Shown here piece after piece: positions 1-64,000 of a DNA stretch of 64,000 bases. Source of the DNA: Cymbomonas tetramitiformis (lineage: Eukaryota; Chlorophyta; Pyramimonadophyceae; Pyramimonadales; Pyramimonadaceae). Numbering within the stretch: the stretch's first letter is position 1; every line of letters starts with the position of its first letter. A model generated the notes under the pieces. The model saw only the letters and a list, made by a program, of their open reading frames with translations, did not search any database and was not told the DNA's origin. The stretch spans positions 1-64,000 of the forward strand of contig LGRX02010106.1 in NCBI GenBank assembly GCA_001247695.2. Direction: 5' to 3'. Position numbers and translations under genes: made by a program.

Positions 1-109
1 GCGTTGGGAGGATATATAATCCTCAACCACGCGCCCTTCCAAAGTTGTAGTTTTAGTCTTCTTTGTTGTCATATTACATACGTTGCCGTATGTGCATGAG
101 GGTTTGGAG

Positions 110-650
110 GCCGGTGGCTCGGGAACGCGTGTTAAGACTTGTGCTCGACGCGCACCCAGAGCCGCGGCGAACCTTTATTCGTGGGAATGTCTGCCGGCCA
201 GTGGATCGGGAACGCGTGTTAAGACCTTGTCTCGACGCGCCCCCAGAGCCGTGGTAGGACGCCCAAACCAGGTCATGTTGTTCCTTGGTTCTTCGCAACT
301 GTCGGTGTCGCAACTGTCGGTTTCTTCAACATGATTGTGTTTGTACATGATGTAAAAAGTACATTCTGTAAATAGTATCGAGTCTCCCCTTGCCTGGGTT
401 GTATTCCCTTACAGCATGTTATTTCTTCTTTGGAAATGCACACGTGGGTCTTTCCGGTGTCCTTCTTGAAAGTGTCTAACAAGCCTGAAGGGGGAGTATG
501 TTATCTCCGGACAGAAGCCTGGACGGAGAGGATGTTACCTCATGTAAGTATCGGGAAGGCGTGTTAACACCTTGTCTCGACGCACCGCCAGAGCCGTGGT
601 TGGACGCCCCAACCAGGTCATGTCGCTCCTTGGTTCGGTCGGTCCTTCGC
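110..650. repeat. Three dispersed copies of a ~100-bp GC-rich repeat
   Basis: A block with the core GGGAACGCGTGTTAAGAC and the downstream words CTCGACGCGC and CAGAGCCG occurs near 116-170, 199-300 and 549-645. The last two copies are longer and also share a downstream stretch containing CCAGGTCATGT. The copies are direct and separated by unique sequence. They lie upstream of the kinase gene; no ORF here looks coding. The first 40 bases contain a separate palindromic repeat word that recurs at 2364-2798. Confidence 0.6.
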
Positions 651-874
651 AACCGTTCCTGTTGACTAGTCAGTGCTGGCTGTGGCATTTCCTGCGGAAG
701 CGCTGTCCATTGTTTTTGAAAATCCGGCGGAACCTACGGGTATTTTCCGGTTGCCGCCCTGGTCCTGGTGGGCCGTGCTGGAAATCACTGGAAAGGGGTG
801 GGGATATGTCCTATTCCTAGTCCGCCGAGGGCGCAAAGAAAAAACCCAGGCGCTCCACCGCGAGTCGCCGGAGA

Positions 875-2041
875 ATGAAAAAAATCAATGGAGCTTCGGC
901 GCGGAGCGCTGCCTTAAACGCCATTGCCTCGATGGCCGAAGCTCAGGGGAAAGTGGCGCCGCCGCGCACCCTGTTCGTCGGACCTTGTGTGGACCATTGG
1001 GCTGATCTCACGGCATCGGATAAGCGGCAGTCGTTATGCTCCCGGTTCGACGACCCGGCAGTCCTGCGCGCGCTGGCGATGGCATGCGGAATTGGGGAGG
1101 TTCGGCATGCAGCCATCCGATTCAAAACGGCTTTGGGGGAGGCAACCGATGCTCGAGGCGGGTACGGGAAGCTGAAGATCGGGTGCTCCCTGAACCAGAC
1201 TCTCCCCTTGACTTACAAGGAGTTCAGCCGGAGCAGTTTCACGCGAGGTCAGAGGTTCATGGAGTGTGCGCGGGAGTTGTACATGGCTACCCTCGCGTGG
1301 CGGGAGGCACATGAGTTCGTGGCGCCTCCGCAGCACTTTGGGATTCGCCTGAAGCCAGGGTCGGAGTGTGCTCCCATCCCGTTCCTCATGTTTGGGGACC
1401 ACGGGGTCTCCCTGGAGCGGTTCTTAGATTCTCCAACCTCCCCGCTATCCCTGGCCTTCAAGAAGCAGCTGTGCCTCCGGCTGCTCGGCGGACTACGCGA
1501 GCTACACGGAGCAGGCATTGCGCATGGAGACCTGCGGGCAGGCAACGTCGTGCTCTGCCCTACCAGGCCAGATAGCATGGTGTTCATTGACTTCGGATTG
1601 GCGCGTCGAGAGCACCGAGCCGGCCTGCCGGTCGACGGCTTCCACAGGGAGCGCTGGGCCTCGGCGGCGCCCCTAAACCAAGCGCCAGGGTCGGTGTATG
1701 CCCCCGAGTATTCGCGAACTGGTCCCACTGCCGCGACGGATATGTGGGCGGTGGGAGCACTGCTTGTGCGGATCTTCATTCGTGATCCGCACGACGGGCT
1801 GCGAGGGGTTTCCGACGACGACAGCAAGCGAACCGTGCCAACTGTCATCACGGGCCGGGTGCAGACTGAATTCGTGGCCCAGAGCCTATGGTGGTTGATA
1901 CTGGACTGCTGCCAGGAAGATCCTGGGAAACGGCCGTCAGCAGCCAAGCTTGCTGCGGCCTTGGAGGCCACGCGCATCGAGTCTGAAAGCAAACTGGTTC
2001 CTGCAGACCTACCTCGATGTTGGTCGAAATATCAGTTGTAG
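875..2041 (+). CDS. Serine/threonine-type protein kinase, element 1 cargo
   Basis: This intronless ORF of 388 codons starts at an ATG. It has the landmarks of a eukaryotic-type protein kinase: a glycine-rich turn GGYG (residues 95-98), a candidate ATP-binding Lys115 in TYKEF, an alpha-C Glu134, a catalytic loop HGDLRAGN (217-224), the metal-binding DFG (239-241), APE (276-278) and a following Asp289 in DMWAVG. All key residues are present, so it should be active. HGDL instead of HRDL is shared with the paralogue at 21117-22235, which sits at the same place in element 2. TGTAA overlapping AATAAA at 2140-2148 is a plausible poly(A) signal about 100 bp past the stop. Substrate and role are unknown; a link to transposition or host signalling is inference only. 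Confidence 0.85.
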   Translation: MKKINGASARSAALNAIASMAEAQGKVAPPRTLFVGPCVDHWADLTASDKRQSLCSRFDDPAVLRALAMACGIGEVRHAAIRFKTALGEATDARGGYGKLKIGCSLNQTLPLTYKEFSRSSFTRGQRFMECARELYMATLAWREAHEFVAPPQHFGIRLKPGSECAPIPFLMFGDHGVSLERFLDSPTSPLSLAFKKQLCLRLLGGLRELHGAGIAHGDLRAGNVVLCPTRPDSMVFIDFGLARREHRAGLPVDGFHRERWASAAPLNQAPGSVYAPEYSRTGPTAATDMWAVGALLVRIFIRDPHDGLRGVSDDDSKRTVPTVITGRVQTEFVAQSLWWLILDCCQEDPGKRPSAAKLAAALEATRIESESKLVPADLPRCWSKYQL

Positions 2042-2353
2042 GAGTGCATGATCCAAACCGCAACAGTTAGCCCGAGCTGCGAGGAAACCTGCAATGAGTT
2101 GCCGGGGTAGAGTAAGACGTAACACGTACTACTCTATTTTGTAATAAAAAGAGTATCTTCCTTGCTGGGCACTGTACAAATTGTGTACGCCAGCCACCGT
2201 GACTGCTGTACAACTCTGTTTTGTTTGTGCGTTGTGCCTAGGCTAGCTCTTTCGGCTTGCTCATCGCTGTGAATGATGGCGCTGTGAGATAGCTCCTCTT
2301 GTTACACGCACCGTCGTTTGCTGTTTACAGAAGGGTGGTGTGCGGCGCTTGCT

Positions 2354-2800
2354 TGCATGGGTGCGGTGGGAGGATAGCTCATCAACCACGCGCCGGTAGC
2401 AGGTTGCCTGGCTCTGTTTTTGTTGTTTCTTGAAGACGTCCCTTGTTTCCTTGCACTTGGGTCTGCGGAGGCAGTAGGCTGCGATGGGAGGATAGCTCCT
2501 CAACCACGCGCCCTGTTCCCGCAGGCAAATCGGATCTGTAGTTGTGTTGTGCGGCGCTTGATTGCATGGGTACGGTGGGAGGATAGCTCCTCAACCACGC
2601 GCCGGTAGCAGGTTGTCTGACTCTGTTTTGTTGTTTACTCAAGATGTCCCTTGTATCTTTGCACTTGGGTCTGCGGAGGCAGTAGGCTGCGATGGGAGGA
2701 TAGCTCCTCAACCACGCGCCTTGTTCCCGCAGGCAAGTCGGATCTGTAGTTTTGGTGTCTTGCGCTTGCTTGCTTGCTTGCGGTGGGAGGATAGCTGCTT
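2354..2800. repeat. 209-bp tandem repeat with a palindromic core
   Basis: Two direct copies of about 209 bp (2364-2572 and 2573-2781) are followed by the start of a third. Each copy contains two instances of the word GGGAGGATAGCTCCTCAACC followed by ACGCGCC, spaced about 120 and 90 bp. The word contains the hairpin GAGGA-TAGC-TCCTC. Another instance at 7-38 reads GAGGATatataATCCTC. The array sits between the kinase and the next exon and shows no convincing coding potential. Confidence 0.7.
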
Positions 2801-2908
2801 TAGAGAAGGGGTGCTGGGTGGAACACGCAGCGGGAGAGTGGTGTTCCAATATGGTGCACCACCTACCCTTCGGCGGATAAGGAGTCTTTGCACACGGAAT
2901 CCTTTCAG

Positions 2909-3757
2909 GCTCGCCACGATGTGCTCCTGGATCATCACATCTTCGTGGGCAAAGGAACTGCTGAGACCATGGGTGCCCTTGACGTAGCCATCGCCGAGGT
3001 GAAGCAGGCAGTGAGCGCCGCCATCTGGAAGGCGCTGGATGGGGAGTATCGGGGGATTCTGGTTTGGATTGCTACCTGCCATGATGACATGAACTCCTAT
3101 GCGAACGCGGTGGAAGCGTTGCGCACGATGGAGCAGGCGATCCCCAAAGAGTCCACCAGGACGTGTGTACGTACCGGCCAGTTAAAGACGCAGAGGAAAT
3201 TGACGAGTGTAGCTTGGGAGAAGCTGATAAAAACTGTCAGCAAGGGGTGGAAGCTGGCGCAGTCGGCTTTCGAGGACCCTGCGAAGCTTCCAGAGTTTGA
3301 GAACATGGAGTTTGAAGACCTGCGGAGCTTCTTGGTGGTACGCCTACGGCTCTGGCAGGAGATGGCGACCAGGGGCGTTCAGGAAGTATCTGCGGCATCC
3401 AATTTCCATATGCAGCAGTGGGGTGCGCAGGCGGCGACGCTTGAGGAGTACGAGCCCTACCTTGCGGTGAAGGGGTTGTTCTCCGACAGTCTGGCTGTTG
3501 GGAAAACCCCGGTTATTGTTGCGCCGGATGCCCGTTATACGGTGGATGCGACCTGGCCAGGACCAGCGCAACAGGATGAGGGGAGCGCCCCGGCTCGTCT
3601 ACGGCTGGTACTGGAATACATGCATTCGTTGATGATGACAGGACTGGAGGGGATAGCGGAGAGGCATGGGTGGCGCGAATCTGAGACGGTCACGCAGTTC
3701 TACTATTACCCGGCCTTCATTGGGCGCATGGAACCCAGATACTGCACAGGGACATAG
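2909..3757 (+). CDS. Unknown protein, element 1 cargo (probable exon)
   Basis: The open frame runs from 2888 to 3757, but the frame begins with TTG rather than ATG. A good acceptor (CTTTCAG) ends at 2908, so this is best read as an internal exon from 2909. The roughly 280 residues are mixed alpha-helical, rich in Trp, Glu and Ala, with no family I recognise. The next frame (3769-6606) is open just upstream of its first ATG and lies in a different phase. The two could therefore be exons of one gene or be separated by a frameshift; a CAG acceptor at about 3750 allows either. No counterpart is seen in element 2. Confidence 0.45.
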   Translation, partial: ARHDVLLDHHIFVGKGTAETMGALDVAIAEVKQAVSAAIWKALDGEYRGILVWIATCHDDMNSYANAVEALRTMEQAIPKESTRTCVRTGQLKTQRKLTSVAWEKLIKTVSKGWKLAQSAFEDPAKLPEFENMEFEDLRSFLVVRLRLWQEMATRGVQEVSAASNFHMQQWGAQAATLEEYEPYLAVKGLFSDSLAVGKTPVIVAPDARYTVDATWPGPAQQDEGSAPARLRLVLEYMHSLMMTGLEGIAERHGWRESETVTQFYYYPAFIGRMEPRYCTGT

Positions 3758-3768
3758 CACCCGATTCC

Positions 3769-6606
3769 ATGGAGGCCAGGCTGGGGATGCAGCCGGTGCG
3801 AGAAGAGTCGGGCATCCATACCTTTTCGGCTCTGCTGTGCCTCGACGACCAGGCCTACACTGAGGTGATGCCTGAAACTGTTGCGTCGGAGTATGCCGAT
3901 GGTCTGCCAGCGGCATATCAAGGATATCCCACCAGTCACCCTTTCCAGCGTGCTCGCCTAGGTGGTGGTCCGGGGTGGTTGATGATGTGGCCGGCCACCC
4001 ACGTTGCCCACCGGGGTGTGTGCCCGGGCAAGAATTTTCCTTCCGTGGGGGACCCTGTACACACGGGCCACCCACCGCGCCTCCCTCATCAGCGGTCACT
4101 GTCCCTCTGCATCTTCGGTGCGGTGACGGTGCTCCCAGGGGGGGTGATTGACCTCATGAACACCGTGGACACGTTGCCTCACCAGGTAGAGGAGATGTAT
4201 GGCCTACCGGTCCGCATGGTGTGCTTCGCGTGCAGGGAGGCTATCGAGTTCCAGGGGAGCTACTCAAAGCTTCCCCGGGTTTACGCCTGCAAGTATTGCA
4301 TGCATGCCATCGAGCACACCGATCTCACGCAATTTGGGCACGTCATGTGCGGCAGCTGCTACGACCACCGGCAGTCAGCGCAGCCTGCTTTGCTGCCGCC
4401 GCTTCGGACGCACGAGCTGCACCCTTACCAGCCTGCCGACCTCAGCAGCTTTGAGCCCATGTCCCCAGAGGAGGCCAGAGCGCGGGCTGTTCTGAACTTT
4501 GCGGATGTGGCCACGGTGTGCAAGATGTTCAAGACAGCCTTTGGACAAGCCGCCAACCTCAACGATAGCGAGCGCGCCGGGCTGGCAAATCTGCAGTTCG
4601 GCCTTGGAGCACCGCAGCCAGCAGAGAACCAAGCTGTCGACCTGTTGGATACGCTTGTTCAGGGTTCAACGGTCTCCGGCTTCCATGAGCATGACATCTT
4701 CCAACGGATGGGAGCAACTTGCCCGACGGCCCAGGCTGTTACGTTTGCGGTGTGGGTGGCCGCCCGAAGAACATCACCGGCTGACCAGCAGTCCCAACCA
4801 GAACAACCAGTGCTGCGGGCGGGTGAGGAGCCACATCCGGTCCTCCAGGTGCTTGACGACATAGCATGCGGTTCGAGTGAGGGCCAGGAATTGCAGCATC
4901 TGACCGCGGACACGCATCCGTCATCACCTAACGATGTTGGTCAAAAGAAGAAGCGGAGGCGAAGGAGACGCAACTCCAAGCCTCCTTCCGCGTGGTGCAG
5001 AGATTGGACTCGGGCCTGGGAACGCCTTAATAAACCTCGCCAGCAGGCACCCCCGCGCCAGCTTTTTGACAAGGATGGCATGCTGGATCCCACGTTGGAA
5101 TCCCTGATAGCGTGTCCCGGCACGGATTTCGCTCTGAAGGTGGCCGCTGCCATCACCCACAACTGGGATGATGCCACACCAGCGTTCGCATGCCGGTGCA
5201 CGTGTGTGTTTGCGCGTGGTGTCCGAAAGCGCACCGAGCCTGGCTGGGATGGTGTCCACCTCCGCATGCGTCCAGTGGGCCCCTGCCTGGGAGAGCTGGC
5301 TGCTGCGCCTCCTCCTGAGACTGCGGCAATGCGCGGGGCCGCGGCGCGTCCCGCAGTTCCGGCGGCGTGCGAGGCGCCGGCAACAGACGTGAGCGGGGAT
5401 GGTGAGGCCACACACACACTTGCCGCAGCGGAGGGCCCCTGCCTGGGAGAGATGGATGCTGCGCCTCCTCCTGAGACTGCGGAAATGCGCGGGGCCGCGG
5501 CGCGTCCCGCAGTCCCGGCGGTGTGCGAGGCGCCGGCAACAGACGTGAGCGGGGATGGTGAGGCCACACACACACTTGCCGCAGCGGAGGGCCCTGCCTG
5601 CCTGGGAGAGATGGATGCTGCTCCAGCTCATGGCCTCGCGTCGGCGGGTGTTGTTGGGCTGACTGCACCTACTTTGGGAACCGAGCACAACATGGTCACC
5701 GTTTTCGGAAATGACACCGTGGTGCATCACGTCTATACACACATCGCGTCCCCATTCCATGGTGCATCCATGCCCGTGATATTGGACTTGGCCACCACGC
5801 ACCCGCTTCGGGAGTATCACGTGCTCAGCACGTTGCCCGAATATTTGACGCTAACAGCACAAGGACAATCCCAAAGAACGGTCGATTTGCGAATGCCGAA
5901 GGCGCGTCGCTTGCTCACGCAAGTACAACCCGGGAGAGAAGAGGGGTTTGCGTCCCTCTTGGAGATTGAAGACTACCTGGCGGAGGCTGGGTTAGAGATT
6001 CGTGACGTTAAGGCCGATGGTGATTGCTGGCTTCGGGCGATCTGCCCGTACATCGACGGAATGCACAGACTCACGCGCAACGGTCTTGAATACCGTGTAG
6101 TGAAGCTGCGTGACGCCGCGCGGGATTTCCTGAAGCAGCACGCCGCGCAACTTTTCCCTTGGCATGATGCCGCCACTCCTGATACACTGCGCAGAAAGAA
6201 AGGCAGCAGTGAGCATGAATGGATGCTGGTGCTTGCGGCCATGGCCAGACGGGTGATTCAGTGTTACCGGATTATTCCTCCAGCCGACATTCGGATCATC
6301 CTGAATGAAATTGAGCAGGGGTCAGCAGGAACAGCACTGAATGTAGCGCCTTTCAGCATGATTCATTTCTGCCCCCCAGATGACATCCAGCTCGAGAGCA
6401 GAGTGCCGATCCGGGTTCTTCATTTCGTGCCCGTGGATAAATACCCCGGCCACTGGATGCGCATCGCGCCGAAGGATGAGCTGGAAGAGGAGGACGGAAA
6501 ATCTGCAACCCTGGCGGCGGCTGCAGCCCTGGTGGCGGCGCGGGCTGACGCACCCAAGAAGAAGAAGGGGGGCAACGTCAAAGGCGGCGTCAGGGAAGCG
6601 TCGTAG
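3769..6606 (+). CDS. OTU-family cysteine protease with zinc-binding and repeat regions, element 1 cargo
   Basis: This is a 945-residue protein. The C-terminal third is an OTU-like deubiquitinase domain: ADGDCWLRAI gives the Asp and nucleophile Cys753 (codon at 6025), EHEWMLVLAAMARR matches the central helix, and GHWMRI supplies the catalytic His895. Around residues 144-205 three CxxC pairs (CFAC, CKYC, CGSC) suggest a treble-clef zinc module. A run of Lys/Arg near 4945-4975 looks like a nuclear localisation signal. Residues about 504-610 are two tandem copies of a 53-residue unit. The first ATG is used as start, but an upstream exon is possible. Removal of ubiquitin or a related modifier is inferred from the family; the target is unknown. 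It is absent from element 2. Confidence 0.75.
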   Translation: MEARLGMQPVREESGIHTFSALLCLDDQAYTEVMPETVASEYADGLPAAYQGYPTSHPFQRARLGGGPGWLMMWPATHVAHRGVCPGKNFPSVGDPVHTGHPPRLPHQRSLSLCIFGAVTVLPGGVIDLMNTVDTLPHQVEEMYGLPVRMVCFACREAIEFQGSYSKLPRVYACKYCMHAIEHTDLTQFGHVMCGSCYDHRQSAQPALLPPLRTHELHPYQPADLSSFEPMSPEEARARAVLNFADVATVCKMFKTAFGQAANLNDSERAGLANLQFGLGAPQPAENQAVDLLDTLVQGSTVSGFHEHDIFQRMGATCPTAQAVTFAVWVAARRTSPADQQSQPEQPVLRAGEEPHPVLQVLDDIACGSSEGQELQHLTADTHPSSPNDVGQKKKRRRRRRNSKPPSAWCRDWTRAWERLNKPRQQAPPRQLFDKDGMLDPTLESLIACPGTDFALKVAAAITHNWDDATPAFACRCTCVFARGVRKRTEPGWDGVHLRMRPVGPCLGELAAAPPPETAAMRGAAARPAVPAACEAPATDVSGDGEATHTLAAAEGPCLGEMDAAPPPETAEMRGAAARPAVPAVCEAPATDVSGDGEATHTLAAAEGPACLGEMDAAPAHGLASAGVVGLTAPTLGTEHNMVTVFGNDTVVHHVYTHIASPFHGASMPVILDLATTHPLREYHVLSTLPEYLTLTAQGQSQRTVDLRMPKARRLLTQVQPGREEGFASLLEIEDYLAEAGLEIRDVKADGDCWLRAICPYIDGMHRLTRNGLEYRVVKLRDAARDFLKQHAAQLFPWHDAATPDTLRRKKGSSEHEWMLVLAAMARRVIQCYRIIPPADIRIILNEIEQGSAGTALNVAPFSMIHFCPPDDIQLESRVPIRVLHFVPVDKYPGHWMRIAPKDELEEEDGKSATLAAAAALVAARADAPKKKKGGNVKGGVREAS
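5278..5640 (+). repeat. Coding tandem repeat, ~159-bp unit, in the OTU gene
   Basis: Two nearly identical in-frame copies of about 159 bp (5278-5437 and 5438-5593) are followed by the first residues of a third. Each unit encodes a Pro/Ala/Glu-rich stretch beginning CLGE and ending AAAEGP. High similarity indicates a recent duplication within the linker ahead of the protease domain. Confidence 0.8.
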
Positions 6607-6879
6607 GGCGCGGTTATGTGTTGATATCACCACATCAGGTGACATGCATGCACCCCCGTCTGCGCTTGCGGAGCTTGATGAACCTGGTCTCTGTATTCTC
6701 CACGTGTAGGATGTGTGTATCCTGGTGTAGGCATGGGGCATGTCATGGTAGTAGTGTCACGTATCACGTATGGGGCGCGTCACGTATGGGGGCATGTCAC
6801 GTGTGTCTCCCCGACTATGCTGTGGCGGCAAGGGGGGGTGCTTATTATGTACGGCGTGGTCGCATGCACGTGTCCTCAG

Positions 6880-7873
6880 GTACACATTGATTATGATCGT
6901 CCGATCAAGCTGCCGGGCACACCGTACTCAGTCATCTTCACCCGGGCTGCTATGGTGCAAGCTAACCAGGCAGCTTTTGGCAAGAAGAAAGTGTCTGCAC
7001 GCCGTAGCTTGTGTTGCTATTGCTATCAGAAGCCTGCAATAGCCAGGTGTGACCGGTGTGAACTCGCAGTGTATTGCTCAGTAAAATGCCAGCAATCGCA
7101 CTGGAAGAACCCGCCACCAGACGCCCCCTCCTTACGAAAGCACAGTGGCAGCTGTATTCCAAAAGGGCAAGAACTTAATGTATTACGGGCGACGGAGGCA
7201 GCTCCTGCCGGCACCCGAAGGACGCATGGTCCTTGGACGAGCCCGAGGACGAGCACCGTGTCACCGGCGGCGACCGTACAATGACAGAGTAACACTTAGC
7301 GCGTATCTATTTGCTTTTAATACTAATTCGTGGGTCTTCCGTGCGCACAACATGCCTTCCCCCGTGATTGCTGTTCATCCGTGCATTGTTTTCCGGTTGG
7401 CCTGTGCTAGGTCTTGCGGGTGTGCCAGCGGGCTTTACCCATCGCTTATAGGCTGGTGCGTGTGGCAGTTGGAATGGATAAACTCGGAAACCGGGAAATC
7501 CTTGCCTGTCAAACTGGACTGGGCAGTCACCCTGGAGGACAGCAGATTCGTTTCGCCGCCCTGGTGTATTCAAGGCAAGATTGTGAAATTTGACCCACAG
7601 CATGTATGGACCCCGGCACCGACGGATGAGGTTCCCGAAGGCTCCTATGACAGGGAATACGAAAACAGACCACCGACCGGTTACGTCGTGGTAAGGTTGT
7701 ACGACAAACAGGCGGTTGCGGAATGGGGCCGGCACTGTGCCTTACGGTGGGATGAGTATGCCGCGATTGTGGAGTCAGAGAGCCAGCGGGGTGATATCCC
7801 GGCCATCACTGATCCGTCGGATGCGGAGGAAGATGACTACGTTAGCGAGACTAGTAGTGAGAATGAAGACTAA
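6880..7873 (+). CDS. MYND zinc-finger protein, element 1 cargo (two exons inferred)
   Basis: The first exon is taken from 6880, after a CCTCAG acceptor. It encodes a MYND finger: CCYC, then CDRC, then YCSVKC and HSGSC, giving paired ligands CxxC, CxxC, CxxxC and HxxxC with codons from about 7012 to 7155. MYND fingers mediate protein-protein contacts. A phase-0 donor AAT|GTATTA at 7180 and a phase-0 acceptor ending at 7468 would join a second exon (7469-7873) with a Trp-rich domain and an acidic tail ending SSENED. The splice pair is my inference. The true start may lie in an unseen upstream exon; the first in-frame ATG in this exon is at 6952. No copy is seen in element 2. Confidence 0.6.
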
Positions 7874-8354
7874 AGTAAAAAAGATTACATTATGTTATTA
7901 CATTAAGTTCTGATTAATGCATTAACTTGTGTTACGCACGCACCTTCCTGATGCATAGGCTTGTCGACTTGCATGGTTACGGCATTGCAGTGGAGTGGGT
8001 TCTGCCGTGAAGCACGCCGTGACATACAGAGGTCGATGGATGGCATGCCGCTGCTTAACGCACAGCAATTGCGCCTGCGGAAGAAATTGCAACGGTAGAA
8101 TTAGAGCGACTAGATTACAGGTGCTAGATGCCCGGTGGAACATATGCGGGTGGAGTAATGAACGGACGCACGTAACAAAGGCATATAAATCACACTCTGA
8201 GCATCCGCATCGAGCATATTGTTCATGTAGCGCGACTCAGGTGATATTGTGCATCAACATCGGGCAAGTTCTTTGTGCCGCGCGAGTCGTCGAACGGTAA
8301 TCTCGTCATTGTTACCACTGCCTACTTTGCATCCCTTGGAGCCCCTGGTCACAT
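7874..8354. other. Spacer between MYND gene and gene X of element 1
   Basis: About 480 bp without a convincing gene. A 5' exon of gene X is expected here by analogy with element 2, where the first exon is separated from the second by an intron, but I could not fix its splice sites. No repeat or structured RNA is evident. Confidence 0.4.
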
Positions 8355-10819
8355 GTGGCTCTCGGGGTGCAGACGAAGACAACCGCTCCCAAGAAGTCTC
8401 GCAGCTCCCTGGGCCAGAAGCGGATTCATTACGATATCGAATCCAGCATTCGCGCGGCGCCACCGGCGTTTTGCCTGAAGGACAGGCTCATCGAGTGCAA
8501 GAAGAGGTCTATCAACAAGAGCACGGCAGCGCGTGAGCGGTTTGAGCTTTTGGTGTCTCACGTCCAGAAGAAACACAACCTCACGTATGAAGAAAGTCAG
8601 GCGAAGGTGACGGACCGGCTCATGAATCGTCGCCGGACCGAGCTGAAGATGGCGGACAACAACATGTCAATCTTTCAAGCTCAGGACCTGCAGGCATGTA
8701 AAGAGTTCAACGCGACTGTCATATTAAGCAAGAAATGTCACCTCGTGATTCCACTGACCGCGGAAGACGCGGAACGTCAGAAGCAGACCAGGGTTCAACC
8801 CAACACTACGAGCGACAGGCCGCTTCCGGAACGTGAGCCGGCGTTGAACGTCACGAGCGCGCAGGGGCAGGCAGTGCAACCAACGCCTGTGGTGGCAACC
8901 GCCACGAGCGACCGTTCGCTTCCGGTATGGGAGCCGGCGGCCACCGATACGGGCGCGCAGGGGCAGGCAGACTTACACCCAACGCCTGTGGTGGCATCCG
9001 CCACGAGCGACCGTTCGCTTCCGGTATGGGAGCCGGAAGCGACCGATACGGGCGCGCAGGGGCAGGCAGTACACCCAACGCCTGAGGCTGCAGCCGCAAC
9101 GAATGACGTGCCAACAGCCGCTGTGGAAATGACGCCCCGCACCCGAGCTAGGCGGCACCGCATGTTGAAAATGAGGAAGCCTGACACCGCCGGTGTGCAG
9201 CAGCCGGTTTGTGCCGTAGATGCATGTTGCACTCCAGTACGGCCAACCGCGCCGGCGGTGGCAGCGCGCAAAAGCCCGAGGCATCCTGTGCCTGCTGCAG
9301 GAAGCGAGCAAGGTACAGGCTATCCAAAACTCATTGCACGGTTTACGCGTAGCTGCTTGTAGTGCTTGTATGTCTGCGCGCACCCAGCTGGCAACCGATA
9401 TAGGGTTCGTTGTCTATACCTATGCAACCCCTGTACCGACGGGAGGAGTGCTGGGACGGCGAGCAGCCGACAGGCTGAAGCAGGCGCACGCCCTCAGGCA
9501 GGAGTGGACCTTCTCGGCCCCGGTTCCAAGGGAGACCGTTGAGTTGGCCCACATTCCGGCGGCTGACTCGGCGGATGCAACTACTGGGACACCCACAGCA
9601 GCCGTGGCGGGAACAAAAACCCCCGTCACCAGCCCTACAACCAGAGCCCACGCAGCATACGCACGACGAAGGGATGCACTCTTGAAAGGTACGGTCACAC
9701 CACAGATGGGCCCTCTGCCGGTCTGCAAGGATGCCTGATGATCCGGACTTTCCTTGTATGTGGTTCCCGGAAGTGCGCCACTGATATACAAAATGGGATT
9801 GGGCATTGGGCCGAGCAGCAAATAAGAGGAAATTGTGCGAACTGTTCGCCAAAGGCGAGCCTTGTTTCCTGGAGGACTTGGAACGCACCGTGCAACGCCT
9901 ACTTCCGCAAGTGCGGCAGTTGCCAGAGAATGTGCTCATCCAGCACATTACACGAGTACACAAGGAGACGGGTGTACGGGTCATCATGAACCATGAAATA
10001 TTTGAAACTGTGCTCCTGTCTGGGTTTGAGAATGTTTTCGTTGTGCACAAATTTACTGACGAGGTGAACACCGTGGAGCGCCTTAAGAATCGATGGACGA
10101 AGGACATAATAAACCGAGCTAAGCGGAGTAAAGCCGTGAAAGCAGCTTTCAAAGCCACATACCCCGCAGCAGGGGCGGCGGTTCAGGAACCCCGGGAGCC
10201 GAGGGCCAGGCGCACCACACGCGCGAAGAAGAGCATGGCCGAACCTTTGCCGCACATGATCCACGTCCTGCAGGCCGGGCGTAAGGCGCTCGCAGCCCGC
10301 ACTCACCTCACGCCTGGCATGCGCAAGAAGCAGCGGATGACGGAGCTGACCGCCGCCGGGGTGCAAGAGCTCGCAGAGTGGTCGCATGACGCATTTGGCG
10401 AGGAGTACCTTGCCGTACAAGAGGACGAGGGAGGCACGGAGCGGGAGCTCGTGGTGATGATCGGTAAGGAATGCTTTGAGCACGACACCCCCATTGAGTG
10501 GCGCGCCCTGGGACACCCGGAGGTTATGCGCTGCCACTGCATTGGCGTGGACGAAGATTACGACGATCAGCCTGCGCGTGCAGCTATGGACTATTCCATT
10601 TTCCACAGTGACTTCTCAGTGGAGGCATTTGATTTTGACACCCTGGTGGCCATGAAATTTGTGCGCCTACCGGATTTATCCATCACGGAGGACTACCAGG
10701 TGCTCTGGAAAGCAGGGCCCAAGGCACATGACGTCGCATTGAAGCCAGAAGAGTACCAAGGCAACTTCAATGATCCGCGTCCAAAGCCGCTACGCCGGAC
10801 TCCGTTCTGGGAGCGCTGA
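8355..10819 (+). CDS. Gene X of element 1: conserved transposon accessory protein
   Basis: Two exons are supported: up to 9312 and 9819-10819, separated by a phase-1 intron (AAG|GTACAG to GAGCAG|CA). The intron position and phase equal those of the paralogue at 24338-26700. The N-terminal part is a basic helical region with ERFELLVSHVQKKH and MNRRR, which aligns with ERFDMCVKTLRELH and LNNRR in element 2. The middle is a tandem repeat. The C-terminal exon has conserved segments such as PEVMRCHCIGVDEDYDD and MDYSIFHSDF. I do not recognise the family. Position beside the transposase and presence in both elements suggest a second transposition protein comparable in role to TnpA of En/Spm; this is inference. 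The first codon at 8355 is GTG, so the real start is probably in an upstream exon. Confidence 0.6.
8806..9100 (+). repeat. Coding minisatellite in gene X of element 1
   Basis: Three in-frame copies of about 100 bp encode TSDR(S/P)LP followed by EPA and AQGQA and TPVV blocks. The last two copies are nearly identical. Element 2 has a tandem repeat at the same position of its gene X, but with an unrelated unit. Confidence 0.75.
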
Positions 10820-11480
10820 TTGACGGAAGACGATGCAGAGAGCAGCAGTTCTGATAGCCGACGGCACACGTGCAACAACACGTGCTCACGTAATAGCACT
10901 GAATCCGTGTAGTAGGTGGCACAGCCTGTCGGACAAAACCAGTAAAGCATAACGAGTAGCGTGTAACACCTGAGCACGTAACGTGTAATCATATTCTAAC
11001 GGCCCCACCTTCGTGTCTCTATGGGGCTAACTCCTCGGCCAGTTTTGAGAGCCGATGCCACACGTGCAACACATGCTCACTTAATAGCACTGAAGAATGA
11101 AGCCGTGTAGCATGGTGGCACGGACTGTGTTAACGAGTAAAGCATGGTGTGTAGCATGGAACACCTGAGTACGCAATGTGCAATTATGTTCGAACGGCGC
11201 CACCTTCTTCGATGATCGTGTCTCTACGGGGCGTAGTCATCGGCTACGCATCCCCCTCTTGGCTGCGTGACTATCGCGCGCCTTGCCCTGGCATTTGTGC
11301 GGTGAGAGTCTTGTATGTTCGGGCTGGCCATTTCTGCCTGCATCTCCCGACTGGATAACGGTTGGCTTGTTAATAGGTGCGCCCCCGACCGAGTCACCTC
11401 CACCCGTACTGGGTGGCCATTTGTGCATGCATCAGCTGCCTGGTAAACGTTTGTTTTTTTGTTAATATGTGATCCCCCGT
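10820..11480. repeat. Two degenerate tandem duplications between gene X and the transposase (element 1)
   Basis: A unit of about 190 bp occurs at 10843-11027 and again at 11040-11231. Shared words include GCACACGTGCAACA, TAATAGCACTGAA, GTAAAGCAT, AACACCTGAG and CGTGTCTCTA. A second pair of about 106 bp follows (near 11320 and 11420), sharing GGCCATTT and TTGTTAATA. The stretch is otherwise without a recognisable gene. Confidence 0.6.
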
Positions 11481-14400
11481 TCGGGGCAACCCGTTCGCTG
11501 TGTGTAAGCAAACGCAAGGTGTTGCTGGTACTGGCGCAGGGAACGAGCACGATCGGCGGGCTGCCTACAGAGAGCCTGGAAAAAATCGCCATGGAGGCTT
11601 TTCGCACGAAAAACAGCCTGCGAGCGACATTACGCAGATACAGAGGACACCAGGACTGGGGCGGGCGATCAACACCGGCGGAGAGCGCTGACGTGAGAAG
11701 TATTGCGCTGTGGATATGGAAGGCGGGAGGGCGGGTGGATAAGAGAGGACGGGTAAGAAGGAAGCCTGACCCTGCAACGGCAGGCTGCTGCATTGACGAG
11801 GAAGCAGTTGAAAGCGATGAGGACGGCGAGGGTGAAGCAGCTACGGCAGGCTGGTGCATTGACGATGAAGCAGTTGAAAACGATGAGGACGGCGAGAGTG
11901 AACCAGCATCCCCACCCCCCTTATCGGCAGTACCTCACGACAACCAGGGCGTCCAAGACGACAGCGATGACGAACTACCTAAGGACCTACGGTTTGATTT
12001 AGGCAAGTTGGCGTTAGATCAGGACGAGAGCGACGATGAACTGGACGAAGACCGTAAGCTGTTGCTCGAGGCGTTCGAGAATCGTGCGGAGGAAGCAAAC
12101 CTCATGAAAACTTACTTGAATGAGGTAACGGAATCCCTTCAAACCTATTTCGGGCCTGCACTCATGTATGCAGTTCCGTGGTGTGCATATAACGCTTGCG
12201 ACCGTCCCTACTGGTGATGTCACGGTAACAAGTGGAGATGACGCATGGTTGTCACGGCGTGGAGGGTTGTGAATGAATCAGACGCTGGAAACGTACACCT
12301 GGACAGCGGAGGATGCGCTGAATGACGACGACATCTGGAAGGACGCGGAGGACTCCGACCTGTTGCAAGACATGCTCGAGGTTGAAGATGACGGCATGGA
12401 GTGGCTGCCAGACGTTGACCCATGCGCGGACCCTGAGCTAACCGAGCCACTCATGATTGGAGACACCGGGGATGATGCCATAAAGCTTGGGGAGGCGGTG
12501 TGCTATTTTATGGAATTGCGCATATCACGGGCATGGTCCCAGATATCATTTGACCGGTTCCTCCATGTGATCGTCATGCTGTTGGGCGGACCAAACCGTT
12601 GTCGACTGCCCACAAGCCTCCACCGAATGCGAACCTATCTTCGTGTGCAAAGCCATATGGCGCATGCTGTGCACGTGTGCCCGAAATGGTGTCGGACTTT
12701 CCCTAGGGAATTGGACTGTCTGCAGTGGAATGAGGAGGAGGAGTGCGGAGCGGTCTTGCAGACAGACTCCGCCGGGGCGGTTGTTCGTCGATGCCATGAG
12801 CGACGGTTTGAGGTGACCCAAACAGCATCTGGGAAGAAGCTGCGTCCCCGGGAGTGGTTCTACTACTTTGATATAAAAGACACAATTCGAAGGTGGATGA
12901 GGGATGTCGAGTTCTGCAAGGCCAGAGCACGACGTGACGCCCGACTCCAGAATGATTTCTGGACATCCCCGTTGGCAAAGTCTATCGACAATCACGTGGA
13001 CATTGGTGGTGCATTGTTGGAGGAACCTATTCTGGTGGACACACCTGAAGGAGGCGACCCGAACGTGGCGTATGCGGAGCATCGTGTCATGGTGATTTCT
13101 CCAGGGGCAGACGATTGTCAAGTTTGGAACTCAGATATCGGGTAACTTCTCCACCCCACCTCCCCTCCACGTCATCTTCTGCAGGCAGCGTTGCTTGCTT
13201 GGGTGATAACCGCGTTGCAGCACGGATCATCACGCGCTAGGTCGAATTGGGGAAGTGCCAAGCTGTATACTGGGGGGGAAAGGGCCGCCCCACGATAGTA
13301 AGCGTATGGGGTGGCGGTGCGCGCAGGAGCTATTCTATGGGGGTGGCTGTGATAAAGAGCGAAGACCTTCACATATCGGTACATGGATGTTACGAATGTT
13401 TCCCAGTCGCATGTGTTCTGAGAGGCGCAGGTTCGTAGCAGTGCGTGAAGCGAGTCGCGTGGTGAAAGGTGCAAAGGGAGGCGATGTCCAGGGCATGCAT
13501 GATGTCCGCCGATGCCTTTGTTAAAAGGCATGAGTGTGTGACAGGGGTTGTGTGGGGCTGTGCACTAACAGGTGCGGCAGCGTGATAAGTATCATGAGAA
13601 TCTGTGGATGACCAAAGGGCCCAGGCAGAAGGAGAAAAATCCGCTGGTGTTATGGTCACTATTCGAGGATGAGTTGTTGCACTTGATGCACGGGAAGCGG
13701 GATGCGTCCAATCCTTTCGTAGTGTACGATGCCTTCCTCAAGAGGTCGTACACATTGAAGGTGGTGCTCGGATTGGTGTACGCAGACACGGTGATGAGGT
13801 GCACCATGGGCAGGTTTATGGGAGTTGGTAGCTATCGTGCCGATCCATACAGCCTTTTTGAGGGAACCCCGGGCCCTGGTGGGAAAGGAATGTATTTCCG
13901 GGGATACGCGAAGGCGGTGGAGCTCAACGGGTGGGAAACGGATGACGGGAAAACCGAGGTTTTTGCGGACGACCCAGAACTGATGCTGAGCAAAAAGAAA
14001 CACCAGGAGCTGGTTAGGAAAACAGAGTCAGGCGAGGCGGAGCCATGCGCAACAGGCAGACATGGGCGAGGGGCATTGGAGCGCCTCCCGTACTACGATC
14101 CAATGCGGGCAATTGCGCACCCGTTTGGGCACTGCGTGTTCTATGGTATTGGGAAGGCTTATCTGAAGCTACTTTTGGGGAGGATGAAAAGCAACACCCA
14201 TCCGCATTTATGTTTGCCACCAAAATTGCTTGAGCTCCTCCAATCGAGGGCCGCGCGCATTCAACCACCGCATGACGTTGGTCGGCCATACCACGACGTG
14301 GTGAAGTACTTCGGTGCGTTCGACACCCCCCATCACCACTGCAAGGGTAACCAGCCGATGAAGTTGTCATAATATAACAAGTTGTACCTGCTGCATCAGG

Positions 14401-15755
14401 CAACAACAGCCCGTGTGGGTATGGGGGCAGACAACGTCGCCGACCGCCACAATGCTTTCCTGTTGAACGTGCATTTTGGGTTTAGGATCCGTCCACGTTC
14501 TGTGCTAATATATAAGAGGGGGGGGGGTGCAGGAATGTACACAATGGAGGATTTTTTGAATTTTATTCTGTACTACAGCCCGCTGGTGTTCGGAAAGGTT
14601 CTGTTTAACTGGAACATCCAGATGGAGGACGCGTGGCAACATCTTCGACGGGCGGTTGTGCATTATGTGCGAGGCAGTGTGGTAGCCGGGGAGGCCTACA
14701 ACGAAGCAGTTGTAATGCAAGCCCAGAAGGCAGCGAAGGACAATCTGTGGGCGCATGCCAAAATTATGGAGCTCACGGGGCCGGACAAAATGTTGACGTT
14801 CAACATGCGGCTTGCAGTGGTGCACCTGTTCCGGCAGGAGCAATACGTGGGGGATTTAGGCGCCGCCCTGGAGTTGTGGGTGGAGCGTGCAATACAGCGG
14901 GCCAAGGGAATCGTGAAGGCGTCTGGCGTGAAGTACTTGCCTGTACAGGCCATCATGAACGCCCTCTGCGAGAAGAGGGCGCTGCAGGAGTTCATTAGGA
15001 AGTACCCAAACCGACGCGAAATGCATGAGCTGGCTGTCGCTCTGCGTTCCCTGGCTCCACGCGGCGCCAACTCCCTGAGGGACCCAGGTGCCGAGGACAA
15101 GACGGTTGCCTGCTATTTCATGGGTGCCGGCAAGTGGGTGGCCCGCGGCTCAATGGTATCGCCCTCCCTTCGATCCGGCGGTGTGTTCGCAACGCTACTG
15201 AAATTCATGTCCATGCACACCGAGGCTCCGACGTCGTGTGCGGTGGATGTGGAGATGACTCAGGCAGCTGCGCTGGGCGGGGATGCCCTGCCTGACGCCC
15301 ATTCCCAATGTGAGACGCCGCTCCCTTTCAGTACTGCTGTGTTTGTGAGAATGTCCCTGGGTGGGGAGGTGTACACATCCGCCATGTACACACGAGCGGT
15401 GAAACGGGTGTCGTACCACGTGTCCATCTTGGACCATGGGTCGGGAGACCTTCCCACGGGGGTGGAGGTGCCTTTTGGGCGCCCATACGCCAAGGTTATG
15501 GCCTATTACCTGGTCGCCGACCCCAGCCAAGTACCCATATGTCACCTGGCCAGAATGCTGGCCTACCGAGAGGTGGAAGACGCATATTACAAGAAGCAGG
15601 GGATCACAGTCGTCGACAAGCATGATTCCGTGGAACTGATTTTGCCTTGCACGTACATCGGGCCGAAGGCGTTGTTTTTTGAACCGACCGATGGTAATGG
15701 TAACCACTACCATGTGGTGCACCTGCTGCGCGAGGTACGTACTGGCAGCTACTGA
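11459..15755 (+). CDS. Tnp2-like (CACTA/EnSpm-type) DDE transposase of element 1
   Basis: Exons inferred from matching splice sites in element 2: 11459 (5' limit unresolved, no ATG there)-12124, 12282-13141, 13327-13378 (52 nt), 13572-14313 and 14533-15755. The order of motifs fits the Tnp2 family: an acidic N-terminal part; HAVHVCPKWC followed by a Cys-containing segment; a proline/aromatic stretch before a helical IRRWMRD block; GADD and then SYSMGVAV; the TKGPRQKEKNP region; VYDAFLKRSYTLK; YADTVMR; and WVERAIQRAKG. Candidate catalytic residues are Asp in GADD, Asp at 13785-13787 and Glu at 14883-14885. The paralogue in element 2 keeps all three. It should act on the element ends in the nucleus. 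The N-terminal exon boundary remains unsure. Confidence 0.7.
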
Positions 15756-16485
15756 AGCGCCATATGACTACTCCATCATTTCTTGTGGCAAGGGAAATCC
15801 TCTGCCAATGCCATCACTCGACTGGGAGGCCAACTTATCGTGGCCTTACTTGTATGTATCCATATCATCAGCGACACCATGCAGGCAAACACGCGGGCTG
15901 TCAGATGCCCCTATATATCTAGTCCGTGCGTAGTGATGGAAACCGCCAATATATACGTATATATGTAGATACAGTACTATAGTCGTGGACCCACCTGCCT
16001 GGCTAGTAACTCTCATTGAATCTCGGACCAATCACATCGTAGCATTGGTAAATATCTTTATACACTTGGCTGCATCGTCGTGTCCACACGTGGACAGTTG
16101 CTTAAACTTCGAACCAATCCCATGTGTGCATGTGGAATATTTATAAATCACACCTTGTACCCCGTGCTTACACGTGTGCGTATCCTTACCTTTAGAACCA
16201 ATCACAAGCCTCCGTTCATATAGAATCCTTACTTTTACTTACTTTCTATAGGTTCGCATCCCTGGCATATATTACCCACGTAACATGTAGGAAGCTTCCT
16301 CCTACCTCCGTTTGGTTACTTTTCCTTAATTATACCCGGCGTATAACTCTCCGGGCCAATAATCAACTACCATCTTTTATATATTCACTGTGGGCATTTA
16401 TAAGCGAAAAGTAACCAAACGATAACCATCTATAACCAAAACTAAGCGACAGTAACCGAAAGTAAGGGTTCGATTCTTAGTAGTG
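15756..16485. repeat. Right subterminal region and terminus of element 1
   Basis: About 730 bp of AT-rich DNA lacking genes. ACCAAT recurs near 16030, 16110 and 16200, often with a nearby TTTATA or TAAATAT. A palindrome TGTCCAC-AC-GTGGACA lies at 16080-16095. Toward the end, short GTAACC/GGTTAC words occur in both orientations. The last 20 bases form the candidate terminus. Such subterminal arrays are where CACTA transposases usually bind. Confidence 0.55.
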
Positions 16486-16667
16486 ATACGAGTTAGATTT
16501 CGGAGATCTTGATATCCGTATTCATCCGGTACAGCCTGTTTCCAGATTAGAGCTGTACAACGACTCGATCCAAGCACCTTTGCGTCTGCCACAGATGATC
16601 ACCGAAGAAGGGCAACCACTATTTGAGATATCACATATACTCTCGGATAAGTTCACTAGAGGTGTCA
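16486..16667 (+). pseudogene. Ty3/Gypsy integrase C-terminal domain and start of chromodomain (interrupted)
   Basis: The 60 codons from 16487 to 16666 are open. They read like the end of a chromovirus integrase: YELDFGDLDIRIHPVQPVSR matches the conserved (Y)xL...IHPVFHVS block, and FEISHILSDKFTRG matches the first strand of a chromodomain. The frame starts abruptly at the CACTA terminus of element 1 and ends at the terminus of element 2. The chromodomain resumes in frame at 31771-31887. It therefore marks the host retrotransposon into which both elements inserted. Confidence 0.8.
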
Positions 16668-16800
16668 CACTTGAACAAGGATTCTGACTAAAAAACACTA
16701 AAAATTCCTAAAGTTCCCTAAAAATTCATTGAAGCCCCTAAAAGCCCCTAAATCCTGGGTAAATAGGATTTAGGGGCTTTTAGGGGCTGGTTTGCCCTGT
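16668..16800. repeat. Left terminus of element 2 with perfect 24-bp hairpin
   Basis: After the terminal repeat come several CCTAAA words. A perfect inverted repeat follows: 24-bp arms at 16733-16756 and 16765-16788 around the 8-base loop GGGTAAAT. The arms are built from AGCCCCTAAA units, complementary in sense to the TTTAGGG words of the right end. Subterminal binding sites for the transposase machinery are the likely role. Confidence 0.75.
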
Positions 16801-17910
16801 GGAAACCGCTGAAGTCTGAAAATGATGGCGAGAATCTAACATCGAGAGCCTAAAAAGTGTGTATAAATTTTGAGAGGGCCTAAGCGAGTAGGGAACGCTG
16901 AATATAATTTCTGAGAAAGCCATGCCGAGGGGTATAAATTGCGAGAACGTCTTTGAACGCGTACTTGTCGCGACAATATGACAATATGACTGATGACAAG
17001 AGGAAAGGTTACTTACATTCGAACGGTTTTTCGGAAATTTGGCAGTCTTCGCTCTAAGGAAGAAGAGTTTGACCTGGGAGAGTTTGAAAACTCTTCTTCC
17101 TACGGGATATTTTAATTATTTTTAAAAATATGGATAACCTACAAAAGCGTCAGAAACTCGAGCAGGTTAGTCTTTTTTTTTCTTCTAAGAAGGGATAGCT
17201 CACGCGCGTACGTATTGCGTGTGGACTGGGTGGGGAATTGCTCGCTCTTTGATTTGGTAAGTTTGTTTTCACGTTTTTTGAGAATCCTTGCTTTATGGTT
17301 TTGGGGCAGGGAAACACGATAAGGGGCCCACGCGGGGTTGCCCTGCATGGGCGCGCTGTACAGTGTGGGCCTGAAGGTACAGCGCTGGAGGTAAGGGGGT
17401 TAGATCCCTTGAGGTTCTAGCGCTCGGGCGTGGCGCCCTCCTTGCGGCCTACAATCTAGGCTTGAAAGCCGTTAGCATATTTTTTATCTACATATGCCTT
17501 TGTTTGTTGCATAGCTTTCATTGAGGTACTTGAATGTATTTAGGTTATCCGCTCTAGGTTAATGTGTTCTTGATCGCGCATTAAACCTTTCCCAAAAAAG
17601 TGCATGCACAAACTGATACTGTCTTTTTTTTTGTATTTTCAGGGGGTTGCTCCGGCGCGAGGACTGATGAGCGTGGGTAGCACGCGCCCTGCAAGAGCGC
17701 TCGAGGTATGCCTCTCTTATTCCTTCTAAATTCTCCCTGCCCCTCACCCCCTCAGCGCCTAACCTTCACCCCCCCTCACTGTACGTATCGATTTGCGTGC
17801 GTTATTAGATAGTTTCTCTGTTGACTGGCGGACCACAGTTCTCTGATACTGTGGTCCGCGAGTCTTCGAAACTTTAGAGTTTCCGTTCGGGTGGCGGCGG
17901 CGGCCTTCCG
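16801..17910. other. Left subterminal DNA of element 2, no gene seen
   Basis: About 1.1 kb of mixed composition with several homopolymer T and A runs. An inverted pair GAAGAAGAGTTT / AAACTCTTCTTCC occurs around 17058-17100, and another, CGGACCACAGT / ACTGTGGTCCG, at 17830-17858. No ORF here is convincing. Confidence 0.45.
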
Positions 17911-19105
17911 TCACTATTTGCTGGCTAACCTCACAGCATCTATCACCATCACTATTTCCTGGCTAACCTCACAGCATCCATCACCGTCACTATTTGCTGG
18001 CTAACCTCACAGCATCCATCACCGTCGCTATTTGCTGGCTAACCTCTCAGTATCCATCACCGGATTTGTTGTCATCCATCATCGCTAGTGTACAACCCTC
18101 CCATGTACCCTATGCACCCATGTACCCTATGTGTGATTCGCAGGCGAGTCGTACAGCGGTGACATTGCCCGCTGCTGCCGGAGCCGCTGGGAATCCAGCA
18201 GCTGCTGCCGGAGCAGCTGCTGCGGCAGCTGGGGGTGTGAATCCCCAGTCCACGGAGAACCAGGCGCACCAAGACCCGGTAGGGCCCAGGCCTTCTTAAT
18301 CCTCGCTTGCTTGCCCACCCTCCCCCTTGCTTTCAGGCCCGAGCCCACCCAAGATGCATGGCGGAGCGCACCTCTCCACCATCTGCCATCCCCAGCATGC
18401 TGTGTTGTGGCGGGAAGAGCTTGGTCTGGAAGCTGAGGAAGTTAGGAGTGATACCCCTCGTGTGCCGCAGCACCACATCTAGAGCCATAACTGCCTCAAA
18501 CACGGGCGGTCCTATTTGCTGGCTAACCTCACAGCATCCATCGCCGTCGCTATTTGCTGGCTAACCTCACAGCATCCATCACTGTCGCTATTTGCTGGCT
18601 AACCTCACAGCATCCATCACCGTCGCTATTTGCTGGCTACCCTCACAGCATCCATCACCGGATTTGTTGTCATCCATCATCGCTAGTGTACAACCCTCCC
18701 ATGTACCCTATGCACCCATGTACCCTATGTGTGATTCGCAGGCGAGTCGTACAGCGGTGACAGTGCCCGCTGCTGCCGGAGCCGCTGGGAATCCAGCAGC
18801 TGCTGCCGGAGCAGCTGCTGCGGCAGCTGGGGGTGTGAATCCCCAGTCCACGGAGAACCAGGCGCACCAAGACCCGGTAGGGCCCAGGCCTTCTTATTCC
18901 TCGCTTGCTTGCCCACCCTCCCCCTTGCTTTCAGGCCCGAGCCCACCCAAGATGCATGGCGGAGCGCACCTCTCCACCATCTGCCATCCCCAGCATGCTG
19001 TGTTGTGGCGGGAAGAGCTTGGTCTGGAAGCTGAGGAAGTTAGGAGTGATACCCCTCGTGTGCCGCAGCACCACATCTAGAGCCATAACTGCCTCAAACA
19101 CGGGC
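17911..19105. repeat. 598-bp tandem duplication containing 38-bp arrays
   Basis: Two copies of a 598-bp block sit end to end; the same words recur at offsets of exactly 598 (for example 18088 and 18686). Each copy opens with four 38-bp units carrying TTTGCTGGCTAACCTCACAG (17911-18062 and 18507-18660), then an Ala-codon-rich stretch, then the Argonaute-like fragment on the minus strand. Near identity of the copies points to a recent duplication. Confidence 0.8.
18333..18510 (-). pseudogene. Argonaute linker-1-like gene fragment, copy 1
   Basis: This is the same minus-strand segment as copy 2, offset by 598 bp. It reads VPVFEAV then ALDVVLRH and continues to GGEVRSAMHLG. Homology to the upstream part of copy 2 stops near 18510, where the 38-bp array begins, so the fragment is truncated at its 5' side. 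Confidence 0.4.
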
Positions 19106-19143
19106 ACCATCCGGTTGTCGATTGCCGCATCCCGGAACTTCAC
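18931..19143 (-). pseudogene. Argonaute linker-1-like gene fragment, copy 2
   Basis: The minus-strand frame contains VPVFEAVMALDVVLRH, then a proline-poor stretch ending TKLFPPQ, then LGMADGGEVRSAMHLG. This resembles the ArgoL1 (DUF1785) segment of Argonaute proteins, where ALDVVLRH precedes an FF(S)P motif and a GG-E-W-G turn. No PAZ or Piwi catalytic region is visible nearby, so this is a fragment or lone exon, probably captured by element 2. The call rests on one short motif block. Confidence 0.45.
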
Positions 19144-19199
19144 CCCTCACCTGAGTAGCGCTGCGAGCTGTGCAAAACTATTGCACAGCTGTCAGCACG

Positions 19200-20525
19200 C
19201 ACTCCCTTCAACATGAACCCATTCACTCCCGTCGTATTTAGCCCACTCCCTCCCTTCATCACCCCCTTACTCACTCCCTTCATCATCCCCCAACTCCCTC
19301 CCTTCATCATGTGGTGTGGTGGACATTCATTCATCCGACTTGCAGCCAATGCTTGCGTGTGTTACCCACAGGCATGTCTTCTGGCTCGTCGCTCGTTTCC
19401 CCTCATCCCCTCATACTGGTGCACAAAGCTCATGGGCGGGACAAAGTGTCGTGGGAGGGAGAGAGGGTGGATATGGTGGGGTGGATACGGTTGTGTGGTG
19501 CCCACATGATTGAGCCAATTCTGCACCCCTTGGTTCGCGCCATACTCGTGCAGAATGCTCATGGGCGGGACAAAGTGTCGTGGGAGGGAGAGGGTGGATA
19601 TGGTGGGGTGGACAAGGTTGGGTGGTGCCCACAGGTTTGAGCCAATTCTGCACCCCTTGGTTCGCGCCATACTCGTGCAGAATGCTCATGGGCGGGACAA
19701 AGTGTCGTGGGAGGGAGAGGGTGGATATGGTGGGGTGGACAAGGTTGGGTGGTGCCCACAGGTTTGAGCCAATTCTGCACCCCTTGGTTCGCGCCATACT
19801 GGTGCAGAAAGCTCCCGGGCGGGACGGGCAACGAGTGGAAGAGGGAACTGGAGGGTGGATATATAGGTTCCGGTGGTGCCCACAGGTTTGAGCCAATTCT
19901 GCACCCCTTGGTTCGCGCCATACTCGTGCAGAATGCTCATGGGCGGGACAAAGTGTCGTGGGAGGGAGAGGGTGGATATGGTGGGGTGGACAAGGTTGGG
20001 TGGTGCCCACAGGTTTGAGCCAATTCTGCACCCCTTGGTTCGCGCCATACTGGTGCAGAAAGCTCCCGGGCGGGACGGGCAACGAGTGGAAGAGGGAACT
20101 GGAGGGTGGATAGATAGGTTCCGGTGGTGCCCACACAGGTTTGAGCCAATTCTGCACCCCTTGGTTCGCGCCATACTCGTGCAGAATGCTCCCGGGCGGG
20201 ACAAAGTGTCGTGGGAGGGAGAGGGTGGATATGGTGGGGTGGACAAGGTTGGGTGGTGCCCACAGGTTTGAGCCAATTCTGCACCCCTTGGTTCGCGCCA
20301 TACTGGTGCAGAAAGCTCCCGGGCGGGACGGGCAACGAGTGGAAGAGGGGACTAGAGGGTGGATAGATAGGTTCCGGTGGTGCCCACAGGTTTGAGCCAA
20401 TTCTGCACCCCTTGGTTCGCGCCATACTGGTGCAGAAAGCTCCCGGGCGGGACGGGCAACGAGTGGAAGAGGGGACTGGAGGGTGGATAGATAGGTTCCG
20501 GTGGTGCCCACATGATTGAGCCAAT
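19200..20525. repeat. Satellite of alternating 127- and 124-bp monomers
   Basis: About nine direct monomers run from 19430 to 20520. The word GAGCCAATTCTGCACCCC recurs at 19512, 19639, 19766, 19890, 20017, 20143, 20270, 20394 and 20518. Type A monomers (127 bp) contain AAAGTGTCGTGGGAGGGAG; type B (124 bp) contain GACGGGCAACGAGTGGAAG. From left to right the order is about A A A B A B A B B. Long minus-strand frames here are a by-product of repetition. A short CTCCCTTCATCA array precedes it (19200-19310). Confidence 0.85.
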
Positions 20526-20930
20526 TCTGTGGTGTGGTGGACATTCATTCATCCGACTTGCAGCCAATGCTTGCGTGTGTTACCCACAGGCATGTCTTCT
20601 GGCTCGTCGCTCTCCCCACCCTTCATCATGGGTGCGGTGGACATTCATTCATCCGACTTGCAGCCAATGCTTGCGTGTGTTACCCACAGGCATGTCTTCT
20701 GGCTCGTCGCTCTCCCCACCCTTCATCATGGGTGCGGTGGACATTCATTCATCCGACTTGCAGCCAATGCTTGCGTGTGTTACCCACAGGCATGTCTTCT
20801 GGCTCGTCGCTCTCCCCACCCTTCATCATGGGTGCGGTGGACATTCATTCATCCGACTTGCAGCCAATGCTTGCGTGTGTTACCCACAGGCATGTCTTCT
20901 GGCTCGTCAATCATTTCCCCTCATCCCCTC
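20526..20930. repeat. 100-bp tandem repeat, four copies
   Basis: The word ACATTCATTCATCCGACTTG starts at 20541, 20641, 20741 and 20841, giving an exact 100-bp period. A fifth single copy lies upstream at about 19316-19420, on the other side of the 127/124-bp satellite, so the satellite appears to have expanded inside or beside this array. Confidence 0.85.
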
Positions 20931-21116
20931 ATAGCTGCGTCTCATTCCTCATGCTTGCCCATCACCCCCTCTTCCGTCCGGGGGTCCGTTGTCCGACTGT
21001 TTCTCACCGTATATTTGGTGTTCTCTGTGCCGTAGCTTGCACACCCAAACCCACAAGCAAATCCAAATTCCTCAAGATCAGCTAGGCGCCGATCTGCACA
21101 CCGCCAGCGAAAGGCG

Positions 21117-22235
21117 ATGCTTTCCCAGGCGGCAGCGCAAGATATTCATGCCGCACCCCACCACCACCTCAACACACCTCTGCAGTTTCCTGGTTTCCAT
21201 CACGACCTATCGGTGGAATCCCTTTCAAAACGGTTTCTGAGTGGAGATCCGGATGCATGCCTCAGCAATCTTGACAAAATTGCTAAACAGTGTGGAGTGC
21301 CAAGAGTCTCACGCCAGCAAGTAGTCACGTACCGCGCTCCTCAGGACAGCCAAGCTACAGGACAAGGCTCCTACGGAAGCGTCCTTCTACACTGCACCCT
21401 TGACAAAACCGAGAGGGCCGTTCTGAAGGACTTCACCGACCCTGCCCTCCACCGTCGCCTGCGGCACTGTGCGGTGGAGTTGTATATGAACACCGTGGCC
21501 CATTTCGCGGCTCCCACAACCGTCGTTCCCTGTTTAGGATACGGAGCCCAAATTTGTCCTGATCACTCCGCGTTCCTCGTCATGAAATATGGCGGGGAGA
21601 CCCTCGCCGATTTCCTTACTTCCCGCGGATCAGGCATACCAATCCAGGCGATGCGCCATCTGGTCATCGATTTGTTTCGCGGCATTTCAGACCTCCATGC
21701 CGCGGGAATCGTGCACGGGGACCTGAAAGGTAACAACGTGCTTGTGCAAGAAAATCTGCCCGATGTTGGTGGACACAGTCTCAAACTCATAGACTTTGGG
21801 TTGGCCCGTTTCCACCGCACCGATTCAATGGCACCGCTTCCCCCAGTAAGCTTGCCTTCCGCAACATGGCAGCCCTCTCATACAGCTCCAGAGTCATCAT
21901 TTGCAAACAAAACCACTCACAGCGACATCTGGGCGTGTGGCGGGCTCGCTATGCAAATACTCATGGCCAGTCGCCTTTCCTGGAAGGACATGCTGCAGTT
22001 GGCTAACAGCCAGCTTGACAACAACAGAAAATTTTCGCCTTGGAAAGAAGATAGTAGAGTTTCCAAACAGCTCACCATGCTCGTGAATTCGTGTTTCGAC
22101 TTCAATCCTGCAAAAAGACCGGCTGCCTCCAAGTTACACTCAACGTTCAGCGCCTCTCGGATACAAAAGTGTTCTGTGGGGAAAGGAGTCGATCCCCACG
22201 AGCGTTTAGTCCCTGGACATTTTAACCCTCTGTAA
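21117..22235 (+). CDS. Serine/threonine-type protein kinase, element 2 cargo
   Basis: This intronless ORF of 372 codons has a complete kinase core: glycine loop GQGSYG (residues 82-87), Lys104 in VLKDF, Glu121, catalytic loop HGDLKGNN (200-207), DFG (226-228), APE (257-259) and Asp270 in DIWACG. It is the positional and sequence counterpart of the element 1 kinase; shared stretches include ELYM before the hinge region and IDFGLAR. TGTAA at 22266-22270 may be the poly(A) signal. Conservation of every catalytic residue in both elements suggests selection for activity. The substrate is unknown. Confidence 0.88.
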   Translation: MLSQAAAQDIHAAPHHHLNTPLQFPGFHHDLSVESLSKRFLSGDPDACLSNLDKIAKQCGVPRVSRQQVVTYRAPQDSQATGQGSYGSVLLHCTLDKTERAVLKDFTDPALHRRLRHCAVELYMNTVAHFAAPTTVVPCLGYGAQICPDHSAFLVMKYGGETLADFLTSRGSGIPIQAMRHLVIDLFRGISDLHAAGIVHGDLKGNNVLVQENLPDVGGHSLKLIDFGLARFHRTDSMAPLPPVSLPSATWQPSHTAPESSFANKTTHSDIWACGGLAMQILMASRLSWKDMLQLANSQLDNNRKFSPWKEDSRVSKQLTMLVNSCFDFNPAKRPAASKLHSTFSASRIQKCSVGKGVDPHERLVPGHFNPL

Positions 22236-22474
22236 ATAATAATCAGTGTGTGTAGCGCGGTAGTTTGTAATAATAAGTGTCCCTGTATACAATATATTAC
22301 CGTCTGGCCGAAAGTCTTGGTTGTGGTAATGCCCGTGTTGTGAGCAACTGTTGATTAAAGTGTGGTCATAGTCACTCTGTGCAATGTTCTGCGTGGTGCG
22401 TGTTCTCGTATTTGGTACAGATAACCCATAGCCGATAACCTTACTGGTTACACAACTTGGGTTCTGCTGGTCAG

Positions 22475-23758
22475 GTGAATGTCGTGCGAAGCTCGTTCAT
22501 CCCGGCTCAACCTGATTGGGTCTGCCCTGATGACAGCCTTGCCGCGCTCAAGGGGAAGGTGGTCTACCGAAAGCTGATGCCTACCTTCCGATACCATGTC
22601 GGGTTTGTCTGTCCGGGCATTCCGGAGGGTCTGCATGTCCTAGACTTGAACACCGTCCGGACAATCTGCCTACTGGAAGCACTGTGGCAGGCGAAGACCG
22701 CCAAGGAGGGCCTGCCCGGGGACCGTCCTTCGAAAGAGGCTGCAATGCAGTTCCTCATTGATAACGACACCCACCTCCGCAAGCATGATCACCACCAACA
22801 GCGGGTGCTGGATGAGGCTTTCGCCGGTCACAGCCTGGTATCCGTGTTAGAAGTCGATTCTAGAAGGGACGATTTCAGCGCCCCGCATCACTTCTACGCA
22901 TGGTTCGTGGTTCCAGCCAAGCGGGTCTGGCTCTTTCCAGTACTGTCATTTCCGTTGCGCCACCACCGTGGAACTGTGTATGCCGTAAAGGACTGCGATC
23001 TATCGCGTGGCCGTACTCCCAAATGCGGGTCACGTCCGGTTCCACACCAGCACCCCGGGTATCAAATGTTGCATATCCAGGGCGTTTCTTCCAGCAGTGG
23101 CAACGCAGATCCCCGTTGCCTGTCAGTGCTCGTCCTGGATGCTCAGGCTGCGCATGGCGCGGACTTCAAACCAGAACACCGACAAACGATTCAGAAAGTT
23201 TTGACTGCCTGTCGCCATGCCAACATCCCTATCAATTGGACACAGTGGTATCGGCCATGGCAAACGCAGGCCGCCACAGATGCATTTTTTGATGATGGAA
23301 GAGGATACTTGACCTCTTCAGCCGGTGTCGCTCACACCGGAATTCCGCCAGAGTCCGACGATTTTCTGACAGACCTTGGGCCACATTCAGCTGACGAACT
23401 ACGGAACCACGCCTTTCTGTGTGGGAACATGAATGCGTTCGACTCGGAAAACATATCCATGTCTCACGAGTCCTGCTATAGAAACGTGCGAGATGCGGTG
23501 TCTTCTCAACACCCAACACCATCAGCAATTGTTATCATGGGGGCGTATGTCTCACAGTGTGTGCTGCACACGACCCTTGCGGCGGTGCAATTGGGATACA
23601 GTGTTATCATCGTGGAAGACGCATGTGTGTCATATAGGACCCTGCACAACATTGAGCCGAGTAACTTGGCTGCCACGCTAGACGGACACATGGATCTCCT
23701 GCATCGGTGTGCAGTGGTGTTAGATTCTGCCGACTTCATTAAGAACATCTCGGTATAG
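22475..23758 (+). CDS. Isochorismatase-like cysteine hydrolase with a novel N-terminal region, element 2 cargo
   Basis: Open frame to a stop at 23758. The C-terminal half matches the isochorismatase fold: LSVLVLDAQ supplies the Asp, IPINWTQWYRP matches the strand after the first helix, VIMGAYVSQCVLHTT carries the nucleophile Cys, and GYSVIIVEDA closes the sheet. With residue 1 at 22457 these are Asp228 and Cys368. The usual catalytic Lys, expected before the (S/N)AF motif, appears replaced by Cys in LCGNMNAF, so activity is doubtful. The first 215 residues are unrecognised. The frame opens with TTG; an exon starting at 22475 after GGTCAG is likelier, and the first in-frame ATG is 22577. Element 1 lacks it. 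Confidence 0.7.
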   Translation: MNVVRSSFIPAQPDWVCPDDSLAALKGKVVYRKLMPTFRYHVGFVCPGIPEGLHVLDLNTVRTICLLEALWQAKTAKEGLPGDRPSKEAAMQFLIDNDTHLRKHDHHQQRVLDEAFAGHSLVSVLEVDSRRDDFSAPHHFYAWFVVPAKRVWLFPVLSFPLRHHRGTVYAVKDCDLSRGRTPKCGSRPVPHQHPGYQMLHIQGVSSSSGNADPRCLSVLVLDAQAAHGADFKPEHRQTIQKVLTACRHANIPINWTQWYRPWQTQAATDAFFDDGRGYLTSSAGVAHTGIPPESDDFLTDLGPHSADELRNHAFLCGNMNAFDSENISMSHESCYRNVRDAVSSQHPTPSAIVIMGAYVSQCVLHTTLAAVQLGYSVIIVEDACVSYRTLHNIEPSNLAATLDGHMDLLHRCAVVLDSADFIKNISV

Positions 23759-24337
23759 TTATTATATTTTAGTTACAACAAATATATTTACATATTATAT
23801 TAGCAATGTGTATATAGATACATATTATACTAGCACAATCGATCAAGATCTCCATTAGGCCGTAATTGATCGTGTTGGCCATGTAAGTCATCATGCAAGC
23901 GTGCATACCGGATTACCGATGACGATTCGTTTGCGATGACAGTTTTCCGTTCACGATTCGTTTTCGTTTCATGAGTCTTGGCATCGCTGCGCATCGGCTA
24001 AAAATTTGTGTTCTTTAGGGTCCACCCCTGCTATTTGAATTTATAGCTTGTTTGCAAGACACGCGACAATTTCCCTTCGATCATCACTCACGCTCACGTC
24101 GATCATGTTCATCCCATCAGAAGTATCCCAAACCTGGTGTTTTGCCATATGATATGGCCTGCGTACTACGTGTTTACAAATAGTATACATTTCTACTAAT
24201 TATTATTAGAAATATATAGCATAATTAGAAATAGTTAACACGAACATTTCGACATGTTATATGATACGGCCTGCGTACTACGTATTTGTACATAGTATGT
24301 AAATTTTTGGGCACGTGATGGGGCCTCGCAGGGTACA
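23759..24337. repeat. AT-rich spacer with a ~110-bp imperfect duplication
   Basis: No gene is seen. The first part is rich in TATATT. Words GGCCTGCGTACTACGT with flanking TATGATA occur at about 24150 and 24260, within two copies of a unit that also contains CATAGTAT-like sequence. Between them is an inverted AATTATTATTAG/ATAATTAG stretch. Confidence 0.5.
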
Positions 24338-26700
24338 ATGGATTATGGGCATCGACCTGGGGTTGTGCCCCTAACCCGGCATGTGCACTTTGCCCCAAGC
24401 CATATTCCACGAACGAGCGCGGCGGAGACGGAACCGCCGCAGCAGACCGAGAGCGGTGACATTTCCGCAGCGTCTTGTACGCTGCCGGCGGAGGGAGCCA
24501 AACCAAATGCAGTAAAAGGTACCCGTTGCTTTCATGCGATGCCTTTGGCCCCATGTTGTGCACAACCTGTGAAGAAGCCCCCTCTTCTCACTCCCAATGA
24601 TCCCCTGATGATCTTACGAATACCCTGATGTTCACGCACTGGTGCTCGAATCAGGAAAAAACCGTGTGAGAAAGGGAGGTGGTCCACATATGAAAGTTGA
24701 AAGTGTTATACGGAAATGCCCCGTGGCATACGACGTGGAGGCTAAGCAGATTGTGGACAAAACCACGAGTAAGTATTGGGCAAACAACGCCGCGGCCCAA
24801 GAGCGTTTCGACATGTGCGTGAAAACGCTGCGAGAGCTGCATCCCGAGCTGGATGAAGCCACTGCAAAAACGAAGATCATTCGACGTCTGAACAACCGGC
24901 GTAATCTGGGCCCAAAGGGCACCACAATCGAAATGCGTCAAAACCGTGACATCCAGGCGGTGAACGCATTCAACAAAGAATCCCAGAAAAAACGCCCGGA
25001 CTTGGTGATTTCCCTTACTGCATGTGCAACAGAGGTTGTTGGGACACCACCACAGGCGAGCCCAGGCGTACGCCCCGCAGCAGGAGCGCCACTAACGGCA
25101 ACCGAGCCTCGGCGGAGCCCACGAAATCACGCCACGGTTAGTATACCCGCAGGACCAGAGGTGGCCAGGACTCCGCAAAGGGGGAGCCCAGGCGTACGCC
25201 CCGCAGCAGGAGCGCCACTAACGGCAACCGTGCCTCGGCGGAGCCCACGAAATCACGCCACGGTTAGTATACCCGCAGCACCAGAGGTGGCCAGGACTCC
25301 GCAACGGGGGAGCCCAGCCACTGCAGGAGCGCCACAACCGGCTACTGTGCCTCGACGGAGCCCACGAACTGCCGCCACGGTTACTGCACCAGCACCAAAG
25401 GATGCCAGGGCACCGCATCGGGGGAGCCCAGGAGCGCGCTCGGAACCAGGAGTGCCACTAAAGGCAACCGTGCCGCGACCGAAAGCAAGGGCACCGGAGG
25501 TGACGGAATATGAAGAGCAGAGGCTGATGAAGATTGCTGGTAGGTGCCCTATCCATGTGTGCCCTTGGCATGTACACATACATGGATGCATACCTGCAAA
25601 TGTACCTGCATCGCCGACGGAGCGTTGAGGAAGCGCTGGGGGCGGGTTTGCTTATTGCGGTGTCAGGCAACAAGCGCAGGCTGAGCGTAGCATTCGGTAT
25701 GGTTCCAACAGCATACGAGGACTTGATGCGGGAAAAGCAGGTGCTACTCACGCAAGTTCAACAGTTGGATGAAAAGGTATTGATTGAGCACGTGCAGCGC
25801 GTAGCGCGGGAGACTCGGAAACGAGTTCCCATGACAGCCCAGGCCGTCTTCGAGGTGGTACCGATGCCCGGGTATAAACTACTTGGAACGCAAAATGGAA
25901 CGGAAGGATGGCAGCAGGAAGCTCTGGGGGAGTTGCGGGAGCAGTGGACTAAGGACCTGCGAAAACGCGCCAAGAAGTGTCCGAGTCTGACAGCTGCTTT
26001 CAAAGTGAGTGTGTCTCAGGCGAACACGCAGAAAGCGACAGCATCTGTTGCACCGCGCCCCAATCGTGCAGCTCGAACGGTGCAAAGCATGGCGGAGGAT
26101 GCCGATGACGACGAGGATGACATGTGCAAGGTGATCCGAACCGGAAGGGGGCTACTCACGAAGAGAATGTCGATGACCGCGACGGCAAAACGTAAGTGTA
26201 TGGTAAAAGTGCACACCGATGAGGCAATCGAAGCTTTCGAGACCGATTCGCATGCCACGTTTGGTGACTATTTCGGGGCGGTGGTGAACGATATGCACGG
26301 TACCGAGCGAGAGGTTGATCTCCACGTGGGGAAAACGGTGATTGAACACGAGACCATCGGCGCAGCAGCACAATGGCGCAGGATGGGATTTCCTGAGATA
26401 ATGCGATGCCACCTAGTAGCGGCGGACGCCGGAGATGAAGATGGCAGGGTGGAGCCACTGGCAAGGTTCGACTACAGTATTTTCCACGGCGACTTTAAGG
26501 TTGAGTCTTGGACGTTCGAGGAGCTGGTTGGCATGCAAATGAAAGTCGTTCCTGCTATCTCGGTGAAACGGAACTACGAGGTTGCGTGGAGGGACGAGGC
26601 TGGTTTGGAACGCGGCGTGTTGACCGCGGCAGAGTGCCGTGGTCACTTCGGCATGGACCGGATTCCAGCGCTGCGCACGCGGCAATTTTGGACGCCATAG
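24338..26700 (+). CDS. Gene X of element 2: conserved transposon accessory protein
   Basis: Three exons fit: 24338-24518 (starts ATG, MDYGHRPG), 24655-25539 and 25667-26700. Both introns are phase 1 (AAAAG|GTACCC to ATCAG|GA; GCTG|GTAGGT to TGTCAG|GC). The second intron matches that of the element 1 copy. The protein has a basic helical N-terminal region (residues about 70-140), a Pro/Arg-rich tandem repeat, and a C-terminal domain with PEIMRCHLVAADAGDED and FDYSIFHGDF. I recognise no family. A DNA-binding or TnpA-like role is inferred from its pairing with the transposase in both elements. Confidence 0.65.
25040..25480 (+). repeat. Coding minisatellite in gene X of element 2
   Basis: About four in-frame copies of a unit near 126 bp encode RTPQRGSPG, APLTATVPRRSPR and HATVSIPA blocks. 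The third and fourth copies are shortened or diverged. The unit is unrelated to the repeat found at the same place in element 1. Confidence 0.8.
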
Positions 26701-27282
26701 CCCTGTGCGGAAAGATAAGGAAGGCGTCTGGCCTGGAGCAGTGTGAACAGTTGGCAGTAGTTTATATTGGACGCACCTTGACGCCGTGCCTTCCTCATAT
26801 GCTGCCTGCTGTACGTAAGAAGTAGCAGGCAATCATAGTTATGCCAGGGCAGAATGAATACACCGCAAAGTGCTTACCAATCCGTGGGGAAGGAGCCTGC
26901 CTTCAGCAGAAGTGGGAACCTGTAGACTCAAGTTTTTGTTTGTGAATAGTAAGGACAACGTTTGGACCTTCCTGCCTTTTTTTAATATAACTGGAATTGT
27001 GAAATAGTAAGTGCTGACAGTGCTCTAATGGAGCGGGGCACATTGATTGCAAATACAGGCAAACAGTTCGAGAGTCGCCTGAATGTCACATCCGTTGCTC
27101 GTGGCTCGATGGAGCCCACAAACTCACGCCACGGTTACTGCATCAGCACCAGGGGTCGCCGGGGCACACCAACGGGGTGGACCAGGAGTGCATTCTGCAC
27201 CAGGATGTACCTAATGTATCATGGAACCGTGTTGAGGTGTGGCATCTGCGCAGGAAAACAGGAGTGCTGGGCATCGGTGATG
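26701..27282. other. Spacer with a displaced copy of the gene X minisatellite unit
   Basis: About 580 bp between gene X and the transposase. The stretch near 27110-27190 (GAGCCCACAAACTCACGCCA and what follows) resembles one unit of the array at 25040-25480, out of its coding context. The ORF beginning with ATG at 27028 runs through it, so that part is probably not the real protein start. Confidence 0.5.
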
Positions 27283-30200
27283 TTCACGGAGGACGAGCTC
27301 ATGCTGATTGTGCAGCGGAGCCAAGAAGCTCACACCAGCATACGAAGCACAATGCGTGCGGTGCGTGAACTACCTGCAGAATGTCGAGGCCCTATACCGG
27401 CTGGCGAAAAAGAAGTGCTGGCGGTGATTAAATCCTGGCTAACGGAACATGGGGGGACCATAGACAATCGGTATCGTGTGATCTTGCAGCCAATGCTTTT
27501 GGGGAATGGTGTTACCAGCAATGCTTTTGGGGAAGCTAACCCGTCAGCAAACAGCGATTGTGAAGTACATGGACTCCCTCCTAACGTGGAGGTCTTCTTC
27601 GACGAGGAGCTGGCGAAAGGCCGAATTTGTCTAATGGACAACCTTGAGGAGGAGTCGGACGAGGAGGACCATGGAATAAGTGTGCAGAAACTGCTAGATG
27701 CAGCTGAGGACGCCCCGGATCCAGAGGACGAGGTCACAAGTATATTCCAGCAGGTAGTTGCCAGGCCCCCATGGCCACCGATCGATGTGCCACGCTGTTA
27801 GTTTAAGACTACTCGCTTCCTGATACTGACGACCATTTGGTGTTCACTTGCCATTGGATGTAGATATTCCAAGAACACAACTGCCAGGAAGAAGATCTGT
27901 GGAGCGATGCCGCCTGGGAGCTGGAGGCATTGCTGCCTGAAAAAACGGAGCTTAACTTCAACGCGGCGGCCGGTGACCCCTTATTTGTGGGGGATACGGA
28001 GGCCGACTGCTTGACAGTGGGTGAGGCGGTCTGCTACTTTATGGAGCTGCGAAGGGCGCAGAATTGGTCGAGGCCATCATGTGATAGGTTTTTGACGGTC
28101 ATGATCATGCTTATGGGGGGACCCGGAAAGTGCAATCTTCCTCGAAGTCTGTATAGAATGAGGAAGTTTTTGAACACCAGGTCGCACATGGACCACGCGG
28201 TGCATGTATGCGTGAATTGGTGCCGACATTATCCCCCAGGCGAGGATCCAAGCTCTTGGGACAAGAACCAAACCTGTGACACCGTACTAGAAAAGGACTC
28301 TGAGGGTGGCGCGCTGCGTACGTGCAAGGAGAAACGGTTCGAGGTGATACGCACCGTGCATGGAGAGGAGATCCGTCCACGGGATTGGTATTATTACTTT
28401 GCACCGGAGCGCACTATACGACGTTGGATGCGTGACCCGGAGTTCTGCAAGCTACGGGCCCGGCGGGATGCCCGCACTGGACGTGACTTCTGGACGGCAG
28501 CGCTGGCCAAACACATTGATCACGTCACAGGAGGTGCCTTGCTATCGCCGTCATCGTTTACAGCTGAAGATCCTCCTCCGCAGGGGGGGGATCCAGGTGT
28601 GGAGTACGCGGAGCACCGCTCGATGGTAATCTCGCCCGGGGCGGACGACGCCCAATTATGGGTCTCTGACATCGGGTGCGACATCGGCCGGCACAGTTGC
28701 TGTAGTGTACTGATTTCACTGTTCCTTTGTGTAAATATAGTGAGAAATGTTTTTATTGCGAGCAGGTCATACTCCATGGGCGTTGGTGTGCTTAAGTGCG
28801 ATGATCTGCATATCACGGTACGCCCAATCAGAATGTCGATGCAGTGACGCGTTGGTTGGCCTATGGGGTGACAAAGCTTGAATGTAGGCAATACAGTGAG
28901 ACGCACACACACACAAACACACACACAAACACAGAACCACAGGATGGATTCATGTGTGCGAGTAGATTCCATGATTCATGTGTGGAACAGTGCATTAGCA
29001 ATCATGTTCATCGCATGTATGTGTAAGCAAACCCAAACTGGATGCTTGCAGGCTCGGCAACGTGACAAGTGGCATCGGAATCTGTGGATCACACGCGGCC
29101 CTCGGCAGAAGGAGAAGAACCCTCTTGTGATATGGGGGCAATTTGAAAGGGATATGCAACGCCTTGCGACGGGATTTGACGTGTACGACAGTTTCCTCAA
29201 AAGGACTTACACGTTGAAAGTATTCTTAGGAATGGTGCATGCGGATTCGGTGATGCGGATCACAATGGGGCAGTTCATGGGAGTCGGCAGCTACCGGGCG
29301 GATGCGTACAGCCTTTTCGAAGGGACGAGCGGCCCCGGCGGGAAGGGAATGTATTTCAAGGGGTATGCCAAGCCGGTCAAACTACAAATGACAACAGTGC
29401 AGGGAAAACCTGAGGTATATGCCGATGAACAGCTGCTCATGCTTTCTAAAGAGGGGCATGCAGCGTTGGTTTCGAGAACCATTCATGGAGGGGAATCCCC
29501 GCAATCTACTGGACGGCACGGGCGTGGCGCGCTCGAGCGAATCCCATACTTCGACCCCATGCATGGTTACGCCGTCCCCTTCGGCCACTGCGTCTTATAC
29601 GGGGTGGTGAAGAGATTTTGGAAGCTGCTGATGGGCAAAGTGACAGGGGTACCCGACTCAACCTTAACTTTGCCTAAGACGATTCAGGACGAAATGCAAG
29701 CTCGGGCGAAGCTCGTGAAACCTCCGCACGACGTCATACGCAAGTACAACGATATAGTGCAGTATTTCGGTGAGTGTACGAAGTAGGCAGAGCAGGGACG
29801 TGTGCCACTTCTTGATGCAGTTTCCGTTGTTGAGCTTGCTATGAGAGGCGTTAGGAGACCTATGCGTAGAATGTCTTATACTAAAGCACCTTGTTTGATC
29901 CTGAGTGACAGGCATGTACACAATGGAGGATGTCCTGAACTGGGTCGTCTACTTCAGCCCATTGGTGATCGGTGATCAACTCGCAAAATGTAATATGGCG
30001 ATGGAGGATGCCTGGCAGCACCTTCGCCGAGCCGTGCTGCACTATGTGCGAGCTTCGGGCACGCACACTGGGTGGACTACTGCGGACGTGGAAGCAGCTA
30101 GAGTCGCAGCACGCGAACACCTCCGGGAGCACGCAAATATCCTGGAAAACACAGGTATAATGAAGCTGCTGACATACAACTTGAGGCTGGCAGTGGTGTA

Positions 30201-31011
30201 CCTGTTTCGGCAAGAACACTATTTGGGTGAGGTTGGTGCCGCCATGGAGATGTGGGTGGAGCGTGCCATCCAGCGTCTAAAGGGTGTGGCAAAGGATACG
30301 CACGTGAAAAACCGACCTGTGGAAGCTCTCGTGAATTCTATATGTGAGGACGATGCCCTAGATGACTACTGTTACAGATATCCAAACTTGCGCAAGTTGG
30401 ATGTCTTGGCGGCAAAGTTATTTGGCAAGATCGCTGTCAGCCGTGCAACGGATCCCGCGGCAGAAGATGAGGATGCGCCCTGCTATTTTCTGGGCGCAGG
30501 GAGGCACCTATCTCCCACAACTCTTTCATGCAACCTTCGCCTGCAACTTGATGGTCTGGTGTCAACTTACACGAATGTAATGCCTGGGGATTATGAAATC
30601 ATGGTCTACCTCAGGATGTCCCTAGACAAGGAGGTGATGTTTTCTTCCCAATACATGCGAACCACCAAGCGAATCTCCTACCACGTGTCTCTCTCTGGTA
30701 CCGTCAGTGGGTTTGGCGAGCTAGGTCTGCCAGCAGGCTACCCTTACGCACAAATTCTTGCATACTACCTTGTGAGAAACTCTGCAACACAGCGGGTGGT
30801 GTGTCGCCTAGCACGGGTCGTTGCATACAGAGAAGTCGAAGACGAGTACTACGCAAAGCAAGGGGTAACGGTGGTGGACAAACAGAACGGTGTAGAGCTC
30901 ATCGTTCCATGTGCCGCCATCCTCACGAAAGCCATGTTTCTTGATCGCCCTGGCAGTCAGCACTACCACGTCATGCACCTGTATCATCAAATACGCACAG
31001 GCAGTTACTAA
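27283..31011 (+). CDS. Tnp2-like (CACTA/EnSpm-type) DDE transposase of element 2
   Basis: Exons: 27283-27753 (ATG chosen where similarity to element 1 begins; 5' end unsure), 27864-28675, 28766-28817 (52 nt), 29052-29769 and 29912-31011. All introns have GT..AG ends and the same phases as in element 1. Tnp2 landmarks are HAVHVCVNWC, the IRRWMRDPEF block, GADD, SYSMGVGV, TRGPRQKEKNP, VYDSFLKRTYTLK, HADSVMR and, after a TYNLRLAVV helix, WVERAIQRLKG. Candidate triad: an Asp in GADD, Asp at 29244-29246 and Glu at 30259-30261. An acidic stretch closes the first exon. No internal stop or frameshift is seen, so the gene may be functional. Confidence 0.75.
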
Positions 31012-31189
31012 TGGGACCACCGGATTCACCTTATCATACCCAGCGCAGCCAGCTTCCAACATCGTCCAGTAAGTTGAGCAAACCTTCTCTGAAGTATTGC
31101 CCAATAGCCTTAGTAGCAAATGTAGAGGAGCACGTGTGTGGAGCCAGTGAAGGACTTTCTCATACAGTATGCACCAATGGCAGAGCTGC

Positions 31190-31771
31190 AAATTAGGGTT
31201 TCCTATATATCTAGCCAATAGCAGTGCACCGTGCCTATGGTTTCCTAAATATTGGACCAATGAAATAGCTGCAAATTAGGGATTCCTAGATATCTAGCCA
31301 ATAGCAGTGCACCGTTCCTATGGTTTCCTAAATATTGGACCAGTAAAATTGCAGTATATTAGGTTTTCCTAAATATCTAGCCAATAGCAGTGCACCGTTC
31401 CTATGGTTTCCTAAATATTGGACCAATAAAATAGCAGTATATTAGGTTTTCCTAAATATCTAGCCAATAGCAGTGCAATGTGCCTATGGTTTCCTAAATA
31501 TCTAGCCAATAACAAAGCAGTATGCCTCAGATTTCCTAAATATGACAGCGGTTTTATATTATGTCATTTCCCTAAAACTTGATTTATACGGATATATATA
31601 TTTACCTTGTCCAATCACTATTTACCCAGCTTTAGGAGGACCCAATGTTTACATACAGTAAGGTTTATACTTAAGTATGTGTCATAATGTCATATTTAGG
31701 AGATTTTAGTAAAACTTTAGGGAAACTTTAGGGAAACTTTAGGGAAATTTAGGGGATTCTTTGTTCAAGTG
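31190..31771. repeat. Right subterminal repeats and terminus of element 2
   Basis: Between 31190 and 31560 an imperfect tandem array repeats CCTAAATATCTAGCCAATAG, GCAGTGCA and GGTTTCCTAAATATTGGACC words. At 31706-31755 three ACTTTAGGGAA units and an ATTTAGGGG follow, and then the inverted terminal repeat ending at 31771. CCAAT and TAAATAT words are shared with the right end of element 1. Confidence 0.7.
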
Positions 31772-31887
31772 ATTTGATCAAATACTATTTAGTACGATAT
31801 GCAGGCTACGGTCCTGAGCATGACACCTGGGTCAAAGCCACAGAGCTGACCAATGCAGCAGACATTATAGCTGCCTATGAAGGCTAA
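31772..31887 (+). pseudogene. Ty3/Gypsy chromodomain, distal part (interrupted)
   Basis: In frame up to a TAA at 31885-31887, this reads DLIKYYLVRYAGYGPEHDTW followed by ELTNAADIIAAYEG. This is the YLVKWKGY...TWEP..nL.na core of a chromodomain found at the end of chromovirus integrases. It continues the frame broken at 16666. The chromodomain strand order across the 15.1-kb insertion is intact, so little or nothing was lost at the insertion site. Confidence 0.85.
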
Positions 31888-32916
31888 ACATTATATTAAG
31901 CCTTATGCCCTTACTTCTTGTAATATATACTAATACATGTCGATCATCTATATAACCTTGCTCTTAATGTTTATCATTATGTTGCATTGAAGCGGGAATT
32001 GATCCTTCCTTGCTAAAGGTGTAGTGAGCCTTGTTCAAAATCATACCCTTGCACAGATACGCACACATGCGAGATATCATATCTGTGGATAAATAAAAAC
32101 TGCTAAATGCTACCTTTCCCAAGACCGTGGTTTGTCATCGGATTCTGTGGCCAGTAAATCCGCGCTACCGGATAACTGAGGTGGACGGAGTTGTGATCCT
32201 GAGTTATGCTTGACACACATAACTAAAACGAATTTCACACTAGTACGTGGCGAATCCATTCTCACTCATCACGACAGATGTTCGTCAAAGCGTGCGTATA
32301 CTGGACCATAAAAGGAGTTTGGCAGACGGGTGAGGATTTAAAGTGGACTTATAAAGACCCTCCGATATCTCGTAAGCAGGGCCTTCTCCGTTTGCATTAA
32401 AACAAGCCCCAAAAATCGGGCTCCCCATCGCTACCTGTGAACCTCCATAGTAGCTTCAGGAGGGGAGGAAGGGTTGGGTGCACTATATCAGGCCGAGAAT
32501 CGTTCGATTATAAATTGTTAAATCGTGGGATCATCGATCGCGCAAAGCGACGACGGCTAGCGCAAATAATCCGTAACGTAGACTTCGGATGCTTTGAATC
32601 GTCTAGTACATACATGATAACGTGTGGATCAATCAGTAATCCAGCGTCAATCTGTATCACGAAAACGCTCTTCATTGAACCTTGGAACGTCACTCTGAAA
32701 TACGATACGATTTCCGGAAAGGTGGGCTACATCCTAAGAACTGTAGGGCTAAATGCCTAAGGTGAGGGACTAAAGTGGACTCAGTTCCCCCCAATAACCT
32801 AAAAACACCATGAGGGACGCCTCAAATCGGTGTAAGAAGACTAATACCAGCAAGAAGCGACAACAACAAAGACATCATAGACATATACAAAGGTATGCCC
32901 GTTGTGAGGTCACAAC
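31888..32916. other. Region after the chromovirus integrase; probable 3' end or LTR remnant
   Basis: AT-rich DNA directly after the integrase stop, where the polypurine tract and 3' LTR of the interrupted retrotransposon would be expected. I could not define LTR edges because the 5' LTR is outside the window. A 107-codon ORF at 32437-32760 has no recognisable domain and I do not call it a gene. Confidence 0.4.
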
Positions 32917-33784
32917 TCTTTTAACCCCTAAGGGGCGGTTTGTACCGTATACGGACGGATTTGATTGTGGGAATGTGCATCCAAGTGGTTCTACATGCCC
33001 TTGGCTTGCCGAAATATGCATTCCAAGGCGCGTGCACCTACCTGTGTGTATGTCGCAAATGACTAATCACTAGGATGGGTAGTCCATATAGGACATATAT
33101 CTCACATAGCAACATTTTCAATTACGACAATCCTTGAAACTTGCCTTTTAGAGCTTGAATTTTGTCTTAAAATATACGAAATCAAGGCTTACACCCGACG
33201 ATCCCGCCCAATTGGGTGGAGTTGTGAAGGCATGTCGCGTGCCCAATGTCCACTAGCGTCCCCTGCATGGTTGTTTGCATGCCACATGCTATATATCCCC
33301 ACAAATAGGAAGCAATCGCCTTCAATTGCGCTTAAGTATGGGAAAGCATTCCTTAAGTATGGAAAACATTTACAATTAAGTGTTTTTTGGGTGTTTTTTT
33401 GGTGTTTTGGGGGGCGTTTTTGCTCATAGTCGGTATATTTGCCGGTATACAGGTGCGCTACCGGGTGGGAATATGTTCATGTGACCAATCCCCAAGTTTT
33501 CATGACGATAGTCACCCAACGAAGTCGAAATGTAAGTTGTAATAGGAGATTGGAGAAATTTTACATGTCCCAAAATCATGAAAACTGGGTTGGATATGCC
33601 GAAAATCTGAATATATATGGTGCACGGATGCATGTTATGGCGCTCTTAAAGTTACATGGTGGTCATACACAGCATACATGATAACGTGAATGCACATCGA
33701 TGTCCGCGATACGCGACAATGCCTACAATCCCCAAAACACCGTTTTTTGCAAGAAATTCCATCCGCCCCTTAGGGGTTAAGAGG
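32917..33784. repeat. Possible ~870-bp foldback element
   Basis: TTAACCCCTAAGGGGCGG at about 32921-32938 is repeated in inverted orientation at 33764-33781. The enclosed DNA lacks a gene. GT/T-rich runs at 33380-33425 are partly complementary to the ACACCGTTTTTTGC stretch near 33740. No target duplication could be fixed, so its nature as a transposon is unproven. Confidence 0.4.
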
Positions 33785-33799
33785 GGAGATCTGTCAGGG

Positions 33800-34045
33800 T
33801 CATGACCGATGACATATGTGTCATACATGTCATACGTGTCATGCCTGTCAGACATGTCATACCATGTCATGTCATATATTATTATGACAGTCGGTCGCGT
33901 CATATATTATTATGACAGTCGGTCGCGTCATATATTATTATGACAGTCGACAGTATGGTCGACCATGACTGTACAGGTCGAGTCGCGTCATATATTTATG
34001 ACAGTCGTCAGTACGGTCGACGATGACTGTACATGTCGCCAGATG
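33800..34045. repeat. Palindromic 28-bp tandem repeats
   Basis: GTCATATATTATTATGAC followed by AGTCGGTCGC occurs in three direct copies of 28 bp (about 33872-33957), with a further variant at 33987. Each unit is itself a hairpin (GTCATA/TATGAC). Adjacent larger palindromes centred on GGTCGACC-like words (33950-33970, 34010-34030) extend the structured stretch. A run of short GTCATAC words precedes it. Confidence 0.65.
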
Positions 34046-34469
34046 ATAATGTCATATCATCAGGCATCCCTGTCATCGAGAGTTCGTATGTCGAACTCGA
34101 AGATGGCAAAGCAAAGATACATCTTGAAAACAAACAAGAACCATCTTGGCTTTCAGCATGCGCGGAACTCGCATGCGCAGCATGAACGAACTAGTCGTTA
34201 TTACCATGCTGGTCGTTCAACCTACGTCTCGGGTTCACAACCCAATGGCGGTACCATCTAAGATGATGGGAGACGTTAGGTACAAAAGTGAGGAAGCGTT
34301 GTGCTTCAGCAGATCTTCTACAGAGACTGCACTCACAAACCCGCTCATCCGTACACTCGCATTGCTGTTCAAACTTTGCAGTGTTTATTTTGTATACTGA
34401 TAATATATTTACGGCGCTTGTCTGCATAGCCGTATCAAAAATCGACAATTTCCAGTGATGGAAAAGTCA

Positions 34470-34835
34470 ATTAAGGGTGAATTTTGACGGGGAACACGCT
34501 GATGACGCCAAAAATACCGTGCGGTAAGCCAATTTTCGTGCAGAAGGGGTGCTGCTGTTCAGAGAGGCACAACCGCGAATAGATTGTAGTCGGTCTCGCA
34601 GCTGGAGATGCTAATGAAGCCGAAAGTGGCGTGATACGGCACGTCCAGATGATTCCCGTAGCCGTAATCTTACGGTAACAGCGGGGCGTTGCTGGAGATG
34701 CAAACAAGGGTTCGCTGGAGATGCGGTCGCTGGAGACGCGACGTCGCTGGAGATGCGATGACGAGAGTAAGGACCGAAAAAAAAGAGACCACCGCTTCAA
34801 GTGGTGCAGCCCAAACCTCATGGGGAAACAATACT
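34470..34835 (-). mobile_element. Inverted fragment of a D-type LTR element leader
   Basis: Read on the minus strand, GGTTTGGGCTGCACCACTTG (34800-34819) and the following CATCTCCAGCGAC words match the leader just after the 5' LTR of element D (from 45992). The fragment lacks an LTR and has several GCATCTCCAGC units. It lies back to back with the LTR of element A. Confidence 0.6.
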
Positions 34836-34854
34836 TTGTACGGCACCAGAATCG

Positions 34855-35102
34855 TCAAGGGGAAGCTGAAATCCCCCCCCCACTGTATGGGGGTCCAGCT
34901 CCTCCTAGCATCACCCCTTGCTGCGTGTGTCACTGGTCGTGTGTCACCGTATGACACTCACCTGCTAGAAAACTCACTCCCGTAATTCTTCTATCAGTTT
35001 TGTATCACCGGTTTCCCCAGCCACTGCTTTCTGAGTCCCTGTTTCAGTGATACTGTTATATATCTTTATCAATATATATACACATTTTCACCTGTTCTAT
35101 CA
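34855..35102 (+). repeat. LTR of element A (left)
   Basis: It begins with a stem-loop: arms AGCTG/CAGCT enclosing CCCCC/GGGGG around a CACTGTAT loop. It ends TATCA directly before GGTTATCGG. It belongs to the same family as the LTRs of element D by architecture. Confidence 0.6.
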
Positions 35103-35369
35103 GGTTATCGGTCCCACTTCACGTGAGTGGTGATTCCGGTTGGTTCGGCTCGCCCGCTTCGGTTCATCCGATTCTAAAAACCGTCAGCACCGTTTTATTT
35201 ACCGTCAACATCGCAGATTAATTCAACTGCGAACCGTACCAGCGGCATTTTTTCCGTCTCCGTTCCCCTTGCCGCTTCCGTTTACCGTGGTTTACCCTAC
35301 CGATTGTGACTGGGAATCCGCGCACCGTTTCCGTCAACTTTGAGCATTCTGGATTATTTTTTACCAAAC

Positions 35370-36959
35370 ATGTCTCAACAGCGCCAGATCGGGCTCGCTG
35401 AGGCCCTCCGTTCAGCAAGGCGGGCTAGTGCCACGCCATCACCGTCACCCGTGGACTCCGGCGGTGCTACGCCGGGTCCGACACGTCCGAGAAGAATTGT
35501 GTCGACCACTTCTTTGCGTTCACGTCCATCGTCACTGCGGCCGTCTCCGCTGCCGTCCGAATTCTTCAACGACCCGTCAGTCCTTGTCTCCACCCCGGTG
35601 GAGGAAGGCCGGGAAGAATAGTATTTGGAGCAACTATCGTACGCCTTCACGTACTCCGCCGACATCATCGCGGTTTTGCGGCCTGGAGGCTACAACCCTA
35701 AGCATGGCTATACCCTCGACACCGAGACTGCTGACACCGACTTCAACGCCTTGATTGCGGCCTTTCGACACGTTCTGTACCCCGTGTCCTTCCCCGAATT
35801 CTCCAAACTTCTGGACCTTGAGCACGACTACGATTACTACCACGTGGTGCTCAACGAGATCATTTTCACCGTCCTCCCCATCGTTCTTCGTGGTACGGCT
35901 CTGGCGCTATACACAGAGGCGGCTCGTTCCCACCCTGGGGACGGCCGTTACATCTTACAGCGCCTCCGCTACGAGGTCGAGGGGGTCCCCGATTCCGACT
36001 CCGACCGTTTTTGGGTTAAAATGCGCTCAATCATCATCAACGAGCCCGACGACCCATCGCCGCAGCTTACGGCTATCCGTACTCTTGGTGACAAGCACGC
36101 CAGGATCAACCCCGACTACGGCGAGGCCAAGCGGGTAAAAGACCTTTGGCACATCCTCACCAGCTCGGCCAAGCAATCTCCGTACGTCACCCCCTTGTAC
36201 GTCAACGTCATCCGCGATTTACGAGGTGGTACACCTTTCTCATTCTCCACGCTCTGCCTGCGGATCCGCACGGTATGGCGCGAGGAGCTCGACTTCGCCA
36301 CCCCTGTGAAGGACACCGGCTACACCGTGCCTTCTGGTGGTGGTGGTGATGGGCGTGAGAAGAAACCGTCCCTCAACTCCGTCTCCTTTGACCGTAAGCC
36401 CGCCTACACCACCAAGCCCGTCGGTGAGTGGAAGGCGGAACCCGTTGGCGCCATGGTGAGGCGCTGGGCAGGTGTCGGGTACCCCTGCATTCTTTGCTTC
36501 CGCATGTGGGGTGTCACCGATGCACACCCTGACACCCGTGGATGCTGCCCTTACATGTGTAAGGAGGCATTTGGCAGTGGGCGCGCGCCCGACACCGCGC
36601 TCCCCGCTGGGAAGCGGCCCCCGCCCCCAGACTTCGTTGTTGCCATCGCGGCATTCCGGGCGACGGATTGCCCTGCCGACGGCCCTCCGGTGGTGCCAGC
36701 CCCCCAGTCTGACACCCCGGCGGACGTGGCAATCATGACGTTCGTTGCCCCCGTGATCGACCCGTCACCACAGCTCGCTCCGTTATCCGCATCTACGGCT
36801 GGCGAGCCGGTGGTGCCGTCTGCGGAGCCACCGCTTACTCAGCCGGCTCTGCACTTGGCATGCTCTGACCCCGACGAGGTACCCGAGGACCCCGATGACG
36901 ACGCCGCCCTTCATGGCTTCACTGAGGAGGAAGACTTCGATTGGCCGGCTTTCCGATGA
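35370..36959 (+). pseudogene. Gag-like protein of element A, one in-frame stop
   Basis: The frame starts at an ATG (MSQQRQIGLAEALRSARR) and runs to 36959, broken by a single TAG at 35619-35621. The central region (FDALIA-like helix, PVSFPEFSKLLDLEHDYDYY, VLRGTALALY) aligns with the Gag of element D. A CxxC...H...C zinc-knuckle-like motif follows (CILC, then DAHPDTRGCC, codons near 36485-36545). The C-terminus is acidic and ends DWPAFR, also found in D. No protease, reverse transcriptase or integrase follows. Loss of function is inferred from the stop codon. Confidence 0.65.
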
Positions 36960-37200
36960 GAGACTCCGTGGATTCCGTCGATCGTCACCAGCGCCAACAC
37001 CAAAAAGACCGTAGAGCGGGACTAGCCCGCCTAGCCTGTTTGTATGTCTCTTAGATGCCTAGGCAACGCCCATGCACGGATGTGCTTCTAGCTGGGTTGG
37101 AAAAGGCCCCCTCGGCCTGGACACTAAATTGACATCGGGTTAGGGCTTAGGGTTTACCCTGCTCTTGCATGGCCACTCACACCTTCGGGGTGAGGTGGTG

Positions 37201-37526
37201 TCACGGGGAAGCTGAAATCCCCCCCCCACTGTATGGGGGTCCAGCTTCTCCTAGTATCACCCCTTGCTGCGTGTGTCCGTCACGGAAAGCCGATTTCCCC
37301 CCAGCGTATGGGGCTGCTTCTCCTTGCGTCACCCCTCCTTGTGTGGCATGTGTCACCCGTGACCGTGTCTCTCCGTCACGTTAGCCTCTCTAGTTAGTCG
37401 GCCCGTATGTGCGCCTTCTTAGTTTTATGCTATTCCGTTTCCGAGCACCCGGCACTGTGTGATTCTGTGACTTTACCGCGTATACATATCCATTATATAT
37501 ATACCCTCATATCACCCTTTCTGTCA
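37201..37526 (+). repeat. LTR-like block with duplicated hairpin (A family)
   Basis: It starts TCACGGGGAAGCTGAAAT, carries two successive stem-loops (37204-37253 and about 37271-37325) with different arms, and ends CTGTCA before GGTTATCGACCCACTT. A leader related to that of element A follows to about 38006, where element B has inserted. No gene is seen in 37527-38006. Confidence 0.6.
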
Positions 37527-38011
37527 GGTTATCGACCCACTTCACGCTAAGTGGTGTTTCGGCAGGCATCAACTCGCTTTGGCTTCACGTCAATTCTACA
37601 AAATTCCCTCTTTCCCTCTTACTTCCTTCGGACTTACATCGGTTTGAGACCCTTTGAGTGCAACTGCCTCATCCCAACTTCCCTGTCCAACTTCGTGTGT
37701 TGCCTACCGTCTGTGATTGGTTTTCCACGATTTCTTTCGGCCAAACTTCCTTCTTTCCCTCTTGTTCCTTCACCATGGCCGGCTACTTGCCTTCCGGTTT
37801 GAGCGCATTAACCTCAACCCGATTTCCTTATTTCACATCGTGGCCTGCCTACCGTCAACGAGATTGGTTCTCCGCGATTTCCTTCGGCCAAACTTCCTTC
37901 TAATTTTACATGAAGTTACGTTATGACCATCAACCCGAACGTCCACTCGACTTTCTGACCAGCAGCACCCCTTCTGGCGGGAATACGGGTTACCGTACGA
38001 CGTTTTTGACA

Positions 38012-38216
38012 TGTCAGATATATAGTCGGGTGTATATATCGGATAACGGAGAATAAACCCTGTGTTAAGGGTTTCGATATCAGAACGGTAAAAAGTCTCA
38101 GATTGATAAAAGAGATACACATAAATACTAACGGGTGTTTCCCGTCTACTGGTGACGGTCACCCAGCCTACTATAGGAAGTGACAGGTGACAGTCTTTAC
38201 TGTATCACATCCAGCA
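38012..38216 (-). repeat. 3' LTR of element B
   Basis: 205 bp, the counterpart of 41163-41372 with only small differences. In element orientation it begins with hairpins GACAG/CTGTC and GGTGAC/GTCACC. Confidence 0.85.
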
Positions 38217-38468
38217 CACCACCTAGGGTGGTGACCGGAGCTAGTAGTGAACGAAGCAAACAAACTCCCTACTCAACTTCAGGAGGAAACTGTAGCACAA
38301 CTGGGGGCCTGTACTCTTGGTCAGGGCGGTCCCAGGTCACAGCAAGATTGTCAGATACTGCTGTTACTTTGCTAAAACCCTAAACACAGCTCAAACTCAG
38401 AGAGCCCTTCTGCACATCTAGGAGGCTACACTACAGCTAACTCCCAGGCAGGCACGGCGTGACTAATT

Positions 38469-40774
38469 CTAGCCACTAGTGGTCTTCGGAGCTGTCTGCC
38501 CGGCTCGGAGCAGCGTGACTGTGAAGCAGTTGCCGGCCCCCGGGGCCGGTGATGAATCATTCGTAGAAGGAATTGACGGATTCTCGATCACGGGAGGCTG
38601 CACCGTACCAGGGTGCTGCCAAGTGCCGCCCGACGGTGGAGCCTCGTCATCTGAAGATGAAGCCGGCGACAGCGGAGGGCCGTCCACAAACAACTCGGCA
38701 GGCGGCGGCGGCCCGGGATGCCACGGCATCGGAGCCATGTAGAGTCCCTGCCGTCTCTGCTCCCGCCGTTGGCGACGAGGCGGAATGGCACATGGCATGT
38801 CTGGAATCATGTCAGCTGGCGAAGCCTCCGCAGCCGGGACTGCCGAGCCAGTGGACGTAGCACCACCGACCGGTGGACCCGTGCATGTGCGTACACCGGC
38901 ACCACCGACACCGGCAACGGCGTGCGGCGCGGCGGTGGCACAAATCATAAAGAGCGCGCACACCAAGGAGGAAGTGAGGAGAGACCTCGCGAACCTCGGA
39001 ATGCCGTTCCCGCAGCCGTACCGTGGCCGCGGCGGTGCCACCGAGGTACCCTTGTCGTCATCGCCGCACGCGGCGTAAGCCGCGGGCTTGTAGTCGATCA
39101 CGCGCTCCGGCGTCTCAACCGCGGAGAGCAAGTTCATGCTCGCGGCCGGCTCGTCGGGCGCCCCCAACGCAATTCCCGTACTCTCAATGAAATCGGCAAA
39201 CGTGCGGGTGACGGGAGGGCAGAAGGGGTTCGGCGGACCGGTCCATTCCTCTTCGGACTCAACCGACGCGGGCGGGGAGTGCGCGGCCGGCTCCGACAAC
39301 ACCGGCAAGTCGGCAGTGAAGGTGTTGACGTTGAACGTGGAAGCTCCAGCCGCGTGTGCCATCTCAGAGAATTCGGCGACAGCGGACACGAGGACCTCAC
39401 CGTCCTCCTCGCAGAACGAGCACGCGCCGAAAGATCGGTGAAGACCTCCGGCTTCCCGCCCGCAAGCATGCAGAGGGCGTCGAATTCCACGGGGTCGCCG
39501 TGGTCGATGGCGTGCTGGAACTTCGCGGCCAGCACGGAGTTCTCGGCCTCCTCGGCGAAGGCGAACGCCGAGAGCCCGGCCCTGCCCCCGTTCGGGCAGT
39601 CCCGGTGCCAATGCCTCGCTTTCCCCTTAGCACACACCTGATTTTGGCAGTACGGGATTGTCGCACCGCTCTCGCGGTGGAAGGCCACCTTCCGTGAGAC
39701 GGACTGAGACCAATTCCCCCCTTTGGGGAGGGGCGAGGCTGCGAAACGGGTCTTGACCCGGCGGTCCGGTTTGTCCGCGCGAGGGGTAAACCCCCGCGGA
39801 GACGGTTCGGACTCGGCGGCGACGAGGAAGGTGGCCAATTGTCTCTTCAAGTCGAGTACCATTGTCCGTAAGTCCTCGATCTCACCCGCCGCACCCGACC
39901 CATCAACGCCCTTCTCCATGAAGTGCGTGCCGTGGGAGTACCGGTGTGCGGATGCGGTGGCGGTGCCCGCCCGCACGTGCTCGCCGTAGCACTCCCGCAC
40001 CCACTGCTGAATGGTGAGTAGGTCGTGGGCGGCTCGCTGGTCGTGAAGGAGCAAACGGGACACCACCGGTTGGTAGAAGGTGGCGTCGAGGGCTTTGATG
40101 AAAAGGGACTTCACGTCCTCGTCCTGGAGCGTCGATCTCGCCCTCGCTGCCTTGAGCGCGGCGTTGAAGTCCTCAATGGGTCCATGAGGGTCCACGCCCG
40201 CAGCGATGCGGACGGCAAACATGTCCGCTTGCCCCTGGAAGGGGTCCCCAACCGGGATCATCCGACGGGCGAACTCGAGCAGGACACGCTTACCGTCTGC
40301 TGGGAAGCTGGCGTGGGAGGAGTCCAACCAGTCCGCTGCGGGCGACGAGGGGTCGATCAGCAGCTCGATCGTGGAGAACAACAAATTGTTGGCCTCCACG
40401 CGGACGGCCAAAGTAGCGTCGTCCAGCGTGAAGAGCGGGAGGAAACCGGTGTCCTCAGTGACGAATGCCGCCTGCAGGGCAGAGACCATCCTCGTGAAGA
40501 TGGCCGCCGCGTGGGGCTCCGCACCGGAAAATCTACCCTCCTTGCCGTCGAACAACTTGCGTTGGACGTGCTTCGCCACCTTCATGTCGAAGTGCTCCCG
40601 CTGTAGTGTGCGTACCGATGCCAAAAATGCGGCCCCCGCCGAATTAGCGGCCGGCTGTGCCGCTGGCGGGGTCGCGGGCGTGTTGGCATGCCTGGCAGCA
40701 ACGGAGTCAAAAATTGTGCTTAATGTGCGGCGGCGATGCGCCATGCTAGCCGTCGATCTAGTAGAAGCAACCAT
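38469..40774 (-). pseudogene. Gag-like protein of element B with a frameshift
   Basis: The frame starts at ATG 40774 (MVASTRSTASMAHRRRTLST), whose TRxRxRxL..IFD pattern is shared with element C. It is open to about 39430. There the coding sense switches by one base to the frame ending at 38469, where CSFCEEDGEV continues naturally. Mid-protein is a zinc-knuckle motif CQNQVCAKGKARHWHRDC. The distal part has one hydrophobic segment (LLTSSLVCALFMICATA) after YGCGNGIPR. A single frameshift near 39410-39440 separates the halves; I see no obvious slippery site, so mutation is likelier than programmed frameshifting. Confidence 0.65.
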
Positions 40775-41162
40775 GATGAAGAAGACTACAGGGGTGGAGT
40801 GAGGCAAGAAGACGTGGAAAAAAAATGCGGTAGTCTTGGGCGGCCAAGAAATGTGGTGGGTCGTCGATACGGCTGCCGTGAGAGAGCAGAAATTCTGAGA
40901 AGTCGTGTGGTAGATGGCGGCCGATACGAAACGGTGTGGTGACCAACCAGGATGCGTAAACCAACCCAACGTTAAATCCCGTAGAAAAGACGTCCTCAAA
41001 GGCCTACAGCTAGCCGTAAATCAACCCACAAAACTTAGGCCATACCCGCGACTGCCGGCACTTCCACGCGCGGAGCGCCTCACTCCATCCCAAGCGTCCG
41101 GCCTTAGCCAATCATCCTCGCGGTGTCGCAGTGGCTAAATAAAGCGCAAGTGGGGCCAAACC

Positions 41163-41372
41163 TGTCAGATATATAGTCGGGTGTATATATCGGATAACGG
41201 AGAATAAACCCTGTGTTAAGGGTTTCGATATCAGAACGGTAAAAGTCTCAGATTGATAAAAGAGATACACATAAATACTAACGGGTGTTTCCCGTCTACT
41301 GGTGACGGTCACCCAGCCTACTATAGGAAGTGACAGGTGACAGTCTTTACTGTCGGTGTGTCACATCCAACA
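41163..41372 (-). repeat. 5' LTR of element B
   Basis: 210 bp. In element orientation it starts TGTTGGATGTGACA and ends TATATCTGACA, directly followed by GGTTTGGCCCCAC, the same GGT(T) start seen after the 5' LTRs of A, C, D and E. Confidence 0.85.
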
Positions 41373-41433
41373 TGACATTACCCCCGTTTTCCTCGTCAAA
41401 TTTCACCCCAATTTGACTTCTCCATCACTTGTA

Positions 41434-41643
41434 AGGCGCGGCAATTACCGGTAATTTGAAAAGGGGGTCTGGTATTACCGGTAATTTTACCGGTAATTAC
41501 CATCCCAGTAATTTACCAAAATAATTACTGCCACTTATTATATATGGAGTCAGGGGTAATTGGAAAAGGTGGTCTGGTATTACTGGTAAAATTACCGGTA
41601 ATTACCATCCCAGTAATTTACCAAAAAAATTACTGCCGCGCCT
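41434..41643. mobile_element. 210-bp MITE with TA target duplication
   Basis: Terminal inverted repeats AGGCGCGGCA(A/G)TTA lie directly inside TA dinucleotides (41432-41433 and 41644-41645), as in Tc1/mariner-type miniature elements. The interior is an imperfect duplication of about 107 bp built from GGTAATTACCATCCCAGTAA and TTTACC words, many of them self-complementary. Confidence 0.65.
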
Positions 41644-41735
41644 TAATCACTTGATTTGGTATATTTTTCGAGGAGTTACCTTTCACCCACGAAACCCTAT
41701 CGACGCGCCTTCCAGATTTTGCAGCCGCAGAGATC

Positions 41736-42040
41736 ATGGCCTCGCTACGCCAGCGTGCGCGCATGGCCGCGGTTAGGTCTGCACTGGACTTGCTTCGACG
41801 ACGACATCTTCCCTTTGGCTGTGGTCTGGTGGTGCTTGGTGGTGCTTACGCACCAAGCACCAAACTCGAGTCCATCGCGTTCGCCATCAACAACGAGTGC
41901 TTTGACTCCTTCGACTTCGTCCCTCCACTCCCTTCGCCCTCGCCTTGCACCCCACCTGTTCACCATCTAGTGGTGTGTGGTGATGTTGCCACGCCCACTT
42001 CGCCCCTCACCATCGTTCCTTTCGAGCCATTCCCAATGCG
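41736..42040 (+). pseudogene. Small ORF interrupted by element C (5' part)
   Basis: An ORF starting MASLRQRARMAAVRSALDLL runs to the insertion site of element C at 42040. Beyond element C, the frame continues without a stop from 45270 to 45390 when one copy of the duplicated ATGCG is removed, ending WLWHRTGVG. The original product would be about 140 residues. I recognise no domain, and the long open frame may be a retroelement relic. Confidence 0.35.
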
Positions 42041-42276
42041 TGCTGGACTTTAGGTTCAGGGTTATTATTATGGGCTCTGATAGCCCCTAGCCTGACCCGT
42101 CTCTGATCGGAACCGTGACTCCGCTAGTAGCTAGGATGACAGTACAGTAGTACTGTACTGTCAGTCATCACTTCGTATTATCCGGGTTTCCGAGATGCAT
42201 GATAAAAGCACTCGGCCGGACTGATTATGGGAGCTTAGCCAGTTTGTTTTACCCGAGCGGAACACCTGTTCTCGCA
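42041..42276 (+). repeat. 5' LTR of element C
   Basis: 236 bp. A stem-loop near the start pairs TCAGG with CCTGA around GGGCT/AGCCC. A palindrome with ACAGTACAGTAGTACTGTAC lies mid-LTR. GGTTATGCGC follows the LTR. Confidence 0.9.
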
Positions 42277-42670
42277 GGTTATGCGCGTCACCACTTCCCT
42301 AGTAATTCTGATGGCACAGCGCCGAGCTGTTGCCATGATTGGCTAAGTTTTGACACAGAGATGGGGTGGGCGCCCCCTTAGACAGTAGCTTTCTCTCCGC
42401 AGTATGGCCTACTTTTGAAGTGGAGATCAGTTTTTTCGGCATTTATTCGGCAGAGTATCGTCGCTGAGTATGGTTACATTTTACGTTCCGTTTGATCAGC
42501 GGGCAGGACACTCCGCGTTTTGTGGGTCGCTCCCACGGCTAGCCACTTGGCTCATGACCTGCTTGATTTTGCTCTTGCTTGCTGAGGCTCCTGCAGGAAA
42601 TGGCCGCTGCGAGATTGCCCGTTACTGTCGCACCACTAGCCCACAATCCCATCTCACTGTCATTTTTGAG

Positions 42671-44848
42671 ATGGACACAACGCCAAGACCACGTACACGC
42701 GCTAGAGCGCGTAAATTAGCGACCATTTTCGATGATGTTGGGGCATTAAATTCGGCTACCCCTACAACGCCACATTTGGCTTCGGCTGACGAGCCGGCTG
42801 CGACTGCGACGCTCGTGCAGCGGTTAAGGAAAGATTCTTTCGATGTACAGTGCGCGAAGACAGCAGCGACCAAAGTTTTGGGAGACAAAACGGCAAAATT
42901 TCATGGCAGTGAATCATCGGCTTCGGACATTTTTTCACAGCTGATTTCCGAAGTTCAGCAGCTCTTCACGCTGCAGTCACAGGCAATTGCACCCCTGTTT
43001 GAGCTGACTGACACTGATGTTCCTGTCATGCCCACTGCCAATGAGCTGCTGTACTCTGTGCTGTTGCTGCTGACCGCGCCAGGGTCTCCTGCCCGTAATT
43101 GGGTGGAGGCTTCTGGGGCTGATGTTCCTGCTGATGGCAAACGTGCCACCCTCGAGGTGGTGCGTATGCTCGCTGATGATTCGACTCCGTTCGAGTCTCT
43201 GACTGAGCTGCTTGAAGTGAGAATCTCGGACGAGAGTGACCCTGACTCGAGCATTCGTCTTTTTAACAGTTGTCTTCGGGATGCGCAGCGTCTGCAGACG
43301 CTGCCCGAAGACGCTGTTAAAAGGCAATTCCTCTCTGCCCTGTCTGGACCGGCTTACGCCACGCTGGTTGACTCGTTTGCTCGAGCTGACCAGCGTGCGG
43401 CTGTAAGTCTGCTCACCCTGCAGGCGCGCGTGCGCGAGCAGTACCGCTGCGGGCGGCTCTCGGGCAAGCGCACTGCGGGGCGCCCCATGTCCGTAGCATC
43501 TTGCACCACTGACACTGGCCTGGCTTCGGCCATCGAGCGGCTCAGTTCTCAGTTGGTCAAGTTGCAGCGGGATGTGGATTCCCTTAAGAAGGGTGGCTCC
43601 AAGCCACCTCATGGGAAACACGCTCCGCGCGGCTTCCACCGACCTGGAGTGCAACCGCTTGCTCATTCCGCCTCTTCGGAGGTGGCTTTTGACAAGCGGT
43701 CTGGCACCTTTGTCCCAACGTGCAGGCACGAGAAGTGCCGCGCCGTTGGGTCGAAGCATTGGCTGAGTGAGTGTCCTCACAAGGACACTCACCCGATGTC
43801 CATTTCGGCGTCCTACTGCCAAGCCGTCGAGTCTTATGACTCCGACGTGCTTGCCCTTCGTTTTCAGCGGTACTATGACGCTGGGGATGAGGGGTCCATT
43901 GAGCACTTGTGTGCTCTTGTGGGGCAACCTGAAATCTGTGAGCTGTCTGCGCATTCCTTTGCTCCAGAGCCTACGGCTCTGCAGCAGTTCAAGGATGCTG
44001 CTGCCTCTGCTGAGACTGCACCTGCTGAGCATCTTTCCATTGGCCGTGTTGCATTTGCTGAGGTCAGCGGTCCGCTTGCTGGTGGTGTCGCTGAGTCGAC
44101 CGCCAGCAAGCGACTGCTTCCGAAGGCCTCTGCGCCCGTGCATGGTAAGCCGATTGACTTGCATGGGGTCAGCAGTGCCGCCTTTGTGCCGCCGTCTGCC
44201 TCTCTGGCTCTCGGCCCGATGGCTTCTGCTGACAACTCATTCAAGACATTCAACACTGTCCACCCTGACTGGTTTGACATTGACCCTGAGCCTGTTGAGG
44301 TGTGTGATTCCGATGATGATGGGGAGGGCTCCAACTACCCTCCCGGTGTCTGTCTGACTGAGATTGAGGGGGGTGCACCGCCGACGGCTGCGGCATTTCG
44401 GCGGTTCGGCGTTCCCAGAGGCTCCAGGCCATTTGGCATCGGTGAATTTACTCTCAGTCTCTTCATGGTGGCTACATTTCTCTTCAGTGCTACGGCGATG
44501 CCGACACTCGTGGTCAACGGTGGTGTCAGGGGCCTGGTTGAGCCCGGAGCCACTTACGACCACGGTGCGGTTCATCTCGGTGGTGCATTGCTGGATTCTC
44601 CTTGCCCGACTGTGGTTACCGCTGGTTCGTCATTGCCGCCGCGGGATGTGGCACAACTCTTTTCTCAATCGACCTCAGCGGCTTTGGAATCTGATGGTTT
44701 TGCCACTCTACTTTGGGATCCGCCTGACCCACTTGGGTCTGGTGGTGTCAGTTCTTACAAATTCTCTTCTCAATTGACTTCGGATGCTTTTCTTGCTTGG
44801 AATCCGTCTGCTGAACTCGGCTATGCCGACCAGCTTTACAGTGGCTGA
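42671..44848 (+). CDS. Gag-like protein of element C, intact
   Basis: I chose the ATG at 42671 (MDTTPRPRTRARARKLATIF) because its start pattern matches the Gag of element B; the frame is open further upstream to 42470. The 725 residues comprise a helical capsid-like region, a zinc knuckle CRHEKCRAVGSKHWLSEC (CX4CX6HX4C), a Ser/Ala-rich linker, an acidic stretch DSDDDGEG, and one strong hydrophobic segment (FTLSLFMVATFLFSATA). About 100 residues follow it, perhaps a relic of a longer polyprotein. No DTG/DSG protease or reverse-transcriptase motif is seen. The ORF is unbroken, consistent with recent activity in trans. Confidence 0.75.
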   Translation: MDTTPRPRTRARARKLATIFDDVGALNSATPTTPHLASADEPAATATLVQRLRKDSFDVQCAKTAATKVLGDKTAKFHGSESSASDIFSQLISEVQQLFTLQSQAIAPLFELTDTDVPVMPTANELLYSVLLLLTAPGSPARNWVEASGADVPADGKRATLEVVRMLADDSTPFESLTELLEVRISDESDPDSSIRLFNSCLRDAQRLQTLPEDAVKRQFLSALSGPAYATLVDSFARADQRAAVSLLTLQARVREQYRCGRLSGKRTAGRPMSVASCTTDTGLASAIERLSSQLVKLQRDVDSLKKGGSKPPHGKHAPRGFHRPGVQPLAHSASSEVAFDKRSGTFVPTCRHEKCRAVGSKHWLSECPHKDTHPMSISASYCQAVESYDSDVLALRFQRYYDAGDEGSIEHLCALVGQPEICELSAHSFAPEPTALQQFKDAAASAETAPAEHLSIGRVAFAEVSGPLAGGVAESTASKRLLPKASAPVHGKPIDLHGVSSAAFVPPSASLALGPMASADNSFKTFNTVHPDWFDIDPEPVEVCDSDDDGEGSNYPPGVCLTEIEGGAPPTAAAFRRFGVPRGSRPFGIGEFTLSLFMVATFLFSATAMPTLVVNGGVRGLVEPGATYDHGAVHLGGALLDSPCPTVVTAGSSLPPRDVAQLFSQSTSAALESDGFATLLWDPPDPLGSGGVSSYKFSSQLTSDAFLAWNPSAELGYADQLYSG

Positions 44849-45028
44849 GTCTGCTTGTTTCAAACCCTGGAGGTGTGATTAGCCTTAGCCGCAGTGGTGG
44901 GTTGTGCCGGGACAAGTCCCCGGGCACCCAGCTAGAAGTATATCTGTTTCCAGTGAATGCTGTTTGTTATCTGCTTACTTAGCTCCGCTTGCCTAGCCCT
45001 ATTAGCTACGTCACAGCTCCGGGTGGTG

Positions 45029-45264
45029 TGCTGGACTTTAGGTTCAGGGTTATTATTATGGGCTCTGATAGCCCCTAGCCTGACCCGTCTCTGATCGGAA
45101 CCGTGACTCCGCTAGTAGCTAGGATGACAGTACAGTAGTACTGTACTGTCAGTCATCACTTCGTATTATCCGGGTTTCCGAGATGCATGATAAAAGCACT
45201 CGGCCGGACTGATTATGGGAGCTTAGCCAGTTTGTTTTACCCGAGCGGAACACCTGTTCTCGCA
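45029..45264 (+). repeat. 3' LTR of element C
   Basis: 236 bp, same sequence as the 5' LTR as far as I can read. It is followed directly by the second ATGCG target copy. Confidence 0.9.
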
Positions 45265-45390
45265 ATGCGCTCGATCGCGCCCCCTTACCGCATTTTTCAC
45301 CTTCCACCCCCCCAGCCCCTTCTCATCGACGCATTCGCTCTGGTGGTGCCAGGCTACTTTTGGCTCTGGCACCGCACAGGGGTTGGTTAA

Positions 45391-45735
45391 TTTATCACCT
45401 GGATCGCAATCGGTCTAAGCTGCATAAGATAAAATAATTGAGTGTTTCGTATCGGTGCGAGTCGGGCGATCGGTACCCGCGGGACGAATGACAGATGACA
45501 ACTGCAGGTCACTCAAGGCGAGGGGTGAAACAAGGAGAGACCAGACCCCCCCCATATATATAGTGGGGGGAAAGTCTGTTCTCCCATGAAACGTCCGTTT
45601 TCATCCGTGCGAACTGTATAGGACGCCAAGCCTAATAATGTGGAAAGTACCTGATAAAGTACCTGAGTACCTGAGTACTACCTTGTACCTTACCTGTCCA
45701 ACCCCCCCTAGTACCTGTACCTGTACCTGTGCCTA
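45391..45735. other. Spacer with an orphan LTR-type hairpin and TACCTG repeats
   Basis: At 45534-45584 lies a stem-loop of the type found at the start of A- and D-family LTRs: GGAGA/TCTCC, then AGAC/GTCT, then CCCCCC/GGGGGG arms around ATATATATAGT. It may be a decayed LTR. GTACCTG microsatellite sequence at 45650-45735 leads up to element D. No gene is seen. Confidence 0.5.
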
Positions 45736-45991
45736 TCACGGGGGATGCAACTTTCACCCCCAGTATATGGGTGACTGTTGCCCCCCTTCTGCTGTCACCC
45801 CTCACTGTGCTGTGACTCTCTGCTGTGTCACGTGCCGCATCATCACCGACCGCCGGGAATATTAAAACAGTCTCTGTATTCTAATATTCACCTTAGTACT
45901 GTATCCGAAACCCTGAGTCCACGGCTTCAGCTTTCGTCTCTGTGAAACCTTATAATATATTACAGCCGTATATATTTTAGCTTTCCCATCA
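45736..45991 (+). repeat. 5' LTR of element D
   Basis: It starts TCACGGGGGATGCAAC and ends CCCATCA, before GGTTTGGGCTGCACC. The first 55 bp form a stem-loop (GCAAC/GTTGC and TCACCC/GGGTGA). Same architecture as the LTR of element A with different arm sequences. Confidence 0.88.
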
Positions 45992-46462
45992 GGTTTGGGC
46001 TGCACCACTTGAAGCAGTGGTCTTTTTGCTTTTCGGTCCTTGCTTTGGTCAGCGCATCTCCAGCGACACCCGCGACTCCAGCGTTTTTTCACGTGTCATC
46101 ACTGAAATTTGGCACCTCCAGCCACGGCATCTACAGCCTCTTGCACCACCAGCACCCTGCCTCTCTTCGGTTCGCAGATCATCTTCCTGGCGTGACGTAC
46201 CGCGCCGTCATCAAAGAAAGCATCTCCAGCTCGACAAGATTCCGAACTATTTCATCCCGAACATGCCCGCAGCACGCCCGACACTTGGCAACGCTCTACG
46301 CGCTGCTAGAGCAACAACATCTGGGGCCACGCCTACACCGACTGGCTCCTCTTCACCTGCGCGGTCTCAACGTTCTGGCACGCCGTCATCGCACGAGTCC
46401 CAGGACAATGACCCCATCGTGCGCATGTCCACTCTGGTGAAGAAGCCCCTGCCGGCAGCTCG

Positions 46463-46734
46463 TGCTGAAATCTGTATAGGCAGCCCTGACCGGGAGTCCC
46501 GGTGCAGGCCCCTATGACAGATTCCTAGGTAGCCAACACTGGACCTGTGACTGATCCGTAAGCCCGTGCTGTGACACACCGAGTGTCACAGGTAGCTAGA
46601 CTCGAGACTCAGATTTCCGAATCCTGACTCCGTGACCGTTCCGGGTATATCTAGCTTAGGGTTTATTTCTTATGAGAGTTTTATCTATATTGGTTCACTG
46701 ACTGTCTGATATCTTGAACCGGGATATTCCAGTA
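46463..46734 (+). repeat. 5' LTR of element E
   Basis: It begins with a stem AATCTGT/ACAGATT enclosing ATAGG/CCTAT and an inner CCGGGAGTCCCGG. It lacks about 36 bp found in the 3' LTR, probably a deletion between short CAGATT/CCGAAT-type repeats. GGTCGTGGACCC follows. Confidence 0.85.
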
Positions 46735-47130
46735 GGTCGTGGACCCATTCCACGCTATATTCCACAGCTAGTTTGGCCATGATTGGCTAAAGCAGCCGCT
46801 TGGAGAGGTGGTGCGCGACGGCGCGTTTGGGGACTCACGGGAATTTTGAGATGAGCTGTTTGCGGTGAGCGTCTTTGAGCCGCAGCTATGGGGGTTCGAC
46901 CTGGACCGGGCCTAGTCGACGCAATGTTCATTTACGGTATTACGCTTGCCCTGATCCCGCTTGCTGCCGATTTTTGGGCTGGTGGCTCGAGCACCTTCGA
47001 CCTCGACGACGTCTTCCAGTGCCCCTCGCTCGCATGGCTCTACCGCTCCTTCCGTGACTGTGACGTCGCATCTTCCCAACATTACCCGGACGCGCCCCGG
47101 CGTACCACCTCCCATCAGGCTTTCAGAGTT

Positions 47131-49413
47131 ATGGGTGTTACCACCAGAGCAAAGAAGTCCCTCACGAGGGACAGCGACATTGATGCCTCGCTGAGGCTTA
47201 TCGACGGGGTTCGGAACAGCCCGACGGTGCGGACACCGACTATTCCGACCCCCAACCCTGCTTCGAACGAGGACGCCGACGTGGCCGTTAGGCGTTACTT
47301 GCAGGAACAGGCAAAGTTGACCGACGAGATCTACAAGGCACGTCTGCATCGTGCCTGGGCCAAGAGCATCCGCGAGGACGTTCTTGGTGACAAGAAACAT
47401 CATTTCCGCGGTACGGACGACGCTGGCCTTCTGTCCGACCTGGTGGTGCAGCTACGTACGGAGTTCGAGTCTGCTGGATTGGAGTTGAAGTCCTTTGATC
47501 TCGACGACCCCCTTACCCCGGTTGTGAGCCGGGTGAATGGCCTTCTGTACGACGTGCTGGCTCTCGTGGTGGAGAAGCACAGCAACGCGTATGTCTGGCT
47601 CACGGGTACGGATGCTTCCTCTGACCGAGATGGCCGGCGAGCTTTGGTCGACATCGTCAAGGGCTGCGTACCGGTGGCGCTGCGGGAGTCGCAGCAGGAG
47701 GAGCATGCGGCCTTGCGTTACCCCGCGAACGTGGACCCGCAGCCGATCTTGGCGCGGGAGCAACGTTTGGTGCGGGACAACAGAGCCTCCGACTGGACAC
47801 CTACGGAGGCTACGCGTAAGCTGAGCCTGTACACCAGGCTTGACCCGGCGTTCTACGCTGCGGTTAAGGTGCGCTACCCCATGGCTGCTGACTTGGCCCA
47901 TGTACCGTTGGCCTCACTCCGCTCCATGGTGGTGGAGATCTACCAGGCTTGGGCTCAGACTGACACGGGGAAGGCGGCTTCTGGAGCGGACGGCATCTCC
48001 GCGCACCTCTCCAGCAGCGAGTACGACGCCCTCCTCGTGAAGATCACGGAGCTGAAGGAGCTGGTACAGCGGCAGCACGGGGAGGGCGCTCCGGTAGTGC
48101 GGCAACAGCGGGACAAGCAGCGGCAACAGCAGCAGCAGCGTGCGCAGCAGCCGAGGGGCTACCGTATGGGGCAGCACAAGGTGCCGCCCGTGGGATTCGA
48201 CCGGGACGACCAGCGAGCGAAGCCGTTCTGCGGCAGGTGCAAGAAGGCAGGCAAAGGTGAGAGCTATCACTTCTACCGCGACTGCCCGTTGGGCGGGCGC
48301 CAACACCCGCCCACCTCTGCCGCGGCATTCTGCATTCCTATCGACGAGGAGGACGCGGAGGGCGTGCATGCACTTGCCATGTGTGCGCTCTTTCAGCAGG
48401 CAGCGGACGATGGCGCGGAGTCCTTTGCTCGTGCGGCTGCCGCGTACGGGCCGCCTGCGGTGCTTTGTGCGGGAGCGGTGGGCGGCATCGACGTGTCCGC
48501 CTACGGCTTCGCGGTGGAGCAGCGGTCAGCTTCCGACGAGCCCGTAGGAGACGACATTCTTCGACGGCTCGACGATCTTGCCGCGGAGGTTCACTCCGCG
48601 GCCAATCACCAGGTGCACTTCACACACGCATCTTTCCCGCCTCCTGACGGCATCGAGCAGCAGGCTTCGGCTCTGGTGTGCGGACCCGCCGCGGCGGGGA
48701 CCACGCCGGAGGAGCAGGTTCCGGCAGGTGGTGCGGCGGCATCGGCATCCGCCGTGCCGGCCCCTGCTATGCCTGTCTCGCAGGGAAAGGATGTGAAACC
48801 CGCGCCACTACAATCGGCGCGGGTGACCACCACAGCGGGCGCGGACGGTGAGTTCGCTGGGTTCGTTCAGACCGTGAACCACGCCGCCATCGGGCAGGTT
48901 GACCTCACGGGTTACGACACGGACGATTACGAGGACCTCGCCGACGGCAGCTTCATCGTGAAGCCGCGGACTCCGGCCATTTCGGCAAATCATGCGTCGG
49001 AGTCCGCGACCCACGTGCCTCAGTCTGGTGGTGCATCACGCACCTACGGTTGTGGCAAGCCGCCATGGGGCTTCCCCGCACACGCGGGCCCGTGGGGATT
49101 TCATTACTTTGTCTCTCTCTTTCTTTTGATCTCGATCATGGGAGTGGGAGCTGCCGCCTACACGGCGGCCAATGACATCGACTCTGTACAGGTATCGGGT
49201 CGGGCTGCACCGCAGCCTGTGCTGTGCAGGGGAGACTTATGCATCTACCCGGGTATATCCGAGCTGGACCCCGTCACTCTGGATGCAGTACTGCACTCCC
49301 TGGGTGCTGCGACGGTGGTTCACCGGCCGCCTGACCCACTGGAGAGCAGTGCTGCAAGCTACTACCGTGGACATTGTGGTGACGGTGCTCCTCTGGACTT
49401 TGACCCCGAGTAG
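47131..49413 (+). CDS. Gag-like protein of element E, intact
   Basis: I chose the ATG at 47131 (MGVTTRAKKSLTRDSDID), matching the start style of the B and C Gags; the frame is open back to 46888. Of 760 residues, the first half is a helical capsid-like region. A Gln-rich basic stretch precedes a zinc knuckle CGRCKKAGKGESYHFYRDC (CX2CX9HX4C). Ala-rich linkers, an acidic TDDYEDL segment, YGCGKPPWG and one hydrophobic helix (YFVSLFLLISIMGVGAAA) follow, with about 80 residues after it. No pol domain. The ORF is intact. Confidence 0.75.
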   Translation: MGVTTRAKKSLTRDSDIDASLRLIDGVRNSPTVRTPTIPTPNPASNEDADVAVRRYLQEQAKLTDEIYKARLHRAWAKSIREDVLGDKKHHFRGTDDAGLLSDLVVQLRTEFESAGLELKSFDLDDPLTPVVSRVNGLLYDVLALVVEKHSNAYVWLTGTDASSDRDGRRALVDIVKGCVPVALRESQQEEHAALRYPANVDPQPILAREQRLVRDNRASDWTPTEATRKLSLYTRLDPAFYAAVKVRYPMAADLAHVPLASLRSMVVEIYQAWAQTDTGKAASGADGISAHLSSSEYDALLVKITELKELVQRQHGEGAPVVRQQRDKQRQQQQQRAQQPRGYRMGQHKVPPVGFDRDDQRAKPFCGRCKKAGKGESYHFYRDCPLGGRQHPPTSAAAFCIPIDEEDAEGVHALAMCALFQQAADDGAESFARAAAAYGPPAVLCAGAVGGIDVSAYGFAVEQRSASDEPVGDDILRRLDDLAAEVHSAANHQVHFTHASFPPPDGIEQQASALVCGPAAAGTTPEEQVPAGGAAASASAVPAPAMPVSQGKDVKPAPLQSARVTTTAGADGEFAGFVQTVNHAAIGQVDLTGYDTDDYEDLADGSFIVKPRTPAISANHASESATHVPQSGGASRTYGCGKPPWGFPAHAGPWGFHYFVSLFLLISIMGVGAAAYTAANDIDSVQVSGRAAPQPVLCRGDLCIYPGISELDPVTLDAVLHSLGAATVVHRPPDPLESSAASYYRGHCGDGAPLDFDPE

Positions 49414-49737
49414 CTTTACTTCTGGCTCTGGCAGTGCACCACTTTCTGGTGGTGTACTGAGATGTGCTTTGACCTCAACATGGTCTTCAATTTGGTTTAT
49501 GCTTTACTTTGACATCTACAATCTTCAATCTGGTTTGCTGCCACAGTGCTTTTCAGTAGTTTAGCAGGACCTGAGTACCTGTATATTTCTGCACTTGTGC
49601 CGGCTAGAGGGTTTCAATTTGTGTATCAGAATGGCACAGTTGAATTAGCAGTTAGGTTTGTCACCCTAGCTCCTACCCTAACTTATCTTGACTTTCTGAC
49701 TTACCTGTCAGTCACCACCCACAGTGCTGGGGTGGTG

Positions 49738-50045
49738 TGCTGAAATCTGTATAGGCAGCCCTGACCGGGAGTCCCGGTGCAGGCCCCTATGACAGATTCC
49801 TAGGTAGCCAACACTGGACCTGTGACTGATCCGTAAGCCCGTGCTGTGACACACCGAGTGTCACAGGTAGCTAGACTCGAGACCGTTCCTCGGAATTCAC
49901 GGCCGGGAATTTCAGATTCATGGCCGTGAATCCTGACTCCGTGACCGTTCCGGGTATATCTAGCTTAGGGTTTATTTCTTATGAGAGTTTTTTATCCATA
50001 TTGGTTCACTGACTGTCTGATATCTTGAACCGGGATATTCCAGTA
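49738..50045 (+). repeat. 3' LTR of element E
   Basis: 308 bp, directly after GGGGTGGTG. It contains the CGGCCGGGAATTTCAGATTC stretch missing from the 5' LTR. The second GCTCG copy follows. Confidence 0.85.
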
Positions 50046-51636
50046 GCTCGTGCCCCCACCACTGCTGAGGAGTTTTACAAGGATGAATCAGTTTGGGTGT
50101 CCACCCCTGTACGGGCATCTACCGCTCACGGTTACAGTGAGCGGTTAGATTACGCATCTCACTACAGTGAAGAACTTTGCCGTCTACTTCGTACTTACGG
50201 CTACAAAGCTGCTTCTGGATTATCCCTGGACGGCGAGGACGCCGAAACCGACTTCACCGTCCTTCTGGCTAACTTGGCCCACGTCCTGTCCCCGATTTCG
50301 CACTTTGAATTCGACAAGCTTCTGGACCTGGACCACGAGTTCGACGAGTACCACATGGCCCTCAACGAGCTCATCTTCGTGATCCTCCCGACAGTCTTGC
50401 GAGGCACTGCCCTCGCCCTTCAGGAGGAGTCCTCGCGCATCTATCCGCATGATGGCCGCGCAGCACTCCAGCGGCTTCGGTTCCACGTGGAAGGCATCGG
50501 CGACCCCGACTCCAACCGCTACTGGACGAAGCTGCGTGCTTTAATCATCGACGAGTCCAACGACCCCGCCCCCCAGCTTACGGTGTTCCGCAAGCTGGCG
50601 GACAAACACGCCAAGCTCCACCCCGCGTACAGCGACGTCAACAGGGTGGAGGACCTTCGTCATGTGCTGAAGATGTCCGCGGCGGTCTCCCCTCACGTCA
50701 CCCCCTTGTATCTGGTGGTGCTGCGCGAGCTCACCGCCGGTGCGCGATTCTCCTTCTCGTCCCTCTCCTTGCGCATCTGCACAGTGCACCGGGATGAGGG
50801 GAGGCTCGCTCGCCTCACCACGCCCCCGCCGCCTACCTCCGGTGGTGGCAACGGCGGGCGTACTCCTGCGGGCGGCGGACGCGGTGGTGTGGGGACCTTC
50901 ATGGCGCTCCGCAGCGATGCGTACGTGGAGCCCAAGGGCACATGGAAGGCGAAGGGCGGCAGGCACCTGCAGTGGGAAGGCGCAGGGTTCCCCTGCGTCA
51001 CCTGTTTTCGACTCTAGGGCCTCACGGATGGCCACCCCTCCACCAAGGGTGTGTGCCCCTACGCATGCCGGCAATCTTTTGCCCCTGACCGCATTCCTCT
51101 CGCGGCGAAGCCCGCTCATGACCGCCCCCCCATCTCTCGTTGGCCGACTCCGCCAGACCCCCCGCCCCCTGTGCGGGCCATGGCTCTTCAAGCTCCACAG
51201 GATCCGGCTCCGGACTCTGCAACCGACGTTGCCATCATGGGGTTTCGTGCCGCCGATCCTCCTGCGGAAGATGAGTTGTTGGCAACTGAGTCTTCCGCAG
51301 CCGCAACCGCGGTTGACACGTCTCCATCGACTGCCGCGTTCAATGCCATGGAGTTGGACGACGACGACACCGATTGGCCGGCTTTCCGCACGGTCCCTTG
51401 GGTGCCGAGCATCAACCATTGAGCACAAAATGTACAGCCAAGGAAACAGATGAAAAGAAAACAACAAAAAAAAAAAATGAGAAAGCCCGATCGTGTGATG
51501 TGCTTGCTAGATTTTAGGATGACGCCGGCAGTAGCCAATCTAGTCGGGTTGAAAAAGGCCCCTTAGATCCGAACAATCCTGCAGGCCCACGTAACACTTG
51601 CATTTGGTCACCTCACACCTACGTGGTGAGGTGGTG

Positions 51637-51892
51637 TCACGGGGGATGCAACTTTCACCCCCAGTATATGGGTGACTGTTGCCCCCCTTCCGCTGTCACC
51701 CCTCACTGTGCTGTGACTCTCTGCTGTGTCACGTGCCGCATCATCACCGACCGCCGGGAATATTAAAACAGTCTCTGTATTCTAATATTCACCTTAGTAC
51801 TGTATCCGAAACCCTGAGTCCACGGCTTCAGCTTTCGTCTCTGTGAAACCTTATAATATATTACAGCCGTATATATTTTAGCTTTCCCATCA
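51637..51892 (+). repeat. 3' LTR of element D
   Basis: 256 bp, nearly identical to the 5' LTR, preceded by GAGGTGGTG as a possible plus-strand primer region and followed by the GCCTA target copy. Confidence 0.88.
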
Positions 51893-51897
51893 GCCTA

Positions 51898-53344
51898 CTC
51901 TTCCTAGACCCAAAGTACCTATACCTGTACCTGACCCCCACAATCTCAAAATCGAGAGCACCTGAAGGTAAAGGTATTACCTGTGCAGGGCCCTGAAAAT
52001 CACTAGCAAATCATCAGATGGCATGGCATGGCATGGCATGGCATGCCATATGACACAGCATCAGCACACGGGCACCAAGCGATAGCGAAGGCGGAGTTTT
52101 CAGTTTATTCCCCTTCGCTTGACGGGCACAATCAAGTCTCAAGTGCCCCACGAAGCTCAAAACATCTCAAAACCCAATCGCGATTCTTGACCTGCCGATG
52201 TCGTGGCTTCAACGAATGGATTTCTTAATGCAATGATTCATTTGTCAATCCTGCGGTCATTTTCATCGTCGTAGAAGTCAGATGGGTCAAGATCCTCACG
52301 TATGGGGAAAGCGGAAAGGGCCGAATCCCCGACGAAAAACATCCGGATGACCCGATGAAGGGGGAAGGTTCACTCGTTCACTCAGTGAATGAGAGCAGCC
52401 AACACTTTTGAAAGAGCTGTTGAGGCATTGTAGGTAAACGACGAACTTCCAAGAGTTTGATAAGATATATTTTCAACGCAAAGTATGTTTTAATTTTTTT
52501 AATTTTTGCAACTTGGAAGAAATATGAAGTGAAGTTACTTTTTTCCTGCTCCAGAATCCTTCCACGCCTTGCGGGAGCTTGTGGATCCGGCATGACACAA
52601 GGGAGGCATCCATAACACAGTCAACGAGAGCAGATTCCCGTAAGTCATTTGAGGAATATTTGAAAATAAATACAAAGTTTCGACCAGTAAATGTGGTAGA
52701 CGAACCTTCCGAGCGGGTGTGGTCTACTTCGGTGAGAGCACGTGACCGCAACAGAGGCTCGAAAACGCTTCGTCCCAGTTATCTGTTTTCACGTCGGTCG
52801 CACCTGGGTTGAGCTTTTTCCAGCTTCGCTCGCTTCATAATACTGTAGGTTTTCAGCATTTATAGTAGGGATTTAAGCAGGTAGTGTATACGGGGTCCAA
52901 GAACTACTGAAGTATTCAACGTTTTTCGAACCGTTCGCCCGTCGAGAAAGCAGTCGAGAATCATCCACGGCGTTCCCTTTGGCACCTCTAACTCCTAGCC
53001 CAATTACTTGCAGCGCATTTCACCTCGTATGCAGGTCTTGCTTTTTTCTTGTTCCCCTCTGCTTGAGTACTTTTTTACGGCGAAATGTGAGTTTGAAGCA
53101 AAACCACCTTTCATCCTCTGAGTCCCAAACAGTTTGTATTCGAAGCTGACACCATTCCACCGTGAAGAATTGATGCCAAGTTCTCCCACCCTGTACTGAA
53201 GCCCGAACTTTAGTCCCAGGATACAATCCTCGTCTACGTGACGGCCTCACCGAAGTGTAGTCTTTCGATTGATTTCTCCCACGTGCTTGAACACAGGGCA
53301 TATCAGAATCGAGCGTTATTCCTTTCCCTAACCTCCACGCCGGT
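51898..53344. other. Non-repetitive DNA, no gene recognised
   Basis: A GGCAT pentamer array of about five units lies at 52022-52046. Short ORFs occur (for example 52579-52812) without recognisable domains. This is the first stretch after the transposon block and may belong to host intergenic or intronic DNA. Confidence 0.4.
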
Positions 53345-53597
53345 ATGGACTTGCGTCAAGTGCATGGCATTACTGACGTTGGGGTCCTGGAGGACCCGAG
53401 CTCGACACTGAACCAAAGGGCGGGCCACACCCCACGAACCGACGCGATGGATACCTCGACCTCCATTATGAACAACATGGTTCTCGCCAACTTGCAAGCG
53501 GGGACGCCCATACCGGCCCGACCAGGAATTGTCATAGACGATATACCCGCTGCTCCCAGGAAGAAAGGCCCTCCCGACGACTCGCCATTTGCACAGG
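53345..53597 (+). CDS. Putative first exon of an unknown host gene
   Basis: An open frame starting ATG reads MDLRQVHGITDVGVLEDPSS and later MNNMVLANLQAGTPIPARPG, IDDIPAAPRKKGPPDDSPFAQ. It runs into a good donor CAG|GTGAGC at 53598. The composition (Pro/Asp/Ala, little Cys) is protein-like. I could not follow it into a next exon; a candidate acceptor CCCACAG lies at about 54532 ahead of an Ala/Arg-rich frame. No family is recognised. Confidence 0.3.
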
Positions 53598-53599
53598 TG

Positions 53600-56500
53600 A
53601 GCACGGGGAAGCACTCAGGAACTTTCTTCTGAGGAGAAAAGCAATCCTTCTCACGCATGTTCAGTGTTTGTACTATTCTCGACCGCCCACAAGGGACGAA
53701 GCCTTTTCTGCTGTGGGACTTCCTGACAAATGGGATGAGTGCCTTGCAAGCGTTATGAGGAGTCGTTTCGGGGCAGCCGGAGCAAACTTTCCGCAAACTG
53801 TGTAAATCGGCTGTCCTCTTGGAGGGAGCCTCTAGGCAACCTGGTCGAGATATCTGTCGTGTCAGTTGCTCTCCTGTTTTATTTTATGACCATCCTTGTT
53901 CGGGTCCGTTCGCCATAACACAATGTCAGTGCACCCTTGTGCAGCGCTTCTTTGACTTCGCTAAGTCGACTAAGACGATCCGTCTGTGTTTGACTGCTTA
54001 TTTGTTTTTAACCCCAGGTCTTTTCGAAACCTTTTTTTGTATTCAAAAACCCAAGGAACCGCAAGATCACGCACGTACTGTGAGCGATAAACTCTGACCC
54101 AGTGCAAGTGTTACCGCCTCCGCTTATGCCAGTATCTCATAGGACTCGCGCCGTGCAGAGTTTTAAAACATCCAATTTTTTTGTATCCGGCGTGTTTTAA
54201 ACCTGCCGGGAGTACAGCGGTGGTTGCTATCCGCTTTTGAAGGACAAAACTCACGTTGACTGATTTCGAGAAGCCGACTGCACGCCCCCACGGTGTTCGG
54301 TGTAGGATGACTTGCCGGGCGGCCCCTTGCAGAAGCTTTTTGTGTCTTAGTCCCACACCTTTCCCGGTCGATTGGGAGTATCCCTGCTTTAAAAAAGGCG
54401 CAGGAAAGTGTGGTCGTTCGTATTGTGATAGGCGAGATCACCTTATTTCTTCTTTCCTGGCTGGCACTGGGTTCACCGTGCTGAGGCCAGCATGGATTCT
54501 CATATGGGTGGTGCGCCCCTCCTTCCCACAGGGTCTATCCACCTCCGCGAGTGCAAGCAGGTGTCGCGAGCGCCTTGCCGCAGCTGCCCGCTACACGAGG
54601 AGGTGTGCAGGCTGGCTTGGCACCTCAACCAACAGCCACTCACACCCTGAGGCCTCTGCTTCCTCTCCGGACGGTGGAAGTTCACATTCTTGCCATGTTG
54701 TTATCCGTCATGCGAGCGACTTGCTCGGCGTGATAACGTTTGATGCAGCACGAGGACTTCTGTTCTGTGTAGTAAACAACGTTGCCAACTAGCGGTTTAG
54801 AAAGGCAGCAGGAAGGTGCAGTGCTTCCTACTTGGATATCACTGGCACGCTGTGGGACTCGTTTGCTGGGGCGAGCAGGTGCCAGAGTCCAATGCAGGTC
54901 GAAAACGAGGATCCGGTGTGCTCACACTACTTTTGCTTATCAACTTAAGCGTGCCGTCACTTTTCCATGCAGATGGTGTCCTGAGCTGCTTTCGCCTGCG
55001 CGTCAACCAGAGAGAAGGGTGACGAGAATATCTCAGTTTTGTTTTCATTTGTCGATCGGCTTCCTTGCTTTCGGGAGCCCCTCAGTGCCTGCTATTGTCA
55101 TTCCTGCTCTGCCGGTTATGCCCTAGCACCGAAGTCCTCGAGGGGCTCGCCGGCTGTCCAGTTTCTCACTGCCGGCTGACCAGCAGGCTTGTCCTTACTC
55201 CTGGAACCCGGAGAGACCCTGTCTGTCTCCGTATTCTGAATTGGGTGTGTGGTTAAAGTGCTCACTGAAGTGTGAGCAGCGTCCACGTCCACGATCATCA
55301 TCAAGGCTTTTACTTTTCGTTGCGCCTCTCTGTCGTTACTCTCGCTTGCCTTTGTGCACTTCAAGTGTCCGTCTCCTTTGGTAGCTAATGGTCGGAGCTG
55401 CGCTGGTGTGTTCAAGCACACTGTCTAGCCGCGGTTTACTGTGACTTACCGAAGGACCCCCTGGTGCCACGCAGTATGCGGAGTGCCTGGCTCCTGCGCT
55501 AGAGAGATCCAGCACATACACTGGTCCTCGTAAACGGTTGGACGAAACGCTAGTAAGTGGCATCCCTCACCGTGAACTGCTCTTGCACACACTTGTCCAT
55601 ATGCAGACACTGTTTGGTTCTCTTCATGTATCTATGGACAGCCTCTGCAGCCCCTTCTAATATCGGGCTCTCTCTCTCTCTCGCAAGGTTCCTAACAGCT
55701 GACCGCAAGCAGAACTTTCACACCACCTGCTTGAGGTCTTGACGAGCTCTTTTGGCAGTCAGGGGCTTTGTGGCTCTGTCCGTGGATGCAGGATGAGCTG
55801 TCCCCGGGGAATTATGTGACTCCGAAAAAGCTAAGAGGTGCCGAGGACATGTTTGCATCAATGCAACTGTAAATATCTCACTACGCCCCATCTTTTAGTG
55901 TGAGAGAAAAGGAAGTAGAGGCACCGAAAGGCGCACGACGATTTTCTGAACTGAAAGTAGATCCCGGCTAACCCCCGGGATCCAATTGTCAGCAGTAACA
56001 CCTGCCTGGCAATATAATGACCAACCCAACCTATTTTCTCGTGTACTGTGTAAAATCATGGGTGTTGCAGGGTTTTCTTCATGCTTGACAATGAAGGGGC
56101 ATTGGTCTTGAAAATTCGACTGGTGCATGCTTCCGTGAAAAAACAATGGAGTTTTAATGCTGCACCTCACTTTCAAATTGTTATTATGGTCTTCATATGG
56201 TGGCTATTGAAATCACGGGACTACAATTGGTGTTATCCTGGGTGAAAGGGTGAGGGGGGAACTTCGTTAAACCTGATTGTTAGAAACTCAGAATTGGTGT
56301 ATGTCGAGAGCCTAATGTGAGAAAGCTTGAGCCGTTGACGAACACCGATTTGGTACATAAAAAGGGTTTTTGTCATCATCTTGCAAGGGTGATATTAGGT
56401 AATATAATGACATGGTCCGCACTCTTTCAGTCTGGATGCAAGAGTATTGTAACCAGTGAGGATAGCGGCATCCGTGGGAGATAATAACCGATTGTTCAAT

Positions 56501-59500
56501 TTAAAAGGGATACCCAACCTTTTAGTGGTATGTAATGAAATCATGTTCGGGGCGCCATTTACGGCACTCTTGGGGATATCAGGTACTATGGGTTAATGGT
56601 ACTGCGTATGGCAAGGTATAGTAAGGTACATATGGTACTGCAGTACTCGCGGGAATGCGCCCGATCCAGGGAATGTTGATCGATATTTATATATGGACTT
56701 CGATACTGATTCTGTAACATGTTGAACTGTACGGATGCTACATATCCAATGTAGAATGTTCAGATATGGAGTTGTGCATGCTCGACATGCCAGTAAACTG
56801 AAACGCCACACCCGTACATGATTTATTGCTAGATTTCCCCAAATGTGCGATGATATATGGTGTATTGGTTGACCGTTTCGAGAAATGGCGAAATGACTTG
56901 AACGCACGTTCGCAGCAATAGTTGTCATATCGGCGGTGACTCGGCAAAGAATATCTCGAAATACATACTTTCGTTCACGTATATGCCGCGTTGAGGGCTG
57001 TGTAGCGCATTTCGTGCTGTGAAGCGATCACTGATATTCCACCAAACACCACGTTCCGTGCGCTTGAACCTCGAACTTTACGTTGTATGTTTCTATGTTG
57101 GCAGAGCGACCCGAAATTTATTTCTGGCGGGATAGGGGAAGTTTTCAAATACCAGGTCACCGATGATACGGTTTGCTATATTTGGGTGTTTATGTATGCT
57201 TCCGCTTTCTAAATCGAGCTCGCGAGTTCCTTGACCCGGTGTAGAAACGTTATTTGGTGCCGCCACGCATTCGGTGAGAATATGCATAGGAGAATCACGG
57301 ATGGTACGATTGCTCGCTTGTGAGCGTGTTTTACTCCTGGGACTGCTTACAAGCGCGGATTCCAATAGAAATATGTTCATGGTCCCGCCGGCGGGTTACA
57401 TATACCGTAAAGTGCAATCAGGGTAGAACATGATTATCACATTCTGACTCAGTTGAGATCATGCTGGAATTCAAATGAACTATGTCCCGCCTCCGCCCCT
57501 TTGCTCAGTGATATTTGCTATTTCAACGTATATGCATTTATCACTCTACGCAAGCATGTTGGTCGAAAAAAGCCACAACACAACGAAAACAAATTTTAAT
57601 ACACTCTTTTTCCATTTTACGTAAAGGATAAAGGGCGACGAAATTGGTGATATTTTGAATGTGCAAAGGTGCATTTGCGTGCTTCTCCACGAGTAATAGT
57701 TCTAAATGGTACATATCGGTCAAAACGTGCCAGGATACAAAGCGACAAGTGCAAAGTGCGAGACAGCTAGGAATTGCACGAAGTGTCACTTTCAGCGGCG
57801 CAACAAAGTGGAGTATGCAACCCACGGACACTCCAGAGCCAGTCGCTTTGTAGTAAGCCAGAGTGTAATTAATTTCTACTCCAGAGCCATTGACAACCGA
57901 CCATACTGGGGGATCCTAAAGTAGCTCGATACGAAGAAACGTGACATTGCGTCATGATGTCCTGCCTAATGGTGATCTGCGCCGCTTGGAGCGCAAGCTG
58001 TGCTAGGAGGCGAGCACAAGAGCCTGAAACGCAAGTAAATGGCCAAAACTGGCTAAGTACAAAAATGCAGCGTACGAGTACGGAGTATAGTACCACAATG
58101 AGGACCTTACTAATAATATAGCGACTGCGATTGCCATCGGTGGCAATCGCAGTTCCTCTTCACCGTGTTAAGGTGCACATGGTGGTTATCATAGTACAGA
58201 GTACGGACTAGAGTACAGTTGAGTTCCCGCCAAGCTGAGTTCCGAGATGCATAAGAACTCAAGCTTCGGGGAAGACAACTGAACTGTAAAAATTAACATA
58301 ATACGTGTAAGAAAAAAGTAACAGCCAAAATCGTTACCTTGTATTGAAAGCATACATCCGATATATAAATAAGCATATCCCGAATAGTTAAGTACCTGTA
58401 ATATCGAAACCATACACGTGCGGTCGTATAACATTAGGGGCCAAATAATTAAGGAGATATGCATGAGAAGAGAAGAGCTGAAGAGTGGAGACTCCCACAC
58501 AAGCCGGCCCAGGTAGAGGAACAGGGTGGTTTCTGGAGTAGGATGCCACGAAGGAGTATGCCTTTGTTTCGCGGCGTTTTCCCCTGTCGTGTTATGACCA
58601 TCTTGAGTAGTGATTGATTGCCCCCCACACACAGAGTCCGCTTTCGTGAAGCGGAGGTTACAGACCCCCCCATAACATTTCACCGCCTTATCAGTGCTGC
58701 CTGAAATTCATGATACGCTTCTGCTCTTCCCTTCGTTGATTTATAAGCATATGCGCTCCGTCAACAGCATATAGCGTGATCGTCCGGTTCGTCCCGAATT
58801 GACTTGGCAGCATGCATCACGCCTGTGACCATTGCATTCGGCGAGAGGACGATGTTTAGTATGCACGCGGATTAGTGACGTTTTCGCCGCCAATAAAAAT
58901 AGTGATCCGGTTGGTTCAACAATGGTATGCTGGATGGTGCGGTCCACGCGTCAGCGTGGAATGACTCCATCAATTATTGGAAATTCGTACACCGAATAAG
59001 AATGGTTCCAAGAAGTAAGCTCCAACAGCTCGAAATTGAAAGATGCGCTGTTCTAGGACGGTCATTTGTGTTATTGAACTGTACATATAATACGAACGTC
59101 GTTACAGAGTGGCACGCAGGCGTTTCCCGACGAGTATATGCGACGGAACAAGCGTCTCAAGGTCATGACACTCTACTTCTGTGCGCAGGAAGGGCCGCTT
59201 ATTGCAGGTAGGTTGGCAGTTCTCTATTACCAAGGGTCTGAATCGCTCGCTGCAATATTTTAGGGCTCAAGTGTGTGTAACGCCAGTAATCAAGTACAGT
59301 AACTCACGGGCCCCAAGGCCAAACTTGTCAACGAACACATGGCTCGACAAGTCGAGTCCATTTTGAGCGCGTTGCTCCAAGCTGTAGATAAATTCAAGCA
59401 AATTATCATGGATATTAATGGAGTGTACTACTTCAAGGGTCACTGATGAATCTTCGTCACATCGACTTGTCCTGAGGCGGGTGGATACGACTTCCTGTTT

Positions 59501-61685
59501 GCAGGTACGCACCTGTTTTGCTCTCGCTTCTTAGACGCCTATTGCCGCAAACCATACAATTTCCGAAGCGATCCTACTCGACAGGCAATTGGGAACAGAA
59601 ATAATAGACACTTTGTGCGTTTTTACTTCTTGAGTCAGTCAGTGTTCTCAAGGGGCCAGCAATATATTCATGCGTTGTTCTTCGTTTCGGCAGGTGCCCC
59701 AAAATATTGACCATTATCGAATCCTCTGGTGTGGAGCATCGAGGCAAAGTCTACCCTCAATCATGATGATATAGACGAAGTTCTCATTCGACTTCACTGC
59801 TGCGGTGCCCGATGTGGATATACAGAATAACGACTGCCCTACTGGAGATGCTCACAACCAATTACAAAAGACTCTCAATCGTGAGTGAGCGCAAATGCGA
59901 CGAAAGGCGAGATGCAAGGAGTGCTATCGTTCTTTCTGTTCAGTGCCACGCTACACACACTCCCAGAGGGCATGTTTATATTCTTAGTAGCTTTCTTTGT
60001 ATTAGAGACAAATAACTAGCTTCACAGTGTTCTATCAGGTCGCTCACAACTTCATATCGCTTCTTGCCCCTCAGTGGTATCGATCGTACCACGAAGTACT
60101 TGTGGCATTCATACATTTACATTTCGGGAAGAGATGGTGCCTCCAAATGTATCCACGGCATTGCGTTTTTACGAGGGGAGAGTAAGGGTGTTTAATGATT
60201 CATGCCCGTATTGAAAATACGAACTGTCTCCAAACTGGTAGAGCACTGAAGCAAATACCACTTGTTTTCTCTTCAATTATCCAACGCCTAGTATATTTTG
60301 ACAACTCGCAGATATTCGCCCTGCTGCCCTAATATGCGAGGCTCGTTCAGTGTGGCAGACCCTCTCCATCTCATTGACGACGATGCAAGACCTTTGTTGA
60401 AATTTAAGGTAGAATGTAACTTCCCCACCATTTGCCGGTGTCAGCGTAACCATACGAGTGCTTTATGCTTGTTTGGGTGCTGGCTCCTGCACCTTATATG
60501 TAGATCTCTCCGAACTGTAAGATGTCGTACGCATGAGCTGCGTGCCTCATGTACACCGCTCCCCGTGCTAAAGGACTGTCACACTAATGAAGACAGCAAC
60601 AGCGCCATGCTTTTTGATGCCTCGGGATCTGACGTGTGTCCAATCATTAACCTAAAAGCCGCATGCTCACCTATCACGCGTGCATATTTGATACTTATGA
60701 ACCTGCACCTGGCATGCCTCGATCCTTGCCATCTTCCCAGTTGGATAGTTTGTTTGGTGCTTTCCCTCTCCACAGAATCCTGTGAAAACAAACGTCCCCC
60801 CCTCACTCCCCCTCATTCCCCCTTGTAACTCGGGGACAGACGATCCTCAAATAAAGGTCTGTATTTGCCGAGGACACAGCAAGTCAGCTTAGCTCCATGG
60901 TGATGCCGTGCCGATGGAACTGAATATGTGGATATTCCGCGCATGCAGGTTTGAGTGACTTAAAGACATCACACTGTCTTGCTCAAAATGATGCAGAATC
61001 CTCTGTGGACGCAGATGCCGGGCATCCAGACACAAAAGTTGCATTATCTGTGAGTTGCTCATCCTTGGACAGACTCCTGTGGCATCACGTAACCACAAAG
61101 GATCGGCTGCACTATGTACCCTCACCGGGGATCAAAGGATTCAGCAGACACTTCGGGTCACTTATCTGGGTTCTCCGGGGCTTACTAGTGAAGAATGGGA
61201 CCCCCTAAGCCTTACTGAGCCCCTTTGCATCTGCAATGCCGGCGCGCTGCTACCGTGTCTCTGGAGCCGGTAGTAACTTTGAAAGGATCTCCCCATAGCT
61301 CGCTTTTGAACAAAAGCAGCACACTTGAATATGCTTGTCATATCAATACATTTGTATATGGTGTGATGGTATTTTAGAGTGATATAATGCTTGTGGTCAT
61401 CACGCAGATCGCACAATACACGATCCACATCCCCGCGCCGCATTGCGAAGCACAACATTGGTAAAGGGAATACACGGGCGACAGCAACAAGCTTTGCAGG
61501 CATCATAAACTGAATCTACAGAAAAATGCTCGCCCCCGAGCACCCAAGCAATTAGGTGTACGCACTCGGAAGAGACATCTGAACAGGAAGCTAAGTAACC
61601 CAGAGGAGTTGACTTTTCTTGTTCTTGGAGGGTTTCAAGGGGCAGTAGCATACAAGTCGGTGGGCCAGAAAAGGATTGGACGAAC
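53600..61685. other. Long stretch with no recognised gene
   Basis: About 8 kb with many short ORFs, none with a recognisable domain. Features seen: a TCTCTCTC run near 55668; a perfect hairpin at 58124-58153; AT-rich parts at 56.2-60.3 kb; and a 176-codon ORF at 60298-60828 that lacks any family signature. The last exon of the der gene should lie in the right part, below 61685, but I could not place it. Introns of unknown genes are possible. Confidence 0.4.
58124..58153. repeat. Perfect 13-bp hairpin
   Basis: ACTGCGATTGCCA and TGGCAATCGCAGT face each other around the loop TCGG. No T tract follows, so a terminator-like role is not suggested. It could be a small foldback relic. Confidence 0.6.
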
Positions 61686-64000
61686 CTAAGGGGGGTTCCT
61701 GGGAAGCCAATCTGCTGACGGAACTGCTTCTCCATATAGCGGCGATATCCCTCGTCAAAGAGCTTGGCGTCATTTACAAACAAGACAAATGTGGGCGGCC
61801 GGGTTGCTGCCTGGTCACCGCCACATGCAACAAACCGCTCGCTGGTCACGTAACACACCTCTCGCTGGTCAGGTAACACACCTCTCGCTGGTCATGCGCA
61901 CTGATGAACCCCAACGTTTTGTCAACTGTTGTGGAAAAATACTCGCTTTGTCGAATGCTGCCGCTGACCTCTTGTTTCGTCACATGTGGTGACAGACCCC
62001 TAGTGCCCTATATTGCAATACGGGCCATGAGCTGCTGCTGGACCAAGAATGTTGCATGGCACAGCTGCTGAGGAGACACACCTGGGTTGCATAGTACAAG
62101 CGCCCCTTCTTGCCGGAGCGCGTCGGAGGCAGCCTAACCATGCACGCTTCCTGCGCCACGAGGTTCACCGTGGCAGTGGTCACACGCCTCCGGTGTTCAT
62201 CCCCAGCTGCTGCAATGGCGTCCAGCACCTTGGCCACCCTTTGCCCACTGCGCAACCACCCTCCTCCTCCTTCAAGTCCGGGGGGCCCTCTTCTGCCTGG
62301 CCTGGTGAAACGTCGGTGCTAGTGTTGAGAGCCTAGGGTTTGTAATTGCATATGGCCCAGCAGATGATCAAAGCGTACAATACAGAGAAGCATCTACCTT
62401 ATGGAATTTGAAGACAGCGAAAGAGAGCGCTCTTTACGCCTCATATTTTCTAAACAAGGATTGTATATAAAGGGGGCGGTCCGAAAGTCCTTAGATCTGC
62501 TAGGAAATTTTACAGAGCCGTTTTGGGACTTTTTTTCTGCAGGGGGCACATCCCTCACATAGCTGGCCCTGACTCGTATGCCATGTTGTTCCCCGTCATG
62601 CCCATGATGCTCCCAGGCATTCCACAAGAGCGTTCGATGACTCCGGCAGCGCGCACTAAAGGAACCCTAGATCCAACGGTGGATGTGCAGCGGCTCGCAC
62701 CGAATTGCTGTGGTAAATACCACTGGAGCCCAGTCTACTGTCCTCAAGCGGGTCCGCAGGTTTGTCTCGTACTGGCATCCCCCTCCCAGTCACCCCCATG
62801 CATCCCCCTCCCAGTCACCCCCATGCATCCCACCTCTTCAATGCGATTTTAGAGTGCTGTCCAAAAATAAAAAGGTGATATTCCCAGCACCCTGCAATCA
62901 CATAGTCTGAAATGATTATGCGCCACGTGCCTCATCTAAGAGTACTTTGGCGACTCGATTGAGTGGGCGTGTGGGCACCGGGCTTGCGATTTGAAACCTT
63001 TTTTGCCGTTTGCCGCCATAAGGTATATAGTTGATTAATGATGCGATGTCGACAAAAGTATCCCGGAGTGGCAACTGGCGAGGCAGTATCTGCCTGGTGA
63101 GAAATAGGCCTATCCAAAAGAAGCTTAGCTGCTCTCACACGCGCCGCACAACACAGTTGACGACCAGACGCGCACGCCTGATCCCACAGGAGCGTGCACG
63201 TGGCATCCACCGCGCAGCAGAATCTGAGGTTGCTAAGAAGCATACACCCCACGCGGAATGGTTTGACCTGGGAAGCTATCAGTCAGGGCCGTCGCAGTGC
63301 ATTCTACAGGCCGCTCGCGCGCAGCTCTGTAGACTGCACACTGGCACCGCAGCTGCGGCCGTGTCCCCATGTCCCTGTCCAATCCATGTCCAAGGCTGAC
63401 GTGGCACCTGATTCATGGTTGTGCTGGTCTTCTCCGGGACGAGATCCCATTTGTTGATCACGATCACCAGTGCTCGACCCTCTTTGCGTATGTTCTCGGC
63501 CAATCGGAAGTCTTGCTCGGTGGCCCCGAGAATGGCATCCACGACCAGTACCGCAACCTCGGCACGCTTAATCGCCTGCACTCCACTTCCCACCCGTGGC
63601 ACCTCAGTGGCCACCTCAGCGGCCGCAGGCGCAAGCTTAAGCCCACCTCCCACCCCAGGGCCTGCGCAGCTTCTCTGTCCCCTAGCGCATGCCTCGGAAC
63701 TTCTCTCGAACATATGCCTTGACTGGCCCTATGCAGCGCTAGTCACAACGGCTGCCCGCCTGCCTATCAGCTCCCATCCCACGCCTCTCCCGCGAGACGC
63801 CGACCACGGAAACCATTCTCCAGCGAGCGCGCCGCCTCCTTCTGCCGTCCCCTCCACCTATCACCGGGCGGTAAGCGCCTGCGAGTGCCCTTCAGAGGCA
63901 AAGCGGTGAGCCGGCGCCGCAGACCACGCACCGTGATGGCGCGCTTCACGGCGAGCGCCTCCGCGCCGTCCTTCTTCGCGGCTACGGCAGCCCGCCTGGC
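61686..64000 (-). CDS. der: Der/EngA GTPase (ribosome-assembly GTPase, probably plastid-targeted), partial
   Basis: Exons on the minus strand, all with GT..AG borders and compatible phases: 64000-63932 (5' partial), 63575-63408, 62771-62701, 62247-62082 and 61810-61686. They encode, in order, [17 protein letters not shown]; the second G domain with [16 protein letters not shown] and the G4 motif NKWD (63444-63455); [19 protein letters not shown]; then the KH-like domain [25 protein letters not shown] and [12 protein letters not shown], ending GFPGTPL. A donor AG|GTTCG at 61685 leads to a last short exon I could not find. The first G domain and any transit peptide lie outside the window. Der proteins act in large-subunit ribosome assembly; plastid location is inferred from the family in algae and plants. 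Confidence 0.88.
61845..61896. repeat. Short tandem repeat in a der intron
   Basis: CTCGCTGGTCA followed by GTAACACACCT-type sequence is repeated about three times with a period near 22-23 bp, just upstream (in gene orientation) of the acceptor at 61811. It lies in the intron between 61811 and 62081. Confidence 0.6.
62772..62835. repeat. Short tandem repeat in a der intron
   Basis: GCATCCCCCTCCCAGTCACC followed by CCCAT occurs twice in tandem (period 26-27 bp) with a partial third copy, at the 3' end of the intron that precedes exon 62771-62701. Confidence 0.65.

Follow-up and report, generated by a model that had tools for sequence, protein, structure and literature searches.

Two neighbouring elements, E1 and E2, in a 64,000-nucleotide stretch of the Cymbomonas tetramitiformis genome (contig LGRX02010106.1; hereafter the window) are likely to be very large, probably autonomous cut-and-paste transposons of the CACTA/EnSpm type. 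This reading is built on CACT(A/T) termini, on 3-bp target duplications for E2, on transposases predicted to splice into open frames, and on an order of kinase, gene X and transposase that is common to E1, E2 and E2b, a diverged subfamily represented in the selection analysis by copy C15777. On the + strand of both elements the order is protein kinase, element-specific genes, gene X and transposase; an earlier note had described this arrangement, and it holds, the kinases, gene X and the transposases each being homologous between E1 and E2. The features, by position in the window, are these.

1-16485, + strand: E1, CACTA-type, left part missing; right end found in other copies
821-2041, + strand: E1 protein kinase ORF (Pfam Pkinase, E 5.9e-11)
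2335-2799, + strand: E1 tandem repeat, 208-bp unit
2804-6606, + strand: E1 'unknown' ORF and OTU-type ORF, mostly a single frame in copy C13226, two frames in the window
6682-7284, + strand: E1 MYND zinc-finger ORF (Pfam zf-MYND, E 1.4e-4)
8301-10819, + strand: E1 gene X (ORFs 8301-9362 and 9785-10819)
12273-13141, 13327-13378, 13572-14313 and 14533-15755, + strand: E1 transposase exons (homology splice model, 961 aa open)
16472-16485, - strand: E1 right terminus, CACTACTAAGAATC read inward
16486-16667, + strand: left flank of E2, the tail end of a retrotransposon integrase with a chromodomain
16668-31771, + strand: E2, complete, 15,104 bp, with terminal inverted repeats and identical ends at other sites
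16668-16678, + strand: E2 left terminal inverted repeat, CACTTGAACAA
17908-20908, + strand: E2 left subterminal tandem arrays (units of 38, 24, 127/251 and 100 bp)
21036-22235, + strand: E2 protein kinase ORF (Pfam Pkinase, E 1e-27)
22439-23758, + strand: E2 isochorismatase-like hydrolase (domain at residues 246-400; Pfam E 5.3e-13)
24612-26700, + strand: E2 gene X (ORFs 24612-25628 and 25531-26700)
27864-28675, 28766-28817, 29052-29769 and 29912-31011, + strand: E2 transposase exons (homology splice model)
31170-31543, + strand: E2 right subterminal repeats, 83-bp unit
31761-31771, - strand: E2 right terminal inverted repeat
31772-31887, + strand: right flank of E2, remainder of the interrupted chromodomain, starting ATTTGATCAAAT

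The boundaries of E2 are defined at both ends. The sequence CACTTGAACAA terminates the element on either side in inverted orientation, and alignment of the inverted ends scored 43, whereas none of 50 letter shuffles exceeded 24; the end coordinate given earlier (31771) is correct. Among the seven copies for which the left terminal repeat was found and the right end retrieved, five have identical 3-bp flanks (TAA, GAA, TTA, CAT and ACT), and all five of these contain intact kinase and isochorismatase-like genes within their ends. Flanks do not match for the copy in the window (TCA versus ATT) or for C15585 (CAT versus TGA), and C8814 has lost its right terminus. In the window, E2 is inserted in a chromodomain-bearing retrotransposon integrase, and the joined flanks match Pfam Chromo with an E value of 1.9e-8. 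A 6-bp filler at this junction is not settled by the alternative readings of the joined flanks (36.0 versus 34.6 bits; control 30.8; Pfam). E1 ends at the same integrase tail.

For E1 the left end is absent from the window because the contig begins at window base 1. Its right end lies at 16485, where identity to copy C19858 stops exactly, and recurs in four other copies, among which three different flanks were seen. The left end, CACTAGGAATAGG, was found in C19858 and C19859, two copies that have a common right flank and one of which terminates with its contig. The terminal sequences, CACTACTAAG on the right and CACTAGGAAT on the left, are weakly alike (alignment score 31 versus a shuffled maximum of 26). 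Copy C19858 spans 23.5 kb (6911-30448) with the kinase, OTU-type and MYND genes inside, carries additional units of the 208-bp repeat upstream of the kinase, and is flanked by CTG and GAA, with no matching duplication.

Membership of the CACTA superfamily is assigned from the termini, the duplications and a resemblance of the E1 and E2 transposases to what we take, by eye, to be Tnp2 motifs. Both transposase genes are predicted four-exon models, spliced by homology; the two models are 56% identical with GT-AG introns at matching positions, and the E2 gene likely has an additional 5' exon. The Pfam Tnp2 profile (PF02992) matched neither transposase, and a transposase exon from a third lineage reached it only below cut-off (E 0.012; 15.3 bits versus 28.6). 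In CACTA/EnSpm (CMC) transposases, a C(2)C motif and an H(3-4)H motif are described between the second D and the last E (PMC12730594). With catalytic residues placed by eye, no CxxC occurs in the E1 model, the E2 model or the third lineage's exon; HxxxH lies near its expected place in E1 only, elsewhere in E2, and is absent from the third lineage. The earlier description of these elements as CACTA-like is supported by the termini and, for E2, the duplications.

The kinase and gene X are the other genes found in both elements. The two kinases match one another at 104 bits (phmmer), compared with 47.7 bits for the best kinase among solved structures against that of E2, and both translations contain what we take by eye to be the kinase lysine, HGDL(K/R)xxN, DFG and APE motifs. 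The E1 kinase corresponds to 61 stretches of 89-100% identity in its own genome, window included, and further high-copy kinase groups are present. Gene X is related between the elements through the second ORF of E1 (35% identity, E 2e-56), and in E1 shows a sub-threshold helix-turn-helix match (Pfam E 0.091). Its AlphaFold model has a mean pLDDT of 43.5, with only residues 11-110, which are helical, reaching block means of 59-90.

The element-specific genes vary in how firmly they can be named. The isochorismatase-like domain of E2 is firm, as its Pfam match indicates. Hydrolases of this kind use a D-K-C catalytic triad; the D and C are present by eye, and where we would place the catalytic lysine E2 has C and E2b has S. 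An OTU protease had been proposed for E1; the match to this family is weak, with a Pfam E value of 0.15 that misses the cut-off and OTUD3 as the best solved structure at E 0.32, and an AlphaFold model of the stretch was uninformative (pLDDT 33.4). Similarly, the proposed MYND protein has its zf-MYND match, but at 22.2 bits this falls slightly under the Pfam cut-off of 22.7. The 'unknown' protein (2804-3757) was rejected as a separate gene: in C13226 its residues 121-308 are in frame with the OTU ORF (3685-6606), a frame broken by one stop, and residues 1-161 match in a different frame. In several other copies the OTU match sits within a frame of 1263-1376 aa; the window has the two ORFs in different frames.

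Cargo is stable inside each lineage examined and different between E1 and E2. The notion of freely swappable cargo was not borne out: the hydrolase is retained in both E2b copies that were read, in the order kinase, hydrolase, gene X, and an E1-type kinase lies upstream on the same strand on 33 of the 45 contigs carrying the E1 OTU ORF, with a spacing of 1,473-1,704 bp in 25 of those 33. Kinase and hydrolase are each full-length, with no stop or gap, in 14/20 retrieved E2 copies; three of the 20 retrieved left halves lack the kinase, the hydrolase and the N-terminal part of gene X altogether.

E2 is abundant and uniform. Matches to the last transposase exon number 111 scored genome-wide, 99 of them at 96-100% identity (window included), and 13 E2 sequences (that of the window and 12 from the 20 copies) diverge by 0-0.5%, with a median of 0.22% over 78 pairs. 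By this measure of divergence, E2 multiplied recently. Comparison of E2 with E2b gave dN/dS values of 0.36 for the kinase, 0.39 for the hydrolase (0.26 for its residues 240-439), 0.32 for the C-terminal part of gene X, and 0.26 and 0.17 for transposase exons. These ratios indicate purifying selection on the E2 kinase, hydrolase and gene X between the subfamilies, and E2's extra genes therefore look selected. No such selection is seen among recent E2 copies (2 synonymous versus 14 nonsynonymous sites in the kinase, 5 versus 11 in the hydrolase). The dN/dS check of the kinases suggested earlier gave a divided answer, 0.36 between E2 subfamilies but 1.03 within E1, on only 8 changes; the E1 OTU ORF gave 1.01, and in the compared E1 copies the MYND, OTU, gene X C-terminal and transposase stretches are each interrupted by a single stop.

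Such neutral-looking change, in recent E2 copies and in E1 cargo, is what might be expected if kinase and hydrolase were host genes captured passively, with no role for the element, as in the Pack-CACTA transduplication that PMC13317346 reports from Arabidopsis and rice. We regard this as unlikely and disfavour it for E2, given the full-length ORFs in most retrieved copies, the presence of a related kinase in E1, E2 and E2b, and the selection between E2 and E2b. Less probable again is a Starship-like carrier whose cargo benefits the alga and not the element; the genes are of enzyme type and stable inside a lineage, but high copy number and 0-0.5% divergence suggest selfish spread.

A viral origin, with the elements as decayed or endogenised relics of polinton-like or giant viruses that carry a CACTA-like transposase, is very improbable and was rejected. 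The probable host is rich in endogenous viruses, and some PLVs carry a DDE-type transposase, according to PMC10675990; the first gene X ORF of E1 also has a phage head-to-tail domain match, which is sub-threshold (Pfam E 0.073; 13.1 bits versus a cut-off of 27). Against this stand the CACT ends with 3-bp duplications and a Pfam scan of 19 ORFs that gave no above-threshold match to a capsid, polymerase or packaging family. Four pattern-based scans of IMG/VR, from which records near this genome may be excluded, returned no relatives of the transposase, E2 kinase or gene X, nor did GTDB contigs contain relatives of the transposase. Finally, the reading of E1 and E2 as ordinary small CACTA elements with extra genes between them by chance is refuted for E2 and has next to no probability, as the cargo lies within identical ends at different sites; the chance-neighbour outcome that the earlier note had named, cargo found only here and outside the ends elsewhere, did not materialise.

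Returning to giant CACTA-type transposons as the preferred explanation, position and CACTA biology suggest that the transposase would cut at the CACT ends and that gene X is a putative TnpA-like partner binding the subterminal repeats. More speculatively, the kinase might act by phosphorylating gene X, the transposase, or proteins of the host's chromatin or cell cycle, so that expression and excision of the element are well timed or silencing is avoided. A second accessory activity against the same host defences would come from the genes lying between kinase and gene X, an OTU-type protease with a MYND adaptor in E1 and an isochorismatase-like hydrolase in E2. We put forward, tentatively, that giant CACTA elements of algae form a whole clade whose mobility core has three members, the kinase alongside transposase and gene X; the kinase would set when or whether an element jumps, and the adjoining slot would hold lineage-specific anti-silencing effectors (OTU/MYND or hydrolase). 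If the kinase does belong to the mobility core, eukaryotic cut-and-paste transposons are able to bring along a signalling enzyme of their own, and the near-identical, high-copy family in one genome would make the idea testable. In E2, moreover, purifying selection on the cargo of a CACTA-like element between subfamilies distinguishes accessory genes from captured passengers.

Among known systems, the Starship giant transposons of fungi, which use a tyrosine recombinase and are far larger, share with E1 and E2 the combination of a core mobility module and variable cargo, a loose analogy only. CACTA/EnSpm (CMC) elements are like both in their inverted CACT(A) ends, subterminal repeats, second conserved gene and intron-bearing transposase (Tnp2-like by eye), and like E2 in their target duplication, of 2-3 bp in the superfamily and 3 bp in E2. 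E1 and E2 differ from them in their size of 15-24 kb, in their kinase and enzyme genes, and in transposases too divergent for Pfam Tnp2 and without C(2)C. Protease cargo such as that proposed for E1 has precedents on CACTA and MULE elements: the texts cited describe CACTA-ULP in grapevine and Tnp2 with ULP1 proteins in rice (PMC2528002), and a ubiquitin-like protease on Kaonashi/VANDAL MULEs, with an anti-silencing link for VANDAL (PMC13317346). The protease there is ULP1, in contrast to the OTU type proposed for E1, and the passages concerned name no kinase (PMC2528002, PMC13317346). As described in PMC12730594, fungal EnSpm, Plavaka and IS3EU transposons carry TET/JBP; the TET-carrying EnSpm, like E1 and E2, have an accessory gene with a proposed anti-silencing role, and TET-carrying IS3EU families also have an alpha-kinase, a likeness to our kinase, but in IS3EU and not EnSpm. 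The accessory enzymes of these fungal transposons are otherwise different from those in E1 and E2 (PMC12730594). The red alga Chondrus crispus has giant EnSpm families of 16-20 kb with 4-5 ORFs (Kojima 2013, as cited in PMC6431247); compared by description only, they are alike in size, ORF number and algal host, although neither a kinase nor cargo is mentioned in the citing text. The titles and abstract openings among the open-access matches listed described no algal CACTA elements with a kinase. The view that such cargo is unusual for CACTA elements is therefore tempered by the ULP cargo (PMC2528002) and the 16-20 kb, 4-5 ORF EnSpm (PMC6431247) that precede it in those passages, but the kinase/OTU combination is possibly new. 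The nearest precedents are the TET-carrying fungal EnSpm and, by description, the Chondrus EnSpm, beside which a kinase plus OTU-type cargo in a single CACTA element may be new.

Two CACTA-like elements, E1, which is cut off by the contig start, and E2, which is complete at 15,104 bp, have defined ends, open transposase models and a common gene order, and E2 also has target duplications, recent spread and constraint on the accessory genes. On the + strand, E2 consists of long tandem arrays, a kinase, an isochorismatase-like gene (the hydrolase), gene X (conserved between cargo slot and transposase in both elements) and the transposase gene. Splicing is required for the transposase genes in the window; the E2 model has four exons, which together read open for 893 codons. 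E2 is bounded at 16668 and 31771 by the 11-base inverted sequence CACTTGAACAA, and no other site in the window matches it with one mismatch or fewer. About 56 bases at each end can be aligned; the alignment scores 43, where the best of 50 shuffles reached 24.

Searches of the organism's own genome covered an assembly of 851.7 Mb in 25,745 contigs, including contig C7995 (83,667 bases), of which the window is bases 1-64000. With the last E2 transposase exon as query, 111 of 2,023 candidates were scored, and the counts are therefore lower bounds: at least 99 matches at 96-100% identity (window included) and at least 12 at 77%. Left halves were fetched from 20 copies, picked by + strand and place in the contig. 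Fourteen of these have a full-length kinase free of stops and gaps, one has a full-length kinase with gap letters, and 5 lack it in the fetched stretch. The hydrolase is likewise full-length and free of stops and gaps in 14; in 2 more it is full-length with a single stop or gap, one copy has part of it, and 3 have none. Three fetched copies (L021, L026 and L027) had none of the three tested genes in a stretch that leaves out the bases between it and the transposase.

Left ends were located in seven of the 20 fetched copies, and the right ends of those seven were then fetched. Identical 3-bp flanks were present in 5 of the 7 (TAA, GAA, TTA, CAT and ACT), and all five carried both kinase and hydrolase in full, without stop or gap. 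The flanks of the C15585 copy were unequal (CAT versus TGA), and the C8814 copy had lost its right terminus. At eight E2 transposase loci, the window's own included, the right terminus fell at the same place with differing flanks; its last base deviates in L005. The copies L019 (C25020) and L029 (C15585) have a left flank in common over 856 identical bases, the whole fetched C15585 flank, and differing right flanks; either the two copies recombined or the assembly was joined wrongly here.

The window copy of E2 is flanked by TCA on the left and by ATTTGATCAAAT on the right (31772-31783), a perfect palindrome of 12 bases that has TCA at base seven. This arrangement would be compatible with a duplicated TCA that is set apart from the element by an inverted repair trace of 6 bases; the palindrome may be the repair trace of a one-sided cut, and TCA the hidden duplication. 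Joined, the E2 flanks match Pfam Chromo (E 1.9e-8) and read as the end of an integrase with a chromodomain; the host site of E2 is the interior of a retrotransposon. The 182 bases from E1 end to E2 start (16486-16667) belong to the same integrase tail, and two giant elements this close together there may mean that insertion favours retrotransposons or this particular site. Elsewhere in the window, only one of the scanned ORFs is clearly a host gene, a Der/EngA GTPase exon at 61400-61891 on the minus strand (KH-like domain, Pfam E 2e-16), presumably of the plastid type found in algae and plants. Four sets of direct-repeat pairs (38009-41353, 42040-45264, 46462-50058 and 45736-51893), 99-100% alike except for one piece at 92% and spaced 3.0-5.9 kb, bracket or nest long ORFs that have no Pfam match; their appearance is that of gag-only LTR elements, with one inserted inside another.

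The right end of E1, at 16485 (CACTACTAAGAATC read inward), recurs at the same base in four more copies (C19858, C19859, C25368 and C18667) with three distinct flanks, C19858 and C19859 having one in common. The left end lies beyond the window's contig. On C19858 the element runs from 6911 (CACTAGGAATAGG) to 30448, 23.5 kb, and contig C19859 stops exactly at the same left terminus. C19858 matches window positions 1-3728 at 96%, 8010-15656 at 97% and 6604-7884 in shorter blocks at 91-96%, with additional tandem repeats upstream of the kinase. Two matches to E1 genes lie inside its ends:

C19858, 13843-15060: kinase match
C19858, 16764-19619: OTU match

The E1 ends align weakly with each other (31 versus a shuffled maximum of 26), and no 3-bp duplication could be demonstrated, the C19858 flanks being CTG versus GAA.

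The identity of both kinases is firm, as is that of the E2 isochorismatase domain. Its enzymatic activity appears doubtful, because the position that we take to be the catalytic lysine site is, by eye, a C in E2 and an S in its diverged subfamily E2b. The MYND identity in E1 is borderline, and the OTU identity is weakly indicated by an N-terminal DGDC and a C-terminal GHW, presumed OTU motifs, plus E values of 0.15 and 0.32. The E1 OTU search (47 of 3,520 candidates scored, 67 stretches) placed this ORF on at least 45 contigs, and the separate kinase search placed the E1-type kinase on at least 58 (rows at 89% identity or more). Both occurred on at least 33 contigs, with the kinase upstream on the same strand in 33 of 33, at 1,473-1,704 bases in 25, nearer in 2 and at 3-20 kb in 6; 12 of the 45 OTU contigs had no E1-type kinase among the matches listed at 89% identity or more. 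The E1 kinase search (102 of 1,055 candidates scored) listed at least 61 stretches at 89-100% identity, at least 18 at 50-53% and at least 23 at 45-47%. The last two sets have open frames some 380-540 codons long and, judged from sequence, make up at least two more high-copy groups of relatives of the transposon kinase (for example C2019:23913-25052 and C20651:135168-136343).

E2b, represented by C15777 and C11876 (two of the at least 12 last-exon matches at 77%), has the E2 order of kinase, hydrolase, gene X and transposase, at identities of 60%, 51% and 62% for the first three. Nei-Gojobori dN/dS for one pair, E2 against C15777, was 0.36 for the kinase (383 codons, dS 0.74), 0.39 for the hydrolase (426 codons, dS 1.06; 0.26 for residues 240-439, 0.54 for the N-terminal part), 0.32 for the C-part of gene X (336 codons), and 0.26 and 0.17 for transposase exons one and three. 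On this one pair, kinase and hydrolase were therefore constrained over the period since E2 and E2b split. Within the recent E2 burst, sampled as 12 of the 20 fetched copies plus the window (78 pairs), divergence was 0-0.5% (median 0.22%), with synonymous/nonsynonymous sites of 2/14 in the kinase, 5/11 in the hydrolase and 4/6 in the N-part of gene X; these changes appear neutral. For E1, the window was compared with C19858 or C13226, giving 1.03 for the kinase (8 changes), 1.01 for the OTU ORF, 0.71 for MYND, 0.48 and 1.08 for gene X and 0.29 for the transposase, with one stop each in the stretches compared for MYND, OTU, the C-part of gene X and the transposase. The clearest constraint in E1 is on the transposase; for the E1 cargo these values do not establish selection.

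One further transposase, 36-38% identical to those of E1 and E2, adjoins an E2 copy:

C7674, 3223-13222 (fetched stretch L021): third transposase lineage, next to E2 copy

A Tnp2 match was found only in its exon, below cut-off (E 0.012). Upstream lie an 843-residue ORF with weak gene X likeness (E 0.005) and two MYND ORFs above cut-off (70.6 and 32.3 bits); a stretch with a DGxC motif, which we take to be OTU-like, had no Pfam match. These ORFs hint at a MYND cargo type common to E1 and the third lineage.

In the working we propose, the transposase would drive cut-and-paste movement, gene X may be a TnpA-like partner acting at subterminal repeats, and the kinase might act as a regulator, with the transposase, gene X or the chromatin of the host as its target. 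Counter-silencing could be the role of the slot genes, a reading modelled on what has been argued for VANC/Kaonashi proteins (PMC13317346) and for the TET/JBP genes that EnSpm and further transposons of fungi carry (PMC12730594).

Among the literature matches listed, neither a kinase as a constant CACTA component nor OTU/MYND or isochorismatase in a CACTA slot was found. Already published are large multi-gene algal EnSpm elements in Chondrus (cited in PMC6431247), as well as EnSpm elements that carry accessory enzymes and IS3EU elements that carry an alpha-kinase (both PMC12730594). E1 and E2 resemble CACTA/EnSpm elements in their termini and duplication (the latter from E2), whereas neither the Pfam model nor the C(2)C motif fits; we therefore call them CACTA-like.
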